DNA from: Aquitalea aquatica
GTDB lineage: Bacteria; Pseudomonadota; Gammaproteobacteria; Burkholderiales; Chromobacteriaceae
NCBI RefSeq assembly: GCF_013911085.1
Contig: NZ_JACERN010000037.1
Span: 1 to 59,722 of the forward strand
DNA: 59,722 nt
Direction: 5' to 3'
The notes beneath the pieces were generated by a model, which was not told the DNA's origin, ran no database searches, and saw only the letters and a list, made by a program, of their open reading frames with translations. A program made the translations under genes and the position numbers. Positions 1 through 59,722 of this stretch are shown in pieces; the first letter of the stretch is position 1, and each line of letters begins with the position of its first letter.

Positions 1-71
1 TCTCCCTGCTGTTTCATTGCCATGATGAACCCGCGTTCTTCGGCACTTAGGTGCTCATAAGTTCTTTGCAT
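1..71 (-). CDS. IS30-family transposase, N-terminal fragment cut by window edge
   Basis: The minus strand from an ATG at 71 reads MQRTYEHLSAEERGFIMAMK and on to the left edge without a stop. The YEHLSAEERGFIM stretch is typical of the start of IS30-family DDE transposases, just before their N-terminal helix-turn-helix. Only about 23 codons are visible, so the catalytic domain and the far end of the element are outside the window. The element's right terminus probably lies around 100-125, against the LysR gene. The family call rests on this short motif alone. Confidence 0.72.
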   Translation of the reverse strand, partial: MQRTYEHLSAEERGFIMAMKQQG

Positions 72-113
72 GCAACAACTTAACCTTTAATTGGTTCGTG
101 TTGCACTTGGCCC

Positions 114-1007
114 TTGAAACCGCCGTCTGTGGCTTTGTCTGATCTGGAGTTATTGCTGGATGTGGCTGAGCTGGGCAGTTTCAGTCAGGCGGCGGCCAAG
201 CGCGGCTGGTCGCAGCCACAGGTCAGCCAGCGTATCAGCCTGTTGGAGCAACAGTGGGATGTCCGCCTGTTTACCCGGCATCGGCGTGGTGCGGTGGCTA
301 CCAATGCCTGCCAGGCTTTCCTTGCTGCGGCACGCCAGTCGCTTACGGCCTATCGGCAAGGGTTGGAGGCCATGCAGGGCACGCCGAGTGTGCCGCGTAT
401 CCGGCTATCCTGCCTGCCATCGCTGACCTCGCCGGTTTTCGGACCTTTGCTGATGAAGCTGGCCGATGCGCCGATGGAGATACGCTGTGGTACCGACCAC
501 TCACAGCAGATCATGCAAGATTTGCTGACCGGGCAGGTGGAGGTGGGCTTTGTGCTGAAATGTCCGGCGATGGCCGGCATTCAGATGGAGCTGCTGTGGC
601 GTTCGCCGATTGTCGCGGTGGTGGCTGCCCATCATCCGTTGGCGGACTGCCGTACCCCCTTGGCGCTGGCTGATCTTGCCCGTCATCGCATTGCTCCGCA
701 ATTTTGGGGGGACGAGTGCGAAAGCCTGATCCAGCAAATCCGCATGTTGCGGCAGCTTCCCAGCCCGATTCATGCGGTACAGCCGGCCTCGGCGGCGCGT
801 GAGCTGGTATTGCGGCATCGTTTTGTCTCTTTCATGCCGGAGCTGTCGATCAAGGCTGATCTGCAGGATGGCACCCTGGTCAGGCTATGCCTGCCGGAGC
901 TGCCGGCGTGGCATTGGGAAGTGATGATGGCCTGGCGCGCGGGCAAGCGGGTGGATGCGGCAAAAACGCTGGTACTGGACGCAGCGCGCGCCTTGGCAGA
1001 TGGCTGA
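114..1007 (+). CDS. LysR-family transcriptional regulator
   Basis: A 297-residue protein with the LysR layout. Residues about 8-68 form the winged helix-turn-helix (GSFSQAAAKRGWSQPQVSQR, then LEQQWDVRLFTR). Residues about 90-290 form the periplasmic-binding-protein-like effector domain. The TTG start at 114 is the only start that keeps a full N-terminus; an in-frame stop lies at 81-83, and GTG at 129 is the alternative. No clear Shine-Dalgarno sequence precedes either. An IS30-type element ends immediately upstream, so the native start and promoter may have been replaced. The target is unknown; icd lies convergently downstream. Inference: expression may be altered or driven from the IS. Confidence 0.85.
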   Translation: MKPPSVALSDLELLLDVAELGSFSQAAAKRGWSQPQVSQRISLLEQQWDVRLFTRHRRGAVATNACQAFLAAARQSLTAYRQGLEAMQGTPSVPRIRLSCLPSLTSPVFGPLLMKLADAPMEIRCGTDHSQQIMQDLLTGQVEVGFVLKCPAMAGIQMELLWRSPIVAVVAAHHPLADCRTPLALADLARHRIAPQFWGDECESLIQQIRMLRQLPSPIHAVQPASAARELVLRHRFVSFMPELSIKADLQDGTLVRLCLPELPAWHWEVMMAWRAGKRVDAAKTLVLDAARALADG

Positions 1008-1013
1008 AACAGG

Positions 1014-1037
1014 CAAGGCCCGCAGGGGCGGGCCTTG
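1014..1037. terminator. Hairpin between convergent lysR and icd
   Basis: CAAGGCCCGC, a 4-nt AGGG loop and GCGGGCCTTG form a perfect 10-bp stem between the two convergent stop codons. It has no long T-run on either side, so it is a plausible shared terminator but not a textbook one. Confidence 0.55.
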
Positions 1038-1061
1038 TGGCGGACTACGCCTGCCGATGGC

Positions 1062-2306
<1,245 letters not shown>

Positions 2307-2449
2307 TGTTTTTCTCTCCTTGTAACGGGGTAACGGGCTGTGACAGACAGCAGTGTTTCTCCACTCACTCAGCCTAGACTGTGGCAGGGCTGTTGCAGAA
2401 GATTATCAGACAAATTTTTTTGAAAATCGTTGGCGGGGGAAGGGCGGAC

Positions 2450-2479
2450 AAAAAAAGCGCCAGGACGGATCCTGGCGCT
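2450..2479 (-). terminator. Rho-independent terminator of idh
   Basis: On the minus strand AGCGCCAGGA, a short TCCG loop and TCCTGGCGCT are followed by seven T residues. It lies 40 nt past the idh stop and separates idh transcription from icd. Confidence 0.88.
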
Positions 2480-2517
2480 TGGTGGTTTGCTGCCAGCCGG
2501 CATCGGCCGGGCAAGGC

Positions 2518-4755
2518 TTAGGCCTGTACCGCTTTCAGTGCGGTATTGAAGGTGGCGCTCGGGCACATTACGGCCTGGCACTTGGCCGCATCCGGCAGGT
2601 AGTAGCCGCCGATGTCGGCCGGCTGGCCCTGTACGGCTTTCAGTTCGTCGATGATTTGCTGCTCGCTGCCGGCCAGCTGCTTGGCCAGTGGGGCGAACTG
2701 GGCTTGCAGTTCAGCATCTTCGCTTTGTGCTGCCAGCGCTTCGGCCCAGTAGCTGGCCAGGTAGAACTGGCTGCCACGGTTGTCCAGCTCACCCGTGCGG
2801 CGCGACGGCGACTTGTCGTTGTCCAGCAGCTTGCCGGTGGCTGCATCCAGGGTCTTGGCCAGGATCTTGGCCTTGTTGTTGCCGGTCTTGATGCCCAGTT
2901 CTTCCAGCGATACCGCCAGTGCGAGGAATTCGCCCAGCGAGTCCCAGCGCAGGTGGTTTTCTTCCAGCAGCTGTTGTACATGCTTCGGTGCCGAACCGCC
3001 GGCGCCGGTTTCGTACATGCCACCACCGGCCATCAGCGGCACGATGGACAGCATCTTGGCCGAGGTGCCCAGTTCCATGATGGGGAACAGGTCGGTCAGG
3101 TAGTCGCGCAGGATGTTGCCGGTAACCGAGATGGTATCCAGGCCGCGGGCGACACGTTCCAGGGTGAAGCGCATGGCGCGGACCTGCGACATGATGTGGA
3201 TTTCCAGGCCGCTGGTATCGTAGTCCTGCAGATAGGTTTCCACCTTCTTGATCAGCTCGTTTTCATGCGGGCGGTACGGGTCGAGCCAGAACACTGCCGG
3301 CATGCCGGAGTTGCGGGCACGGGTCACGGCCAGCTTTACCCAGTCGCGGATCGGGGCATCCTTCACCTGGCACATGCGCCAGATGTCGCCAGCTTCCACG
3401 TTCTGGCTCAGCAGGATTTCGCCGGTAGCCAGGTCAACGATGTTGGCCACGCCGTCTTCGGCGATTTCGAAGGTTTTGTCGTGCGAACCGTATTCTTCGG
3501 CCTTCTGCGCCATCAGGCCGACATTGGGCACGGTGCCCATGGTTTTCGGATCGAAGTTGCCGTGCCATTTGCAGAAGTTGATCATCTCCTGATAGATACG
3601 GGCAAAGGTCGATTCCGGCATCACGGCCTTGCAGTCGGCCGGTTTGCCATCAGCACCCCACATTTTGCCGCCGTTACGGATCATGGCCGGCATGGAGGCA
3701 TCAACAATCACGTCGTTGGGCGAGTGGAAGTTGGTAATGCCCTTGGCGGAGTCCACCATGGCCAGACGCGGACGGTGTTCCTGGCAGGCGTGCAGGTCAC
3801 GGATGATTTCTTCGCGTTTGGTGGCCGGCAGGGTCTCGATTTTTTCGTACAGATTGGCCATGCCGTTGTTGACGTTGACACCCAGTTCTTCGAACAGCTT
3901 GCCGTGCTTTTCGAAAGCATCCTTGTAGTAGATCTTGACGCAGTGGCCAAACACGATGGGGTGGGACACCTTCATCATGGTGGCTTTCACGTGCAGCGAG
4001 AACAGGATGCCGGATTCGCGGCAGTCTTCCATTTCGCTTTCGTAGAAGTCGCACAGCGCCTTCTTGCTCATGAACATGGAATCGATGATTTCGCTAGCTT
4101 GCAGGGCCAGCTTGGGCTTGAGGATGATGGTCTTGCCACTCTTGGTGGTCAGCTCCATCTTCACGTCACGTGCCTTGTCCAGCGTCATGGACTTTTCGCC
4201 ATGGTAGAAGTCGCCATGGTGCATGTGGGAAACATGGGTCTGCGACCATTGTTTCCATTCGCCCATCGAGTGCGGGTGCTTCTTGGCGTAGTTTTTCACG
4301 GCCAGCGGGGCGCGGCGGTCGGAGTTGCCTTCGCGCAGTACCGGGTTGACGGCCGAGCCCAGACACTTGGCGTAGCGGGTCTTGAGGGCATGGTCGGCGT
4401 CGCTGCTGGGCAGTTCCGGGTAGTCGGGCAGTGCATAGCCCTTGGCTTGCAGTTCCTTGATGCAGGAGATCAGCTGCGAAACCGAGGCGCTGATGTTCGG
4501 CAGCTTGATGATGTTGGTGTCCGGGTCTTGGGTGAGTTTGCCCAAGGTGCTCAGGGTGTCCGGTACTTTTTGTTCTTCAGTCAGGTATTCGGGGAATTCG
4601 GCCAGTACGCGGGCAGCAACCGAGATATCTGCCGTTTCGATATTGATGCCGGCAACGCCGGTAAAGGTGCGAACGACCGGCAGGAAGGCGCTGGTGGCCA
4701 GCGCCGGTGCTTCGTCGGTCAGGGTGTAGATGATGGTCGGCTGCTTTGTGGGCAT
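2518..4755 (-). CDS. idh: Isocitrate dehydrogenase (NADP+), monomeric type
   Basis: A 745-residue protein, matching the usual ~740 residues of monomeric NADP-dependent isocitrate dehydrogenases. It begins [20 protein letters not shown] and carries the family's [16 protein letters not shown]-like segment (seen as [16 protein letters not shown]), which binds substrate. It catalyses the same reaction as Icd but is unrelated in fold and lacks the serine targeted by AceK. The two enzymes therefore offer differently regulated routes to NADPH and 2-oxoglutarate. The gene is monocistronic, with a strong terminator downstream and a 430-bp intergenic region upstream. Paired icd/idh genes are known in other proteobacteria, for example Pseudomonas. 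Confidence 0.95.
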
Positions 4756-5186
4756 ACTCTATCTCCAATGATTATTTTGACGTCAGAACAACTACGCAAG
4801 GCGGCTTTCGCATACTGGGGGATGTTCCGCTAGGCGCGTGGAAAGGCACTGCATCAGGCGGGCGTTTTGCCGGGCTGCGCTAGGCAGCCTGTGCGTGGCA
4901 GCGTGGCCCGTGGGCTTGCGGGTGACTTTTCGGAAGTGAATTATACCCCTCAAATCTGCGCACTGTTTGTAAGTATCCGAACTTTGCCATTTCGACTAGA
5001 GAAACAACTGTTCGAATGTGAATTTTCCGCACCGGTGCTGTGAGCTGCACTCCACAGCATAGCCACTGCAATTGACAGCGATGCGAATAGTTTGTTGCAG
5101 GAGCCTGTCGGGCAAGCTCCAGCATGACCGCGCCAGTCAGTCCTTGCTATCATCCGGCGCATCACTCGTTTACGGTCTGCCAGAAA
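4756..5186. other. Intergenic region between divergent idh and rluE
   Basis: This 430-bp stretch should hold the promoters of idh (minus) and rluE (plus). I see no convincing gene, repeat or strong operator. The part around 4930-5080 is clearly more AT-rich than the flanks, as expected of promoter DNA. Confidence 0.5.
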
Positions 5187-5864
5187 ATGTCTCAGCTCAT
5201 CCTGTTCAATAAGCCCTATGGTGTCATCTGCCAGTTTTCCCAGCACGAGCTGCATCCCACGTTGAAAGACCATATCGCGTTACCCGGCGTCTACCCGGCT
5301 GGCCGGCTGGATACCGATAGCGAAGGTTTGCTGCTGCTGACCGGCGAAGGTGCCTTGCAGCACCGCATCAGCGACCCGCGCTGGAAGCTGCCCAAGACCT
5401 ACTGGGTGCAGGTGGAGGGGCGTGTGAGCGAGGAGCAGCTGGAGGCATTGCGTGCGGGGGTCGATCTGGGCGATTTTGTCACCCGGCCGGCACAGGTGCG
5501 GCAGATCGAGCCACCGGCGCTGTGGGAGCGCAAGCCACCGGTGCGCTTTCGCAAGACGGTGCCGGACTGCTGGCTGGAAATCATCATCAGTGAAGGCAAG
5601 AACCGCCAGGTGCGGCGCATGACGGCCAAGGTGGGTTTGCCCACGCTGCGCCTGGTGCGGGCGGCCATTGGTCCCTGGCAACTGGATGGTTTGCAGCCGG
5701 GCGAGCTGCGCAGCATCAGTGTGAATCTTGAAGATTTGCCGGCGCTGTCGCATGCTGAGCGTCTGGGGCAGGGCCGCGACGCCCCTGCTCGCAAGAGCAC
5801 AGCCGCAGGCAGCAAGGCGGGGCCGCAGCCCTCATTCCGCTTTGCCCGCAGAAACAAGCCATGA
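5187..5864 (+). CDS. rluE: 23S rRNA pseudouridine synthase, RluE type
   Basis: A 225-residue RsuA/RluB/E/F-family pseudouridine synthase. LILFNKPYGVICQF opens the catalytic domain. The GRLDTDSEGLLLLT motif (about residues 39-52) carries the catalytic Asp. The SEGKNRQVRRMTAKVG motif (about 140-155) is the conserved second signature. There is no N-terminal S4 domain, which fits RluE (modifying the 2457 region of 23S rRNA) better than RsuA or RluB. The ATG at 5187 is preferred over an in-frame ATG at 5124 because the conserved domain starts directly there. The basic C-terminal tail (about 35 residues) is low-complexity. aceK follows after 50 bp, possibly co-transcribed. Confidence 0.9.
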   Translation: MSQLILFNKPYGVICQFSQHELHPTLKDHIALPGVYPAGRLDTDSEGLLLLTGEGALQHRISDPRWKLPKTYWVQVEGRVSEEQLEALRAGVDLGDFVTRPAQVRQIEPPALWERKPPVRFRKTVPDCWLEIIISEGKNRQVRRMTAKVGLPTLRLVRAAIGPWQLDGLQPGELRSISVNLEDLPALSHAERLGQGRDAPARKSTAAGSKAGPQPSFRFARRNKP

Positions 5865-5914
5865 GCACCTGCCGTTTGCCGTGATGGCGGACGTGGTCAC
5901 AGCGAGGCCAGAGT

Positions 5915-7705
5915 ATGCAGATTCCCGAGTATTACAATCCGGTGGCGCGTGATATCGCTCAGGCCCTGATCGATGGCTTTGACAAGCACTACCGGCTGTT
6001 TCGCGACTGCAACCGCCAGGCCAAGGGCTTGTTCGAGCGCGGCGACTGGCAAGGCGTGCAGCAGGCCATTCGGGATCGCATCCAGTTTTACGATGAACGG
6101 GTGGTGGAGACGGTAGCCCGGCTGCACGGCGAGTTTCATGCCGATCTGCTGGACGATGAAATATGGCAGCAGGCCAAGCTGTATTTCATCGGCCTGCTGA
6201 CCAATCACAAGCAGCCGGAGCTGGCGGAGACCTTCTTCAACTCGGTGTTCACCCGCATGCTGCACCGGGATTATTTCAACAACGATTTCATCTTCATCCG
6301 GCCGGCCATTTCCACGGAATATATCGAGTCCGACCCGCCGTCCTATCGCAGTTACTATCCGGCCAGCAGCAGCTTGCGTCGGGTGATGCGGCAGATCATC
6401 GCCGACATGGGCTGGAACCGCCCCTTTGTCCGCCTGCGCCGCGATCTGGCGCTGGTCTTGCAGTACGCCAACGACTTTTTTGCCGGTGCCTGGCCGCATG
6501 CCGAGGCGAATCTGCAGATACAGGTGTTGTCCTCCCCCTTTTATCGCAACAAGACGGCCTATATTTTCGGCAAGGTGATCAATGGCGGCTTGAGCTATCC
6601 CTTTGCCGTGCCGGTGTTGCACGATGCCGATGCCCGCCTGTATCTGGATACCGTGCTGCTGGAGCCATGGCGTATTGGCGTGCTGTTTTCCTTCAGCCGC
6701 GCTTACTTCCTGGTGGATATGGAAGTGCCCTCCGGCTATGTGCAGTTTCTGCGCGGCATGCTGCCGGGCAAGACCAAGGCCGAGCTTTACACCATGCTGG
6801 GTTTGCAGAAGCAGGGCAAGAACACCTTCTACCGCGATTTCATGCAGCATCTGCAGCATTCCAATGACCAGTTCATCATTGCCCCGGGCATCCGCGGCCT
6901 GGTGATGCTGGTGTTTACCCTGCCGTCCTATCCCTATGTGTTCAAGCTGATTAAGGATGTGTTTGGCGGCCCCAAGGAAATAGACCGCGACACCGTGAAG
7001 CAGAAGTACCGGCTGGTGAAGCGGCACGACCGGGTGGGGCGCATGTCGGACACGCTGGAGTTCTCTAATGTCGCTTTTCCGCGCCAGCGCTTTACCGCCG
7101 AGCTGCTCGAGGAGCTGCGCAGTCTGGCGCCGTCGATGATGGAGGAGGGGAAAGACAGCATTGTCATCCGCCACCTGTATATCGAGCGGCGCATGAAGCC
7201 GCTGAACATGTATCTGATGAACTGCGATGAGCAGGAAAAAGAGCGGGTGATCCGCGACTACGGCCTGGCGATCAAGGAGCTGGCTGCCGCCAATATCTTT
7301 CCCGGCGACATGCTGTTCAAGAACTTCGGTGTCACCCGTTACGGCCGGGTGATCTTTTATGACTACGATGAAATCGAATATCTGACCGATTGTCATTTTC
7401 GTCAGATACCGGAAGCGCCGAATCCGGAAATGGAGATGTCCGGCGAGGTCTGGTATCCGGTGGCGCGTCATGATGTGTTTCCCGAGGAGTTCGGCACCTT
7501 CCTGCTGGGTGACCCGCTGGTGCGCAAGACCTTTCTGCAATACCACCGCGACTTGCTGACGCCGGATTTCTGGCAGCAGCGCCAGCAGCGCATCCGTGCT
7601 GGCTATATGGAGGACTTCTATCCTTATCCGGAAGAAATGCGCTTTGTCCACGCGCTGGCGCGGCGGCAGGCGCGACCTTGCCGGGGTGTGGATGAGCAAG
7701 ACTGA
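5915..7705 (+). CDS. aceK: Isocitrate dehydrogenase kinase/phosphatase
   Basis: A 596-residue bifunctional AceK, close to the E. coli 578. It phosphorylates and dephosphorylates the active-site serine of dimeric Icd and so partitions isocitrate between the TCA cycle and the glyoxylate shunt. The N-terminal regulatory half and the C-terminal protein-kinase-like half are both complete. The [20 protein letters not shown] and [15 protein letters not shown] segments contain the shared kinase/phosphatase catalytic region. aceA and aceB are not adjacent here, unlike in E. coli; instead the gene lies near its substrate icd. A bidirectional terminator begins at its stop codon. Confidence 0.96.
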
Positions 7706-7733
7706 AAAAGGGAAGCCGTGGCTTCCCTTTTTT
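7706..7733. terminator. Bidirectional terminator after aceK
   Basis: AAAAGGGAAGCC, a 2-nt loop and GGCTTCCCTTTTTT give a 12-bp stem with A and T tracts on both sides. It serves aceK (plus) and the convergent small gene ending at 7751 (minus). Confidence 0.92.
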
Positions 7734-7750
7734 CATGTCTGTGGCAGGAC

Positions 7751-8173
7751 TCAGCTAGCGTGTGCGCTGGTTGCTGACTGAGGGTAATCCTCGAAGTAAG
7801 CCAGCGGGCCTGCTGAGGTGAGGCCAAGACAAAAGCGGCTGTTTGCCGCCGCCGGACGCTCTGCATTACAGGCCTGCAACAGTTCGAACAGGCTGCTCAG
7901 CTCCAGGAACAGTTCGCCCAGGTAATGGCTGTTTTTCAGCCACAGGCGAATTTGACGAGCCTGCGGATGTGGGCTGAGTAGCAGCACTTGGCCGTGCTGA
8001 TCGCTGCCCAGGCAGATGGCAGGCGGGATGTGTATGCCACGGGTGAGCAGTTCGAGGCGGGCTTGCCGTCCCAGGCTGCCCAGCAGGGTTTTGGCTTGCA
8101 GGCGCAAATTGTCGCTCAGGGTGGGGGCCGGCAGGGCCTGTGCAGGCTGGCGGGGGGATTCGGTCAGCGGCAT
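7751..8173 (-). CDS. Small protein of unknown function, paralogue A
   Basis: A 140-residue protein, not recognised as any named family. It is clearly paralogous to the product of 8363-8800: both share a PPAI[CS]L segment in the middle, an [FL]ELL or FELV helix, and a C-terminal CLGLTSAGPLAYFED block (HIGLTSAGPIAYFED in the partner). There is no signal peptide or transmembrane segment. The ATG at 8173 follows TTTGGAG at 7-nt spacing. It is the downstream member of a tandem pair on the same strand, 189 bp apart, with a terminator hairpin between them, so the two are probably transcribed separately. Confidence 0.75.
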   Translation of the reverse strand: MPLTESPRQPAQALPAPTLSDNLRLQAKTLLGSLGRQARLELLTRGIHIPPAICLGSDQHGQVLLLSPHPQARQIRLWLKNSHYLGELFLELSSLFELLQACNAERPAAANSRFCLGLTSAGPLAYFEDYPQSATSAHAS

Positions 8174-8314
8174 GTTCTTGCTCCAAAGGTATGTGATACC
8201 TTGATGGTAGAAGGGCAGGCCGGATAGAGAGTCTGATGATTACTAGCGAATTTTCTCGTTGATGCGCTGTAAATTCTGTGGCCAGCTAGGGCCGGTGTAA
8301 CGCTGAAAAGCAGG

Positions 8315-8338
8315 CAGGGGAGACAGATGTCTCCCCTG
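8315..8338 (-). terminator. Strong hairpin between the two paralogues
   Basis: CAGGGGAGACA and TGTCTCCCCTG form an 11-bp perfect stem with a 2-nt apex. On the minus strand it is followed by CCTGCTTTT. It lies 25 nt beyond the stop of the upstream paralogue and probably ends its transcript. Confidence 0.7.
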
Positions 8339-8362
8339 AGCGGCTAAGGCGGAAAGCCAAAA

Positions 8363-8800
8363 CTATTGCTGGTAAGGACTACACGAATGGTCCTCGAAAT
8401 ACGCAATCGGACCGGCACTGGTCAGACCGATATGAAAGCAGGATGTCTCGGGGAAGATTTCACCTGCAGCTTCGGCAGCACGTACAAGTTCGAACAGTAC
8501 TTCTACTTCTTTGAATTGGCTGGACAGCTTGGCGTTGTCAGTCAGCCAGCTGAGGATTTCATCGGATTGGGGATGGTTGTTTTCCAGGGTAAGGCTGCAC
8601 GCCGGGCAACTTACCAGACTGATGGCAGGTGGCATGCTGATCTGACGTTCCACCAGTTGTTCTTCCGCCAGGCTGGCAAACTTGGCCAGTTGTTTGCTGG
8701 CGCGCTCGCGGATGGCTTGAAGGGTGATGCTGCCATCATCTCCAGTGTGTCCAAACAGGCGAACAAACCCCGGGTTGCTGGCAGTGCTCTGCGACGACAT
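8363..8800 (-). CDS. Small protein of unknown function, paralogue B
   Basis: A 145-residue soluble protein with no recognised family. Its C-terminal block HIGLTSAGPIAYFED and the MPPAISLVSCPACSL segment match the gene at 7751-8173. It has four cysteines (SCPAC, TSCFH and HSC contexts), most of which paralogue A lacks. This argues against a shared cysteine metal site as the core function. The predicted N-terminal half is charged and helical (AIRERASKQLAKFASLAEEQ). An AGGAG site precedes the ATG at 8800. It lies 68 bp downstream of mutS on the same strand and could partly be read from the mutS transcript. Confidence 0.78.
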   Translation of the reverse strand: MSSQSTASNPGFVRLFGHTGDDGSITLQAIRERASKQLAKFASLAEEQLVERQISMPPAISLVSCPACSLTLENNHPQSDEILSWLTDNAKLSSQFKEVEVLFELVRAAEAAGEIFPETSCFHIGLTSAGPIAYFEDHSCSPYQQ

Positions 8801-8868
8801 AGTGCTTACTCCTGTTCTCTGCGTGTCATGATTTTTTCATCATAGATGATGCTTGTCATTTTGCTGTA

Positions 8869-11418
8869 TCAATTCAGCACTTTTTTCACTTGATAGAGAA
8901 AGTCGAGTGCCTGACGCGGGGTGAGCTCGTCCGGGTTGATGTCTTGCAGCATGTCCAGCGCCGGATTCGGCTCGCTTTCCACGGTGTCGACTATGGCCGG
9001 CGGTGCGCTGAACAGATCGGGCTGGACGCGGGCTGCCGACTGATTTTCCAGCTCCACCAGATAGCGCCTGGCTTCGCGAATCACCTTGGGCGGCACCCCG
9101 GCCAGCTGGGCCACCGCCAGGCCGTAACTCTGGCTGGCCGGGCCTTCGTCCACATGGTGCATGAATACGATGCGGTCTTTGTGCTCGACGGCAGACAGGT
9201 GCACATTGGCGACGGCCGGGTACTGATCGGCCAGGGTGGTGAGCTCGAAATAGTGGGTGGCAAACAGGGTGTAGGCGCGGCTCTTTTCGATCAGTGCCTT
9301 GGCGATGGCCCAGGCCAGCGCCAGGCCATCGAAGGTGGAGGTGCCCCGGCCAACTTCGTCCATCAGCACCAATGACTGGGCGCTGGCGTTGTTTAAGATA
9401 TTCGCCGTTTCGGTCATTTCCACCATGAAGGTGGAGCGGCCGCCGGCCAGGTCATCCGAGGCGCCGATGCGGGTGAAGATGCGGTCGATCTGGCCGATGA
9501 CGGCGCGCTCGGCCGGCACGAAGCTGCCGATGTGCGCCAGCAGGGTGATCAGCGCGTTCTGCCGCATATAGGTGGATTTACCGCCCATGTTCGGGCCGGT
9601 GATCAGCAGCAGCTTGCGCTCGTCGCTGAGGCGGGTGTCGTTGGCGATGAAGCGTTCTACCTCGGCTTCCACCACCGGGTGACGTCCAGCGATGATTTCC
9701 AGCCGGGTATCGCTGACGAACTGGGGCTCAACATAATTATTGCTGCTGGCGCGCTCGGCAAAGGCGGCCAGCACGTCCAGCCCGGCCACGGCCTGGGCGA
9801 TCAGCTTGAGGTCGGGAATGTGCGGCGCCAGCTGGTCGAGCAATTGTTCGTACAGCTGCTTTTCCAATGCCAGTGAGCGGTCCTGCGCCGACAGGGCCTT
9901 GTCTTCGAATTCTTTCAGCTCCGGCGTGATGTAGCGTTCGGCATTTTTCAGGGTCTGACGGCGGCGGTAGTCGTCCGGCACCTTGTCGCCCTGCGCGCGT
10001 GATACTTCGATATAGAAGCCGTGCACGCGGTTGAATTCCACCTTGAGGGTGGTGATGCCGGTGCGCTCCTTTTCGCGCGCTTCCAGCGCCAGCAGGAAGT
10101 CGCCGCAGTCGGTCTGGATAGCGCGCAGTTCGTCCAGATCGGCATTCAGGCCGTGGTTGATGACCCCGCCATCGCGCAAAAAGGTGGCCGGTTCCGGCAG
10201 GATGCTGGCGGTGAGCAAGCTTTCCACCGGAGAGTTGTCCGGCAGCAGCCGTGCCAGTTCGCCCAGCAGCGGGGCATCCAGGCTGCTGGCCAGCTGCTTG
10301 GCACCGGTCAGGGCCTTGAGCGAATCGCGCAGGGCCGCCAGATCGCGCGGACGGGCGCTGCGCAGGGCGATGCGGGCGGTGATGCGTTCGATGTCGGCCA
10401 CTTCGCGCAACTGGCTGTGCACGTCCTGGTGCAGCGGCAGCAGGGCGCGCACCGATTCCAGGCGGCGTTGCAGCTTGGCATGCTGGCGGATGGGGTGGTG
10501 CAGCCAGTGGCGCAGCAGGCGGCTACCCATGCTGGTGGCGCAGGTGTCCAGCAAGGACGCCAGCGTGGGCGAGGGTTCGCCGCGTATGGTTTCGGTCAGT
10601 TCCAGATTACGGCGGGTGGCGGCATCCATGCGGATCAGCTCGCCGGCATCCTCTACCGCCAGCTGGGAAATATGCGCCGGGTTCACGCTCTGGGTGGATT
10701 TGACGTATTCCAGCAGTGCACCGGCCGCCCCCACCGCTACCGGCAGGGTGTCGGCGCCGAAGCCGGCCAGATCATGCGTGCCGAAGTGGCGAGTCAGCGC
10801 CAACTGGGCGGACGCGGTGTCGAACTGCCAGGGCGGCAGCTTTTTGCGCGGGCAACTGACCTGTTCGAAGATGTTCAGCCCGCTGTCGTCCGGTAGCACC
10901 AGTTCGGCCGGTTTCAGCCGTTCCAGTTCGCTGGCGAATTCTTCCACGCCGGTTTGCATGATCTTGAATTCACCGCTGGCCATGGATAGCCAGGCCAGGC
11001 CCAGCGTGCCCTTGTGCATGTTTACCGCCAGCACCAGGTTGTCGCGCTTGTCGTCCAGCAGCGCGGCATCGGTCAGCGTGCCGGGGGTGACGATGCGTAC
11101 TACCTTGCGCTCCACCGGGCCTTTGGCCAGTGCCGGGTCGCCAATCTGTTCGGCAATGGCCACCGACTCGCCCATTTTTACCAGCCGTGCCAGGTAGCCT
11201 TCGGCAGCATGGTAAGGCACACCGGCCATCTTGATGGGGTTGCCGCCGCTGGCGCCACGGGTGGTGAGGGTGATGTCCAGCAGGCGCGCCGCCTTTTCCG
11301 CATCTTCGTAGAACAGCTCGTAAAAATCGCCCATGCGGTAGAACAGCAGCTTGTCGGCGTGCTGGCTTTTCAGGGCGAAGTATTGCTGCATCATCGGAGT
11401 GTGCTGGGGCGTGCTCAT
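8869..11418 (-). CDS. mutS: DNA mismatch repair protein MutS
   Basis: An 849-residue mismatch-recognition ATPase acting with MutL. The N-terminal mismatch-binding motif [10 protein letters not shown] carries the Phe-x-Glu reader. The connector, lever and clamp domains follow. The C-terminal ABC-type ATPase has Walker [14 protein letters not shown] and Walker B/signature [20 protein letters not shown]. The ATG at 11418 ([14 protein letters not shown]) is chosen over a TTG at 11457 because the longer form would place a GC hairpin on its ribosome site. Length fits the family (E. coli 853). Confidence 0.96.
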
Positions 11419-11458
11419 GGGCGTAGTGCTCTGGTCGGTATCGGGTGCAGATGACAAC

Positions 11459-11476
11459 GCCCCGCTTTAGCGGGGC
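11459..11476 (-). terminator. Short GC hairpin in mutS leader
   Basis: GCCCCGC, TTTA and GCGGGGC form a 7-bp stem about 40 nt upstream of the chosen mutS start. There is no T-run on the minus strand, so it may be a leader structure rather than a terminator. Confidence 0.35.
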
Positions 11477-11611
11477 GCTGACATGAAAGCGCGATTTTAC
11501 CGTAGCGGGGGCCGGGTGTCAGGCGGCAGTCGCCAGCAATGGACCAGACGTTGTGTGTTGCCCCTTTGGTCTGTGCTGATTGGCAAGTCTTTTAATCAAG
11601 CAATCTGTGCA

Positions 11612-11650
11612 TTGACGGGCATCAAGTGACAAAAGTATGATCTTTATCAA
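11612..11650 (+). promoter_or_regulatory. cyd operon promoter overlaid by two FNR/ANR boxes
   Basis: A sigma-70 promoter is visible: -35 TTGACG (11612-11617), 18-bp spacer, -10 TATGAT (11636-11641). Two FNR-type boxes sit on the same bases: TTGAC-GGGC-ATCAA (11612-11625) over the -35 and ATGAT-CTTT-ATCAA (11637-11650) over the -10. The FNR consensus is TTGAT-N4-ATCAA, so each box has one mismatch. Because the boxes cover the promoter itself, the expected effect is anaerobic repression. This recalls ANR repression of the cyanide-insensitive oxidase in Pseudomonas. An fnr/anr gene lies at 21812-22558. Confidence 0.68.
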
Positions 11651-11652
11651 AG

Positions 11653-11670
11653 TTTCAGAAATTCCTGAAA
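11653..11670. promoter_or_regulatory. Inverted repeat, possible operator of the GbsR/MarR-type regulator
   Basis: TTTCAG-N6-CTGAAA, a perfect 6-bp inverted repeat, lies just downstream of the predicted +1 and 12 nt before the regulator ATG at 11683. Its position suits autorepression. Nothing beyond position and symmetry supports the assignment. Confidence 0.35.
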
Positions 11671-11682
11671 ATTGAGGAAGTC

Positions 11683-12249
11683 ATGAATGCCACCCCTTTA
11701 GTTCAGTCTTTTGTCTCGCATTTCGGCGAGATGGGCAGCCGTTGGGGCATTAACCGCACCGTCGGTCAGATCTATGCCCTGTTGTTTGTTTCCGAAAAAC
11801 CGCTCAATGCCGACGAGATCGCCGAGCGCCTGAGTTTTTCCCGCTCCAATGTCAGCATGGGCCTGAAAGAACTGGAGTCGTGGCGGCTGGTGAGGCTGCA
11901 GCACTACCCGGGCGACCGGCGCGAATACTTTTCTACCCCGGATGATGTGTGGGCCATCTTCAAAACCCTGGCCGAGGAGCGCAAGAAGCGCGAAGTGGAA
12001 CCGACGCTCACCATGCTGCGCGGAGCAATGATGGAGACCGCCGGCAGCGAGGCCGACCGCCATGCGCAGGCACGCATGAAAGAGATGTACCAGTTGATCG
12101 AACTGGTCACCACCTGGTTTTCCGATATCCAGCACATGGATGTGGAAACCCTGCAGCGGCTGATGAAGCTGGGTTCACAGGTGCAAAAAGTACTGCAGTT
12201 CACCCAGTCGCTGAGCAAGCTGACCGGGCGTGACACGGAAAGGGAGTAA
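11683..12249 (+). CDS. GbsR/MarR-family transcriptional regulator
   Basis: A 188-residue regulator with a MarR-like winged helix: LNADEIAERLSFSRSNVSMGLKELESW at about residues 38-64 is the recognition helix region, followed by the wing GDRREYF. The C-terminal half is helical and probably mediates dimerisation. It is most like the GbsR subgroup (named for betaine-synthesis control in Bacillus). Here it is translationally linked to cydA (stop to ATG 6 bp), so its target is most likely the cyd operon. Its ligand is unknown. Confidence 0.86.
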   Translation: MNATPLVQSFVSHFGEMGSRWGINRTVGQIYALLFVSEKPLNADEIAERLSFSRSNVSMGLKELESWRLVRLQHYPGDRREYFSTPDDVWAIFKTLAEERKKREVEPTLTMLRGAMMETAGSEADRHAQARMKEMYQLIELVTTWFSDIQHMDVETLQRLMKLGSQVQKVLQFTQSLSKLTGRDTERE

Positions 12250-12255
12250 GCCATC

Positions 12256-13602
12256 ATGGAACTGGATGCCTTAACGCTGGCGCGTGCCCAGTTTGGTGCC
12301 AATATCAGCTTTCATATTCTGTTTCCCAGCATCAATATCGCACTGGCCTGGGTATTGTTGTTCTTCAAGCTGCGCTATCTGCGTACCGGCAAGCAGGCGT
12401 GGATGGATGCCTACGGCTTCTGGGTGAAGATCTTCGCGCTGTCTTTCGCTCTGGGCGTGGTCAGCGGCGTCACCATGAGCTTTCAGTTCGGCACCAACTG
12501 GCCGGGCTATATGCAGACGGTGGGCAATATCGCCGGCCCGCTGCTGGCTTATGAAATCCTCACGGCGTTTTTCCTGGAGGCAGGCTTTCTCGGCATCATG
12601 CTGTTTGGCCGGCCACGGGTGTCCGAGCGGGTGCACACCTTTGCCACACTGCTGGTGGCCTTTGGCAATAGCCTGTCGGCCTTCTGGATCATCGCGCTCA
12701 ATTCCTGGATGCAAACCCCGACCGGGTTCGTGATGAAGGATGGCCGCGCTCATGTGAGCGACTGGCTGCAGGTGATCTTCAATCCGTCCATGCCTTACCG
12801 GCTGACTCACATGCTGCTGGCCTCCGGCCTGACCGTGGCCTTTTTGCTGGCCGGGCTGTCGGCTTACCGTCAACTGAAAGGGGATCGCAGCGCGGGCAAT
12901 GGCGCAGCGCTGAAAACCGGGGTGAGGCTGGCGGCACTGCTGATTCCCTTGCAGATTCTGGTGGGCGATGCGCACGGCCTGAATACCATGGAGCACCAGC
13001 CGGCCAAGCTGGCGGCCATCGAAGGGGTGTGGCATACCGAGCGCGGCGCGCCCCTGCTGCTGTTTGCCCTGCCCAATGCCGATACCCAGCGTAACGATTA
13101 CGCCGTGGGTATTCCGCATCTGGCCAGCCTGATCATCAAGCATGATCTGGACGGCGAAATCCGCGGCCTGAACGAATTTGCCCAGCACCCGCCGGTGGCC
13201 AAGGTGTTCTGGAGTTTCCGCGTGATGGTGGGGGTGGGCGTGCTGATGTTGCTGACTGCCTGGTTTGGCGCTTGGCAGCTGCGCCGGGATGCGCCTGCAG
13301 CACTGCTGGACCGGCGTCTGCTGTGCTGGCTGGTGGGCATGACCTTTGCCGGCTGGGTAGCCACGCTGGCGGGCTGGTATGTCACCGAGATCGGCCGCCA
13401 GCCCTGGTTGGTAACCGGTGTGCTGACTACGGCACAGGCGGCGGGGCAGGCCACTACCAGCATGGTGGCCGGGTCGCTGCTCACTTATCTGGCACTGTAT
13501 GCCGGCCTGCTGCTGGCTTATGTCTCGGTGCTGTTTCATCTGGCCAAAAAAGCGGCAGGACAGGCTGATGCTGCTGTCGTGCTGCAGGAGGTGCAGGCAT
13601 GA
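12256..13602 (+). CDS. cydA: Cytochrome bd-type quinol oxidase subunit I, short Q-loop
   Basis: A 448-residue polytopic membrane subunit carrying the haem sites and the quinol site. LARAQFGANISFHILFPS contains the N-terminal haem-ligand His20 region, and GVVSGVTMSFQFGTNWPG is a conserved loop. The protein is about 70 residues shorter than E. coli CydA (522). The missing part corresponds to the long Q-loop, placing it with the CioA/cyanide-insensitive-like group. It follows the GbsR-type regulator and overlaps cydB by 4 nt. Oxygen control is suggested by FNR boxes on the promoter. Gene naming cydA versus cioA is open. Confidence 0.93.
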   Translation: MELDALTLARAQFGANISFHILFPSINIALAWVLLFFKLRYLRTGKQAWMDAYGFWVKIFALSFALGVVSGVTMSFQFGTNWPGYMQTVGNIAGPLLAYEILTAFFLEAGFLGIMLFGRPRVSERVHTFATLLVAFGNSLSAFWIIALNSWMQTPTGFVMKDGRAHVSDWLQVIFNPSMPYRLTHMLLASGLTVAFLLAGLSAYRQLKGDRSAGNGAALKTGVRLAALLIPLQILVGDAHGLNTMEHQPAKLAAIEGVWHTERGAPLLLFALPNADTQRNDYAVGIPHLASLIIKHDLDGEIRGLNEFAQHPPVAKVFWSFRVMVGVGVLMLLTAWFGAWQLRRDAPAALLDRRLLCWLVGMTFAGWVATLAGWYVTEIGRQPWLVTGVLTTAQAAGQATTSMVAGSLLTYLALYAGLLLAYVSVLFHLAKKAAGQADAAVVLQEVQA

Positions 13603-14609
13603 ACGCTGCTTACTGGTTGCCGGTGATCTTCGCCGGACTGATGGGCCTGGCCATGCTGGTGTATGTGGTGCTGGATGGCTTTGACCTGGGGGTGGGCTTG
13701 TTGCTGCCGCTGGCGGACGATGCCGGCAAGGACCGCATGGTGGCCAGTATCGGCCCGTTCTGGGATGCCAATGAAACCTGGCTGGTGTTGGGGGCAGGGC
13801 TGCTGCTGGTGGCCTTTCCCATGGCGCATGGCGTGGTGTTTGGTGCGCTGTACATTCCGGTGCTGCTGATGCTGGTGGGGCTGATCCTGCGCGGGGTAGC
13901 CTTCGACTTTCGCGTCAAGGCACGCGACCCGCACCGCCCCTGGTGGAATGCCATTTTCGCGCTGGGTTCGCTGCTGGCCTCGCTGGCGCAGGGGGTGATG
14001 CTGGGGCGTTATCTCACTGGCTTTGCTGATGGTGCACTGTCCTGGCTGTTTGCCTTGCTGGTGGGCGTCGGGCTGAGCGCGGCTTATGCCTTGCTCGGTG
14101 CCTGCTGGCTGATCATGAAAACCGATGGCCCCTTGCAGGCCCGGGCCATCAGCTGGGCGCGCCATAGTGTGGCGGGCGCGGCCTTGGCGGTATTGCTGGT
14201 GTCGGGGGTGACGCCGCTGGTGAATCCGGCGATTGCCGCCAAATGGTTTGCCCTGCCGCAGTTATTCCTGCTGCTGCCTTTGCCGCTGGGAACGGTTGCC
14301 CTGTTTGCCCTGCAATTGATCATCCTGCCGCGGCTGGCGCGCCGCCAGGCTGTCGGCAATGATCGCTACTGCTGGCTGCCCTTTGCCGCCACCGTGGGCA
14401 TTGTGCTGCTGGCCTTCTGGGGGCTGGCCTATAGTGTGTTTCCGCAGGTGGTGATCGGCCGTATGGATATCTGGCAGGCCGCCAGCGATCCGGAGGCCTT
14501 GTGGATCATCCTGTGGGGCGCCTTGCTGGTACTGCCTTGCATCATCGCTTATACCGCCTTTGCCTACCGGGTGTTCTGGGGCAAGGCCGACAGTCTGAGC
14601 TACCAGTAA
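13599..14609 (+). CDS. cydB: Cytochrome bd-type quinol oxidase subunit II
   Basis: A 336-residue integral membrane partner of CydA. It opens with a hydrophobic helix containing GLAMLVYVVLDGFDLGVG, where the DGFDLG motif is conserved across CydB/CioB. GPFWDANETWLVLG is the second hallmark. About eight to nine membrane helices are expected. The start overlaps the cydA stop (ATGA), so translation is coupled. No small CydX-like subunit could be seen after it before the terminator at 14640. Confidence 0.94.
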   Translation: MNAAYWLPVIFAGLMGLAMLVYVVLDGFDLGVGLLLPLADDAGKDRMVASIGPFWDANETWLVLGAGLLLVAFPMAHGVVFGALYIPVLLMLVGLILRGVAFDFRVKARDPHRPWWNAIFALGSLLASLAQGVMLGRYLTGFADGALSWLFALLVGVGLSAAYALLGACWLIMKTDGPLQARAISWARHSVAGAALAVLLVSGVTPLVNPAIAAKWFALPQLFLLLPLPLGTVALFALQLIILPRLARRQAVGNDRYCWLPFAATVGIVLLAFWGLAYSVFPQVVIGRMDIWQAASDPEALWIILWGALLVLPCIIAYTAFAYRVFWGKADSLSYQ

Positions 14610-14639
14610 GCCTACGCGGGCCTCGGCTCATGCTGTTTA

Positions 14640-14669
14640 AGACCCGACTTGCCCGGCAGGTCGGGTTTT
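14640..14669 (+). terminator. Terminator of the cyd operon
   Basis: ACCCGAC(T)TGCC and GGCA(G)GTCGGGT form a long stem with one internal mismatch and end in TTTTG, 30 nt past the cydB stop. Confidence 0.85.
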
Positions 14670-14850
14670 GTCATGCATGCGTCACATCGGCGACGGATAA
14701 TGCGCGCTTTTTGCCGCTTTAATGCAAGATGGCGCATGCTGCTCTGGTGTGATCTGCATGCCTGCCATGTTCATGCTAAGCCATATCGGCACCGGCCAAC
14801 TGCCGCCGCTGCCTGTCCAACCATTGCAAGCGTCTTGATGGAGAGAATCT

Positions 14851-15606
14851 ATGTCCCAGCTGCAGCTGCGAAGCCCCTGGCCTTATCCTGCCGTGGTGGC
14901 ACACCGGGGTGGTGGGGCCATGGCTCCGGAAAATACCCTGGCCGGTTTTCGCGCCGGCATTGCTCATGGCTACCGCGCTGCCGAATGCGATGTGAAGCTG
15001 TCGGCAGACAATGTCTGCTTCCTGTTGCATGACGATGCGGTCGACCGCACCAGTAATGGCCAGGGTCTGGCTGCCGAGCTGAGCATGGCCAGTCTGGCCC
15101 AGCTGGATGCCGGGGCATGGAAGGGTGCGGCTTTTGCCGGCGAGGCCCTGCCCACTTTCGCCAATGTGGCCGCTTATTGTCAGGCTCAGGGCATGCTGCT
15201 GAACGTGGAAATCAAACCCTGCCCGGGACGCGAAGAGGAAACCGGCCGGCTGGTGGCGCAGGAGGCCGCGCGCTTGTGGGCCGGAGCCGCGATACCTCCC
15301 TTGCTGTCGTCGTTCAGTGACGTCGCCTTGCGTGCTGCACAGCATGCCGTACCGGCGCTGCCTCGTGCCTGGCTGGTGGAAGAGGTGCCGGCCAACTGGC
15401 AGGCCATGCTGCAGGAAATGGACTGCATTGCCCTGCATTGCGACCACTGCACCCTGACGCGTGAGCAAGCCACCGCCATCAAGGCCGCCGGTTACCAGTT
15501 GCTGTGTTATACGGTGAACGAGCTAGCGCGGGCGCGTGAAATCATCGGCTGGGGCGTGGACAGTGTCTGTACCGACCGGCTGGATCTGCTACCGGCCGCC
15601 AGGTAA
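14851..15606 (+). CDS. Glycerophosphodiester phosphodiesterase
   Basis: A 251-residue cytoplasmic GDPD-family enzyme of the UgpQ type (no signal peptide). It hydrolyses glycerophosphodiesters to glycerol-3-phosphate and an alcohol. The family motif is VVAHRGGGAMAPENTLAGF (residues about 14-32), carrying the His-Arg and Glu active-site residues; ECDVKLSADN and LLHDD supply the metal ligands and second His. With glycerophosphocholine as substrate it would release choline, which links loosely to the betaine genes, but it is 14 kb away. It stands alone downstream of the cyd terminator. Confidence 0.92.
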   Translation: MSQLQLRSPWPYPAVVAHRGGGAMAPENTLAGFRAGIAHGYRAAECDVKLSADNVCFLLHDDAVDRTSNGQGLAAELSMASLAQLDAGAWKGAAFAGEALPTFANVAAYCQAQGMLLNVEIKPCPGREEETGRLVAQEAARLWAGAAIPPLLSSFSDVALRAAQHAVPALPRAWLVEEVPANWQAMLQEMDCIALHCDHCTLTREQATAIKAAGYQLLCYTVNELARAREIIGWGVDSVCTDRLDLLPAAR

Positions 15607-15625
15607 ACCGCTGCTGAGCGGCTGA

Positions 15626-16411
15626 TCAGAAATTCATCATCTGCTGCGCTTCGTCGCGGTTGAAATACTTGCGGAAGATTTTCAGCATGCTGCCATCGCG
15701 GCGCATGCTGTTGATGATTTCGCGCCAGCGCTCCTGCTGTTCCGGTGAAATGGTCTTGCGCGACATGATCAGCCCGTGCGGGGTGGGCTGGTCGTTGGTT
15801 TCCATGATGCGCACCAGCTTGGCCACCTGGTATTTGTCCAGATCTGAATAGTCGAACGGCTCGATGATGATGGCCTGGGTGCGTCCCTGCCTCAGGTTCT
15901 GGTACAGGGCATCGTAATCGTAGCTGCCGATCAGTCTCCCGTCATGATCCAGTGTGTCCACCAGTTGGTTGATGGTGTCGCTGTAGCGAAAGCTGAGAAT
16001 TCCCCCCAGCTTGAGATCGCTACGGATTTGAAAGTCCGCCAGATTCTGTACCGCGGCGTCCTTGCGCACGATCAGGCTGTATTTGTCGGCAAAATACCAG
16101 GCAAAAGCCGCAAATTTTTCTCGCTCATCGTTGGTGATGCCGGACAGGCTGAAGTCCAGGTTGCCGCTTTCCAGTAGTTTCCAGATGCGCGAGCGTGGCA
16201 GCAGGCTGATATCCACGCGGCAGCCGCTGCGGCGTATCAGTTCGTCCGCCACGTCCTTGTCGATACCGCTGCGGCTGCTGGCGTTATACAGCAAGCCATG
16301 TTCGTGCAGCGCCAGGGTATAGCTGCGACTGCAATCCGGGCCGGCAGCCTGCGCCAGTGGTGGCAGGCAGAGCAGGAGGCCAAGTGCCATGTACAGAATG
16401 TGTGAGGACAT
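15626..16411 (-). CDS. Orphan periplasmic substrate-binding protein, family 3
   Basis: A 261-residue secreted protein. The signal peptide MSSHILYMALGLLLCLPPLA is cleaved near AQAA-GP. The mature part matches the amino-acid-type SBP_bac_3 fold (GIDKDVADELIRRSG, then SGNLDFSLSGITNDEREKF). No ABC permease or ATPase is adjacent, so it may be an accessory receptor or a distant transporter's partner. Ligand-pocket residues were not assigned. It is convergent with the glycerophosphodiesterase gene; only 19 bp separate the stops. Confidence 0.82.
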   Translation of the reverse strand: MSSHILYMALGLLLCLPPLAQAAGPDCSRSYTLALHEHGLLYNASSRSGIDKDVADELIRRSGCRVDISLLPRSRIWKLLESGNLDFSLSGITNDEREKFAAFAWYFADKYSLIVRKDAAVQNLADFQIRSDLKLGGILSFRYSDTINQLVDTLDHDGRLIGSYDYDALYQNLRQGRTQAIIIEPFDYSDLDKYQVAKLVRIMETNDQPTPHGLIMSRKTISPEQQERWREIINSMRRDGSMLKIFRKYFNRDEAQQMMNF

Positions 16412-16524
16412 GCAGGGCTCCGCGTGCTGGTTAACTGTCAGGATAGCAGATGGGTTATGCCATCTGTCATGTCGGCATGGCCGGATGCCAGTTGGTTCGG
16501 CGACATTGGGGCTGGAAAAGTCGA

Positions 16525-16568
16525 TTGCCGGTTATTGTTTGTGTCAATATAATTAGCTGGCTAATTAT
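16525..16568 (+). promoter_or_regulatory. Promoter and palindromic operator of the MarR-efflux pair
   Basis: The promoter is TTGCCG (16525-16530), a 17-bp spacer and a perfect TATAAT (16548-16553). A palindrome of two 9-bp arms, ATAATTAGC-TG-GCTAATTAT (16549-16568), overlaps the -10 and the start point. It ends 15 nt before the MarR ATG. This is the classic arrangement for MarR autorepression. Confidence 0.8.
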
Positions 16569-16583
16569 TTGATGGAGCAAGGC

Positions 16584-17030
16584 ATGAGTCAGTCGCATCA
16601 GGAAGTGGCCGAGTTGCTGGGTGCGGTACCCAAGGCCTGGCGGGCGCTGCTGGACCAGCGGCTGCGGCCTTATGGTTTTTCCCAGGCCACCTGGCAGGTC
16701 TTGCTCAAGCTGGGCCGTGCGGGCGAGCCCTTACTGCAAAACGAGCTGGCGGCCCGTGTCGGCATCGAACCCGCTTCGCTGGTGCGCCTGCTGGATGTGT
16801 TGCAGGCCGATGGCTGGATTGTCCGTCAGCAGGATGAGCAGGACCGTCGCGCCAAGCGGATTTGCCTGACGGCCAAGGCGCAGCAGTTGTCCGGCGAGTT
16901 GCTGCAGGTGGCTGATGCACTCAAGGCCGAGCTGCTGGACGGGCTGGACCCGCAGGAATTGCAGACCTGTATCAAGGTGCTGGCGCAAATCCGCGCAGCG
17001 GCCGAACAGGCAGAGGAGCCGCCTGCGTGA
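16584..17030 (+). CDS. MarR-family transcriptional regulator
   Basis: A 148-residue MarR regulator. The winged helix spans about residues 48-95 (LLQNELAARVGIEPASLVRL, then the wing EQDRRAKRICLT). ATG 16584 is chosen because GGAG lies 7 nt upstream; starts at 16569 or 16572 would lack a site. The stop overlaps the GTG start of the efflux gene (GTGA). It therefore very likely represses the pair through the palindrome at 16549-16568, and the inducer is probably a pump substrate. Confidence 0.9.
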   Translation: MSQSHQEVAELLGAVPKAWRALLDQRLRPYGFSQATWQVLLKLGRAGEPLLQNELAARVGIEPASLVRLLDVLQADGWIVRQQDEQDRRAKRICLTAKAQQLSGELLQVADALKAELLDGLDPQELQTCIKVLAQIRAAAEQAEEPPA

Positions 17031-18541
17031 GCAAGCGGCTGCTGGTGACCGTGGCGGTGATGGCTGCCACGGTGATGCAGGTGCTGGACACCACCATCGT
17101 CAACGTCGCGTTACCGCAGATGCAGGGCGAGCTGGGTGCGACATCAGACCAGATCAGCTGGGTGCTGACCAGTTATCTGGTGGCGTCGGCCATCTGCATG
17201 CCACTTACCGGCTTTCTGACCGACCGGCTGGGGCGGCGGCGCTATCTGCTATTGTCGATCAGCGGTTTTGTGCTGGCCTCCATGCTGTGCGGCGTGGCGC
17301 TGAATCTGGGGCAGCTGGTGGCTTTCCGTCTGCTACAAGGGGTGTTCGGTGCGGCACTGGTACCCTTGTCGCAGGCCATCATGGTAGATAACTATCCGCG
17401 CGAGCAGCGCGGCAAGGCCATGGCCATCTGGGGCATGGGGGTGATGGTGGGGCCGATTGCCGGGCCCACGCTGGGCGGCTGGCTGACTGATATGTTCGAT
17501 TGGCGCTGGACCTTCTTCATCAATCTGCCGGTGGGCTTGCTGTCGCTGTTGCTGGCGCGGCAGGTGCCGGACACGCCACGGCGTGAGCGTGGCATAGACT
17601 GGCTGGGCCTGATGATGATTTCGCTGGCCATTGGCGGCATCCAGTATGTGCTGGACCGTGGCAATGGTGATGACTGGTTCTCCAGCCGCGGCATTGTCAC
17701 GGCAGCCTTGCTGGCGGTATTGGGTGCGGTGGGTTTTATCTGGCGCGGTCTGTTCGGCGCGGCGCACCCCTTGTTCGACCTGCACATGTTCAAGGACCGT
17801 AACTTTGTTGCCGCCAGCATCGTCATTGCCGCGCTGGGCCTGTCCATGTACGGGGCCATGGTGATCCAGCCCATCATGCTGGAAGGGCTGTTTCACTACC
17901 CCACCATGGATACCGGCCTGATCATGGCACCGCGCGGCATCGCCAGCCTGGTGAGCATGATGATCGTGGGCCGGCTGATTGGCCGGGTGGATTCTCGCTA
18001 TCTGATTGGCAGCGGTTTGCTGATCGGGGCCTGTGGTACCTGGGTCTGTACGCACTACAATCTGGACACCAGTCCCTTCTGGTTTGCCTGGCCGGTGCTG
18101 CTGCAAGGCTTTGGGCTGGGGATGATCTACGTGCCGCTGTCGGCCATGGCCATGTCCACCTTGCCTGCACGGCTGTCGGCCGAGGCTGCGGGGCTGTTCA
18201 GCCTGTTGCGTACCATGGGTTCCTCGGTGGGCATTGCCATTGTCAGCACGGCTTATTCACGCGGTGAGCAGTCGGCCTGGAATGCCATGGTGGGGCAGTT
18301 CAATCTGTATAACCCGTGGCTGAGCGACTATCTGGCGCGCATGGGCAAGACCAGCCTGGACAGCACTGCCGCCGTGCAACTGGCGGCCGAGCTGCAGCGT
18401 CAGGCGCTGATGGTGTCGATTGTCGATGTGTACTGGCTGATTACCTACAGCTTTCTGGCGATGCTGCCCTTGTTGCTGCTGCTCAAGCCGCGCCAGGCAG
18501 CTGCAGATGCGCCCGCGGTGGAAGTGGTGATGCACGAATAG
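17027..18541 (+). CDS. DHA2-family multidrug efflux MFS transporter (EmrB/QacA type)
   Basis: A 504-residue inner-membrane proton antiporter with about 14 predicted helices. MQVLDTTIVNVALPQMQGEL is the DHA2 motif in helix 1 with the membrane Asp. LTDRLGRRRY is the MFS loop motif A. GIGWG-type motif C is represented by the MVGPIAGPTLGGWL segment. It starts at GTG 17027 overlapping marR. No EmrA-like adaptor or outer-membrane factor is next to it, so it may act alone or recruit a distant adaptor. The substrate is unknown; aromatic or hydrophobic toxic compounds are usual. Confidence 0.9.
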   Translation: MSKRLLVTVAVMAATVMQVLDTTIVNVALPQMQGELGATSDQISWVLTSYLVASAICMPLTGFLTDRLGRRRYLLLSISGFVLASMLCGVALNLGQLVAFRLLQGVFGAALVPLSQAIMVDNYPREQRGKAMAIWGMGVMVGPIAGPTLGGWLTDMFDWRWTFFINLPVGLLSLLLARQVPDTPRRERGIDWLGLMMISLAIGGIQYVLDRGNGDDWFSSRGIVTAALLAVLGAVGFIWRGLFGAAHPLFDLHMFKDRNFVAASIVIAALGLSMYGAMVIQPIMLEGLFHYPTMDTGLIMAPRGIASLVSMMIVGRLIGRVDSRYLIGSGLLIGACGTWVCTHYNLDTSPFWFAWPVLLQGFGLGMIYVPLSAMAMSTLPARLSAEAAGLFSLLRTMGSSVGIAIVSTAYSRGEQSAWNAMVGQFNLYNPWLSDYLARMGKTSLDSTAAVQLAAELQRQALMVSIVDVYWLITYSFLAMLPLLLLLKPRQAAADAPAVEVVMHE

Positions 18542-18560
18542 CCGGCGGTGAGTGGGCAAT

Positions 18561-18591
18561 AAAAAACGGCGACCCGCGGGTCGCCGTTTTT
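18561..18591. terminator. Bidirectional terminator between efflux gene and suhB
   Basis: AAAAACGGCGACCCG and CGGGTCGCCGTTTTT form an uninterrupted palindrome with A/T tails on both strands, between two convergent stops. Confidence 0.95.
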
Positions 18592-18612
18592 GCTGCCTGC
18601 CAGAGGCAATGA

Positions 18613-19404
18613 TTACTTGTTCAGGTGCGGAGCGATGGTAGCCAGCAGCTGGGCCAGCACCTTGGGGTTGGCAGCCACGATATCGCCGGATTCCAGCCAT
18701 TCCTGTTCGCCGGTCAGGTCGGTGACGATGCCACCTGCCTCTTGCACGATCAGGCTGCCGGCAGCGATGTCCCACGGCTTCAGGTTCAGTTCCCAGAAAC
18801 CATCGACGCGACCGCAGGCTACATTGCACAGGTCGAGCGAGGCTGCGCCTTCGCGACGTACGCCGGCGGTTTTGCCCAGCACGTCTTTGAGCATGCCCAG
18901 GTATTGGTCGATATAGCTTTGGTCGGATACCGGGAAACCGGTAGCGATCACGCATTCATTCATCATGAAGCGCTTGGAGACACGGATACGGCGGTCATTC
19001 AGGAAGGCGCCCACGCCACGGCTGGCGGTGAACAGGTCGTTGCGGCTGGGGTCGTATACCACGGCCTGCTGTACCTGGCCCTTGTGCGCCAGGGCGATGG
19101 AAATGGCGTATTGCTGATGGCCGTGCAGGAAGTTGGTGGTGCCGTCGATGGGGTCGATGATCCACTCGTATTCGGAGGAGCCCACGCCTTTGGCGCCGGA
19201 CTCTTCTGCTAGAATGGCGTGCTTGGGGTACGCCTCAAGAATCATGTCGACGATGGCCTGCTCGGCAGCGCGGTCCACATCGGTCACAAAGTCATTGTGC
19301 TTTTTCTTTTCTACGCGAATGGTATCGAGGTTAAGCGACGCGCGCTGGACAACACTGCCAGCACGGCGAGCGGCTTTAACCGCGATATTGAGCATCGGAT
19401 GCAT
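18613..19404 (-). CDS. suhB: Inositol-1-monophosphatase family protein SuhB
   Basis: A 263-residue Mg-dependent phosphatase. The metal sites are visible: EESG at about residue 67, DPIDGTTNFLHG at about 84-95, and WDIAAGSLIVQEAGG near 210-225. In E. coli SuhB also joins the rRNA antitermination complex. The start MHPMLNIAVKAARRAG is the family N-terminus. It is divergent from trmJ across 140 bp, as is common in beta- and gammaproteobacteria. Confidence 0.95.
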   Translation of the reverse strand: MHPMLNIAVKAARRAGSVVQRASLNLDTIRVEKKKHNDFVTDVDRAAEQAIVDMILEAYPKHAILAEESGAKGVGSSEYEWIIDPIDGTTNFLHGHQQYAISIALAHKGQVQQAVVYDPSRNDLFTASRGVGAFLNDRRIRVSKRFMMNECVIATGFPVSDQSYIDQYLGMLKDVLGKTAGVRREGAASLDLCNVACGRVDGFWELNLKPWDIAAGSLIVQEAGGIVTDLTGEQEWLESGDIVAANPKVLAQLLATIAPHLNK

Positions 19405-19484
19405 TGACGGCCTCTAGAACGGATAGCAGATGTCAGCCAACACGGCTCGACATCTGACGGTAACAATCTGGGTTAAGGAACAAA

Positions 19485-19513
19485 AAAAGCCGACGCGAGT
19501 GCGCGGGCTTTTT
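19485..19513 (+). terminator. Terminator-like hairpin upstream of trmJ
   Basis: AAAAAGCC-GACGC-GAGT-GCG-CGGGCTTTTT forms an imperfect stem followed by five T residues. It sits between divergent suhB and trmJ, 33 nt before the trmJ start, where a terminator is not expected. It could be a leader attenuator of trmJ or insulation from readthrough. Confidence 0.5.
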
Positions 19514-19545
19514 GATATGCCCGCTATTTTAATGTGAAACCGCTG

Positions 19546-20310
19546 ATGAATAAACCCCAAGTACCTGATTTTCTGAAAAACATTCGTGTGGTGTTGGCCC
19601 GGCCCAACCATCCGGGCAATATCGGCTCGGCCGCCCGTGCCATGAAAACCATGGGCCTGACCCGGCTATATCTGGTGGAACCCAAGGTGTTTCCCAGCGA
19701 TGAGGCCAATGCGCTGGCTTCCGGTGCGGTGGATGTGCTGGAGAGCGCGACCGTGGTGTCCAGCCTGGCCGAGGCCCTGAGCGATGTCACCGTGGCCTGC
19801 GCGCTGACCAGCCGCCGCCGCGAGCTGACCACGCCCTTGTCCACTCCGCGTGAAACCACGCCAGAACTGGTGGCCCGTGCCCGTGATGGCGAACAGGTGG
19901 CGCTGGTGTTCGGCAATGAAACCTTCGGCCTGTCGATTGAAGAAGTGGAACAGTGCAACCGGCTGGTCACCATCCCCGGCAATCCGGATTATTTCTCGCT
20001 CAATCTGGCCATGGCCGTGCAGGTGATGACCTACGAGCTGTTCAGCCATACCGGTGTGGATGTGGAATACCTGCGCCCGGAAAGCGAAACCGCCAGCCTG
20101 GGCGAGGTGGAAGGCTTCTGCCAGCATCTGGACCAGACCATGGATGCCATCGGCTATTACCGCCGCCGCAACAGCGAACGCCTGATGCGCCGCATGCGTG
20201 CGCTGTTCAATCGTTCCGGCATGCTGCGCGACGAGGTGGACATCCTGCGTGGCCTGATGAAACAGATCCAACGCGTGGCAGATGGCCATGAGCACGACGG
20301 CGAAGCCTGA
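19546..20310 (+). CDS. trmJ: tRNA (cytidine/uridine-2'-O-)-methyltransferase TrmJ
   Basis: A 254-residue SPOUT methyltransferase modifying position 32 of tRNAs with S-adenosylmethionine. The N-terminal RPNHPGNIGSAARAMKTMGL motif binds RNA and cofactor. The knot region has ALVFGNETFGLS and IPGNPDYFSLNLAMAVQ, where the trefoil-knot glycine-rich loops lie. The C-terminal ~80 residues form the helical extension typical of TrmJ. ATG 19546 is preferred; GTG 19534 in frame is an alternative. The end overlaps the next gene by 23 nt. Confidence 0.93.
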   Translation: MNKPQVPDFLKNIRVVLARPNHPGNIGSAARAMKTMGLTRLYLVEPKVFPSDEANALASGAVDVLESATVVSSLAEALSDVTVACALTSRRRELTTPLSTPRETTPELVARARDGEQVALVFGNETFGLSIEEVEQCNRLVTIPGNPDYFSLNLAMAVQVMTYELFSHTGVDVEYLRPESETASLGEVEGFCQHLDQTMDAIGYYRRRNSERLMRRMRALFNRSGMLRDEVDILRGLMKQIQRVADGHEHDGEA

Positions 20311-21223
20311 GCGCGGTTTTCATCTCCCTTACACGCAGCCGGCGCTGCGTGATCTGGCTTTTCTGCTAATCTCGCCTGCGCCCTGGAATAGTGGCCGCAA
20401 TCTCTCGCCCGCGCAGTTGCTGGGGGAGCAGGGCGAGGCTCTGCTGGCGGCGCTGGAGCAAGACCCCACGCCGCTTGTCCACTGGCTGGCGCAACAGCCT
20501 TGCCAGCGGCTTGGCCACTATGCCGAACGCCTGCTGGCTTTCTGGTTCCGGCTGGCTCCGCATATCGAACTGGTGGCGGCCAACCTGCCAGTGCGTGACT
20601 CCGCCGGCCGCACCATTGGCGAATTCGATTTCCTGATCCGGCTGGATGGCGTGCCGCTGCATGTGGAAACCGCCAGCAAATTCTATCTGCAACTGGGGCA
20701 TGGCCCGGACACCCTGGTTGGCCCCAGCCTGCGCGATGCCTGGCCGCTCAAGGCCGCCAAATTACAGGAACAACTGCAACTGGCCCGTCATCCAGCGGCT
20801 GCCCGCGTCTTGCCGCCCGGTTTTGCTGGCTGTGCCAGTGTGGCGCGACTGGCGGGCTGGTTTTTCTATGCCGATGTGCCGACCACTCTGCTAGCCCCTC
20901 TGGCTGAGGATCAACTGCAAGGCTGGATCAGTCCGCTGCAGCAGCCCTGGCCAAGCTTTTCCAGCGGTGGACGCTGGATATGGCTGTCGCGGCTGGGCTG
21001 GTTGGCCCCGGCGCGGGTGGCGCAAGGTGCGGTACGTGAGCAGGACAGCCTGCGCCAAGAGCTGTTGCAGGCGGCGGTGCCGCAGCTGGTGGCCGAATTG
21101 CTGCCAGTGGGCGATGGTTGCTGGGAGGAGGTGGCGCGCGGCTTTGTGGTGCCACCAGGCTGGCCGCAGCAGGAGCGGCTGCAGGATTTGCTGGCCACGA
21201 TTGATGGCAGGCCCGCTCCATGA
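20288..21223 (+). CDS. DUF1853 family protein
   Basis: A 311-residue cytoplasmic protein of the uncharacterised DUF1853 family. Its marker is the central GEFDFLIRLDGVPLHVE stretch at about residues 105-121, which resembles a PD-(D/E)xK-like nuclease core (acidic residue, strand, E-x-A/S-x-K seen as HVETASKFYL). That structural guess is mine and is not established. It overlaps the end of trmJ and its stop overlaps the flavodoxin start, so the three form one operon. An ATG at 20282 is the alternative start. Confidence 0.82.
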   Translation: MSTTAKPERGFHLPYTQPALRDLAFLLISPAPWNSGRNLSPAQLLGEQGEALLAALEQDPTPLVHWLAQQPCQRLGHYAERLLAFWFRLAPHIELVAANLPVRDSAGRTIGEFDFLIRLDGVPLHVETASKFYLQLGHGPDTLVGPSLRDAWPLKAAKLQEQLQLARHPAAARVLPPGFAGCASVARLAGWFFYADVPTTLLAPLAEDQLQGWISPLQQPWPSFSSGGRWIWLSRLGWLAPARVAQGAVREQDSLRQELLQAAVPQLVAELLPVGDGCWEEVARGFVVPPGWPQQERLQDLLATIDGRPAP

Positions 21224-21678
21224 AACGGTTGCTGATTGTCTACGCCAGTCAGACTGGCCACACCCTGCAACTGGTCGATGCCTTCTGTCAGCCGCTATTG
21301 CCACTGTGCGCAGAGCTCAGCATCAGCCGCCTCTCAGCAGACTCGGCTGATCTGGATGACTTGCTGGTAGCTGATGCCATCGTGCTGGCAACGCCGGAAA
21401 ACTTCGGCTATATGGCGGGTAAAATGAAAGATTTTTTTGATCGTACCTATTACCCGGCGCAGGGGAAAACCGAAGGGCTACCCTACCTGATGCTGGTATC
21501 AGCGGGCACGGATGGTTTGGGGGCGATCCAGGCCATGCGACGCATTGCTTGTGGTTATGGCTGGAAGGAAGTCTTGCCGCCCTTGCTGGCCCAGGGTGAG
21601 GTATCGCCGCAGCATCGAGAACAGGCAATCGAGCGGGGAGACATGCTGGCTGCGGGCTTGCTGGTGGGGCGCTGGTGA
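21220..21678 (+). CDS. Flavodoxin-like NAD(P)H-dependent oxidoreductase family protein
   Basis: A 152-residue flavodoxin fold. LLIVYASQTGHTLQLVDAF at the N-terminus is the FMN phosphate-binding loop (T/S-x-T-G). ATPENFGYMAGKMKDFFDR matches the second flavin-contacting region of the NADPH-dependent FMN reductase/flavodoxin_2 group. It starts within the DUF1853 stop (ATGA), so it is the last gene of the trmJ operon. Its electron partner is unknown. Confidence 0.85.
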   Translation: MKRLLIVYASQTGHTLQLVDAFCQPLLPLCAELSISRLSADSADLDDLLVADAIVLATPENFGYMAGKMKDFFDRTYYPAQGKTEGLPYLMLVSAGTDGLGAIQAMRRIACGYGWKEVLPPLLAQGEVSPQHREQAIERGDMLAAGLLVGRW

Positions 21679-21754
21679 GCGTCTGACAAGGGTTTAGCCG
21701 ACCGGACTAGGTCTTCAGACGAATGGTCGGCACTGCCAGTAGTGCGCAATATGC

Positions 21755-21796
21755 AAAAAACACCGCAGGCTGTCTGGAAACAGGCTGCAGTGTTCT
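21755..21796. terminator. Convergent terminator between trmJ operon and fnr
   Basis: AACAC-c-GCAG-g-CTGT and ACAG-g-CTGC-a-GTGTT form a stem with matched single-base mismatches, with A residues on the left and TTCTT on the right. Confidence 0.7.
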
Positions 21797-21811
21797 TGGT
21801 TTCCTGCTGCT

Positions 21812-22558
21812 TCAGACGCCGTTGGCGTGGGTGCAGCCGGCAATCAGGTCTTTCAGTGCGTCGGCCTTGATCAGCTGGATGTGCTTGTGATCAACACTCA
21901 GCCAGCCCTGCTGCTGGAACTTGGACAGCGTACGGCTGACGGTTTCCAGTTTCAGGCCGAGGAAGCTGCCGATTTCCTCACGGCTCATGCGCAGGATGAA
22001 ATCGTTGGCGGCAAAGCCGCGCGTGGACAGACGTTGCGACAAATTGAGTAGGAAGGCGGCCAGGCGTTCTTCCGCCTTCATATTGCCCAACAGCAGCATG
22101 ACATTCTGATCGCGTACGATTTCGCGGCTCATCAGCCGGAAAAAGTGGTGCTGCAGGCTGGGAATGTCGCGCCCCAGGCTTTCCATGCGGTTGAAGGGCA
22201 GCTCGCAGACTTCGCTGTCTTCCAGGGCAATGGCGTCGCAGCCATGCACATTGGACGAAATGCCATCGAGGCCCATCAGTTCGCCGGACATCAAAAAGCC
22301 GGTGACCTGCTCGCGACCGTCCTGACTGGCGACGCTGGTTTTGAAGAAACCGGTACGCACTGCGAACAGGGACTTGAAGCCCTCGCCGCTGCGGAACAGG
22401 TACTCGCCGCGCTTGAGGCGGCGGCTCTGACGGATCACGGCATCCAGCTGCGTCATTTCGTCGCGGTTCAACCCGATGGGCAGGCAGAGTTCGCGCAGGC
22501 TGCAGTTGGAGCAGGACACCTTCAGTGCGTGAATAGTGTGTTGGTTTTGGTCAGACAT
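21812..22558 (-). CDS. fnr: FNR/ANR-type oxygen-responsive regulator
   Basis: A 248-residue Crp/Fnr regulator that holds an oxygen-labile [4Fe-4S] cluster. Cys16, Cys19 and Cys25 (SCSNCSLRELC) and Cys107 (NVHGCDAI) are the four expected ligands. The cyclic-nucleotide-like fold follows. The helix-turn-helix near the C-terminus has ETVSR, whose Glu, Ser and Arg read TTGAT half sites. ATG 22558 is chosen because the Cys motif begins right after it; a longer frame to 22759 would run into hemN. FNR boxes are seen at its own promoter region and at the cyd promoter. Confidence 0.95.
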   Translation of the reverse strand: MSDQNQHTIHALKVSCSNCSLRELCLPIGLNRDEMTQLDAVIRQSRRLKRGEYLFRSGEGFKSLFAVRTGFFKTSVASQDGREQVTGFLMSGELMGLDGISSNVHGCDAIALEDSEVCELPFNRMESLGRDIPSLQHHFFRLMSREIVRDQNVMLLLGNMKAEERLAAFLLNLSQRLSTRGFAANDFILRMSREEIGSFLGLKLETVSRTLSKFQQQGWLSVDHKHIQLIKADALKDLIAGCTHANGV

Positions 22559-22588
22559 CGAGTGTTTTGTACAACCCTGTAAAGAAGC

Positions 22589-22602
22589 TTGACCCTTGTC
22601 AA
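22589..22602. promoter_or_regulatory. FNR-type box between divergent fnr and hemN
   Basis: TTGAC-CCTT-GTCAA is a perfect 5-bp inverted repeat with the FNR N4 spacer and one symmetrical change from TTGAT-N4-ATCAA. Its centre is 75 bp upstream of the hemN ATG and 37 bp upstream of the fnr ATG. It fits class II activation of hemN and autoregulation of fnr. Confidence 0.65.
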
Positions 22603-22670
22603 AGCGGAATTCACACGTTTTCCGCAAATTTACCAGTCCACCTGACGTTTGACTATCAATACCCGACGAC

Positions 22671-24077
22671 ATGCACACCACCCATCCGTTTTCGCCCACC
22701 CACTGTGAGTTCGACCGAGCGTTGATCGAACGTCTTGATGGCTCTGGCCCAAGATACACTTCTTACCCGACTGCCGACCGGTTTACCCCGGCGTTTGGCG
22801 AGAAGGACTATAAACACTGGCTGAAGCAACGCCACCTCGGCATGCATCAGAACGCAATATCATTGTACGTTCATATACCGTTCTGCAACACGGTATGTTA
22901 CTACTGCGGCTGCAACAAGATCATCACCAAAGACAAAAGCCGCGCTGATCGTTACCTCGACTATCTGGAAAAAGAGATCAAGCTGGTTGCGGCTTCATTG
23001 GGCTGTCGCGAAAAGCTGATCCAGCTGCATTTCGGCGGTGGTACCCCCACCTTCCTGTCTGATGAACAGCTGGACCGGTTGATGGGCATGCTGCGCACTC
23101 ACTTCGAATTTTTGCCGGAGGGAGAATATTCCATCGAGATCGATCCGCGCAAGGTCGGTCGCGATACCGTGCACCATCTGGCACGTCTTGGTTTTAATCG
23201 CATGAGCGTGGGTATTCAGGATTTCGACCCGCAGGTACAACAGGCGGTTAATCGGGTGCAGAGCGAAGCCGAGACCATGGAAGTGATCGATGCTGCCCGC
23301 GAGGCGGGCTTCAAATCGGTCAGTGTGGACCTGATCTACGGACTGCCGCTGCAGACGCGTGCATCGCTGAAAGCCACGCTGGACAAGGTGATTGCCATCA
23401 GCCCGGACCGGCTGGCGCTGTACAACTATGCCCACCTGCCCACGGTGTTCATGCCGCAGCGGCGCATCAATGAAGCGGATCTGCCGGCCGCCAGCACCAA
23501 GCTGGACATCCTGCAGGACGCGGTCAAAAGCCTGGCGGATGCCGGCTATGTATTTATCGGCATGGACCACTTTGCCAAGCCGGAAGACGACCTGGCCATC
23601 GCCTTGCGTCAGGCCCGCCTGCAGCGCAATTTCCAGGGCTATTCCACTCATGCCGACTGCGACATGATCGGCCTTGGGGTATCGTCCATTGGCAAGGTTG
23701 GCCCCTGTTACAGCCAGAACGAGAAAGACCTGGACAGCTATTACGCGGCGCTGGACGAAGGCCGCCTGCCGGTGATGCGCGGCATGGTGCTGGACCAGGA
23801 CGACATCCTGCGCCGTGGCATTATTCAGGCGCTGATGTGCCGCTTCTCGCTATCGGTGGAGGCCATCGAGCAGGTGCACGGTATCAATTTTGCCGAATAT
23901 TTTGCCGCCGAACTGCCGGCCATCCGTGAATATCACAAGCTGGGCTTGCTGACTTTTGACGGTGATTTCCTGATGGTGGAGCCCAAGGGGCGTTTCTTGA
24001 TCCGCAATATCGCCATGTTGTTTGACCGCCATTTGCGCGAACGTGAAACCAAGGCGCGTTATTCCAAGACGATTTGA
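22671..24077 (+). CDS. hemN: Oxygen-independent coproporphyrinogen III oxidase
   Basis: A 468-residue radical SAM enzyme converting coproporphyrinogen III to protoporphyrinogen IX without oxygen. HIPFCNTVCYYCGCN carries Cys72, Cys76, Cys79 for the [4Fe-4S] cluster and Cys81, the exact HemN pattern. The SGPRYTSYPTADRF N-terminal segment is the HemN trip-wire region, which separates it from HemW. Expression under low oxygen by the divergent FNR through the box at 22589 is expected. Confidence 0.96.
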   Translation: MHTTHPFSPTHCEFDRALIERLDGSGPRYTSYPTADRFTPAFGEKDYKHWLKQRHLGMHQNAISLYVHIPFCNTVCYYCGCNKIITKDKSRADRYLDYLEKEIKLVAASLGCREKLIQLHFGGGTPTFLSDEQLDRLMGMLRTHFEFLPEGEYSIEIDPRKVGRDTVHHLARLGFNRMSVGIQDFDPQVQQAVNRVQSEAETMEVIDAAREAGFKSVSVDLIYGLPLQTRASLKATLDKVIAISPDRLALYNYAHLPTVFMPQRRINEADLPAASTKLDILQDAVKSLADAGYVFIGMDHFAKPEDDLAIALRQARLQRNFQGYSTHADCDMIGLGVSSIGKVGPCYSQNEKDLDSYYAALDEGRLPVMRGMVLDQDDILRRGIIQALMCRFSLSVEAIEQVHGINFAEYFAAELPAIREYHKLGLLTFDGDFLMVEPKGRFLIRNIAMLFDRHLRERETKARYSKTI

Positions 24078-24125
24078 TGCACTGATTGCTGTTTTTCCAA
24101 GGGGAAACCCTGAAAAAAACCGTGA

Positions 24126-24153
24126 AAAAAAGCCCGCGCACAGCGGGCTTTTT
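24126..24153 (+). terminator. Terminator of hemN
   Basis: AAAAGCCCGC, GCACA loop and GCGGGCTTTTT, a 10-bp stem with a T-run, 50 nt past the hemN stop. The A-run before it means it could also serve the convergent nsrR. Confidence 0.92.
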
Positions 24154-24197
24154 GTTTGAAAAGTGATGGTTTTTTACAACAGATTGGCGTGCTTCGC

Positions 24198-24668
24198 TCA
24201 GCCTTCTACGGCGTCCTCCGGCAAGGAGGGCGGATTTTGCTGTCTGTGCAGCCGAATAATCGCCTCTCCGGTGGGGCTGGCGACGATATCGCGCAGGGTA
24301 TATCCATCAAGAGCTGTAAAAAAGGCTTGTAAGCCGATATCCAGTGCCGATTTGAGACGGCAATCCTGGCGTAATGCGCAAGGGGGCGTGGCACAGTCGA
24401 TCAGGGCGGCATTGCCCTCCAGCGTGCGAATGATGCCACCCAGCCGGTAATGCTCCGGCGGCTGTGCCAGTGCCAGGCCGCCACCCTTGCCACGGCTGGT
24501 CAGCAGCCAGCCTTGCTGCCCCATGAAATGCACCACTTTCACCAGATGATTGCGCGATACGGCAAAGCGCTCGGCGATTTCGCTGATGGTAACGGCCTGT
24601 GCGCGATCTCGATGTGTCAGGTACATCAGCACGCGCAGTGCCAGATCGGTAAAACGGTTCAGTTGCAT
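24198..24668 (-). CDS. nsrR: Nitric-oxide-sensing Rrf2-family repressor NsrR
   Basis: A 156-residue Rrf2 regulator. The N-terminal winged helix is MQLNRFTDLALRVLMYL through HLVKVVHFM. Cys92, Cys97 and Cys103 have the C-x4-C-x5-C spacing of NsrR, which ligates an Fe-S cluster that nitric oxide destroys. It lies 89 bp downstream of hmp on the same strand, so hmp and nsrR probably form an operon. Two NsrR-type operators precede hmp. Confidence 0.92.
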   Translation of the reverse strand: MQLNRFTDLALRVLMYLTHRDRAQAVTISEIAERFAVSRNHLVKVVHFMGQQGWLLTSRGKGGGLALAQPPEHYRLGGIIRTLEGNAALIDCATPPCALRQDCRLKSALDIGLQAFFTALDGYTLRDIVASPTGEAIIRLHRQQNPPSLPEDAVEG

Positions 24669-24757
24669 GGGCGGGATGGGTAAAGGCGGTGCCGCGCAGG
24701 ATACTCCGCACGGCCCACCCTCACAATGCGCTGCGGCAAACCCCGTGCATCTGGCAA

Positions 24758-25981
24758 TCAGTCACCGGCCATGGCGTTGGAGCCGAATACTTCCATGTGG
24801 ATGCGTGTTGCTGGCACACCGCTGGCACGCAGCTGTGTGCGTTGCTGCTGCATGAAGGCTTGCGGGCCACACAGGTAGTAGTCGGCATCGGTCAGCAGGG
24901 CATGTTCACGGATGGCTTCGGCATCGATGCGGCCGGCACGCTGGTAGTCTTGGCCCAGTCGGTCTGCATCTTGCGGGCATTCATAAAATACTGTGCTGGC
25001 CAGCGCCGGGTGCTGTGCCGCCAGTTGGCCGACTTCCTGTTTCATGGCATGGACCTGGCCGTGCCGTGCGGCATGCAGGTAGCGGATGGGGCGCTGACTA
25101 CCGCTTTCCAGCAGGTGCTTGAGCATGGACAGCAGGGGAGTTTGGCCCACTCCGGCGCTGATCAGCACTACCGGGGTCGCGCGATCCTGATGCAGTACGA
25201 AGTCACCGAAGGGCGGCGACACCTGCAGGATGTCGCCTTCTTTCAGTTCGGCATGCAACTGGCCGGATACCTTGCCTGCCGGGGCTTCCCCTTGTGCTGC
25301 TTCGCGCTTGACCGAAATGCGCAGCCAGTCTTTGCCGGGAGCATCGGACAGGCTGTATTGGCGCGGCTGGCTCAGGCCCCATTCCGGGATAAAGCGCTGT
25401 ACCGATACATACTGACCGGGCTGGAAGTCTGGCAGCGCGCCACCATCGGCGGGGTGCAGATAGAAGGAGGTGATTTCTGCACTTTCCTGCTGCTTGTTCA
25501 CCACCCGGAACGGCCGCCAGCCGCTCCAGCCGCCAGGCTGGGTGGCAGCGCGCTGGTACAGGCTGTTTTCCAGATTGATCAGCAGATCGGCCAGTTGCTG
25601 ATAGGCCGCGGCCCAGGCTTCCAGCAGGCTGTCCGGAGCGGCTTCTTCGCCCAGAACCTCGCGGATGGACGCCAGCAGATGCTTGCCAACAATCGGGTAG
25701 TGCTCGGCACGGATGCCCAGGCTGGTGTGCTTGTGGGCTACCCGCTCCAGTACCGGCAGCAGTACCTCGGGGGCATCGATATGTTCGGCGTAGGCTGCTA
25801 CGGCCATGGCCAGGGCTTGTTGCTGCTGGCCGGCATGCTGGTGGCCTTGGTTGAAGATGTTTTTCAGCTCTGGATTGTGCTGGAACATGCGTTGGTAAAA
25901 ATGGCTGGTCAGCAGTACTCCATGCTGTTTCAGGATGGGAGCCGTGGCTTTGACCAGCTGGCGGGTGGACACGTCTAACAT
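24758..25981 (-). CDS. hmp: Flavohaemoglobin, nitric oxide dioxygenase
   Basis: A 407-residue Hmp that oxidises nitric oxide to nitrate. The globin domain (residues 1-~138) has the proximal His in RVAHKHTSLGI. A ferredoxin-reductase-like FAD domain has RQYSLSD (about 205). The NAD domain has ISAGVGQTPLLSML. The C-terminal LCGPQAFMQ segment is typical. Regulation by NsrR is strongly indicated by the operators at 25993-26015 and 26060-26082. The ATG at 25981 is the family start (MLDVSTRQLVKATAP). Confidence 0.96.
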   Translation of the reverse strand: MLDVSTRQLVKATAPILKQHGVLLTSHFYQRMFQHNPELKNIFNQGHQHAGQQQQALAMAVAAYAEHIDAPEVLLPVLERVAHKHTSLGIRAEHYPIVGKHLLASIREVLGEEAAPDSLLEAWAAAYQQLADLLINLENSLYQRAATQPGGWSGWRPFRVVNKQQESAEITSFYLHPADGGALPDFQPGQYVSVQRFIPEWGLSQPRQYSLSDAPGKDWLRISVKREAAQGEAPAGKVSGQLHAELKEGDILQVSPPFGDFVLHQDRATPVVLISAGVGQTPLLSMLKHLLESGSQRPIRYLHAARHGQVHAMKQEVGQLAAQHPALASTVFYECPQDADRLGQDYQRAGRIDAEAIREHALLTDADYYLCGPQAFMQQQRTQLRASGVPATRIHMEVFGSNAMAGD

Positions 25982-25992
25982 GGCAATTCCTT

Positions 25993-26015
25993 ATGATGTT
26001 TTTAAAATGAATCTT
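25993..26015 (-). promoter_or_regulatory. Second, weaker NsrR-type operator
   Basis: On the minus strand AAGATTCAT...AACATCAT occupies 23 nt with the 11-1-11 NsrR layout, but with mismatches in both half sites. It lies 12 nt upstream of the hmp ATG. Confidence 0.45.
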
Positions 26016-26059
26016 TATTGGCGCGCAGTGCTTTGCCGAACAAATCTTGCTGCTACTTA

Positions 26060-26082
26060 AAGATGTAAAAATAATACATCTT
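26060..26082 (-). promoter_or_regulatory. NsrR operator of hmp
   Basis: AAGATGTA-N7-TACATCTT is a perfect inverted repeat of 23 nt, with symmetry extending to 11-bp arms over 26057-26085. It matches the NsrR consensus (AAGATGC half sites in an 11-1-11 layout) except for the C. It lies 79 nt upstream of hmp. Confidence 0.82.
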
Positions 26083-26248
26083 TAATGATGCGTTGTCATC
26101 GCCAGCATCAAGCGCATCGCGTCGTGAAGAATTTCGGCAATTACTGTGGACTGGGCGCGATGGGGCAGGAATTTTGCACCTATAAATGAAAGGCTTGCCC
26201 ACCATATAAAAGACATAGGGCAAGGCGAATATCCCAGAGGAGTTGTCT

Positions 26249-28195
26249 ATGTTCCGTCTTGTTGCGCGCTGGATGCAGCGCTTGAGTTACCCCACGCGCT
26301 TTGCCGTGATCGGGGCTGTCTTTGCCATTGCACTGGTTTATCTCACCTACGGGCTGTACCGCAGCAATCAGGATAATGTCGATTTCTCCAGTAAGGAGCT
26401 GGTTGGCGTGCAGTACCTGCAGCCGGCGATGAAGCTGCTGCTGACCCTGGAGCAGGCACAGCAGGCAACCGACAAGGCCGCACTTGCCGCCGGACTGGAA
26501 GAGCAATGGCAGCGCATGCAGCAGACGCACCAACAGCTAAACGGGAGTCTGGGGCTGGACAAGGGGTGGGCTGCGCTGGAGGGGGCGTGGCAAAAGCTGA
26601 AAGGCACACCGGAGCTGGCCAATTACCAGGGAATGACAGGTAGCTTGCTGGAGCTGATCGGCATGGCCAGCGATCAGTCGAATCTGACGCTGGACCCGGA
26701 TATCGATACTTTTTATCTGATGGATGCGGTGACAGTGCAATGGCCACACTGGCTGACCCGCACCAGCCAGGCGAATGGGCTGTTGCTGGCCGCCAAGGGC
26801 CAAGCGCTGGGCGGCAGTGGCCGTGATCAGGCCTTGGGCCTGCAACCGCTATTGCATGACAGCCTGCAACGGTTGCAACAGGATCTGGCCAAGGCGGCCG
26901 CTTATAACGCCGCAGTCAAAACCGGCTTTGCCGGCGCGGATGAAAAGCTGGTTGCCCAGTCGGATCTGAATGCCGCAGCACTGGACAAGGCGATTGCCGG
27001 GCAGGGACAGGCCGACAGCGCCCTGCAGGCCGCTTCGCTAGAGGTCGCCGGCCATTTTCAGCAAGTAGCCTTGCAACAACTGGGCAGCCTGCTGGACGCC
27101 CGCATCGGCCGCATACAGTGGCAGCGCGATGTGTATCTGGCTTGCGCTGCTTTTGCCTTCCTGCTGTCTACGTATCTGTTTATTGCGCTATACCTGTCGA
27201 TTACCGCCCAGCTGGGGGGCGAGCCGTTTTATGTGCAGAGTGTGGTGGAGCAGATTGCCGCCGGGCGGCTGGATACGCGTATCGAGCTGCAAGGCAGGGA
27301 TGATTCCAGCTTGCTGGCCGCCATCCGCCAGATGCGCAATCAGCTGCGCGAGACGGTACAGCAACTGGTTGCGACGTCACGACAGCTGGATGGTGCGGCC
27401 CATGACGTGGCGGATGGGGCCAGCCAGGTGGCGCATAGCAGCGATCGTCAGTCCGAGGCTGCTTCCAGCATGGCCGCAGCGGTAGAGGAGTTGAGTACCA
27501 GCCTGGCGGTGAGTGCCGAGCGTTCGGTCGAGGCGCATGAGCTGTCGCGTAGCGCGGTGCAGCAGTCTGGCTCCGGCGCTACGGTGATCCAGGGGGCGGG
27601 GCGCAGCATGGACAGCATCGTGCGCGAGATATCCACCGTATCCGACACCATTCAGGTGCTGAGCAAACAGTCGGAGTCCATCGTCGGCATTGTCGATGTG
27701 ATCCGCGACGTGGCCGATCAGACCAATCTGCTGGCACTCAATGCGGCTATCGAGGCAGCGCGGGCCGGCGAGCAAGGGCGTGGCTTTGCCGTGGTGGCGG
27801 ATGAGGTACGCAAGCTGGCCGAGCGCACTGCGCAGTCCACCATGGAGATCGCCGGCATCGTGCAGCAGATCCAGGGTACGGCGCGCCATGCTGCTGGCAG
27901 CATGAATGCTGGGATGCATACCGTGCAAAGCGGCCAGCAACATGCCCGCGATGCCGGCTCGGCCATCATCACCATCCAGCAGCAGGTTGACCAGGTACAA
28001 CTGGTGGTGGCCGACATCCAGATGGCTTTGAACGAGCAGAGCAATACCAGCCAGGTGTTGGCAAAAAATGTGGAGCAGGTGGCACAGATGTCGGAGGAAA
28101 ACAGCCGGGCGATGAAGGGGACTGCGGAGACGGTGGGGCAGTTGCAGGGTTTGTCCGAGCAGCTCAGTGTGTTGGCGGCGCGCTTTACCGTGTAG
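26249..28195 (+). CDS. Methyl-accepting chemotaxis protein
   Basis: A 648-residue chemoreceptor. Transmembrane helix 1 is near residues 15-36 ([20 protein letters not shown]). A large helical periplasmic sensor domain of about 250 residues follows. Transmembrane helix 2 is near 292-315, then HAMP. The cytoplasmic signalling tip contains [20 protein letters not shown] and [15 protein letters not shown]. There is no C-terminal NWETF-like pentapeptide. ATG 26249 is chosen because AGAGGAG lies 7 nt upstream; a TTG at 26243 overlaps that site. The ligand is unknown and the sensor domain is not recognised. Confidence 0.93.
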
Positions 28196-28471
28196 TCAGG
28201 CGCAGAGGCGGGTATAACAAGGCAAAGGCCGCTGGGAAGCGGCCTTTGTCATGGGGAGGTGGCGAGAAAAACTGCCAGGTGCGTTGTCCTCACTGTTGGG
28301 TTCGACAGCGTGGGCTGCCGGGGAGTGATCGATCCAGTCCAGCTCATCCAGCTCGGCCAGCATGGCCTGACGGGCGTTCTGGCGCAGGCCGGAACGGCTG
28401 TTGCGGTGGGCGCCACCCTTTTTCAGCAAGGGTGAGCAGGCGTAGGGATTACGCGGTTTCACGGTGTGCAT
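28196..28471 (-). CDS. Small basic protein with NP-x4-PLL-x-KGG-x-H motif
   Basis: A frame of up to 91 residues from ATG 28471 (GGAG 6 nt upstream), starting MHTVKPRNPYACSPLLKKGG and continuing AHRNSRSGLRQNARQAML. This N-terminal pattern recalls widespread ~50-residue basic proteins of unknown function in beta- and gammaproteobacteria. The last ~40 residues look non-conserved, and the frame runs through the terminator hairpin of the chemoreceptor (28224-28248) before stopping next to that gene's stop. The true gene may have been shortened or may tolerate the hairpin. Confidence 0.5.
   Translation of the reverse strand: MHTVKPRNPYACSPLLKKGGAHRNSRSGLRQNARQAMLAELDELDWIDHSPAAHAVEPNSEDNAPGSFSRHLPMTKAASQRPLPCYTRLCA
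28224..28248. terminator. Terminator after the chemoreceptor gene
   Basis: AAAGGCCGCT, GGGA loop and AGCGGCCTTT form a 10-bp stem 28 nt past the stop. The T-run is only three bases. It overlaps the 3' part of the small minus-strand frame. Confidence 0.7.
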
Positions 28472-28530
28472 TTTCATCTCCATGCATGCGGCTGCGGCGC
28501 AGCTGCTGCAGGGCATTGTAGAAAGCACAG

Positions 28531-28560
28531 CGCCACAGTCAAGCTGCAGCGACTGTGGCG
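28531..28560. terminator. Hairpin between betA and the small gene
   Basis: CGCCACAGTC, a 10-nt loop and GACTGTGGCG form a 10-bp stem about 60 nt upstream of the small gene start. There is no T-run. It may help to terminate betA or structure the small gene's leader. Confidence 0.4.
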
Positions 28561-28568
28561 TGTGGGAT

Positions 28569-28610
28569 GGGCAGGGCAAACCTCGCGCGATTCGCTGGCT
28601 TGCCCTGCCC
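28569..28610 (-). terminator. Inverted repeat after betA
   Basis: GGGCAGGGCAA and TTGCCCTGCCC (11 bp each) are separated by 20 nt, directly after the betA stop. It is probably the betA terminator or an mRNA-stabilising structure. Confidence 0.55.
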
Positions 28611-28621
28611 GCGACCCTGGC

Positions 28622-30337
28622 TTAGTGTGCCGGCGTGGTGGCGCTGGCGGGCCAGGGAAAATCCGCCGTACCCATCAGCCGTACCGGCTGCGTGCCGGCG
28701 GTGAAATACGCGGCTTGCGAACGTGGCAATGACGTGCGGCCACGAATGGCATCGGCCAGTTTCTCCGCCATCATGATGACCGGCGCATTGAGGTTGCCGG
28801 TGGTGACACGCGGCATGATGGAGGCGTCTACCACGCGCAGGCCGTCCACGCCGTGCACCAGGCCGTCCTTGTCCACTACTGCCATGTCGTCGTAGCCCAT
28901 CTTGCAGGTACAGGACGGGTGTAGCGCGGTTTCGGCATGTTCGCGCACGAAAGCGTCGATCTCGGCATCGCTCTGAATCTTCATGCCCGGCTTGATTTCT
29001 TCGCCACGGAATTCATCAAACGCCTGCTGGGCGATGATTTCGCGCGTCAGCCGCACGCCAGCGCGGAATTCCTGCCAGTCCACTGCATGCGCCATGTAAT
29101 TGAACTGGAGCAAGGGTTTGACGCGCGGGTCGCGGCTGGCCAGCCGCACAAAACCGGTACTGGGCGAGCGCATGGAGCCGACATGGCACTGGAAACCGTG
29201 CGCCTTCACCGGATTGCTGCCGTCGTAATTCATCGCCAGCGGAATGAAGTGGTATTGCAGGTTGGGCCAGGCAAAGTCGCTGTTGCTGCGGATGAAACCA
29301 CCGGCCTCGAAATGGTTGGTGGCCCCCAGGCCGGTGCCGTTCAGATACCACTCCACGCCGATGGGCGGCTTGTTCCACCACTGCAGCGCCGGGTAAATGG
29401 AAACCGGCTTGGTGCAGTGGTATTGCAGATACATTTCCAGATGGTCTTGCAGGTTCTCGCCCACGCCGGGCAGGTGTACCACGCTGCTGATGCCGTGTTG
29501 TTTGAGCTGGTCGGCATTGCCCACACCGGAACGCTGCAATAGCTGCGGGCTGGCAATCGCGCCGTTGCAGACAATGACTTCGCGCCGCGCTTCGGCCTGT
29601 TGCAGGTTGCCGCCTTGCAGATAGCTCACGCCCACGGCGCGGTTGCCGGCAAACTGGATCTGGTCAGCCAGTGCGCGGGTTTTTACCGTGAGATTGGCGC
29701 GGGTGCGCGCCTGATCCAGATAGGCCAGCGAGGTACTGCAGCGGCGACCGGATGGCGTAGTGGTGCGGTCCATCGGCCCGAAGCCTTCCTGGCGGTAGCC
29801 ATTGAGGTCGTCGGTGCGCGGGTAACCTGCCTGCTCGCCTGCCGCGATAAAGGCGTGGTACAGCGGGTTGTTGTCCGGCCGTGGGGTGGTGACATGCAGC
29901 GGGCCTTCGCCGCCATGAAAGTCGTTGGCACCCTTGTCGTAGCTTTCCGCCTTGCGGAAGTAGGGCAGGCAGTCCAGATAGCTCCAGTTTTCCAGCCCGC
30001 TGTTTTCGGCCCAGCCGTCAAAGTCCAGCGCATTGCCGCGGATGTACACCATGCCGTTGATCAAGGACGAGCCACCCAGCCCCATGCCCCGGCCCTGGGT
30101 CATGATGCGGTTGCCCATATGTGGTTCCGGCAGCGTGGTGTAGGCCCAGTTATAGGTGGTGCCTTGCAGCGGGTAGGCCAGCGCCGCCGGCATCTGGGTG
30201 CGCCAGTCCAGCCGCCAGTCCGGGCCGCCGGCTTCCAGCAGCAGCACGCTGACATCGGCATCTTCGGTGAGGCGGGCAGCCAGCACACAACCGGCAGAAC
30301 CGGCCCCGACGATGATGTAATCGAACTGTTGCGACAT
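28622..30337 (-). CDS. betA: Choline dehydrogenase
   Basis: A 571-residue GMC-family flavoprotein oxidising choline to betaine aldehyde (and on to betaine). The FAD-binding loop is [19 protein letters not shown] at the N-terminus. The GMC signatures are [20 protein letters not shown] (about residues 77-96) and [15 protein letters not shown] (about 258-272). The C-terminal HPSCTCKMG and [11 protein letters not shown]-like region ([17 protein letters not shown]) carries the active-site His and Asn. GGAG lies 7 nt before ATG 30337. betB is upstream, 201 bp away, on the same strand. betI is absent here. Confidence 0.95.
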
Positions 30338-30538
30338 GGGTGCTCCTTGCTACGGATGGTTCAGACAAGACAAGGGCAGGCCGTGAGGTCTGCCGTTATC
30401 GTGTGGATGACCGGGTGAGCCACTTGGCGCGGCTGACAAAATAAGGCAGAGCCCCTGGTGCAAGGCGCGCCGACGCAGACAGTACAAGCAGTACGGCAAG
30501 GCGGGGTAACGCTGCAACAGGAGTTCTGCTGGCAGCGC

Positions 30539-32002
30539 TCAGGCGTAAGGACTGGCCACCCCGGTCAGCTCCACATACACGCTCTTGCGCTGGGTGTAGC
30601 AGTCGATGGCGGTAAGGCTGTTTTCATAGCCCAGGCCCGATTCCTTGTAGCCACCAAACGGCATTTCAATCGGCGTGATGTTGTAGTTGTTGATCCAGCA
30701 CACCCCAGCTTGCAGCTTGGCCACCACGCGGTGGGCGCGTGCCAGGTCGCGGGTGAACACCCCCGCCGCCAGCCCCAGCCGGGTGGCATTGGCGCGCTGG
30801 ATGACTTCGGCCTCGTCGTCGAACACCAGTACCGACATCACCGGGCCAAAGATTTCCTCGCTGACAATGCGCATGTCGTCGCGGCACTGGTCGAAAATGG
30901 TGGGGGCGATGAACCAGCCGGCTTCGCAGCTCGGTACGATCACGCGCTGGCCACCGGCGGCCAGTACCGCGCCTTCGCTCTGGCCGATGTCGATGTACTT
31001 GAGCACGCTTTGCGCATGGCTGGGCGATACCTGTGCCCCCACCTGGGTGTCCGGGTGCATCGGGTCGCCAATCTTCAACAGCGCCGTGCGTTCTTTCAGA
31101 CGCTGCATGAAGGCGGCGTGGATGCTGCGGGCCACGAACACGCGGGTGCCGTTGGTGCAGATTTCGCCCTGGGTATAGAAGTTGGCCAGCATGGCGGCAG
31201 ACACCGCCTGTTCGATGTCGGCATCGTCAAAGATGATCAGCGGCGACTTGCCGCCCAGCTCCATGGTGACGCGCTTGAGCGTGCTGGCCGCGTCTTTCAT
31301 GATGGCCTTGCCGGTATCCACCGAGCCGGTAATCGACACCTTGGCCACGCGTTCGTCTGCAATCAGCTGGCGCGCCACGGACGAGCTGCCCTGGATCACG
31401 TTGAACACGCCATCCGGCACGCCGGCTTCGCTGTAGATTTCAGCCAGCAGCGCCGCGCTCATCGGCGTCATGCCCGAGGGCTTGTAAATCATGGCATTGC
31501 CACAGGCCAGTGCCGGGGCGGATTTCCAGCAGGCAATCTGGATGGGGTAGTTCCACGCGCCTATGCCCAGGCATACGCCCAGCGGCTCGCGCCGGGTATA
31601 GGCAAATGCGCCCTTGAGCTGAAAGTGCTCGCCGTGAATGCCAGCGGCCATGCCGGCAAAGTATTCGATGCAATCGGCACCGGACAGCACATCCACCGCC
31701 TCGGCTTCCTGGATGGGCTTGCCGTTGTCGCGTACTTCCAGCTCGGCCAGCTCGCGGTTGCGTGCACGCAGAATGCCCACCGCCTTGTTCATGATGCGGC
31801 CACGCTCGGCCCCGGTCATTTCGCTCCACACGGCAAAGCCGGCTTCGGCACTCTTCACCGCCTGTTCGGCCTCGGCCGCGCCAGCCTGCTGCACCTTGCA
31901 CAGCAGTGCGCCAGTGGCGGGGTTGAAGTTGTCGGCGAGCGGCAGCGCTGGATTGTCCAGGTAGCGGCCACCGATATAGCTTTTCAGGATGCCATCTTGC
32001 AC
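30539..32002 (-). CDS. betB: Betaine aldehyde dehydrogenase
   Basis: A 487-residue NAD(P)-dependent aldehyde dehydrogenase forming glycine betaine. The active site shows VTMELGGKSPLIIFDDAD (catalytic Glu) and FYTQGEICTNGTRVFV (nucleophilic Cys). The GTG at 32002 is chosen because AAGGAAG lies 5 nt before it and the length then equals the family's ~490. An in-frame ATG at 32083 would add 27 poorly conserved residues. A TGTC-N17-TGTC site lies 87 bp upstream. betA follows downstream in the same direction. Confidence 0.94.
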   Translation of the reverse strand: MQDGILKSYIGGRYLDNPALPLADNFNPATGALLCKVQQAGAAEAEQAVKSAEAGFAVWSEMTGAERGRIMNKAVGILRARNRELAELEVRDNGKPIQEAEAVDVLSGADCIEYFAGMAAGIHGEHFQLKGAFAYTRREPLGVCLGIGAWNYPIQIACWKSAPALACGNAMIYKPSGMTPMSAALLAEIYSEAGVPDGVFNVIQGSSSVARQLIADERVAKVSITGSVDTGKAIMKDAASTLKRVTMELGGKSPLIIFDDADIEQAVSAAMLANFYTQGEICTNGTRVFVARSIHAAFMQRLKERTALLKIGDPMHPDTQVGAQVSPSHAQSVLKYIDIGQSEGAVLAAGGQRVIVPSCEAGWFIAPTIFDQCRDDMRIVSEEIFGPVMSVLVFDDEAEVIQRANATRLGLAAGVFTRDLARAHRVVAKLQAGVCWINNYNITPIEMPFGGYKESGLGYENSLTAIDCYTQRKSVYVELTGVASPYA

Positions 32003-32038
32003 GGTGTCTTCCTTGTGTTCTGGGTAGGCGATTGCCGA

Positions 32039-32061
32039 TGATGGCATTGATTTAGCCATCA
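32039..32061. promoter_or_regulatory. Inverted repeat in the betB leader
   Basis: TGATGGC-N9-GCCATCA lies between the proposed GbdR site and the betB start. It could be an operator for a TetR-type repressor such as BetI (not in this window) or an mRNA hairpin. Only symmetry and position support it. Confidence 0.3.
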
Positions 32062-32088
32062 GGCAGGGAAGCTTGCGTGTCAAAAGCC

Positions 32089-32113
32089 GACACGGGGGCG
32101 GATTGTGGCGACA
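32089..32113 (-). promoter_or_regulatory. Proposed GbdR operator, betB
   Basis: On the minus strand TGTCG starts at 32113 and TGTCG again at 32092: two TGTC direct repeats with a 21-bp period. The proximal repeat is 87 bp upstream of the betB GTG. Orientation is toward betB, as at the other sites. Confidence 0.62.
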
Positions 32114-32158
32114 TGGGGGAGGCGGTGGCCTGCGCTGGTTGCTTGATGCTGGTGGGTA

Positions 32159-32222
32159 GGAATCCGCTTGGCGCGGATGATGGTGTGAATGCCGCTTCCG
32201 CGCGGCGGCCGGGAAGGAGGGA
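32159..32222 (+). repeat. 64-nt repeat module, left copy
   Basis: Shared blocks with 34737-34801, in the same order and spacing: GGAATCCG, GCGGATGATG, TGCCGCTTC, GCGCGGCGG and AAGGAGGG. The first two blocks form a small hairpin (ATCCGC-N5-GCGGAT here). The two copies are direct repeats on either side of the OLD-family gene. Confidence 0.65.
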
Positions 32223-32243
32223 TTGCTTGGCCAATCCCTCCTT
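32214..32243. repeat. 12-bp-stem hairpin inside the left repeat region
   Basis: AAGGAGGGATTG, CTTGGC loop and CAATCCCTCCTT form a perfect 12-bp stem. It has no T-run. It overlaps the end of the 64-nt module and is not conserved in the other copy. Confidence 0.7.
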
Positions 32244-32303
32244 CACCTCCAAGGCCACCCCACAAGCATGGCCTGCGGCTGCCCTCCGGGACCCGACCAG
32301 GGC

Positions 32304-32418
32304 GAGGCGCGCCTGAACTCGCGATTGGCTACCGTCCAATCGCTCAAACAGCCAGCCGCTTAAAACCGCAGCAGCGCCACCCGTCGGCATGCTTGACGGG
32401 GCCCAGGTTTGGCGTTGG
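32304..32418 (+). repeat. Dispersed hairpin repeat, copy 1
   Basis: About 115 nt matching the minus strand of 59603-59722. Identical blocks are a 23-nt block at 32304-32326 (containing GGCGCGCC), AATCGCTCAAACA at 32339-32351, and 30 identical bases at 32376-32405. It folds into two hairpins: GCGATTGG-N7-CCAATCGC (32321-32343) and CCCGTC-N9-GACGGG (32380-32400). The linkers between hairpins vary more than the stems. Confidence 0.8.
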
Positions 32419-32605
32419 TGCGGTGGGAAAGACGGGGAGATGAGGGTTACTTTGTATGGTAAAGCCAATACGGGAAATGGAGTTTCTGGTTTCGACCCTA
32501 AGAGGTCGTTGGCTGCTAGGGAATGCGTCCGCTAATGCTTTGACCAAAGCGGCTCGTTAGCGTGTCCAGCGGCAAAGCCGCGTGCTTGAGCGAGTTGTTG
32601 TCTAA

Positions 32606-34264
32606 CTACTCTGCCACACTTTGTAAGTAATCTGAGTAAAGGTACTCGGACTCAGTAATTATGTTTACAGTCCGACCAAATTTCTCATGCATTGCATTGC
32701 GTAATTCGGCTAGCATGAATTTCCCTAGGCGTTTTTCGGCCGGCAGTGGCACATTCTCTCCCATAAGCGCTAGGGTGTCCGGGGCATTATCACTTTTGTA
32801 AAGCTTCTTCTTTGCCTCGTCACGTTTTCTTGAAAACTTGTGGGCCAGCTTGTTATGCTTAGTCAGGGCAATCTCATCAAGCCATTCACGTATAGTTGCA
32901 GGGTCTTCATCAAGTAAAACTCCAATGTGCTCGGGGATTGCGAAGTAGCTTTCAATATCAGAATATTCAGTAATAAAGGCCTTTGCACCGCATTTTTCTA
33001 TCTTGTCACGTAGAGATTCTTCCTCATCTTTTGTTAGGAAATCATTGTCAGCGTGAATTATTACCGTGCATTCTGGGGCTGATGCCAAAATAAATTCACA
33101 TAGGGAGTAGGCGGAATTTAGGTTGGTAGAAGCCTTGTATGAATATATGAGCGTCCTGGCCATATCGAAGCCAGACCCCTCCGCCAAAATTTTCATCATA
33201 TCGAGGTTTGTGTCCTCAGTTAGGAGGACATGTTTGATTTTTCCATTTATTAACTTGTCGAAACTATCAAGTGCACCAATATCCATAAGCATAGGGACTT
33301 TTTCGAGAGAATTGCCCTGCTCCTGAATTTTTCCACCTTTCATCCAGACAAAATTGGCCTCACCATATAAAGCTTCCACTAGGTGCCTACTGTGTGTGGA
33401 TACGATAATTTTCGTCTCCAAATTTTCGACTAGTGCAACAAATGACGCTGCTAGCAGGCCTTGATTGTCTGGGTGTAAGTGTGAGTCAGGTTCGTCTAAT
33501 AGCAATAGCTTTGGCTTGAAGAGGGTTGCATATGAGAAGATTTGCAATGTTTGAAGTACGCCCGTTCCAATGAGTTCAATGGGTTTTAATGACTGACTGG
33601 TACCTGCCTTAATCAATACTTCTATGTAATTGTCATGAACAGGATCAAATCTGATATCAATAGAAAAATTAGGAAAAATCAGCTTCATCAACTGAATTAA
33701 TTCATTGAGAAGTTTTTTGGTTTTTATTAATAAAAGAACATTTCTCAGATAAAGATTTGCGTCTCCACTTGCAACACCCTTCCTTATAACGCTTTCAGAG
33801 CGATATTCCTCTACTTCTGGAATTCCGGCCAAACCTGGAACATAAACTGAGAATGGCGGGATGAATGCTGTGACCATGGCGCCAATAACCGGATTGCCGT
33901 GTCGTTCGCAGCCAACATTACCTTCGTTTCTTCCGCGATATACGCGGACTGTGTATTGGTCGTCATCACCCTCAACGACTCCCCTTACTCTGAGGTAACC
34001 AAATGCGGATTGGTTTTGATACGGGTCGCCATTGCGAAGGTCAACGAAATTTCTAGCAGGGCAGTAAAGAAGAGACTGTTGGGTGAATGTAACCTTGTCC
34101 AGCCGTCTCGCCGCAACGGCAGCACCAGCGCAAAAATGTATACCTTGGAGCATACTACTTTTGCCAGCGTTATTAGCACCGACCAATACATTTATCTCGC
34201 CCAGATTAATTTCAGCTTTCTGGACCCGCTTGAACCGCTCTACTTCAATGCTAGTGATTTCCAT
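32606..34264 (-). CDS. OLD-family ATPase with TOPRIM nuclease domain
   Basis: A 552-residue protein starting MEITSIEVERFKRVQKAEIN. Walker A is GANNAGKSS (29-37), the OLD signature GTGVLQ is near 233, Walker B is LLLLDEPDSHLHP (253-265), and the H-loop is STHSRH (289-294). The TOPRIM domain follows, with Glu350 and the Asp-x-Asp pair at 405-407 (HADNDF). OLD nucleases act in phage defence, alone (class 1) or with partners as in Gabija; no UvrD-like or other partner lies next to it. The region is visibly AT-rich against its GC-rich neighbours and has different codon use, so it is probably horizontally acquired. A longer frame to 34414 adds no conserved sequence. Confidence 0.88.
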   Translation of the reverse strand: MEITSIEVERFKRVQKAEINLGEINVLVGANNAGKSSMLQGIHFCAGAAVAARRLDKVTFTQQSLLYCPARNFVDLRNGDPYQNQSAFGYLRVRGVVEGDDDQYTVRVYRGRNEGNVGCERHGNPVIGAMVTAFIPPFSVYVPGLAGIPEVEEYRSESVIRKGVASGDANLYLRNVLLLIKTKKLLNELIQLMKLIFPNFSIDIRFDPVHDNYIEVLIKAGTSQSLKPIELIGTGVLQTLQIFSYATLFKPKLLLLDEPDSHLHPDNQGLLAASFVALVENLETKIIVSTHSRHLVEALYGEANFVWMKGGKIQEQGNSLEKVPMLMDIGALDSFDKLINGKIKHVLLTEDTNLDMMKILAEGSGFDMARTLIYSYKASTNLNSAYSLCEFILASAPECTVIIHADNDFLTKDEEESLRDKIEKCGAKAFITEYSDIESYFAIPEHIGVLLDEDPATIREWLDEIALTKHNKLAHKFSRKRDEAKKKLYKSDNAPDTLALMGENVPLPAEKRLGKFMLAELRNAMHEKFGRTVNIITESEYLYSDYLQSVAE

Positions 34265-34736
34265 TGTGTAACCTAGTAATACAACTGGATTGTATGCGGC
34301 AAATCCACCGTCTAATCTGCAAATTACGCTGCCTATTCTGCCAAGAATAAGCGGCAACCCTGCCAATGCTTGATCTAACGGACCAAGTCCGTTGACAAAC
34401 GCAGCAGTCATCACATGTATTGGCGGGCGACTGCTTTTCCGTCACGTGCCAGCTGGCTGCTGATGGCCAACAGCAGCTATGCTATCACATTGACATAATC
34501 TCTTGGCCCGAGTCAGGCCCCTGCTTCATCACCTTTCACGACAGCAAGCATCGCGCTGGCCAAACCCATTCCCGTCAGCGCAAGCCGAGGTGGATGTGCC
34601 GCCCCCTTGTACACCTGCCTGCTATCTCTCCGGTCCATCCCGGCGCAGCAAAAGACAGGGCCACGACGGCGGGGCGAGTGCCGCGAGTTGTCTTTGCCCT
34701 TGATTTTTATGCAGTGTTCGAAGGATTGGGCTGCTG

Positions 34737-34801
34737 GGAATCCGTGCGTGCGGATGATGATTCGCCTTGCCGCTTCGGCGCGGCGGATGGCAAGGAGGGG
34801 A
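34737..34801 (+). repeat. 64-nt repeat module, right copy
   Basis: Same blocks as 32159-32222 in direct orientation. It is followed after 5 nt by GGTGCGGTGGG-AA-GACGG, which in the left copy appears only after the ~190-nt insertion carrying the hairpin repeat (at about 32417-32436). The right copy thus looks like the module without that insert. Confidence 0.62.
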
Positions 34802-34904
34802 GTGTCGGTGCGGTGGGGAATTGACGGATTGCCGCATGGTGGCCGGCTATGCGGCATTGTGTTCAGTCAGTGCACTATCCTGTCTGCCACTGCGCTGCAT
34901 AAAC

Positions 34905-34930
34905 AAAGCCCTCCGCAGCGGGAGGGCTTT
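34905..34930 (-). terminator. Terminator of slyD
   Basis: AAAGCCCTCC, 6-nt loop and GGAGGGCTTT form a 10-bp stem 22 nt past the slyD stop, with T residues on the minus strand (CTTTGTTT). Confidence 0.88.
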
Positions 34931-34951
34931 GACAGTCAGACAAGGGGAGAA

Positions 34952-35428
34952 TCAGTGCTGATGCCCGTGCTCGCCATGCACATGCTGGTGAGCAATTTCC
35001 TCGGCCGTGGCCGCCCGTACATTCAGCACGGTGATGGCAAAGCGCAGGGTCTTGCCGCACAGCGGGTGGTTGCCGTCCAGCAACACGGTGGGGCCTTTGA
35101 TCTTGGTGACAAAGTAGTAGCGCGGCTCGCCATCCGGGCCGATGCGCTGGATCTGGCCGCCTACCTTGATGCCGGGCGGGAAGTCGGCCTTGGGCATGGT
35201 GGTGACTAGGGCTTCGTCGCGTTCTCCGAAGGTGTCTTCGGTGGCCAGCTCCAGCGTGGTTTGAAAGCCGGCTTCCTGGCCTTCCAGTGCGGCTTCCAGC
35301 TTGGCGAACAGATTGTCGTAATCGCCGTGCAGGTAGGAAACGGGGTGCTTGCCATCGTCGTAAACCTGGCCTTGGCTGTCGGACACTTTCATGCGCAGGG
35401 TGACGGCGCTGTTTTCAGTGATTTTCAT
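34952..35428 (-). CDS. slyD: FKBP-type peptidyl-prolyl isomerase, SlyD-like
   Basis: A 158-residue FKBP-fold prolyl isomerase and chaperone with the SlyD insert-in-flap arrangement (LYQ.HG-type segment seen as YLHGDYDNLFAKLEAALEGQ). The C-terminus is His-rich (HQHVHGEHGHQH) and may bind nickel or other metals as in SlyD. Ala-rich VTVLNVRAATAEEI ends the fold. The internal ATG 35428 is preferred because conserved sequence MKITENSAVTLRMKV begins there; ATG 35437 is 3 codons upstream. It is monocistronic. Confidence 0.88.
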   Translation of the reverse strand: MKITENSAVTLRMKVSDSQGQVYDDGKHPVSYLHGDYDNLFAKLEAALEGQEAGFQTTLELATEDTFGERDEALVTTMPKADFPPGIKVGGQIQRIGPDGEPRYYFVTKIKGPTVLLDGNHPLCGKTLRFAITVLNVRAATAEEIAHQHVHGEHGHQH

Positions 35429-35574
35429 GGTGGGCAATGGGCTAATAAATTGGGCCGGGAAGGTTGGCAGCTCGGCGCTGGAGTGTCAACTTGCCGGCCA
35501 CATTGCGTGCAGTCGTGTTTGCCCCATCGTTGCATGCCTTGTCGTGGCGGTGGGGCAGTCGAACCTGCAAGCAG

Positions 35575-36441
35575 CTAGCGCAACACCACCGTGCGGTTGT
35601 CGTTGAGGAACACCCGCCGCTCCAGGTGATAGCGCACGGCGCGGGCCAGCGCCTGGCATTCCATGTCGCGGCCGGTGGCCTGCAGGTCTTCCGGGGTGCA
35701 GGCGTGGTCTACCCGGTCTACCACTTGTTCGATGATCGGGCCTTCATCCAGATCGTCGGTGATGTAATGCGCGGTGGCGCCGATCAGCTTGACCCCGCGC
35801 TCGTGGGCCTGCCAGTAGGGGCGCGCACCCTTGAAGCCGGGCAGGAAGGAGTGATGGATGTTGATGGCGCGCCCGGCCAGCAGGGCACTGGTTTCGCTGG
35901 ATAGCACCTGCATATAGCGCGCCAGGATCACCAGCTCGGAGCCGGTTTCCTTGATCAGCGCCAGTACGGCGGCTTCCTGTTCGGCCTTGTTAGCCGGGCT
36001 GACCGGCAGGTGGTGAAAGGGCAGGCCGTAGGCTTCGGCTATGGGGGCCAGGTCGCGGTGATTGGAAACAATGGCGGTCACGGTCATTTCCAGGTCGCCC
36101 ATTTTCTGCCGGTACAGCAGGTCGTTCAGGCAGTGGTCCAGCTTGGACACCATGATCATCACCCGCGCCCGCTCGCGGCGGTCGTGCAGCTGCCAGCGCA
36201 AATCCTGATAGTGCTGGTTCATCTCGGCCATGCCGGCCGCCAGCCGTGACCGGTCGAAACTTTCCGCTTGCGGGTGGAAGACGCAGCGCACGAAAAAGCG
36301 CTGGCTGCTGGGGTCGTCGAATACCGCCAGCTCGTCGATATAACAGCCCTGCGACTCCAGCAGGGCAGAGAAACGGGCAACCTGGCCAGAGGCGCTGTGG
36401 CAGGTAAAGCTCAGGACATAAGACGGGGTGGTGGCAATCAT
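35575..36441 (-). CDS. purU: Formyltetrahydrofolate deformylase
   Basis: A 288-residue enzyme hydrolysing 10-formyl-THF to formate and THF. The N-terminal ACT-type domain (VLSFTCHSASGQVARFSALL) is followed by the formyltransferase-like catalytic domain, with MVSKLDHCLNDLLYR, INIHHSFLPGFKGARPY (catalytic Asn and His) and GATAHYITDDLDEGPII (Asp). ATG 36441 is chosen for its GGGAAG site; a longer frame to 36528 is not conserved. In Pseudomonas purU ends the sox operon; here it is divergent from soxB. It recycles THF loaded by sarcosine oxidation. Confidence 0.94.
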   Translation of the reverse strand: MIATTPSYVLSFTCHSASGQVARFSALLESQGCYIDELAVFDDPSSQRFFVRCVFHPQAESFDRSRLAAGMAEMNQHYQDLRWQLHDRRERARVMIMVSKLDHCLNDLLYRQKMGDLEMTVTAIVSNHRDLAPIAEAYGLPFHHLPVSPANKAEQEAAVLALIKETGSELVILARYMQVLSSETSALLAGRAINIHHSFLPGFKGARPYWQAHERGVKLIGATAHYITDDLDEGPIIEQVVDRVDHACTPEDLQATGRDMECQALARAVRYHLERRVFLNDNRTVVLR

Positions 36442-36565
36442 GGCTGGTCTTCCCTTGTAGTACAGGCGTGTTGCCTGCGGTGTGTGCGCTAACCCTAAGG
36501 CCTGTCTGGCCGCTGTGCTGGCTTGCAAACGCCGGATTTACGTCGATTTCAGACATGTTGTGCGG

Positions 36566-36591
36566 TGTCGGCTGTGGGCAAGTGCTTGTCC
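36566..36591 (+). promoter_or_regulatory. Proposed GbdR operator, soxB (and purU)
   Basis: TGTCGG at 36566 and TGTCC at 36587 are direct repeats with a 21-bp period. The proximal repeat ends 78 bp upstream of the soxB ATG. purU starts 125 bp away on the other side and could share the site. Confidence 0.65.
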
Positions 36592-36668
36592 TTTTCAGCC
36601 AAACGGGATAGGGGAGAGGCCGGGAGAATGGGCCTTGTCCGAATACATCCACCCCGCTGGAGCCGCAG

Positions 36669-37922
36669 ATGGCAAACCGATACTCCTTGTGGAGCCTGAT
36701 CAAGAACGGGCTCAAGCATCATGAAAGCTGGCAGCCGGCCTGGAAAAGCCCGCAGCCGAAGAAGCAGTACGACGTGATCATCGTCGGCGGTGGTGGCCAT
36801 GGCCTGGCCACGGCCTACTACCTGGCCAAGGAACACGGCATCAAGAATGTGGCGGTGCTGGAAAAGGGCTATCTGGGCGGCGGCAATACCGCACGCAACA
36901 CCACCATCATCCGTTCCAATTATCTGTGGGACGAGGCGGCGCACTTGTACGAACACGGCCTGAAGTTGTGGGAAGGCCTGTCGCAGGACCTCAACTTCAA
37001 TGTGATGTTCAGCCAGCGTGGCGTGATGAACGTGGGCCACACCCTGCAGGACATGCGCGACATCGAACGCCGCGCCAATGCCAACCTGCTCAACGGCGTG
37101 GACGCGGTGGTGATGACCCCGCAGGAAATCAAGGACATGGTGCCACTGATCGACATCAGCAACCGTGCGCGCTACCCCATCATGGGCGCCAGCTTCCAGC
37201 CGCGTGGCGGTGTCGCACGGCACGATGCGGTGGCCTGGGGCTTTGCCCGTGGCGCGTCCGAGCTGGGCGTGGACATCATCGAGCAGTGCGAAGTCACCGG
37301 CCTGATCATCGAAGGCGGCCGCATCAAGGGGGTGAATACCAGCCGTGGCGATATCATGGCCGACCGCGTGGGTTGCGTGGCGGCGGGTAATTCCTCGGTA
37401 CTGGCCAAGATGGCCGGGCTGCGCCTGCCGCTGGAAAGCCACCCCTTGCAGGCTTTCGTGTCCGAATCAATGAAGCCCTGCATCGACACCGTGGTGATGT
37501 CCAATGCCGTGCACGGCTATGTCAGCCAGTCGGACAAGGGCGAGCTGGTGATCGGTGCCGGTATCGACAGCTATCTGGGCTATGGCCAGCGCGGCAGCCC
37601 GCATGTGATCGAGCACACCGCCGCCGCCATCATCGAGATGTTCCCGTCCTTCTCCCGCGTGCGCATGAACCGCCAGTGGGGCGGCATTGTGGATGTGTCG
37701 CCGGACGCCTGCCCCATCATCAGCAAAACCCGTATCCAGGGCCTGTATTTCAACTGCGGCTGGGGCACTGGCGGCTTCAAGGCCACCCCCGGCTCGGGCA
37801 ATGTGTTTGCCCACACCATCGCCCATGACGATCCGCACCCGCTGAACCGGGCCTTCTCGCTGGACCGTTTTGCCACCGGACATCTGATCGACGAGCACGG
37901 CGCTGCTGCCGTGGCTCACTAG
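36669..37922 (+). CDS. soxB: Sarcosine oxidase, beta subunit
   Basis: A 417-residue flavoprotein subunit of heterotetrameric sarcosine oxidase. It carries the covalent FMN and the FAD where sarcosine is oxidised to glycine and a methylene group. The dinucleotide loop is [19 protein letters not shown] (about 35-53), followed by the [16 protein letters not shown] segment. The C-terminal [17 protein letters not shown]-like block ([17 protein letters not shown]) closes the FAD site. It is the first gene of soxBDAG; the last upstream feature is a proposed GbdR site. Confidence 0.96.
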
Positions 37923-37932
37923 GGAGAGGCTT

Positions 37933-38226
37933 ATGTTGGTGATTACCTGCCCGTACTGCCAAGAGGCGCGGGAAGAAGAAGAATTCAGCTATGCCGGCGA
38001 AGCCTATATTGCCCGGCCGGCGGTGCCGGAAGAGGCCGACGACGCCACCTGGGGCGACTATGTGTTCCACCGCAAGAATCCGCGTGGCTGGCACTGGGAG
38101 CAATGGCAGCACGTGGCTGGCTGTCGCAAGGTGTTCGCCGTCAAGCGCCATACCGTCACTTATGAAATTGCCGGTTCCTGGACACTGGCCGACGGCAAGG
38201 CACTGTATCTGAAGGAGCAAGCATGA
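37933..38226 (+). CDS. soxD: Sarcosine oxidase, delta subunit
   Basis: A 97-residue zinc-binding structural subunit. The CPYCQEAREEEEF motif at residues 6-18 gives two cysteine ligands. A later His/Cys pair (HVAGCRKVF) completes the zinc site. It follows soxB after 10 bp with a GGGAGAGG ribosome site, and its stop overlaps the soxA start (ATGA). Confidence 0.95.
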   Translation: MLVITCPYCQEAREEEEFSYAGEAYIARPAVPEEADDATWGDYVFHRKNPRGWHWEQWQHVAGCRKVFAVKRHTVTYEIAGSWTLADGKALYLKEQA

Positions 38227-41200
38227 GCGGCTACCGCATCCATCGCCCGGGCGAGCGCATCAATCGCCAGAAACCGGTCAGCTTCCAGTTTGACAATGTG
38301 CAGTACAAGGCTTTTTCTGGTGACACCCTGGCCTCGGCCCTGCTGGCCAACGGCGTGCGCCTGATTGGCCGCAGCTTCAAGTATGGCCGGCCGCGCGGCA
38401 TCGTCGGCTTTGGTGCCGAAGAACCCAATGCGCTGATCCAGCTGGAAACCGGCGCCCATACCGTGCCCGACCTCAAGGCCACGCAAGTGGAGCTGTACCA
38501 GGGCCTGCTGGCCGGCAGCACCACCGGCTATCCCTCGCTGGATTTCGACCTCAAGGGCCTCTTGGGCAAGTTTGGCCGCTTCATGCCGCCCGGCTTTTAC
38601 TACAAGACCTTCATGGAGCCGGTGAAAGCCTGGCCCGTTTACGAGAAATACATCCGCAAGGCGGCGGGTTACGGCCATGCCCCGGTCTTGCCCGATCCGG
38701 AAAGCTACGACCACCTGCACCATCATATTGATGTGCTGGTGGTGGGCGGCGGCGCTGCCGGCCTGTGGGCGGCCACGCTGGCTGGCCGTGCCGGCCTGAA
38801 AACCCTGCTGGTGGACGAACAGTCCGAAATGGGCGGCTGGCTGCTGACCGAGCGTCGCAGCCGTATTGACGGCCTGTCCGGCATGGACTGGGTGAACCAG
38901 CGTCTGGCCGAACTGGCCAGCCTGCCCAATGTCAGCGTGTTGCCGCGCACGACGGCTTTTGCCTTGCATGATCTGAACCTGGTGCAGGCGGTGGAACTGC
39001 TGCAAGACCACCTGCCGCTGACCGAGCGCAATGCCGCGCTGCCACGCCAGCGTCTGCACAAGATCCGCGCCCATCAGGTGATTCTGGCCAGCGGTGCCAT
39101 CGAACGCCCGCTGGTGTTTGGCTATAACGACGTGCCCGGTGTGATGACTGCCGCTGCCGGTCACAGCTATCTCAACCGTTACGGCGTAGCTGTGGGCCGC
39201 GAAGTGCTGGTGCAAACCCAGAACGATGCCGCCTACGAAGCCGCGCTGGACCTGGCGCAGTGCGGGGTCAAGGTGATGCTGGCCGATGCCCGGCAGGGCG
39301 GGGCGGCGGCATGGCGGCAACAGGCGTTGAAGAGTGCTGGTGTCGAGCTGCTGCTGGGCCATGGCATTGCCAAGGTGCTGGGCGACAAGAGCGTCAGCGG
39401 CGCGCAGCTGGTGAAGCTGGATGGCCGCAACAATCAGGTGGTCGGCTCCGGTCCGCGCCTGAGTGTGGATACCGTGCTGTCCTCCGGCGGCCTCACCTCT
39501 ACTGTCCACCTGTTCTGCCACAACGGTGGCCGCCCAGTGTGGAATCAGCAGCAGCTGTCCTTTGTCTGCCCGGATGAAGGCCGCGACAATATCGCCTGTG
39601 TTGGTGCCATTACCGGCCGCTGGGAGCTGTCCGAGGCGCTGGGCCAGACCCACGCCGCCGTGGCTGCCCTGTTGCTGGGCCACGGCCGTGGCAGCAGCGG
39701 CAATGCGCCCAGCGTCGCCAGCGAAGAAGTGGCCGCCCCGCGCGCCATCTTCCGCCTGCCGGATGGCAAGCCGGAAGGCCATGGTGCCAAGGCCTTTGTC
39801 GACTACCAGAACGATGTGGCCGCCGCCGACATCCACACCGCCATTCGCGAAAACTACCGCTCCATCGAACACGTCAAGCGCTACACCGCGCTGGGCTTTG
39901 GTACGGATCAGGGCAAGCTGTCCAATATCAATGGTTTTGCCATTGCTGCCGAAGCACTGGGCAAACCCATTGCCGAGGTGGGCACCACCACCTACCGCCC
40001 GTCCTACACCCCGGTCACCTTCGGGGCTCTGGCCGGGCCGCATGTGGGCGAAACCTTCGATGTGCGCCGCTACACCGCCATGCATGCCAGCCATGATGCG
40101 CGCAAGGCCGAGTACGAAGTGGTGGGCCAGTGGCTGCGCCCCTGGTACTTCCCCAAACCGGGCGAGGACCTGCATGCCGCAGTGAACCGCGAATGCCTGG
40201 CCACCCGTAACAGCGTGGGGGTGATGGATGCCTCCACCCTGGGGAAGATCGACGTCAAGGGCCCGGATGCGCGGGAATTCCTCAACCGCATCTACAGCAA
40301 TGCCTGGAGCAAGCTCGACCCCGGCAAGTGCCGCTACGGCCTGATGCTGGATGAGAACGGCATGGTGATGGACGACGGCGTGACCGCCTGCCTGGCAGAC
40401 GACCACTTCCACATGACCACCACCACCGGTGGTGCAGCACGGGTTTACAGCTGGCTGGAACGCTGGCACCAGACCGAATGGCCGGAGCTGAAAGTACGCT
40501 TTACCACCACCACCGACCACTGGGCCACGGTGGCCGTGGTGGGGCCGAACAGCCGCCAGGTGCTGCAAAAGCTGTGCACGGACATCGACTTCGACAAGGA
40601 CGCCTTCAAGTTCATGGATGGCCGCAGCGGCACCGTGGCCGGCCTGCCGGCACGGGTGTTCCGCATCAGCTTCTCCGGTGAACTGGCTTACGAAATCAAC
40701 GTGGATGCCAACTATGGCCGCTACATGTGGGAAGAAGTGATGAAGGCGGGTGCCGCGTTCAACATCACTCCCTACGGCACCGAAACCATGCACGTGCTGC
40801 GTGCCGAGAAGGGCTTCATCATCGTCGGTCAGGATACCGACGGCTCGATGAGCCCGAACGATCTGGCCATGAGCTGGGCTGTCGGCATGAAAAAGCCGTT
40901 CAGCTTCCTCGGCAAGCGTTCGCTGCTGCGCTCGCACACCGCAGGTGAAGGCCGCAAACAGCTGGTGGGCCTGCTGCCGCTGGACCCGAAAGTGGTGCTG
41001 GCCGAAGGCGCGCAGATTCTCAGCAATACCGATGACACGGTGCCGGCTGCCATGCAGGGCCATGTCACCTCCAGTTATCACAGTGCCTTCCTTGGCCGCT
41101 CCATTGCCATGGCTGTGTTGAAGGATGGCAGCAAGCGTGAGGGCGACACGGTGTTCGTCTGGGCGCATGGCAAGAGTGTGCCGGCGCAGGTGGTGTCGTC

Positions 41201-41240
41201 AGTATTCGTGGACAAGGAAGGGGTGCGTCAACATGCCTAA
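38223..41240 (+). CDS. soxA: Sarcosine oxidase, alpha subunit
   Basis: A 1005-residue subunit. The N-terminal ~100 residues form the ferredoxin-like lobe (SFKYGRPRGIVGFG). A Rossmann NAD+/FAD domain begins near residue 170 (VLVVGGGAAGLWAATLAGRA). The C-terminal ~400 residues are a GcvT-like aminomethyltransferase domain that binds THF and traps the methylene group as 5,10-methylene-THF (GFIIVGQDTDGSMSPNDL region). Length matches the family. The end overlaps soxG by 8 nt. H2O2 is the by-product when O2 is the acceptor. Confidence 0.96.
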   Translation: MSGYRIHRPGERINRQKPVSFQFDNVQYKAFSGDTLASALLANGVRLIGRSFKYGRPRGIVGFGAEEPNALIQLETGAHTVPDLKATQVELYQGLLAGSTTGYPSLDFDLKGLLGKFGRFMPPGFYYKTFMEPVKAWPVYEKYIRKAAGYGHAPVLPDPESYDHLHHHIDVLVVGGGAAGLWAATLAGRAGLKTLLVDEQSEMGGWLLTERRSRIDGLSGMDWVNQRLAELASLPNVSVLPRTTAFALHDLNLVQAVELLQDHLPLTERNAALPRQRLHKIRAHQVILASGAIERPLVFGYNDVPGVMTAAAGHSYLNRYGVAVGREVLVQTQNDAAYEAALDLAQCGVKVMLADARQGGAAAWRQQALKSAGVELLLGHGIAKVLGDKSVSGAQLVKLDGRNNQVVGSGPRLSVDTVLSSGGLTSTVHLFCHNGGRPVWNQQQLSFVCPDEGRDNIACVGAITGRWELSEALGQTHAAVAALLLGHGRGSSGNAPSVASEEVAAPRAIFRLPDGKPEGHGAKAFVDYQNDVAAADIHTAIRENYRSIEHVKRYTALGFGTDQGKLSNINGFAIAAEALGKPIAEVGTTTYRPSYTPVTFGALAGPHVGETFDVRRYTAMHASHDARKAEYEVVGQWLRPWYFPKPGEDLHAAVNRECLATRNSVGVMDASTLGKIDVKGPDAREFLNRIYSNAWSKLDPGKCRYGLMLDENGMVMDDGVTACLADDHFHMTTTTGGAARVYSWLERWHQTEWPELKVRFTTTTDHWATVAVVGPNSRQVLQKLCTDIDFDKDAFKFMDGRSGTVAGLPARVFRISFSGELAYEINVDANYGRYMWEEVMKAGAAFNITPYGTETMHVLRAEKGFIIVGQDTDGSMSPNDLAMSWAVGMKKPFSFLGKRSLLRSHTAGEGRKQLVGLLPLDPKVVLAEGAQILSNTDDTVPAAMQGHVTSSYHSAFLGRSIAMAVLKDGSKREGDTVFVWAHGKSVPAQVVSSVFVDKEGVRQHA

Positions 41241-41916
41241 GCAAGGTTTCCAACCATTCATGGAGTCGCCGCTCCATCACTTCAAGCTGGATGCCGAGGC
41301 GCAACCGCGCCGTGCCGATGGCCGCATCTGGTGTAACGAACTGCCGCACCTGGGCTATGCCGTGCTGCGTGGCGATACCGCCGAAGCCGGTTTTGCCCAG
41401 CTGGTGGAGCAGGTCACCGGCCTCGCCCTGCCGCTGAAAGCCGGGGCAGTCAGCCAGGGCCCGCAAGGTGTGCTGATGTGGACCTCGCCGGACGAATGGC
41501 TGCTGGTGAGCCATCGCCAGCGCCTGGCCGACTGGACTGCGCAGCTGGATGCCGGTTTTGCCGCGCAACAGCTGTTTGCCCAGACGGTGGACTCCAGCGG
41601 CGGCCTGACCCTGGCCTGGCTGGGTGGCACGCAGCACATCACCGTGCTGCGCCACCTGGGGGTGTACGACTTCGAATCCATCCCGCTGGGCCATATGGTG
41701 AGCACCGTACTGGGCAAGGCCACCGTGCAGGTCATCCGCCTGGATGGCGACGGCGTGTTCGTGCTGTTCCGCCGCAGCTTTGCCGACTACGTGTGGCGGC
41801 TGCTGCGCCGCGCCGCCCAGCCCTACGGCTTTGCCGTATGCCAGCTGGAAGCGCGCAGCGATCACCCGCTGTTTGCCCAGTTGGCCGCACCGCAGCCGCT
41901 GCTGGTTTCAGCCTGA
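41233..41916 (+). CDS. soxG: Sarcosine oxidase, gamma subunit
   Basis: A 227-residue GcvT-related small subunit of sarcosine oxidase. It starts MPKQGFQPFMESPLHHF inside the end of soxA; an upstream in-frame ATG at 41125 is a shadow of soxA. The WTSPDEWLLVS and SSGGLTLAWLGG-like segments are typical of SoxG. It completes the BDAG set. A dipeptidase-like gene follows after 67 bp and probably belongs to the same transcript. Confidence 0.93.
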   Translation: MPKQGFQPFMESPLHHFKLDAEAQPRRADGRIWCNELPHLGYAVLRGDTAEAGFAQLVEQVTGLALPLKAGAVSQGPQGVLMWTSPDEWLLVSHRQRLADWTAQLDAGFAAQQLFAQTVDSSGGLTLAWLGGTQHITVLRHLGVYDFESIPLGHMVSTVLGKATVQVIRLDGDGVFVLFRRSFADYVWRLLRRAAQPYGFAVCQLEARSDHPLFAQLAAPQPLLVSA

Positions 41917-41983
41917 GGCCATGCCCAGTGCGCATTAAGCCGCTGGCTGCCGCCCAACCGCTATTTGCAAGGGAGAATACGAA

Positions 41984-42952
41984 ATGACGCTACATCAGGA
42001 TGCCTTGGTCATCGATGGCCTGATTATTGCCAAATGGAGCCGCGAGGTGTTCGACGACATGCGTCGTGGTGGCCTGTCGGCGGCCAACTGTACCGTGTCG
42101 GTCTGGGAAGGTTTTCAGGACACGGTGGGCAATATCGCCGAGATGAAAAAGCAGATTCGCGATTACAGCGACATCCTCACCCTGGTGCGTACCACGGAAG
42201 ATGTGCGCCGCGCCAAGGCCGAGGGCAAGACCGGCATCATCCTGGGTTTCCAGAACGCCCATGCCTTTGAAGACAACCTGGGTTATATCGAAGCCTTTGC
42301 CGACATGGGCGTGCGCGTGGTGCAGCTGTGTTACAACACGCAAAACCTGGTGGGCACCGGCTGCTACGAGCGTGACGGCGGCCTGTCCGGCTTTGGCCGT
42401 GAAGTAATTGCCGAGATGAACCGGGTGGGCATCATGGTCGACCTGTCCCATGTGGGCGGCAACACCTCACGCGAGGCCATTCTGGAATCGAAAAAACCGG
42501 TGTGCTACTCGCACTGCCTGCCCTCCGGCCTCAAAGAACACCCGCGTAACAAGAGCGATGAAGAACTGCGCTTCATCGCCGACCACGGCGGCTTCATCGG
42601 CGTCACCATGTTCCCGCCCTTCCTCAAGCGCGGCATCGAGGCCACGGTGGACGACTATGTCGAAGCCATGGACTACATCATCAATCTGGTGGGTGAAGAC
42701 TGCGTGGGCTACGGCACCGACTTTACCCAGGGCTACGACAAGGGCTTCTTTGACTGGATCACCCACGACAAGGGCCGTCATCGCCGGCTGACCAATTTTG
42801 GCACCATTCTCAATCCGGAAGGTATCCGCACCATCGGTGAAACACCTAATCTGACCGCTGCCATGGAAAAGGCCGGCTGGTCGGAAGGCAAGATCCGCAA
42901 GGTGCTGGGTCAAAACTGGCTGCGGGTATTTGCAGATGTCTGGGGGCGTTAG
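41984..42952 (+). CDS. Membrane-dipeptidase-like (M19) protein of the betaine cluster
   Basis: A 322-residue amidohydrolase-fold protein of the renal dipeptidase family, a type often linked to dimethylglycine/sarcosine genes in Pseudomonas. VDLSHVGGNTS and YSHCLPSG keep the two later metal-binding His, and HPRNKSDEELR, GGFIGVTMFPPF and GYGTDFTQG are normal. The usual N-terminal His-x-Asp pair is missing (VIDGLIIAKW in place of IDGHND), and the bridging Glu region reads LGFQNAHAF. It may have a changed metal site or substrate. No signal peptide. The substrate is unknown. Confidence 0.85.
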   Translation: MTLHQDALVIDGLIIAKWSREVFDDMRRGGLSAANCTVSVWEGFQDTVGNIAEMKKQIRDYSDILTLVRTTEDVRRAKAEGKTGIILGFQNAHAFEDNLGYIEAFADMGVRVVQLCYNTQNLVGTGCYERDGGLSGFGREVIAEMNRVGIMVDLSHVGGNTSREAILESKKPVCYSHCLPSGLKEHPRNKSDEELRFIADHGGFIGVTMFPPFLKRGIEATVDDYVEAMDYIINLVGEDCVGYGTDFTQGYDKGFFDWITHDKGRHRRLTNFGTILNPEGIRTIGETPNLTAAMEKAGWSEGKIRKVLGQNWLRVFADVWGR

Positions 42953-42958
42953 AGCTTG

Positions 42959-42986
42959 AGCGGGGTCGCAAGGCCCCGCTTTTTTT
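42959..42986 (+). terminator. Terminator of the sox-dipeptidase operon
   Basis: GCGGGG, 8-nt loop and CCCCGC are followed by seven T residues, 7 nt past the dipeptidase stop. Confidence 0.92.
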
Positions 42987-43156
42987 CGCCCGTCGGTTTT
43001 GTGCCGGGCGCAAAACATCAACAAGCCATCACAAGAACCCTGGGCCGCAAGCGCACCGGGCATGCAGTCGCAACAACAGGCGCCCGCCATTATTGGCTGC
43101 GGCAAGCCTGTGCAGTTCATCCTTGATTCATCCTTTTCTATTCTGTGGAGAACGCA

Positions 43157-44002
43157 ATGCTGAAACGCCATTTCCTTGCCCTGCTGCTAGCCGGTCTGGC
43201 GCTGCCATTCTGTAGTCAGGCGGCCGACAAACCCACCATCAAGATCGGCTATGTAGAGGGCTGGTCGGACAGTGTGGCCACCACCAATGTGGCCGCCAAC
43301 ATCATCCGCAACAAGCTGGGTTACCCGGTGGAAATCGTGCCGGTGGCCGCCGGCATCATGTGGCAGGGGGTGGCACGGGGTGATCTGGATGCCACCTTGT
43401 CCGCCTGGCTGCCTACCACGCACGAGGCCTATTACACCCAGTTCAAGGACAAAGTGGTGGATGTGGCGGTCAACTACCCGGGGGCCAAGATCGGCCTGAT
43501 CGTGCCGGACTATGTCGCTGCCCACTCCATTGCCGACCTCAATGCCAACAAGGCGGCATTTCAGGGCCGTATTGTCGGTATTGATGCCGGTGCCGGCGTG
43601 ATGAAGAAAACCGAAGAAGCCATCAAGAAATACCAGCTGGACTACACCCTGCTGCCCAGCTCCGGTACCGGCATGGCGGCCGAACTGGCCCGCTCCATCA
43701 ACAACAAGAAAGCCATTGCCGTTACCGGCTGGATTCCGCACTGGATGTTTGCCAAGTGGAAGCTGCGCTTCCTGGATGACCCGCAGAAAGTCTATGGCGA
43801 CGCCGAGCATGTCGATAGCGTGATCCACCCCGGCCTTGCTACCAAGGCACCGGAAGTGGTGGCCTTCCTGAAGAAATTCCGCTGGAAGCCGGAAGAGATC
43901 GGCAAGGTGATGCTGGATGTGGAAAATGGTGCCAAGCCGGCCGCCGCAGCCGATGGCTGGGTCAAGGCCAATCCGGCCAAGGTTAGCGAGTGGACGCATT
44001 GA
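43157..44002 (+). CDS. Glycine betaine-type ABC transporter substrate-binding protein
   Basis: A 281-residue periplasmic OpuAC-family protein. The signal peptide MLKRHFLALLLAGLALPFCS ends near QAA-DKP. Pocket tryptophans typical of quaternary-amine binders are visible in GYVEGWSDSVATT, GIMWQGVARGDLDATLSAWL and GWIPHWMFAKW, closest to OpuAC-type betaine binders. It has no adjacent permease; it may feed the ChoVW transporter 12 kb away. ATG 43157 is preferred over GTG 43145 (TGTGGAG site and a proper signal peptide). No TGTC-N17-TGTC site was found in front of it. Confidence 0.9.
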   Translation: MLKRHFLALLLAGLALPFCSQAADKPTIKIGYVEGWSDSVATTNVAANIIRNKLGYPVEIVPVAAGIMWQGVARGDLDATLSAWLPTTHEAYYTQFKDKVVDVAVNYPGAKIGLIVPDYVAAHSIADLNANKAAFQGRIVGIDAGAGVMKKTEEAIKKYQLDYTLLPSSGTGMAAELARSINNKKAIAVTGWIPHWMFAKWKLRFLDDPQKVYGDAEHVDSVIHPGLATKAPEVVAFLKKFRWKPEEIGKVMLDVENGAKPAAAADGWVKANPAKVSEWTH

Positions 44003-44037
44003 CACTGTGTTGATGGCGGGCAGCCGGCCGCTGCCGG

Positions 44038-44967
44038 TTAGCCGCTGTCAAAATTAGTCAGTAACTGGCTGCCTGGCCGGCTGAAGTGCTCACCCGCATG
44101 GCCTTGCTGGGTGGGCGGCTCTGGTGCACGGGACAGCGCGGCGCGCTGTTCCAGCCAGTTGGCCAGCAAGGGCCAGATTTCGGTTTTGGCATTCTTGGAC
44201 AGCAATAGCCGGTCGTGGCTGTAGTCTTCCAGAAAACCATGGTCGCGGTCGCACAGCACAAAGCGCTGATCCTGGCTGGCAAAGCTTGCCAGCAACTGCC
44301 GGCAACCATCCCCCGGCGAGATGAAGCGATCCGCCCCGCCGGCCAGGGCCAGTACCGGCAGGGTTTGCTGGCCTAGTGCGGCCAGGTAGTCGAAGCCATC
44401 CGCGCTGTGTATTTTTCCCCGTAGATTCCAGCGGCACCACTGCCGCAGCAGCAGGCTGCTTTCCGCCTCGCTGGCCACCGTGGCCCAGCGCGGCGAAATC
44501 TGCTGCCGTAAGGGCAGCAGCATGGACATCAGCCGTATCTGCCATTGTGGCCACCATGGCCGGTCTGTGCTGCTGGCCTGTGCCGCCAGCAATAGCAGCC
44601 CGGCCAGCCGCTTGCAGTCTGCTCCCTGGCGCGCCAGCCACAGGCTGGCGATCAGTCCGCCGCCGGAATGACCCAGCCAGAATGGCCGCTGCGCGCCGCA
44701 TTCTTCCTCTACTGCCCGCAGGATGGCGACCACGTCTTGTCCGGCAATGGTTTCAAAATTGTAGGGATGGCGTGGCATGGCGCTGCTGCCATGGCCGCGC
44801 CAGTCAAACAGCCAGCACTGCCAGCCGCGTGCCGCCAGATGGCGGGCCAGCGGGGTACAGCTGCGCTGATTGGAAAAAGTGCCGTGCGACAGGATGAGGG
44901 GCGGGGCGTCACGGTCGCCTATCCTGCTGATGAACAAGCGGGTGCCATCGTCGGTAATGGTATGCAT
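44038..44967 (-). CDS. Alpha/beta hydrolase
   Basis: A 309-residue cytoplasmic hydrolase. The nucleophile elbow is LGHSGGG (about residues 97-103). The oxyanion region is LSHGTFSN, the acid is likely in LAGGADRFISP, and the base in RDHGFLEDY. It lies on the opposite strand inside the betaine cluster. The substrate is unknown; choline esters are an attractive guess from context only. Its start region is divergent from the dgc operon, with 319 bp between. Confidence 0.83.
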   Translation of the reverse strand: MHTITDDGTRLFISRIGDRDAPPLILSHGTFSNQRSCTPLARHLAARGWQCWLFDWRGHGSSAMPRHPYNFETIAGQDVVAILRAVEEECGAQRPFWLGHSGGGLIASLWLARQGADCKRLAGLLLLAAQASSTDRPWWPQWQIRLMSMLLPLRQQISPRWATVASEAESSLLLRQWCRWNLRGKIHSADGFDYLAALGQQTLPVLALAGGADRFISPGDGCRQLLASFASQDQRFVLCDRDHGFLEDYSHDRLLLSKNAKTEIWPLLANWLEQRAALSRAPEPPTQQGHAGEHFSRPGSQLLTNFDSG

Positions 44968-45126
44968 GGGCTGGACCAGATTAAAGAGGAGGTAAGGAGC
45001 CGGCCAGGCCGGGCTGGTTCATGACCGTTGAATATGCACGGATTGATAGCCAGCTTGGACTGGCAGAATTTGCAGGATCAGGACCCGCCTGAATGGTCGC
45101 CCCGCCACCGGGGAGGGCTGCTTCAT

Positions 45127-45152
45127 TGTCTTTCAGGCCGGGCTTACGGTCG
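45127..45152 (+). promoter_or_regulatory. Possible second GbdR-type site, dgc operon
   Basis: TGTC at 45127 and GGTCG at 45148 keep the 21-bp period with one mismatch. It is upstream of the better site at 45177. Confidence 0.35.
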
Positions 45153-45176
45153 CGGCTTGTCCGGGAACGACCAGCT

Positions 45177-45202
45177 GGTCGGTATGGGGCAAATACCTGT
45201 CG
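45177..45202 (+). promoter_or_regulatory. Proposed GbdR operator, dgc operon
   Basis: GGTCGG at 45177 and TGTCG at 45198 have a 21-bp period; the interior GGGCAA also matches the soxB site at the same offset. The proximal repeat is 85 bp before the DUF5943 ATG. Confidence 0.58.
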
Positions 45203-45286
45203 TGCCCGCTGCACCGCCGGTGCGGGGCCTGCTGCACCATGCTGGGCAATGGCGGACAAATCGCCCATCTTGCTCAGGAGAGTGGC

Positions 45287-45820
45287 ATGCAACCTCAACT
45301 TCCCATCGACGTCGATGCCGAAACCGGCGTCTGGACTACCAACGGCCTGCCCATGCTGTATGTGCCGCGTCATTTCTTCATCAACAACCATCTGGCTATC
45401 GAGGCCGCGCTGGGCCGTCGCGTGTATGCCGATTCGCTGTACGAAGCCGGCTACCGCTCTGCCCATTTCTGGTGTGGCAGTGAAGCGCAAACCCATGGCC
45501 TGAAGGGCAAGGCGGTGTTCGAGCACTATCTGTCGCGCCTGTCGCAGCGCGGCTGGGGTCAGTTCAGCTTCATCGAGGCGGACGAAGTGACCGGCAATGC
45601 CAGCATCCGCCTGGACAACTCCTGTTTCGTACTGGCCCAGGGCGTGGCCGGTGCGCCGCAGAGCGAACACATGGCCTGCTATTTGTTTGCCGGCTGGTTT
45701 GCCGGTGCCATGGACTGGGTGGGTGAAAACCTGGGCCATGACTACCGCACGGTCAGCCGCGAAAGCCAGTGTGCCGGCCTGGGTGCCGATTACTGCATCT
45801 TTACTGTTCACCCCTTGTAA
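45287..45820 (+). CDS. DUF5943/V4R-like protein of the dimethylglycine cluster
   Basis: A 177-residue protein that accompanies dgcAB in betaine-degrading bacteria (compare PA5397 of Pseudomonas aeruginosa, from memory). The C-terminal half resembles a V4R domain, with SRESQCAGLGADYCIFTVHP giving two cysteines in the usual place. ATG 45287 has an AGGAGAG site; ATG 45239 is not conserved. It is the first gene of the dgc operon, 15 bp before dgcA. Its role is unknown; a small-molecule or cofactor-handling function is a guess. Confidence 0.82.
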   Translation: MQPQLPIDVDAETGVWTTNGLPMLYVPRHFFINNHLAIEAALGRRVYADSLYEAGYRSAHFWCGSEAQTHGLKGKAVFEHYLSRLSQRGWGQFSFIEADEVTGNASIRLDNSCFVLAQGVAGAPQSEHMACYLFAGWFAGAMDWVGENLGHDYRTVSRESQCAGLGADYCIFTVHPL

Positions 45821-45835
45821 GCCGGGAGTCGCCCC

Positions 45836-47896
45836 ATGCGCTATCCGCACCTGTTTGCGCCCATTACCCTGAACAAGCTGACGCTGCGCAACCGCGTGGT
45901 GAGCACCGCGCATGCCGAGGTGTATGCCGAGCCGGGCGGCCTGCCCGGCGACCGTTACATCCGCTATTACGAAGAAAAGGCCAAGGGCGGCCTGGGGCTG
46001 GCCATCTGTGGCGGCTCGAGTCCGGTGTCCATCGACAGCCCGCAAAGCTGGTGGAAGTCGGTGAACCTGGCCACCGATGCCGTTATCGAGCCGCTGGCAC
46101 GACTGAGCGAGGCCATGCACCGCCACGGCGCCAAGATCATGATCCAGGCCACCCACATGGGCCGCCGCTCCAGCTATTACGGCGAGCACTGGCCGCACCT
46201 GGTCAGCCCGTCCGGCATTCGCGAGCCGGTGCATCGTGGCAATGCCAAGACCATCGAGACGCATGAAATCCGCCGCATCATTGCCGACTTTGCCCAGGCT
46301 GCGCGCCGGGTGAAGGCCGCCGGCATGGACGGCATCGAAATTTCCGCCGCCCACCAGCATCTGATCGACCAGTTCTGGAGCCCGCGCACCAACTTCCGCA
46401 CCGACGAATGGGGCGGCAGCTTTGAAAACCGTCTGCGCTTTGGCGTGGAAGTGCTCAATGCGGTGCGGGCCGAAGTGGGGCCGGATTTCTGCGTTGGCCT
46501 GCGCATGTGTGGTGATGAGTTTCACGAAGACGGCCTCAGCCACGACATGCTGAAAGACATTGCGGCGGCCATGTCGGAAACCGGCCTGATCGACTACCTG
46601 TCGGTAGTGGGTTCCGGGGCCGATACCCACAACACCCTGGCCAATTGCATGCCGCCGATGGCACTGCCGCCCGAGCCCTTTGTGCATCTGGCCGCCGGCA
46701 TCAAATCCGTGTCCAAGGTGCCGGTGATGCACGCACAAAGCATTCGCGACCCGGTACAGGCCGAGCGCATTCTGGCCAGCGGCATGGTGGACATGGTGGG
46801 CATGACCCGCGCCCATATGGCTGACCCGCATCTGGTGATCAAGATCCGCGATGGCAAGGAAGATCAGATCCGCCAGTGTGTGGGCGCCAACTACTGCATT
46901 GACCGCCAGTATCACGGTCAGGACGTGCTGTGCATCCAGAATGCCGCCACCAGCCGCGAAGCCACCATGCCGCACGACATTGCCAAGGCGGACAAGCTGC
47001 GCAAGGTGGTGGTGGTGGGCGCTGGCCCGGCCGGGCTGGAAGCCGCCCGCGTGGCACGCGAACGTGGCCACGAGGTGGTGCTGTTCGAGAAGCAGCCGCA
47101 GGTAGGCGGGCAGATCGTACTCGCCGCCAAGGCTCCGCAGCGCGAACAGATGGCCGGCATCGTGCGCTGGCTGGACATGGAAACCCAGCGTCTGGGCGTG
47201 GATCGCCGTCTGGGCGTGGCCGCCGACAAGGCGATGATTCTGGCGGAAAAACCGGACATCGTGGTGCTGGCCACTGGTGGTATTCCCTATACCAGCCAGG
47301 TGCCGGACTGGGGCGTGGACGAAGGCGTGGCGGTCAGCAGCTGGGACATCCTGTCCGGCAAGGTGGAACCGGGCAAGAACGTGCTGGTGTATGACGCGGT
47401 GAGCACCCAGGCTGGTTTTGGCGTGGCCGACTTCCTGTCCAGCCGTGGTAGCACGGTGGAAATCGTCACCCCGGACGTGAAAGTGGGCGACGACACCGGC
47501 GGGACAACCTTCCCGATTTTCTACCGCCGCCTGTACGCACAAGGCATCATCCCCACCCCCAATTTCTGGCTGGACAAGGTGTATGCCGAGGGCGACAAGA
47601 AAATCGCCGTGCTGCGCAACGAATACACCGAGGCGCTGGAAGAGCGGGCGGTGGATCAGGTGGTGATCGAAAACGGCATCCTGCCCAATGACAGCCTGTA
47701 TTGGGACATGAAGGAGCTGTCGAAAAACCAGGGCCAGACCGATGTCCACACCCTGTTCGCTTCGCAGCCGCAGCCGTCCTTGTCGCAGCCGCTGGCGGCG
47801 GGTGAGTTTTTGCTGTTCCGCGTGGGTGACTGCATTTCCATGCACAACATCCACGGTGCCATCTACGACGCCCTGCGTCTGGTGAAGGATTTCTGA
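45836..47896 (+). CDS. dgcA: Dimethylglycine catabolism flavoprotein DgcA
   Basis: A 686-residue protein of the trimethylamine-dehydrogenase-like family. The N-terminal FMN TIM barrel (residues 1-~340) starts LFAPITLNKLTLRNRVV and has the QATHMGRRSSYYG and EISAAHQHLIDQFWSP segments. The Fe-S stretch has Cys348, Cys354 and Cys366, but the second expected Cys is Ala351. The C-terminal dinucleotide-binding half starts VVVVGAGPAGLEAARVA (about 388-404). With DgcB and the ETF pair it demethylates dimethylglycine to sarcosine. Two bases separate it from dgcB. Confidence 0.93.
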   Translation: MRYPHLFAPITLNKLTLRNRVVSTAHAEVYAEPGGLPGDRYIRYYEEKAKGGLGLAICGGSSPVSIDSPQSWWKSVNLATDAVIEPLARLSEAMHRHGAKIMIQATHMGRRSSYYGEHWPHLVSPSGIREPVHRGNAKTIETHEIRRIIADFAQAARRVKAAGMDGIEISAAHQHLIDQFWSPRTNFRTDEWGGSFENRLRFGVEVLNAVRAEVGPDFCVGLRMCGDEFHEDGLSHDMLKDIAAAMSETGLIDYLSVVGSGADTHNTLANCMPPMALPPEPFVHLAAGIKSVSKVPVMHAQSIRDPVQAERILASGMVDMVGMTRAHMADPHLVIKIRDGKEDQIRQCVGANYCIDRQYHGQDVLCIQNAATSREATMPHDIAKADKLRKVVVVGAGPAGLEAARVARERGHEVVLFEKQPQVGGQIVLAAKAPQREQMAGIVRWLDMETQRLGVDRRLGVAADKAMILAEKPDIVVLATGGIPYTSQVPDWGVDEGVAVSSWDILSGKVEPGKNVLVYDAVSTQAGFGVADFLSSRGSTVEIVTPDVKVGDDTGGTTFPIFYRRLYAQGIIPTPNFWLDKVYAEGDKKIAVLRNEYTEALEERAVDQVVIENGILPNDSLYWDMKELSKNQGQTDVHTLFASQPQPSLSQPLAAGEFLLFRVGDCISMHNIHGAIYDALRLVKDF

Positions 47897-47897
47897 C

Positions 47898-49787
47898 ATG
47901 AGCTTCTCCCTTGCCCATGCCCTGACCGGACTGTTCTGGCTGGGTGCGCTCCTGCTACTGGGTGGCCTGGCCAGACGCGCCAGCCTGTGGCAGCAGGGGC
48001 GCAGCGCCAGTGTGTCCTGGCTTGGCCTCTTGGCCATGCCTAAGCGTTATTTTGTCGATATCCACCACGTGGTGGCGCGCGAGCCCGCCGTGGCCCGCGC
48101 CCACGTGGCGGCTGCCGGTGGTGGCGTTGCCATCCTGCTGCTGTCGGCACTCAACTACGGCCTGATGCTGTACCAGGGCTGGCTGGACGTGTTGCTGGTG
48201 CTGATGGCCGTCGTGATGCTGCTGGGCGCACGCATGATGCAGGCACGGCGTCTGCAAGCACCGCCGCGGCTGTCGCAAGGCCGCTGGCAAGTGCTGCCGG
48301 CCCGTCTGCGCCTGTTTGCCCTGGGCAGCCTGCTGGCCGCCGGCCTGCTGTTTGCCGGTCCGCAGCTGGGCCTGGCCGGGCAACTGATTGCCGTGGTGGC
48401 ATTGCTGATGCTGGCCTTGGGCGGTGCCGAACTGGCGCTGGGCATTGGCCTGGGCTGGCCGATGAAACATGCGGTGGCCGGTTTGCTGCATCTGGCTTTC
48501 CATCCGCGTGTCGAACGCTTTGCCGGTAAATCCTCCGACCTCAAGCCGCTGAATCTGGCCGCTGGTGAGCTGGGCGTGGCCAAGGTGGAGGATTTTGCCT
48601 GGAACCGCCTGCTGTCTTTCGATGCCTGCGTGCAATGCGGCAAGTGTGAGGCGGCCTGTCCGGCCTATGCCGCCGGGCAGCCGCTCAACCCGAAGAAGCT
48701 GATCCAGGACATGGTGGCGGCGCAAAGCCGTGGCACCGACCCGGCCTATGCCGGCAACCCGCATCCGGGCCGCGAGGCCACCGTGGTGGTGAAGCCGGGC
48801 GAGGACATCGTTGGCAGCGTGCTGGCGGCGGAGACGTTGTGGTCCTGCACCACCTGCCGCGCCTGCGTGGAAAACTGCCCGATGCTGATCGAGCACGTGG
48901 ATACCGTGGTCAACCTGCGCCGCCATGTCACCCTCAGCCGTGGCGAAGTGCCGGGCAAGGGCAGTGAGGCGCTGGCCAATCTGCGCAATACCGACACGGT
49001 GGGCGGCTACCCGCTGGCGGTGCGTTACCACTGGGCCATCGACCTGGACCTGCCGCTATTGCAGCCGGGCGAGCACACCGAATGGCTGCTGCTGGCCGGT
49101 GAGGGCGCGTTCGACATGCGCTACCAGCGTGCACTGCGCGCCTTGGTGAAAGTGCTGAAGGCGGCTGGCGTAAACGTAGCCGTGCTGGGCGCAGCCGAGC
49201 GCGACTGCGGCGACGTGGCGCGGCGTCTGGGTGACGAAGCCGGTTTCCAGCGGCTGGCCCAGGCCAATATCGCCACGCTGGCGCAATACCGCTTTGCCCA
49301 CATCGTCACGCCGGACCCGCATGTATTCCACTGCCTGGCCAATGAATACCCGGCGCTGGGCGGCCAGTTTGACGTATGGCACCACAGCAAGCTGCTGGAG
49401 CATCTGCTGGCGCGTCGTGCCATTCCGCTGAAGGCCGATGCCACGCCGCTGCCGCCGCTCACCTTTCACGACCCCTGCTATCTGGGCCGTTACAACGATG
49501 GCTTCAATGCGCCGCGCAATGTGCTGAAAGGCATTGGTATCAAGGTGGTGGACATGCAGCGCTCCGGGCGGGATGCCCGCTGCTGCGGCTGGGGTGGTGG
49601 TGCAGCCTTTACCGATATTCCCGGCCAGCGCCGTATTCCCGACATGCGCATGGACGACATCCGCGAAACCGGCACCGGCCGGGTGGCGGTGGCCTGCCCC
49701 AATTGCACGGCCATGCTGGAAGGCGTGGTGGGTGAGCGGGCAGACGTGATCGAACTGGCCGAACTGGTGGTCGAGCGCCTGGCCTGA
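47898..49787 (+). CDS. dgcB: Dimethylglycine catabolism Fe-S protein DgcB
   Basis: A 629-residue membrane-anchored electron-transfer protein. Several hydrophobic helices lie in the first ~190 residues. Two ferredoxin-type clusters follow: CVQCGKCEAACPAY (near 245) and CTTCRACVENCPML (near 320). The C-terminal half has cysteine-rich CCG domains of the heterodisulfide-reductase type (HDPCYLGRYN, ARCCGWGGG). It most likely passes electrons from DgcA/ETF to the quinone pool. The ATG lies 1 nt past the dgcA stop. Confidence 0.93.
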   Translation: MSFSLAHALTGLFWLGALLLLGGLARRASLWQQGRSASVSWLGLLAMPKRYFVDIHHVVAREPAVARAHVAAAGGGVAILLLSALNYGLMLYQGWLDVLLVLMAVVMLLGARMMQARRLQAPPRLSQGRWQVLPARLRLFALGSLLAAGLLFAGPQLGLAGQLIAVVALLMLALGGAELALGIGLGWPMKHAVAGLLHLAFHPRVERFAGKSSDLKPLNLAAGELGVAKVEDFAWNRLLSFDACVQCGKCEAACPAYAAGQPLNPKKLIQDMVAAQSRGTDPAYAGNPHPGREATVVVKPGEDIVGSVLAAETLWSCTTCRACVENCPMLIEHVDTVVNLRRHVTLSRGEVPGKGSEALANLRNTDTVGGYPLAVRYHWAIDLDLPLLQPGEHTEWLLLAGEGAFDMRYQRALRALVKVLKAAGVNVAVLGAAERDCGDVARRLGDEAGFQRLAQANIATLAQYRFAHIVTPDPHVFHCLANEYPALGGQFDVWHHSKLLEHLLARRAIPLKADATPLPPLTFHDPCYLGRYNDGFNAPRNVLKGIGIKVVDMQRSGRDARCCGWGGGAAFTDIPGQRRIPDMRMDDIRETGTGRVAVACPNCTAMLEGVVGERADVIELAELVVERLA

Positions 49788-49849
49788 GGCGGGCCGGGGC
49801 AGGGTGCTGCTGCACCACCTGGTTCGACCATCCTTACAAGGAGAATGTG

Positions 49850-50950
49850 ATGGATTTTTCTACCCAGGCCATTCCGCGCATCGACCCGCGTCGCCCGTGG
49901 GTGCTGGGGCCCAGCGGCCTCAAGCGCATTGTGCTGGGCGATGACAGCGGCAGCCGCGATGCCGCCCTGCTGGCCCACGGCCCGGCCCACAAGCCGCTGC
50001 GCAGTAGCGGGCCGTTCAGCCAGCGCCTGCTGGTGGTGGCCCATGCCGAGCGCGGCCAGCTGGATGATGCGGCCCGCGAAGCCATCGCCGCCGCCGCCAT
50101 TCTGGCGGGCAAGGACGGCGAAGTACTGGCCTTGCTGTACGGCATGCAAGACGCTGCGCCGGAAGCGCTGGCCGAGCTGGCGGTGGACCGCGCCCTGACC
50201 GTGGCCGACCCCGGTTATGCGCCGGAACAGAAACTGGCCTTGCTGCAACAACTGCTGCAGCAGGAAAGCCCGCATACCGTGCTGTTTGCCGACCGTAGCG
50301 AGGATGCTGACCTAGGGCGACGTCTGGCCTGCCGCGCCCGGCTGTCGGTGGTGACGGATGTGGTGGAAATTGCCGCTGATGGAGTGCGCCGTCGCCAGCC
50401 CGGTGCCGGTTTCAGCCTGCGTGAGCGCGCACAAGTGCTGTTGTTGGCGCGCGGAGTGGCCGAGGCCAAGCTGCCCTTTGTCGGCAAGGGCGAGCGGCTG
50501 CAAACCGCTGCCTTGCCTGCCATCAGCGAACAGGTGCAGGACCTGGGCAGTGCCGCCAGTCCGGCTTCGCAGTTGGCGCTGGAAGAGGCCGACCTGATTG
50601 TGTCTGCGGGTAATGGCGTCAGTAATGTGCCGGGCTTTCTGGCGCTGGCCGAAGCGCTGGGCGCTGCCGTGGGTGCGTCCCGCGTGGCGGTGGACGATGG
50701 CCGCTTTAGCCGCGACAAGCAGGTGGGGGCCACCGGCAAGACAGTGCAGGCCAGTGCCTATATCGCGCTGGGCATTTCCGGTGCGGTACAGCACCTGCAG
50801 GGCATCAAGTCCTGTCGTCATGTGATTGCGGTGAACCTGGATGCGGCAGCCCCCATGATCAAGCGTGCCGACCTCAGCATCATCGACGACTGCCAGTCCT
50901 TCATCAGCGCATTCGAGGCGCTGGTGCGGCGCGAGCGTAATTTAGTCTGA
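49850..50950 (+). CDS. etfA: Electron transfer flavoprotein, alpha-type subunit
   Basis: A 366-residue ETF alpha (FixB-like) subunit dedicated to the dgc pathway. The FAD-binding C-terminal domain contains DKQVGATGKTVQASAYIALG and ISGAVQHLQGIKSCRHVIAV, with the alpha-type IKRADLSIIDD end. An N-terminal extension of about 55 residues precedes the ETF domain. ATG 49850 has AAGGAG 6 nt upstream; GTG 49847 is one codon earlier. A palindromic element separates it from etfB. Confidence 0.9.
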   Translation: MDFSTQAIPRIDPRRPWVLGPSGLKRIVLGDDSGSRDAALLAHGPAHKPLRSSGPFSQRLLVVAHAERGQLDDAAREAIAAAAILAGKDGEVLALLYGMQDAAPEALAELAVDRALTVADPGYAPEQKLALLQQLLQQESPHTVLFADRSEDADLGRRLACRARLSVVTDVVEIAADGVRRRQPGAGFSLRERAQVLLLARGVAEAKLPFVGKGERLQTAALPAISEQVQDLGSAASPASQLALEEADLIVSAGNGVSNVPGFLALAEALGAAVGASRVAVDDGRFSRDKQVGATGKTVQASAYIALGISGAVQHLQGIKSCRHVIAVNLDAAAPMIKRADLSIIDDCQSFISAFEALVRRERNLV

Positions 50951-50953
50951 GGC

Positions 50954-51072
50954 AAATCTCGCGAGCTAGAGTGAGACAAGGCGGAAACGCGTGAGGAAGC
51001 CGAGTTTACATGCGCGTAAATGAGCATTCCGAAGGCGTTTTTAACGCAGTATCACCGAAGCGCAGCAGATTT
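50954..51072. repeat. Palindromic MITE-like element between etfA and etfB
   Basis: The ends are AAATCT and AGATTT. The centre is TTTAC-ATGCGC-GTAAA (51005-51020). The arms are imperfectly complementary over the whole 119 nt (for example GTGAGAC on the left against GTATCAC on the right, and GGAAGCC against GCATTCC). It starts 3 nt after the etfA stop and ends before the etfB ribosome site. It encodes no protein. Confidence 0.78.
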
Positions 51073-51093
51073 CGGCTTTAAGGAGACACTGAA

Positions 51094-51840
51094 ATGAAAA
51101 TAGCCGTATTGATTGCCCCCGCCGTGCATCCGGTCAGTGGCCGGCCCTGTGCCGGCGAGGCCGATCTGGCCGCACTGGCACTGGCGCAGCGCCTGTCGTC
51201 CCAGGTGGATGTCTGGTATGCCGGAGCCGCCGACGATGCCGCGCTGGCCGACTATCTGGCGCGCGGTGCCACACATATCCACACTCTGGCACTGGCGGCG
51301 GGCCGCGAGGTACTGAGCCCCCTGGCCGAGGCCCTGCAGGATTACGCCTTGGTGCTGTGTGGCGCTCGTGCCGGTGGCGGCGATGGCTCCGGCCTGCTGC
51401 CCTATCAACTGGCCGAACAGCTGGGCCGAGCCTTGTTGCCGGATGTACTCGACTTGTCGAAATCCGACCAGCAATGGCAGGCGCTACAGGCGCTGCCCAA
51501 GGGTGTGCGGCGCACACTGGCGGCCAAGCTGCCGCTGGTAGCCAGTGTCCATGCCCGTGCGGCCAGTGCTGTCGGCTGGAGTTATGCCCGGCTGCAACAG
51601 GGCAAGATCCAGCGCAAAGCCGCCACTGGCGCGGCCTTGCCCCAGGTGGTGCTGGAGCCGGCCCGCCGCGCGCGGGCGCTGGTGGCTGCCAGTAAGGTCA
51701 GCGGCCATGCCCGCATGCAGGGTGCCATTGCCGGGGGCGAAGGCAAGTCGGCCGGGATAGTCGTAAAACAGGGTGATTCTGTCGAGAAAGCGCAAGTTGT
51801 GCTGGATTACCTCAGGCAACATCAGCTCGTCGATTTCTGA
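51094..51840 (+). CDS. etfB: Electron transfer flavoprotein, beta-type subunit
   Basis: A 248-residue ETF beta-like subunit pairing with the upstream alpha subunit. It keeps the Rossmann-like start MKIAVLIAPAVHPVSG and the nucleotide-site GARAGGGDGSGLLPYQLAEQ, but is divergent from housekeeping EtfB. This is typical of the dgc-linked ETF. AAGGAGA precedes ATG 51094. It accepts electrons from DgcA and hands them on, probably to DgcB. Confidence 0.88.
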   Translation: MKIAVLIAPAVHPVSGRPCAGEADLAALALAQRLSSQVDVWYAGAADDAALADYLARGATHIHTLALAAGREVLSPLAEALQDYALVLCGARAGGGDGSGLLPYQLAEQLGRALLPDVLDLSKSDQQWQALQALPKGVRRTLAAKLPLVASVHARAASAVGWSYARLQQGKIQRKAATGAALPQVVLEPARRARALVAASKVSGHARMQGAIAGGEGKSAGIVVKQGDSVEKAQVVLDYLRQHQLVDF

Positions 51841-51921
51841 CAACAACCCCGCAGCATCCGACCAGCACCCCACCCACCGGCTCGCAGGATGCAAACCAAG
51901 ACTTGTTTGGAGATGAGTGAA

Positions 51922-53187
51922 ATGCAACAGAGCGCCATTACCTTCCAGCCGGTGCACAAACTGCGCGAGCTGGTCGCCCGCCGCCAGCCGGGCCATAGCC
52001 TGGAAGCGCCGTTTTACAATTCGCAGGAGGTGTTCGAGGCCGACCTCAAATACATCTTCCAGCGTCACTGGATTTATGTGGCGGTAGCGGCGGAAATCCC
52101 CGAGCCGGGCGACTATGTCACCGTGGAGATCGGCAAGGAACCCATCCTGATCCTGCGCGACGACGACATGCAGATCAAAGCCTTCCACAATGTCTGCCGT
52201 CATCGCGGCTCGCGCCTGTGTGCCGATGAAAAAGGCTCGGTGGGCAACCTGGTCTGTCCTTATCACCAGTGGACCTACAACCTGGCCGGCAAGCTGATTT
52301 TTGCCGACCACATGCCGGAAGGCTTCGACCTGACGCACCACAGCCTGAAGCCGGTGCATCTGAAAAACCTGGAAGGCCTGTTGTTTGTCTGTCTGGCCGA
52401 CGAGCCGCCGGCCGACATCGACCAGATGCTGGAGCAGATGGGCCCCTATATCGCCCCGCACCAGATCGAAAACACCAAGGTAGCTGCCCAGATCGACATC
52501 ATCGAGGCCGGTAACTGGAAGCTGACGATGGAGAACAACCGCGAGTGCTACCACTGCACCGGCAACCATCCCGAGCTGACCATCTCGCTGTATGCCTACA
52601 GCTACGGCTTTGCCCCCAAGGCCGAACTGGCGGCTGGCCTCGCCAATTACGAAAACATCGTCAAGGACAGCCATGCGCGCTGGGAGGCCTGTGGCCTGCC
52701 GTCGGCGGAAATCGAAAAGCTGTCCGATGTGTCTGGCTTCCGTACCATGCGCATGCCGCTGGACCGCAAGGGCCAGTCGCAAACCATGGACACCGGCGCA
52801 GCCTGCAAGAAGCTGTTGGGCGACATCAAGGACGCGGATTCGGGTGGCCTGTCCTTCTGGACGCAGCCCAACTCCTGGCACCATTTCATGGCCGACCACA
52901 TCGTCACCTTCACCGTGCTGCCGCTGAGCCCGGACACCACCCTGGTGCGTACCAAGTGGCTGGTGCACAAGGACGCGGTGGAAGGCGTGGATTACGACGT
53001 GGCCAACCTCACCCGCGTGTGGAACGCCACCAACGGCCAGGATCGCCATCTGGTGGAAGAGTCGCAAGTGGGTGTCAACAGCAGTGCCTACCGTCCCGGC
53101 CCTTACTCGCCCTATACCGAAGAACTGGTGGAAAAATTTACCAGCTGGTATATCGGCCGTATGGAAGCCGGCCTGGAGCAGGGATAA
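51922..53187 (+). CDS. gbcA: Glycine betaine demethylase, oxygenase component
   Basis: A 421-residue Rieske non-haem iron oxygenase removing one methyl group from glycine betaine as formaldehyde, yielding dimethylglycine. The Rieske cluster is Cys92-x-His94 and Cys112-x2-His115 (VCRHRGSRLC, CPYHQWTYN). The mononuclear iron site includes His212 and His217 (ENNRECYHCTGNH). ATG 51922 (MQQSAITF) has GGAGA 9 nt upstream; ATGs at 51889 and 51913 are in frame. It lies 81 bp after etfB and probably in the same transcript. Confidence 0.94.
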   Translation: MQQSAITFQPVHKLRELVARRQPGHSLEAPFYNSQEVFEADLKYIFQRHWIYVAVAAEIPEPGDYVTVEIGKEPILILRDDDMQIKAFHNVCRHRGSRLCADEKGSVGNLVCPYHQWTYNLAGKLIFADHMPEGFDLTHHSLKPVHLKNLEGLLFVCLADEPPADIDQMLEQMGPYIAPHQIENTKVAAQIDIIEAGNWKLTMENNRECYHCTGNHPELTISLYAYSYGFAPKAELAAGLANYENIVKDSHARWEACGLPSAEIEKLSDVSGFRTMRMPLDRKGQSQTMDTGAACKKLLGDIKDADSGGLSFWTQPNSWHHFMADHIVTFTVLPLSPDTTLVRTKWLVHKDAVEGVDYDVANLTRVWNATNGQDRHLVEESQVGVNSSAYRPGPYSPYTEELVEKFTSWYIGRMEAGLEQG

Positions 53188-53258
53188 GCCTGCATCGTGC
53201 GCTCTGCTGCTGCAGAACCCGGGCGCAGCAGGCCGTGAACCTTTATTGAGGCAGTACG

Positions 53259-53281
53259 CGGCAGGCCAGTTTGGCCTGCCG
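53259..53281. other. Hairpin between gbcA and gbcB
   Basis: CGGCAGGCCA-GTT-TGGCCTGCCG, a 10-bp stem without a T-run, in the 149-bp gbcA-gbcB gap. A second inverted repeat (CTGCTGC/GCAGCAG) lies near 53211-53238. They may tune relative expression or mRNA stability. Confidence 0.5.
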
Positions 53282-53336
53282 TATTCACCACAGCAACAGC
53301 CCCCAAAGGGCGATCTGCCCGTGTCGAGGACCAACC

Positions 53337-54452
53337 ATGACCAGCGCAAGCATACCCAGCAGCCCGGACTATCACCCGCAGCCGGCCGATCTGCCGCTGT
53401 GGGATCTTGCCGAAGACAGCACGCTGCAGTGCGTGCAGGTGCGGGAAGAAACGCACGATGTCAAAACCTTTGTTTTCCGCGCCGATCCGCCGCGCCGCTT
53501 TCATTACCAGCCCGGCCAGTTCATCACGCTGGAGCTGGAAATAAACGGCGAAAACATCAATCGCTGCTACACCCTGTCGTCTTCTCCCACCCGGCCTGAC
53601 CGGGTCAGCATTACCGTCAAGCGCATCCCTGGTGGCGTGGTGTCGGGCTGGCTGCATGACAGCCTGCGGCCCGGCATGCAGCTGAATGTGCTGGGACCGT
53701 CCGGTGAATTCACCTATGTGCGCCATGCCAGCACGCCCTATCTGTTCTTGTCTGCCGGTAGCGGCATCACCCCGCTGATGTCGATGAGCCGCGCGCTGAC
53801 CGATCTGGCCAGCGGCGCAGATATCGTGTTCGTACACAGCGCCCGCTCTCCGCGTGACATCATTTTCCGCAAGGAGCTGGCCCAGCTAGCGAGCAGCCAT
53901 CCCACTTTCAGCCAGGCCATTGTCTGTGAAAACCGCCAGGGCGAACCGGAATGGCCGGGTTTTACCGGCCGACTGGATGCCGCCCGTCTGCTGCACATGG
54001 TGCCGGACCTGATGGCGCGCCAGGTGTTCTGCTGCGGCCCGGCACCCTATATGGCTTCGGTGCGACAGCTGCTGCAGGACTGTGGCTTTGACATGCAGCA
54101 CTACCACGAAGAGAGCTTCAATTTTGCCGAGCTGGCCGCCGCCGCGCCGGATGAGGCGGTGGACGAAATCTCAGCCAGCTGCGAGGGCGGTGGCTTTAAT
54201 GTGCACTTTGCCAAGATGGGCGACGATTTGTCGGTGGCTCCCGGCCAGACCGTGCTGGCCGCCGCGTTGGCCAAGGGCATGCGTTTGCCGGCTTCCTGCA
54301 CGCGTGGCGTGTGTGGTACCTGCAAGACCAAATTGCTGGAAGGCAAGGTGGACATGCAACACGAAGGTGGCATTCGCCAGCGCGAGGTTGATCAGGGCTA
54401 TTTCCTGCCTTGCTGTAGCAAGCCGTTGACCGATCTGGTGGTCGACCGCTGA
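53337..54452 (+). CDS. gbcB: Glycine betaine demethylase, reductase component
   Basis: A 371-residue ferredoxin-NADH reductase feeding electrons to GbcA. The FAD domain has RCYTLSSSPTRPDRVSI. The NAD domain has LSAGSGITPLMSM and CCGPAPYM. The C-terminal plant-type [2Fe-2S] domain has CTRGVCGTCKTK plus the last cysteine in LPCCSKP. ATG 53337 has GAGG upstream and matches the domain start; a longer frame to 53271 crosses the hairpin. A terminator follows. Confidence 0.94.
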   Translation: MTSASIPSSPDYHPQPADLPLWDLAEDSTLQCVQVREETHDVKTFVFRADPPRRFHYQPGQFITLELEINGENINRCYTLSSSPTRPDRVSITVKRIPGGVVSGWLHDSLRPGMQLNVLGPSGEFTYVRHASTPYLFLSAGSGITPLMSMSRALTDLASGADIVFVHSARSPRDIIFRKELAQLASSHPTFSQAIVCENRQGEPEWPGFTGRLDAARLLHMVPDLMARQVFCCGPAPYMASVRQLLQDCGFDMQHYHEESFNFAELAAAAPDEAVDEISASCEGGGFNVHFAKMGDDLSVAPGQTVLAAALAKGMRLPASCTRGVCGTCKTKLLEGKVDMQHEGGIRQREVDQGYFLPCCSKPLTDLVVDR

Positions 54453-54501
54453 ATTTCCCCTGGGCCTGCTTCCCCGGCAGGTTCGCCGTGTGGCTCCCTT
54501 G

Positions 54502-54536
54502 ATGCCTGTCTGTCATTCCGATAGCAGGCATTTTTC
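54502..54536 (+). terminator. Terminator of gbcB
   Basis: ATGCCTG(T)CTGTC and GATAGCAGGCAT form a long stem, with one G-T pair, followed by TTTTTC, 50 nt past the gbcB stop. Confidence 0.82.
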
Positions 54537-54743
54537 TTGCTAATCACCTTTTAGCTGATCAGTGTGCTCGTGCGGAAATATTTGCTGCGTTGCGGTAGAG
54601 AAAAGCACTGGCTGTCGATGGGCGGAAAAAGCAATGTTGCTGTTTTTTTACGACAGCTATCAGTGGTGCTTGATGCTCATCCGGGGGCGGCTAAGGGCCT
54701 GATTTTGCTAGCGGGGATAAAGAATTGTCATTTTTCGACCTCA

Positions 54744-54769
54744 TGTCGTTTCAAGACAGCTTGATGTCG
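54744..54769 (+). promoter_or_regulatory. Proposed GbdR operator, choVW
   Basis: TGTCG at 54744 and TGTCG at 54765, direct repeats with 21-bp period. TATTTTGAAT starting 11 bp downstream could be a -10 region. The choV ATG is 449 bp further on. Confidence 0.6.
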
Positions 54770-55218
54770 GAATGCGGTTATTTTGAATACCACTAACTCC
54801 CTAAGGTGAGCCTTGATTTACATTAAATATTCTTCGAAATCGTCTGCTGCGCAAAGGATGCCTTGTTGGCTGGTGCCAAGCATCCGCTCGCCGCGATTCG
54901 CCCGCTCACGGCAGCATCTGCCGCACGGGTGACGGCCATGGGGAATAGACGACAGGCCGGCGTCACCGGACGCTGTGTGCAATGGGGTGCTGCGTTGCAC
55001 ACCGATCTGCCAGGCCAGCCTGGCACGCATGTATGAGATGGCCCGGAGCAAGGCACGACGCATCCGGGTAAACCACAGTACTGGCCGGCAGCAGCGCTGC
55101 CGTGCCGGACACGATGGATGACTTTCTGTTGCACAAGACTCCAGTACCCCGGACAGCGGTGAATGGAGCAGGTAGCAGGATAGGGCCAGCGTGCGATCGC
55201 TACGAAGGAGAAGAGACA

Positions 55219-56268
55219 ATGCAGTCGGCCAAGATAGTGGTGAAGAACCTCTACAAGGTATTCGGAGGGAAGTCCGCAGACGTCATGCGCATGCTGAAGT
55301 CTGGCGAGCACAAGGATGAGATTTTCAAGAAAACCGGCAGCGTCGTGGGGGTCAACGACGTGTCGTTTGCGGTGGAAGAGGGCGAGATCTTCGTGCTGAT
55401 GGGCCTGTCGGGCTCCGGCAAATCCACCTTGATCCGCCTGATCAACCGCCTGATGGACCCTACCGATGGCCAGATCATTCTGGACGGTCAGGACATCACC
55501 AAGCTTACGCCCAAGCAGATGGTTGAGCTGCGTCGGCGCGACATGAGCATGGTATTTCAGAGCTTTGCCCTGATGCCGCACCGCTCGGTGCTGGATAACG
55601 CCGCTTTCGGGCTGGAAATTTCCGGGGTAGACCGCAAGGCACGTGAAGCCCGTGGCATGGAGGTACTGGAGCAAGTGGGCCTGGCCCCGTTTGCGCACAA
55701 GTATCCGCATGAACTGTCCGGTGGCATGCAGCAGCGGGTTGGCCTGGTGCGCGCGCTGGCGGTCAACCCGTCACTGATGCTGATGGACGAAGCCTTCTCG
55801 GCGCTGGACCCGCTCAAGCGCTCGGAAATGCAGGACATCCTGCTGGATCTGCAGCGCGAACAGCGCCGCACCATTTTCTTTGTTTCGCATGATCTGGAAG
55901 AGGCCCTGCGTATCGGTACCCGCATCGCCATCATGGAAGGCGGGCGGCTGGTACAGGTGGGTACGCCGCAGCAAATCATCGAAAACCCGGCGGACGACTA
56001 CGTGCGCAACTTCTTCAAGAGCGTGGATACCTCGCGCTATCTGCAAGCCAAGGACCTGATCGAAGTGGCCAATCCGCCGCACTCCGGCCGGCCTGGTCTG
56101 CATGTGCCGCCGTCCTGCAGCCTGCCCGATGTGTTGCAGCAGTTGCTGGGACAGAGCGAACCCTTGCAGGTGCGCGACGATCAGGGCCAGTGCCTGGGGC
56201 TGATTACGCCCAGCAGCGTGCTGAGCAAGATTTCCCAGCACCGCCTGCAAAGCACCGCCACCCACTGA
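55219..56268 (+). CDS. choV: Choline/betaine ABC transporter ATP-binding protein
   Basis: A 349-residue ProV/ChoV-type ATPase. Walker A is GLSGSGKST (about residues 60-68), signature LSGGMQQRVG, Walker B LMLMDEAFSALDP. The N-terminal ~45 residues precede the core as usual in betaine transporters. The C-terminal tail has a CBS-like segment. ATG 55219 has GAAGGAGAAG upstream; a frame from 55102 is not conserved. choW follows after 81 bp. Confidence 0.93.
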   Translation: MQSAKIVVKNLYKVFGGKSADVMRMLKSGEHKDEIFKKTGSVVGVNDVSFAVEEGEIFVLMGLSGSGKSTLIRLINRLMDPTDGQIILDGQDITKLTPKQMVELRRRDMSMVFQSFALMPHRSVLDNAAFGLEISGVDRKAREARGMEVLEQVGLAPFAHKYPHELSGGMQQRVGLVRALAVNPSLMLMDEAFSALDPLKRSEMQDILLDLQREQRRTIFFVSHDLEEALRIGTRIAIMEGGRLVQVGTPQQIIENPADDYVRNFFKSVDTSRYLQAKDLIEVANPPHSGRPGLHVPPSCSLPDVLQQLLGQSEPLQVRDDQGQCLGLITPSSVLSKISQHRLQSTATH

Positions 56269-56349
56269 ACCGGACAACAGGCAGACCGTGCCATCCCCGT
56301 GCCACCGTGCCGGGAAGGTATGTGAGCCGCAGCGAAGGAGTACGCCGTC

Positions 56350-57216
56350 ATGGCTGATATCAGCACGCAAGACATGTTGCCGATTGGCGACTGGGTCAAC
56401 AAGGTCATTCATTTCATGCTGGACCACAACGCCGGGGCTTTCGACGCCATCGGCAATACCATCGACTGGTTTGCCACCATGGTGGAATTCCTGTTGCTGG
56501 GCATTCCTCCGCTGGTGATGGGAGCGATTTTCGCCGGAGTCGGTTTCTGGCGGCTGGGCTGGAAGTTTGCCCTGTTCGTCTGTGCCGCGCTGGGGCTGAT
56601 CTGGGCCACCGGCTTCTGGGGCCAGACCATCGCCACGCTGGCACTGACCTTGTCTGCCACCTGTGTCAGCCTGCTGCTGGGGGTGCCGGTGGGCATCTGG
56701 TGTGCGCGCAACAAGCTGGTGGGCATGCTGGTGCGCCCGGTGCTGGACTTCATGCAGACCATGCCGGCCTTTGTCTACCTGATTCCGGCCGCCATGTTCT
56801 TTGGCCTGGGCCGGGTGCCCGGCATTCTGGCTACGGTGGTGTTTGCCGTACCGCCGGCCGTGCGCCTGACCAGCCTGGGCATCCGCATGGTGAACAAGGA
56901 ACAGGTGGAAGCCGGCCATGCCTTTGGCTGTACCTCCTGGCAGCTGTTGTTCAAGGTGCAGCTGCCCATCGCGCTGCCGTCCATCATGGCTGGGGTCAAC
57001 CAGACCATCATGATGGCGCTGTCGATGGTGATCATCGCCTCCATGGTGGGCGCGGGTGGCCTGGGCAACGACGTACTGGCCAGTATCCAGCGACTGGATG
57101 TGGGCTTAGGTTTTGAAAGTGGTCTGGCGGTGGTGCTGCTCGCCATCATTCTGGACCGCATTACCGAGAGTTTCGGCCATACGCCCACCACGCGGGCGGC
57201 CGAGCAGGGCAGCTAG
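56350..57216 (+). CDS. choW: Choline/betaine ABC transporter permease
   Basis: A 288-residue ProW-type inner-membrane permease. About seven hydrophobic segments follow an N-terminal soluble part. The EAA loop is seen as EAGHAFGCTSWQLLFKVQLP (about 192-211), which contacts the ATPase. AGGAG precedes the ATG 56350. gbdR follows after 94 bp on the same strand. Confidence 0.93.
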   Translation: MADISTQDMLPIGDWVNKVIHFMLDHNAGAFDAIGNTIDWFATMVEFLLLGIPPLVMGAIFAGVGFWRLGWKFALFVCAALGLIWATGFWGQTIATLALTLSATCVSLLLGVPVGIWCARNKLVGMLVRPVLDFMQTMPAFVYLIPAAMFFGLGRVPGILATVVFAVPPAVRLTSLGIRMVNKEQVEAGHAFGCTSWQLLFKVQLPIALPSIMAGVNQTIMMALSMVIIASMVGAGGLGNDVLASIQRLDVGLGFESGLAVVLLAIILDRITESFGHTPTTRAAEQGS

Positions 57217-57310
57217 CGGCGGGTGAGTACCCGGCCGGGCCGCGCGGCGTGTCCGCTGCGGCCTCCTTCATACAAAAACAGATCAACACACATCACATGC
57301 CGAGGTCACC

Positions 57311-58297
57311 ATGGGTCCGCAACAAATCGCATCGTTGTCGCATATTGGTTTCCTCTTGCTCGACAGGTTTTCCATGATCGCCTTCTCCAATGCCGTGGAG
57401 CCGCTGCGCATGGCCAATTATCTGTCACGCAAGAAGTTGTATCGCTGGAGCCTGCTATCGGCCGATGGTCAGCCGGTCGCCGCCAGCAATGGTCTGGAAC
57501 TCTCCCCCATCACTGCTCCCGAAGCCCCGCAGCAGTACGACATGCTGATTGTCTGTGGCGGCTGGCAGGTACGCGAAGCGGTGGACGACAAGGTGGTTTC
57601 CGTCATCCGCCGTTTCGCGGCACAGGGTGTGCCGCTGGGCGCCATCTGTACCGGTACCTTCGCCCTGGCCAAGGCTGGGGTGCTCAATGGCTACCGCTGT
57701 GCCATCCACTGGGAAAACCTGCTGTCCATCAGCGAGGAATTCCCCAAGACCAAATTCACTTCCGATCTGTTCGTGCTGGATCGCGACCGCTTTACCTGTA
57801 GTGGCGGCACCGCGCCGCTGGATTTCATGTGTCACCTGATCCGCCACAAGGGCGGCAAGAGCCTGGCGGCCGATGTGTCCGAGCAGTTCATCGTCGACCG
57901 CCTGCGCGACAATGGCGACCGCCAGCATATCCCGCTGCTGGCGCGTATCGGCACCGGCCATGAAACACTGGTGGATGCCGCGCTATCGATGGAAAGCAAT
58001 ATCGAAAACCCGCGTTCGCTGGAGAATCTGGCCGACGAACTGGGCGTGTCCTTGCGTCACCTGGAGCGGCTGTTCAAGCGTTATCTCAACACCACGCCGG
58101 CGCAGTATTACCTGGATTTACGCCTGCGCCGTGCGCGTGAACTCTTGCTGCAAACCAATATGAGCGTGATGGAAGTCACCGTGGCCTGTGGCTTTTTGTC
58201 CTCCTCGCATTTTTCCAAATCCTATCGCGGCCTGTTCGGCTACCCGCCCAGTCGTGAGCGCCAGCAGTATCTGGTGGACTCCGCGGTCATCGCCTGA
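57311..58297 (+). CDS. gbdR: AraC-family activator of betaine catabolism, GbdR-like
   Basis: A 328-residue regulator. Residues about 10-190 form a GATase1/DJ-1-like domain with an elbow-type Cys in LGAICTGTFALAKAG. The C-terminal ~100 residues carry two AraC helix-turn-helix units (LENLADELGVSLRHLERLFK and VMEVTVACGFLSSSHFSKSY). This domain order is that of GbdR and the related CdhR/ArgR group. Location inside the choline transporter locus supports GbdR. It is expected to sense glycine betaine or dimethylglycine and to bind the TGTC-N17-TGTC sites. Confidence 0.9.
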   Translation: MGPQQIASLSHIGFLLLDRFSMIAFSNAVEPLRMANYLSRKKLYRWSLLSADGQPVAASNGLELSPITAPEAPQQYDMLIVCGGWQVREAVDDKVVSVIRRFAAQGVPLGAICTGTFALAKAGVLNGYRCAIHWENLLSISEEFPKTKFTSDLFVLDRDRFTCSGGTAPLDFMCHLIRHKGGKSLAADVSEQFIVDRLRDNGDRQHIPLLARIGTGHETLVDAALSMESNIENPRSLENLADELGVSLRHLERLFKRYLNTTPAQYYLDLRLRRARELLLQTNMSVMEVTVACGFLSSSHFSKSYRGLFGYPPSRERQQYLVDSAVIA

Positions 58298-58454
58298 GTT
58301 GCTGGGCGGCAAAACCGGCAGCTTGTGGTCGTTGCCAGCTCTGTTACTCCTTGCAGGGCTGGCTTTTTTTCTACGGCGCATTCATGCAAGTGGCGGTCGT
58401 GCTGGCGCAAGTCCCGCTGCGCCTGCGTGGCACTCTTGGCTGGTGTCGGTTCCA

Positions 58455-58480
58455 TGTCCAAGCTGCGTGGCCGCATGTCC
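58455..58480 (+). promoter_or_regulatory. Proposed GbdR operator, choX
   Basis: TGTCC at 58455 and TGTCC at 58476, direct repeats with 21-bp period, ending 64 bp before the choX ATG. A further TGTCGG lies at 58444. Confidence 0.6.
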
Positions 58481-58543
58481 ATGCTGTACGCCGAGGCAAT
58501 CCTGTCGCTGGGTTCATCAAAATACTTATACGGGAGTGGTGTA

Positions 58544-59482
58544 ATGAAGATTCGTAACATGATGCTGGGCACGGCCCTGCTGGCCATCACGGGCAGCGCG
58601 CTGGCCAATGATCCGGCGCAATGCCAGAAAGTGCGCTTTGCCGACGTGGGCTGGACCGATATCGCCGCCACCACCGGCATGGCCAGCGTGGTGCTGGAAG
58701 GCCTGGGCTACAAGCCCACTACCACCATTGCCTCAGTGCCGATTACCTTTTCCGGTATCAAGAGCAAGCAGATAGACGTGTTCCTGGGCTACTGGAATCC
58801 GTCGATGACGCCGGTGATCGAGCCCTTCGTCAAAGCCGGCCAGATCAAGGTGCTGGATACCCCCAATCTGGTCGGGGCCAAATATACCCTGGCGGTGCCA
58901 GACTACGTGGCGGCTGGCGGTTTGAAGGATTTCAAGGATATCGCCAAATTCAAAGACAAGCTGGCTGGCAAGATCTACGGTATCGAACCGGGTAACGATG
59001 GCAATCTGCTGATCGACGGCATGATCAAGAAAAACCAGTTCAGCCTGGCAGGCTTCAAGATGGTGGAGTCCAGTGAGGCCGGCATGCTGGCCGAAGTGGA
59101 GCGCTCCATTCGCCAGAAAAAGTGGATCGTATTCCTGGGCTGGGAACCGCATCCGATGAACGTGAAATACAAGATGGCCTACCTGACCGGTGGCGACGAG
59201 GTGTTCGGCCCCAATCTGGGCGAGGCCAAGGTGTTTACCGCCATCAGCCCGGATTACGAAACCCGCTGTCCGAATGTGGGCAAGCTGCTGCATAACCTGC
59301 ATTTCACCACCAGCATAGAAAACCGCGTAATGGGGCCGATCATGGACAAGGTCAAGCCGGAAGTTGCCGCGCGTGACTACCTGAAAAAGAATCCGGACAT
59401 TCTCAAGAGCTGGCTGGCCGGTGTCACCACACTGGACGGCAAGCCGGGCCTGGCTGCGGTGAACAAGGCACTGGGCCACTGA
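58544..59482 (+). CDS. choX: Choline-binding periplasmic protein, ChoX-like
   Basis: A 312-residue periplasmic binding protein. The signal peptide MKIRNMMLGTALLAITGSAL ends at A-ND. The mature protein closely follows the choline-specific ChoX pattern: RFADVGWTDIAATTG, IDVFLGYWNPSM, GIEPGNDGN and VFLGWEPHPMNVKY, where the aromatic residues form the quaternary-amine cage. A longer frame to 58325 is not conserved; ATG 58544 follows CGGGAG. It is the binding protein for ChoVW but is separated from them by gbdR. Confidence 0.94.
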   Translation: MKIRNMMLGTALLAITGSALANDPAQCQKVRFADVGWTDIAATTGMASVVLEGLGYKPTTTIASVPITFSGIKSKQIDVFLGYWNPSMTPVIEPFVKAGQIKVLDTPNLVGAKYTLAVPDYVAAGGLKDFKDIAKFKDKLAGKIYGIEPGNDGNLLIDGMIKKNQFSLAGFKMVESSEAGMLAEVERSIRQKKWIVFLGWEPHPMNVKYKMAYLTGGDEVFGPNLGEAKVFTAISPDYETRCPNVGKLLHNLHFTTSIENRVMGPIMDKVKPEVAARDYLKKNPDILKSWLAGVTTLDGKPGLAAVNKALGH

Positions 59483-59506
59483 TTTTATCGGCAGATGACC
59501 TCGTGC

Positions 59507-59533
59507 AAGCCCCGGCTCCGGTCGGGGCTTTTT
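59507..59533 (+). terminator. Terminator of choX
   Basis: AAGCCCCG, 8-nt loop and CGGGGCTTTTT form an 8-bp stem with a T-run, 25 nt past the choX stop. Confidence 0.9.
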
Positions 59534-59547
59534 GCTGGGGAGGCTTG

Positions 59548-59600
59548 GGTGCAGCTCACCTTAGTGTGATGGGGGGCGCACGGCAGTGATCAGCTGCACC
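59548..59600. repeat. Inverted repeat beside dispersed repeat copy 2
   Basis: GGTGCAGCT at 59548 and AGCTGCACC at 59592 are 9-bp inverted arms 35 nt apart, directly flanking the dispersed repeat. Confidence 0.5.
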
Positions 59601-59602
59601 AA

Positions 59603-59722
59603 CGCGCCCATGGGCCCCGTCAAGCATGCCGACGGGTGGCCGGGGCGAGGTCTTAAGCGCCTGCCCTGTTTGAGCGATTTGACCTTAGCAAATCGCGAGT
59701 TCAGGCGCGCCTCTCCTCGGTC
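59603..59722 (-). repeat. Dispersed hairpin repeat, copy 2, cut by window edge
   Basis: The inverted counterpart of 32304-32418. Read on the minus strand, the first hairpin is GCGATTTG-N7-CAAATCGC (59674-59696) and the second is CCCGTC-N9-GACGGG. Relative to copy 1, one stem pair changes from G-C to T-A, with both sides altered together. Thirty bases at 59611-59640 are identical to copy 1. Confidence 0.8.

Follow-up and report, generated by a model that had tools for sequence, protein, structure and literature searches.

Putative GbdR-type operators upstream of choline and betaine genes in Aquitalea aquatica

Direct repeats in front of betB, soxB, the dgc operon, choV and choX of Aquitalea aquatica most probably (about 85%) serve a GbdR-type class II activator of the betaine genes as its distal and proximal half-sites. 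This reading is based on sequence comparison of the window, a stretch of 59,722 nucleotides (contig NZ_JACERN010000037.1), with related genomes. Regulons of this kind are known, and the Chromobacteriaceae are added to them here. A preliminary description had proposed the pattern TGTC-N17-TGTC as the mark of these promoters, which is only a fragment of the full operator signal.

The gene cluster and its regulator

The target genes and sites are listed in Table 1. The sox genes score above the cut-off for TIGR01373 and TIGR01372 and below it for TIGR01375. For gbcA and gbcB, NF058607 and NF058606 are the best hits, both below cut-off, and no dgc family model matched the dgc genes. The likely start of the DUF5943 gene is 45287, because the DUF5943 match begins at residue 17 and AGGAGA precedes. 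The start of choV is probably located at about 55219. Within the window, Rfam gave no match at the gathering threshold.

Table 1. Genes and putative regulatory sites in the window (half-sites in the order distal, proximal)
Feature	Position	Strand	Remarks
betA, choline dehydrogenase	28622..30337	-	TIGR01810 869 bits
betB, betaine-aldehyde dehydrogenase	30539..32002	-	NF009725 755 bits; start chosen from homologs
Putative betB(A) operator	32077..32113	-	TGTCGCCACAATCCGC + TGTCGGCTTTTGACAC; -10-like CTAAAT 32055-32050
Putative soxB operator	36566..36602	+	TGTCGGCTGTGGGCAA + TGTCCTTTTCAGCCAA, 5-bp spacer; -10-like GAGAAT 36624-36629
sox genes	36669..41916	+	soxB 36669-37922, soxA 38223-41240, soxG about 41125-41916
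Putative dgc operon operator	45177..45213	+	GGTCGGTATGGGGCAA + TGTCGTGCCCGCTGCA; -10-like CACCAT 45235-45240
DUF5943 gene, dgcA-like, dgcB-like, etfA-like, etfB-like	45287..51840	+	dgc names by context
Candidate gbcAB operator, inside etfB 3' end	51759..51795	+	AGTCGTAAAACAGGGT + TGTCGAGAAAGCGCAA; -10-like CAACAT 51817-51822
gbcA, gbcB, glycine betaine monooxygenase	51889..54452	+	NF058607 502 bits, NF058606 398 bits
Putative choV(W-gbdR) operator	54744..54780	+	TGTCGTTTCAAGACAG + TGTCGGAATGCGGTTA; -10-like TAAGGT 54802-54807
choV, choW, choline ABC transporter	55102..57216	+	TIGR01186 over cut-off; TIGR03416 352 bits, cut-off 363
gbdR-type regulator	57311..58297	+	DJ-1/PfpI-like domain (PF01965) and AraC HTH_18 (PF12833), from Pfam
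Conserved putative choX operator	58374..58410	+	CGGCGCATTCATGCAA + GGTCGTGCTGGCGCAA; weak -10-like ACTCTT 58432-58437
Earlier choX TGTC-N17-TGTC pair	58455..58479	+	not conserved
choX, choline-binding protein	58543..59482	+	TIGR03414 466 bits

An AraC-family regulator of the GbdR type is encoded within the cluster, in agreement with the preliminary description, and it carries both the DJ-1/PfpI-like domain and the AraC helix-turn-helix domain. Against the NCBIfam model NF052371 (GbdR), the name of which marks it as Pseudomonas-based, the protein reaches 398.4 bits, below the curated cut-off of 480. It is therefore called GbdR-type by context and predicted to work like GbdR, and is not an equivalog member by the rule of the model. 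It is the best GbdR match of the genome (400 bits) and is linked to choline and betaine genes. The next paralogs reach 340 and 326 bits and are 43% and 40% identical; one (C20:19281) adjoins an amino-acid ABC transporter, as judged by eye, and the other (C46:149072) adjoins L-carnitine dehydrogenase. Both belong to the subfamily of the GbdR-type regulator and might recognise similar sequences. Relatives at an E value of 1e-60 or better were found in 60 of 61 genomes of the family. Across the family, the target genes co-occur with the GbdR ortholog. With the thresholds applied, betB is present in 15 of the 61 genomes, all with GbdR, and soxB in 21, of which 20 have GbdR.

Operator architecture and conservation

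Footprinting over the 20 genomes of the family that carry a GbdR ortholog revealed an operator of two 16-bp half-sites, repeated directly with a 21-bp period and separated by a 5-bp spacer. Each half-site consists of KGTCS followed one turn on by CA(A/G) at positions 14-16, and C4 and G5 of half-site 1 have a frequency of 1.00 each. A -10-like hexamer is located 21 bp downstream of the operator, which is the geometry of class II AraC sites; in relatives, the element at choV reads TATCTT or TATCGT. KGTCS pairs at 21 bp were found in 14.2 of 25 promoter-by-genus classes, against 2.5 for the next best period and 3.6 of 47 for control genes, and the -10 score was 4.67 at offset 21 (mean 1.70, sd 0.69, next best offset 2.67), in scans whose controls were not clean, with gbcA (its upstream region holds the etfB-internal candidate) among the control genes, and with the -10 hexamers already seen by eye before the offset scan. 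The score peak at offset 21 points to a class II AraC activator site. The direct orientation and the 21-bp period of the preliminary description are retained, and the period is strict. It did not contain the CA(A/G) element, the fixed distance to the -10 hexamer or the candidate site inside etfB.

The operators are kept across genera, although the genomes counted are related and nine Aquitalea regulators are 98-100% identical. The choV site was found in all 20 genomes with a GbdR ortholog, in 15 by automatic placement and in five where this failed (G010, G014, G015, G022 and G043) later by the matrix. The soxB site is likewise present in 20 of 20 (13 and 7 in two analyses; in G059 at one of two copies, the other being without a site). 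The dgc site was detected in 17 of 17 genomes with an upstream region, and a matching sequence in G006 may also precede dgc. An equivalent of the conserved choX site was found in 16 of the 20 genomes; upstream of choX no recognisable site was seen in the four Chromobacterium genomes (4/4). All 15 genomes with betB have a [TGC]GTC[GC] pair at 21 bp. Automatic placement failed for betB of G054 and choX of G045, and these sites were placed by hand from the alignment. Some promoters of G006, G008 and G046 stand outside the counts because of short contigs, and gbcA of G008, without upstream sequence, was dropped from the gbcA rows.

With a matrix built by leaving out one gene at a time, soxB, dgc and choX sites were recovered well, choV sites weakly and betB sites hardly. 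The aligned site was the best in 400 bp for soxB in 13/13, dgc in 16/17, choX in 16/16, choV in 14/15 and betB in 1/7 cases. Scores above the 95% quantile of the control scores were reached in 11/17 cases for dgc, 15/20 for choX, 0/7 for betB and 1/20 for choV, where five windows missed the site. Among soxB copies not used in training, those of G045, G046 and G047 scored 30.2 each and those of G054 and G059 18.4 each, compared to a null of 2820 windows (99% at 12.0, maximum 31.4) that masked only training-set sites and hence includes true sites too. No site was found at soxB of G035 or at the second soxB of G045, which are both copies of another lineage (2/2). One of the control regions, that before purU in G009, has an unexplained score of 11.5.

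Matches were also obtained in genomes on which the matrix was not trained. The two top ranks in 21 kb of Leeia are taken by choX and choV, in this order, and in Janthinobacterium choV and choX rank 2 and 4. In 78.5 kb, gbcA and gbcB of G425 rank 4 and 5 and gbcB of G332 ranks 2, and a -10-like hexamer follows at 21 bp in all three of these. Neither soxB nor dgc is among the nine best matches of the two genomes of Pseudomonas type, and in five other genomes of the class none of the nine best matches lies upstream of a mapped gene.

A sixth site probably lies ahead of gbcAB, within the 3' end of the etfB coding sequence. From codon 223 of etfB onward, 8 of 15 amino-acid-invariant positions are also codon-invariant, compared to 1 of 51 before this codon. 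The matrix score of the candidate is only 3.7 in the A. aquatica window.

The short pattern and alternative explanations

Exact TGTC-N17-TGTC pairs are present before betB (32089-32113, minus strand), soxB (36566-36590, plus strand) and choV (54744-54768, plus strand), all pointing toward the gene as originally described, and the dgc pair at 45177 shows the one mismatch (GGTC) that had been given for it. The pair assigned to choX (58455-58479) is exact and points at choX; it is exact in only 1 of 20 genomes, is probably due to chance and was dropped as the functional choX site in favour of the conserved one. The weaker pair at 45127 is there and reads TGTC-N17-GGTC, in a stretch poorly conserved in the dgc upstream alignment, and it was dropped as well.

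Short words at a distance of 21 bp might simply be found by looking in many promoters, and the 58455 pair is an example of such a chance pair. Between 32089 and 58480 there are six TGTC-N17-TGTC pairs against 1.5 expected from the genome density (Poisson P 0.004), and eight against 3.3 in the whole window (P 0.02); dinucleotide shuffles of the window gave a mean of 1.21 and at most 5. Three pairs in five 200-bp promoters correspond to a P of 3e-6, a post hoc value that includes the probable-chance choX pair. Genome-wide, 246 exact pairs were counted versus 274 for the reversed control pattern, and four of the eight window pairs (15955, 18153, 42075 and 47573) lie within open reading frames taken for genes. 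Equally good pairs in coding regions thus exist for the short pattern, and it was abandoned as a rule for genome scans. However, the period-21 peak, the leave-one-gene-out recovery, the constant -10 offset and the untrained matches in other families make chance a highly improbable explanation of the operators. It is largely refuted for soxB, dgc, choX and choV, but not for single pairs like 45127 and 58455.

The longer pattern KGTCGN7RCARN5KGTCS matches ten times in the genome, three of these being the soxB, dgc and choV sites (P 3e-5, post hoc), but it is not enriched genome-wide (10 versus 39 control matches). The same applies to the consensus with up to three mismatches (50 versus 50 control matches, of which two genomic ones outside the window were inspected for their gene context), and the totals of consensus matches look alike by eye in genomes with and without GbdR. 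Among the additional matches of the longer pattern, the best one (C1:279341) falls at the beginning of an open reading frame resembling pyruvate formate-lyase (by eye) and was discarded. The repeat at C6:102547-102583, of which several Aquitalea genomes have a version with similar letters, is located before speA in G000 and points away from it; it may be an ArgR-type site.

Another possible owner of the sites is a paralog of the DJ-1/AraC subfamily, ArgR-like or CdhR-like, or all three regulators may use them. Both paralogs are encoded in the genome, their helix-turn-helix regions and that of the GbdR-type regulator are alike, a period of 21 bp is shared by the published sites of ArgR and CdhR, and CdhR of Pseudomonas aeruginosa is reported to bind the GbdR target cbcX. 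We consider this assignment unlikely, since the targets of the sites are betaine genes and since relatives at an E value of 1e-60 or better occur almost throughout the family, whereas the genomes with betB and all but one of those with soxB follow the GbdR ortholog. Moreover, a tandem ARG-box-like site near ABC genes reaches only 5.3 with the GbdR matrix, and its second half has GGAAA where GbdR sites have NCAA.

The betB operator is the weakest by sequence. Its proximal element, GTGTC-N7-GACAC, is an inverted repeat and might be under a different, symmetric regulator. The flanks match in G000 (GTGTC/GACAC) and G009 (CTGTC/GACAG), the distal half-site has no CAA, and the leave-one-out recovery is poor. 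On the other hand, the conserved pair in every genome with betB, the -10-like element 21 or 22 bp downstream and the unpaired outer bases of the inverted repeat in G054 render a separate regulator of betB rather doubtful.

Proposed mechanism and relation to known systems

In the preferred reading, the activator is of the GbdR type and would bind as two subunits, arranged as a direct repeat with a period of 21 bp; one AraC-type DNA-binding domain would contact a whole 16-bp half-site through its two helix-turn-helix motifs. The end of the proximal half-site lies 21 bp before the -10 hexamer, which places this half-site at roughly -49 to -34, so that the protein would overlap or replace a poor -35 element, as in class II activation. 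A metabolite of the betaine pathway would trigger activation, and one and the same code would switch on choline uptake (choX, choVW and gbdR itself), betBA, the dgc operon and sox, and probably gbcAB as well. The conserved sites, their period, the -10 spacing and the joint occurrence of targets and regulator are seen in the sequences; GbdR binding, the inducer, activation and the transcript limits are predicted from them. In AraC araI1-I2, two half-sites of about 17 bp are repeated directly at a distance of 21 bp, and the proximal half-site overlaps the -35 element. The system described here shares this repeat and differs in core sequence and sensor domain.

The GbdR regulon of P. aeruginosa was reportedly described by Hampel et al. 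in 2014. According to two reports (PMC5806209, PMC3900636), it has the same type of regulator, the same pathway genes and direct-repeat half-sites. There, a change of C-G to A-A in the distal half-site (GCCGC to GCAAC) abolished binding; in our own alignment, the mutated bases correspond to positions 4-5, which are invariant in half-site 1 here. Direct-repeat half-sites with a conserved distal C-G, as in a GbdR regulon operator, are thus found. Pseudomonas-type gbcA and gbcB promoters match the matrix built from the family genomes. The regulator is about 48% identical to Pseudomonas-type GbdR, and gene order and promoter set differ, gbcAB being located here behind etfB with its internal candidate.

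The ARG box of ArgR in P. aeruginosa and P. alloputida, TGTCGCN6GNAA, is tandem with 5 bp in between (PMC10963909) and resembles our operators in its 16-bp half-sites at 21 bp and in its core. It serves arginine genes in contrast to betaine genes, and here position 6 is not fixed to C and position 14 is mostly C. The CdhR operator of P. aeruginosa caiX has GGTCGC half-sites with a 15-bp spacer and hence the same 21-bp period; its authors call the site very similar to those of GbdR, SouR and ArgR (PMC5806209). CdhR acts on carnitine genes and is a class I activator according to the same authors (PMC5806209), whereas the 21-bp distance to the -10 hexamer suggests class II here. In period and core the originally proposed site rule agrees with the published ArgR and CdhR sites and is not new; the site itself is longer. 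No paper on GbdR sites in Chromobacteriaceae was found in a literature search judged by titles and abstract openings, which is a weak basis, and the text of the HT-SELEX atlas contained no GbdR passage.

A rigid grammar (16-bp half-site, 5 bp, half-site, 21 bp, -10) may have been kept from Pseudomonas-type genomes to Neisseriales, together with an operator and -10 element inside etfB that would freeze codons and make gbcAB separately switchable from the preceding operon; we see the chances of this combined proposal as evenly balanced. With the candidate in etfB, a regulated promoter may lie concealed within a gene. Since GbdR-, ArgR- and CdhR-like paralogs occur in one genome and their published site architecture is near-identical, what separates them becomes testable, and half-site positions 6 and 14 are examples of candidates for keeping them apart. 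In place of a loose four-base rule there is now an operator that can be tested and whose promoter geometry is fixed, an aid in predicting the betaine regulons of Chromobacteriaceae and their neighbours.

Betaine gene cluster and its probable regulator

The stretch encodes betA, betB, purU, sox genes, a DUF5943-dgc-etf operon, gbcA, gbcB, choV, choW, a GbdR-type regulator and choX, a gene set which forms the path from choline uptake towards glycine. The regulator reaches 398 bits, below the cut-off of 480 of the NCBI GbdR model, and is the top match to GbdR within its own genome. Two paralogs are located elsewhere; one adjoins, as judged by eye, an amino-acid ABC transporter and the other an L-carnitine dehydrogenase. 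From these neighbours and from the Pseudomonas gene order, we take them to be ArgR-like and CdhR-like, respectively. A GbdR ortholog with at least 76% identity was identified in 20 of 61 family genomes, whose clusters were used for upstream alignment.

Between purU and betB lies an AAA ATPase ORF that weakly resembles defence ATPases of the OLD/AriA type. It has no match of at least 55% identity in the remaining 19 cluster stretches, of which some are short, and is therefore probably an insertion. A second choline/betaine-binding protein gene (OpuAC) is also present; its upstream regions lack an exact TGTC pair in 13 of 13 genomes.

Features located in the window and in compared genomes (window positions unless a genome or another DNA stretch is named)
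Feature	Location	Strand	Sequence
Conserved choX operator (footprinting)	58374-58410		CGGCG...GCAA / GGTCG...GCAA
AAA ATPase ORF	32606-34414	-	
OpuAC gene	43145-44002	+	
choV leader	54808-55218		
ARG-box-like tandem site, contig C20	L249 9762	-	TACAAT 21 bp downstream
Repeat upstream of speA, source genome	G000:C6:102547-102583	-	
Second dgc-type operator copy, G002	L067 12609-12672		
Second dgc-type operator copy, G007	G007:C18:263835		
Site after choX, G010	G010:C10, stitched position 35018		TAGCAT 21 bp downstream

Probable conserved operator at five promoters

The preliminary description had proposed TGTC-N17-TGTC as a rule marking the betaine promoters, and exact pairs are indeed present where it placed them. 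The window holds 8 such pairs, compared with 1.21 in its dinucleotide shuffles and 3.3 expected from genome density (246 pairs in 4.457 Mb). Four of the eight, however, lie inside ORFs taken for genes, and the reversed control pattern is equally frequent genome-wide (274 versus 246), so that the short rule by itself is unable to mark the regulon.

Alignment upstream of soxB revealed a near-invariant block, TGTCG-N7-GGCAA or GACAA followed by YGTCC-TTTYCARYCAA and then GAGAAT or GACAAT. The same arrangement of two 16-bp half-sites (1 distal, 2 proximal) is found in the alignments of dgc, choV, choX and betB. Genus-weighted, G2, C4 and G5 are invariant in half-site 1 (C14 0.93; A15 0.86), as are G2, T3 and C4 in half-site 2. 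The choX site had to be relocated: the pair at 58455 previously assigned to it is exact only in the source genome (1 of 20 genomes), whereas the conserved operator has CGGCG and GGTCG in its two half-sites and therefore escapes an exact TGTC search. In three Chromobacterium stretches (L084, L086, L088), choX has no recognisable operator; their alignments show extra repeat-like DNA in front of both the dgc operon and choX. The choV leader, about 410 nt in Aquitalea and shorter in several other genera, has no Rfam match at the gathering threshold.

Period 21 stands out for direct KGTCS pairs, with 14.2 of 25 promoter-by-genus classes, every other period from 8 to 44 reaching at most 2.5 of 25; control genes gave 3.6 of 47 at period 21 and 3.8 at period 9. 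When a weight matrix was built from four promoters and tested on the fifth, the aligned site was the best in 400 bp for soxB in 13/13, dgc in 16/17, choX in 16/16, choV in 14/15 and betB in 1/7 cases. Five matrices applied to the upstream regions of ten other genes gave 730 control scores; above their 95% quantile were soxB in 13/13, dgc in 11/17, choX in 15/20, choV in 1/20 and betB in 0/7, so for choV and betB the support comes from conservation and geometry more than from shared sequence. The -10 score, separate from the matrix, has its maximum exactly 21 bp past half-site 2 (4.67; mean 1.70, sd 0.69), the hexamers having been noticed by eye before the offset scan. The tighter pattern KGTCGN7RCARN5KGTCS has 10 matches in the genome, three of which are the sites of soxB, dgc and choV, and its reversed control 39. 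One control region, upstream of purU in G009, scored a mean of 11.5 with the operator matrices.

The ArgR site is given as tandem TGTCGCN6GNAA with 5-bp separation (PMC10963909) and the CdhR site as GGTCGC with a 15-bp spacer; the latter source terms CdhR sites very similar to those of GbdR, SouR and ArgR and reports that replacing C-G in a distal GbdR half-site abolished binding (PMC5806209). As so described, ArgR and CdhR sites have the same 21-bp period as the operator, and with the GbdR mutation this means that the architecture is already known. The present analysis adds its mapping in Chromobacteriaceae, a corrected choX site, the constant spacing to the -10 and a candidate inside etfB. 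The ARG-box-like site near the ArgR-like gene equals the operator in geometry but differs in half-site bases. The repeat upstream of speA is of operator type, is directed away from speA, has similar letters in several Aquitalea genomes and is perhaps an ArgR-type site.

Candidate operator inside etfB and proposed mechanism

The last 26 etfB codons, upstream of gbcA, contain GTCG pairs at 21 bp with CAA ending the proximal half-site, and CAACAT, CACCAT or GACCAT 21 bp further on; in Leeia, GAACAT occupies the -10-like place. This arrangement occurs in all 18 family genomes covering the stretch. Here 8 of 15 amino-acid-invariant positions use a single codon in all ten representatives, including Leeia, compared with 1/51 in the rest of etfB and 255/1722 in eight other genes; by codon identity in 18-codon windows, a cruder measure, the stretch is 6th of 218. 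Matrix scores are modest, from 3.6 to 11.8, because the distal half is without CAA; the site is the best of its 400 bp in 10/18, but not in the source genome, where it scores 3.7. Judged from the sequence, this is probably a sixth operator.

AraC-type domains contain two helix-turn-helix motifs, and each half-site would offer a pair of recognition elements, roughly one helical turn from each other, one per motif. With the 21-bp repeat and 21-bp gap to the -10, the proximal subunit would cover about -49 to -34, a geometry that would suit class II activation where the -35 is poor. As the metabolite sensed in P. aeruginosa, a review names glycine betaine and favours dimethylglycine (PMC3170909).

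Sites outside the training set

Of soxB copies, those of three Pseudogulbenkiania genomes scored 30.2 each and those of two Vogesella genomes, G054 and G059, 18.4 each, against a 99% null quantile of 12.0. The second copy in G059 (L225) failed at 4.6, its operator degraded to GGACG...CACG / TGTCT with AACAAT retained at the -10 place. No site was found at two copies of another lineage, in G035 (-2.3), without GbdR ortholog, and the second in G045 (2.5), with one. At betB in G043, G045, G046, G047 and G059, the pair is the best matrix site (8.3-15.3). In 21 kb of Leeia the best match is at choX and the next at choV; in Janthinobacterium choV ranks 2 and choX 4.

The regulators of G425 and G332, taken as Pseudomonas-type genomes, score 629 and 623 bits, above the NCBI GbdR cut-off. 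In G425 the sites of gbcA and gbcB rank 4 and 5 of 78.5 kb, and in G332 one at gbcB ranks 2, with CACAAT or CAGAAT 21 bp on; soxB and dgc have no match among the nine best in either. In five other genomes of the class (G215, G326, G153, G203 and G318), the 600 bp preceding each mapped gene contain none of the nine best matches. The second dgc-type operator copies precede, by eye, an MFS transporter-like and then a dipeptidase-like ORF; in G002 the leader is similar too.

In G043 and four Chromobacterium genomes the matrix also found the choV site, followed at 21 bp by TATCTT or TATCGT. Each of these Chromobacterium genomes has its fourth-best match (14.2-16.4) after choX. In G010 this site precedes a zinc-type dehydrogenase ORF, which by eye resembles formaldehyde dehydrogenase; G014, G015 and G022 likewise have it after choX, and TAGCAT lies 21 bp downstream in G010 and G022, the two inspected. 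Such a site would link formaldehyde removal with betaine breakdown in Chromobacterium.
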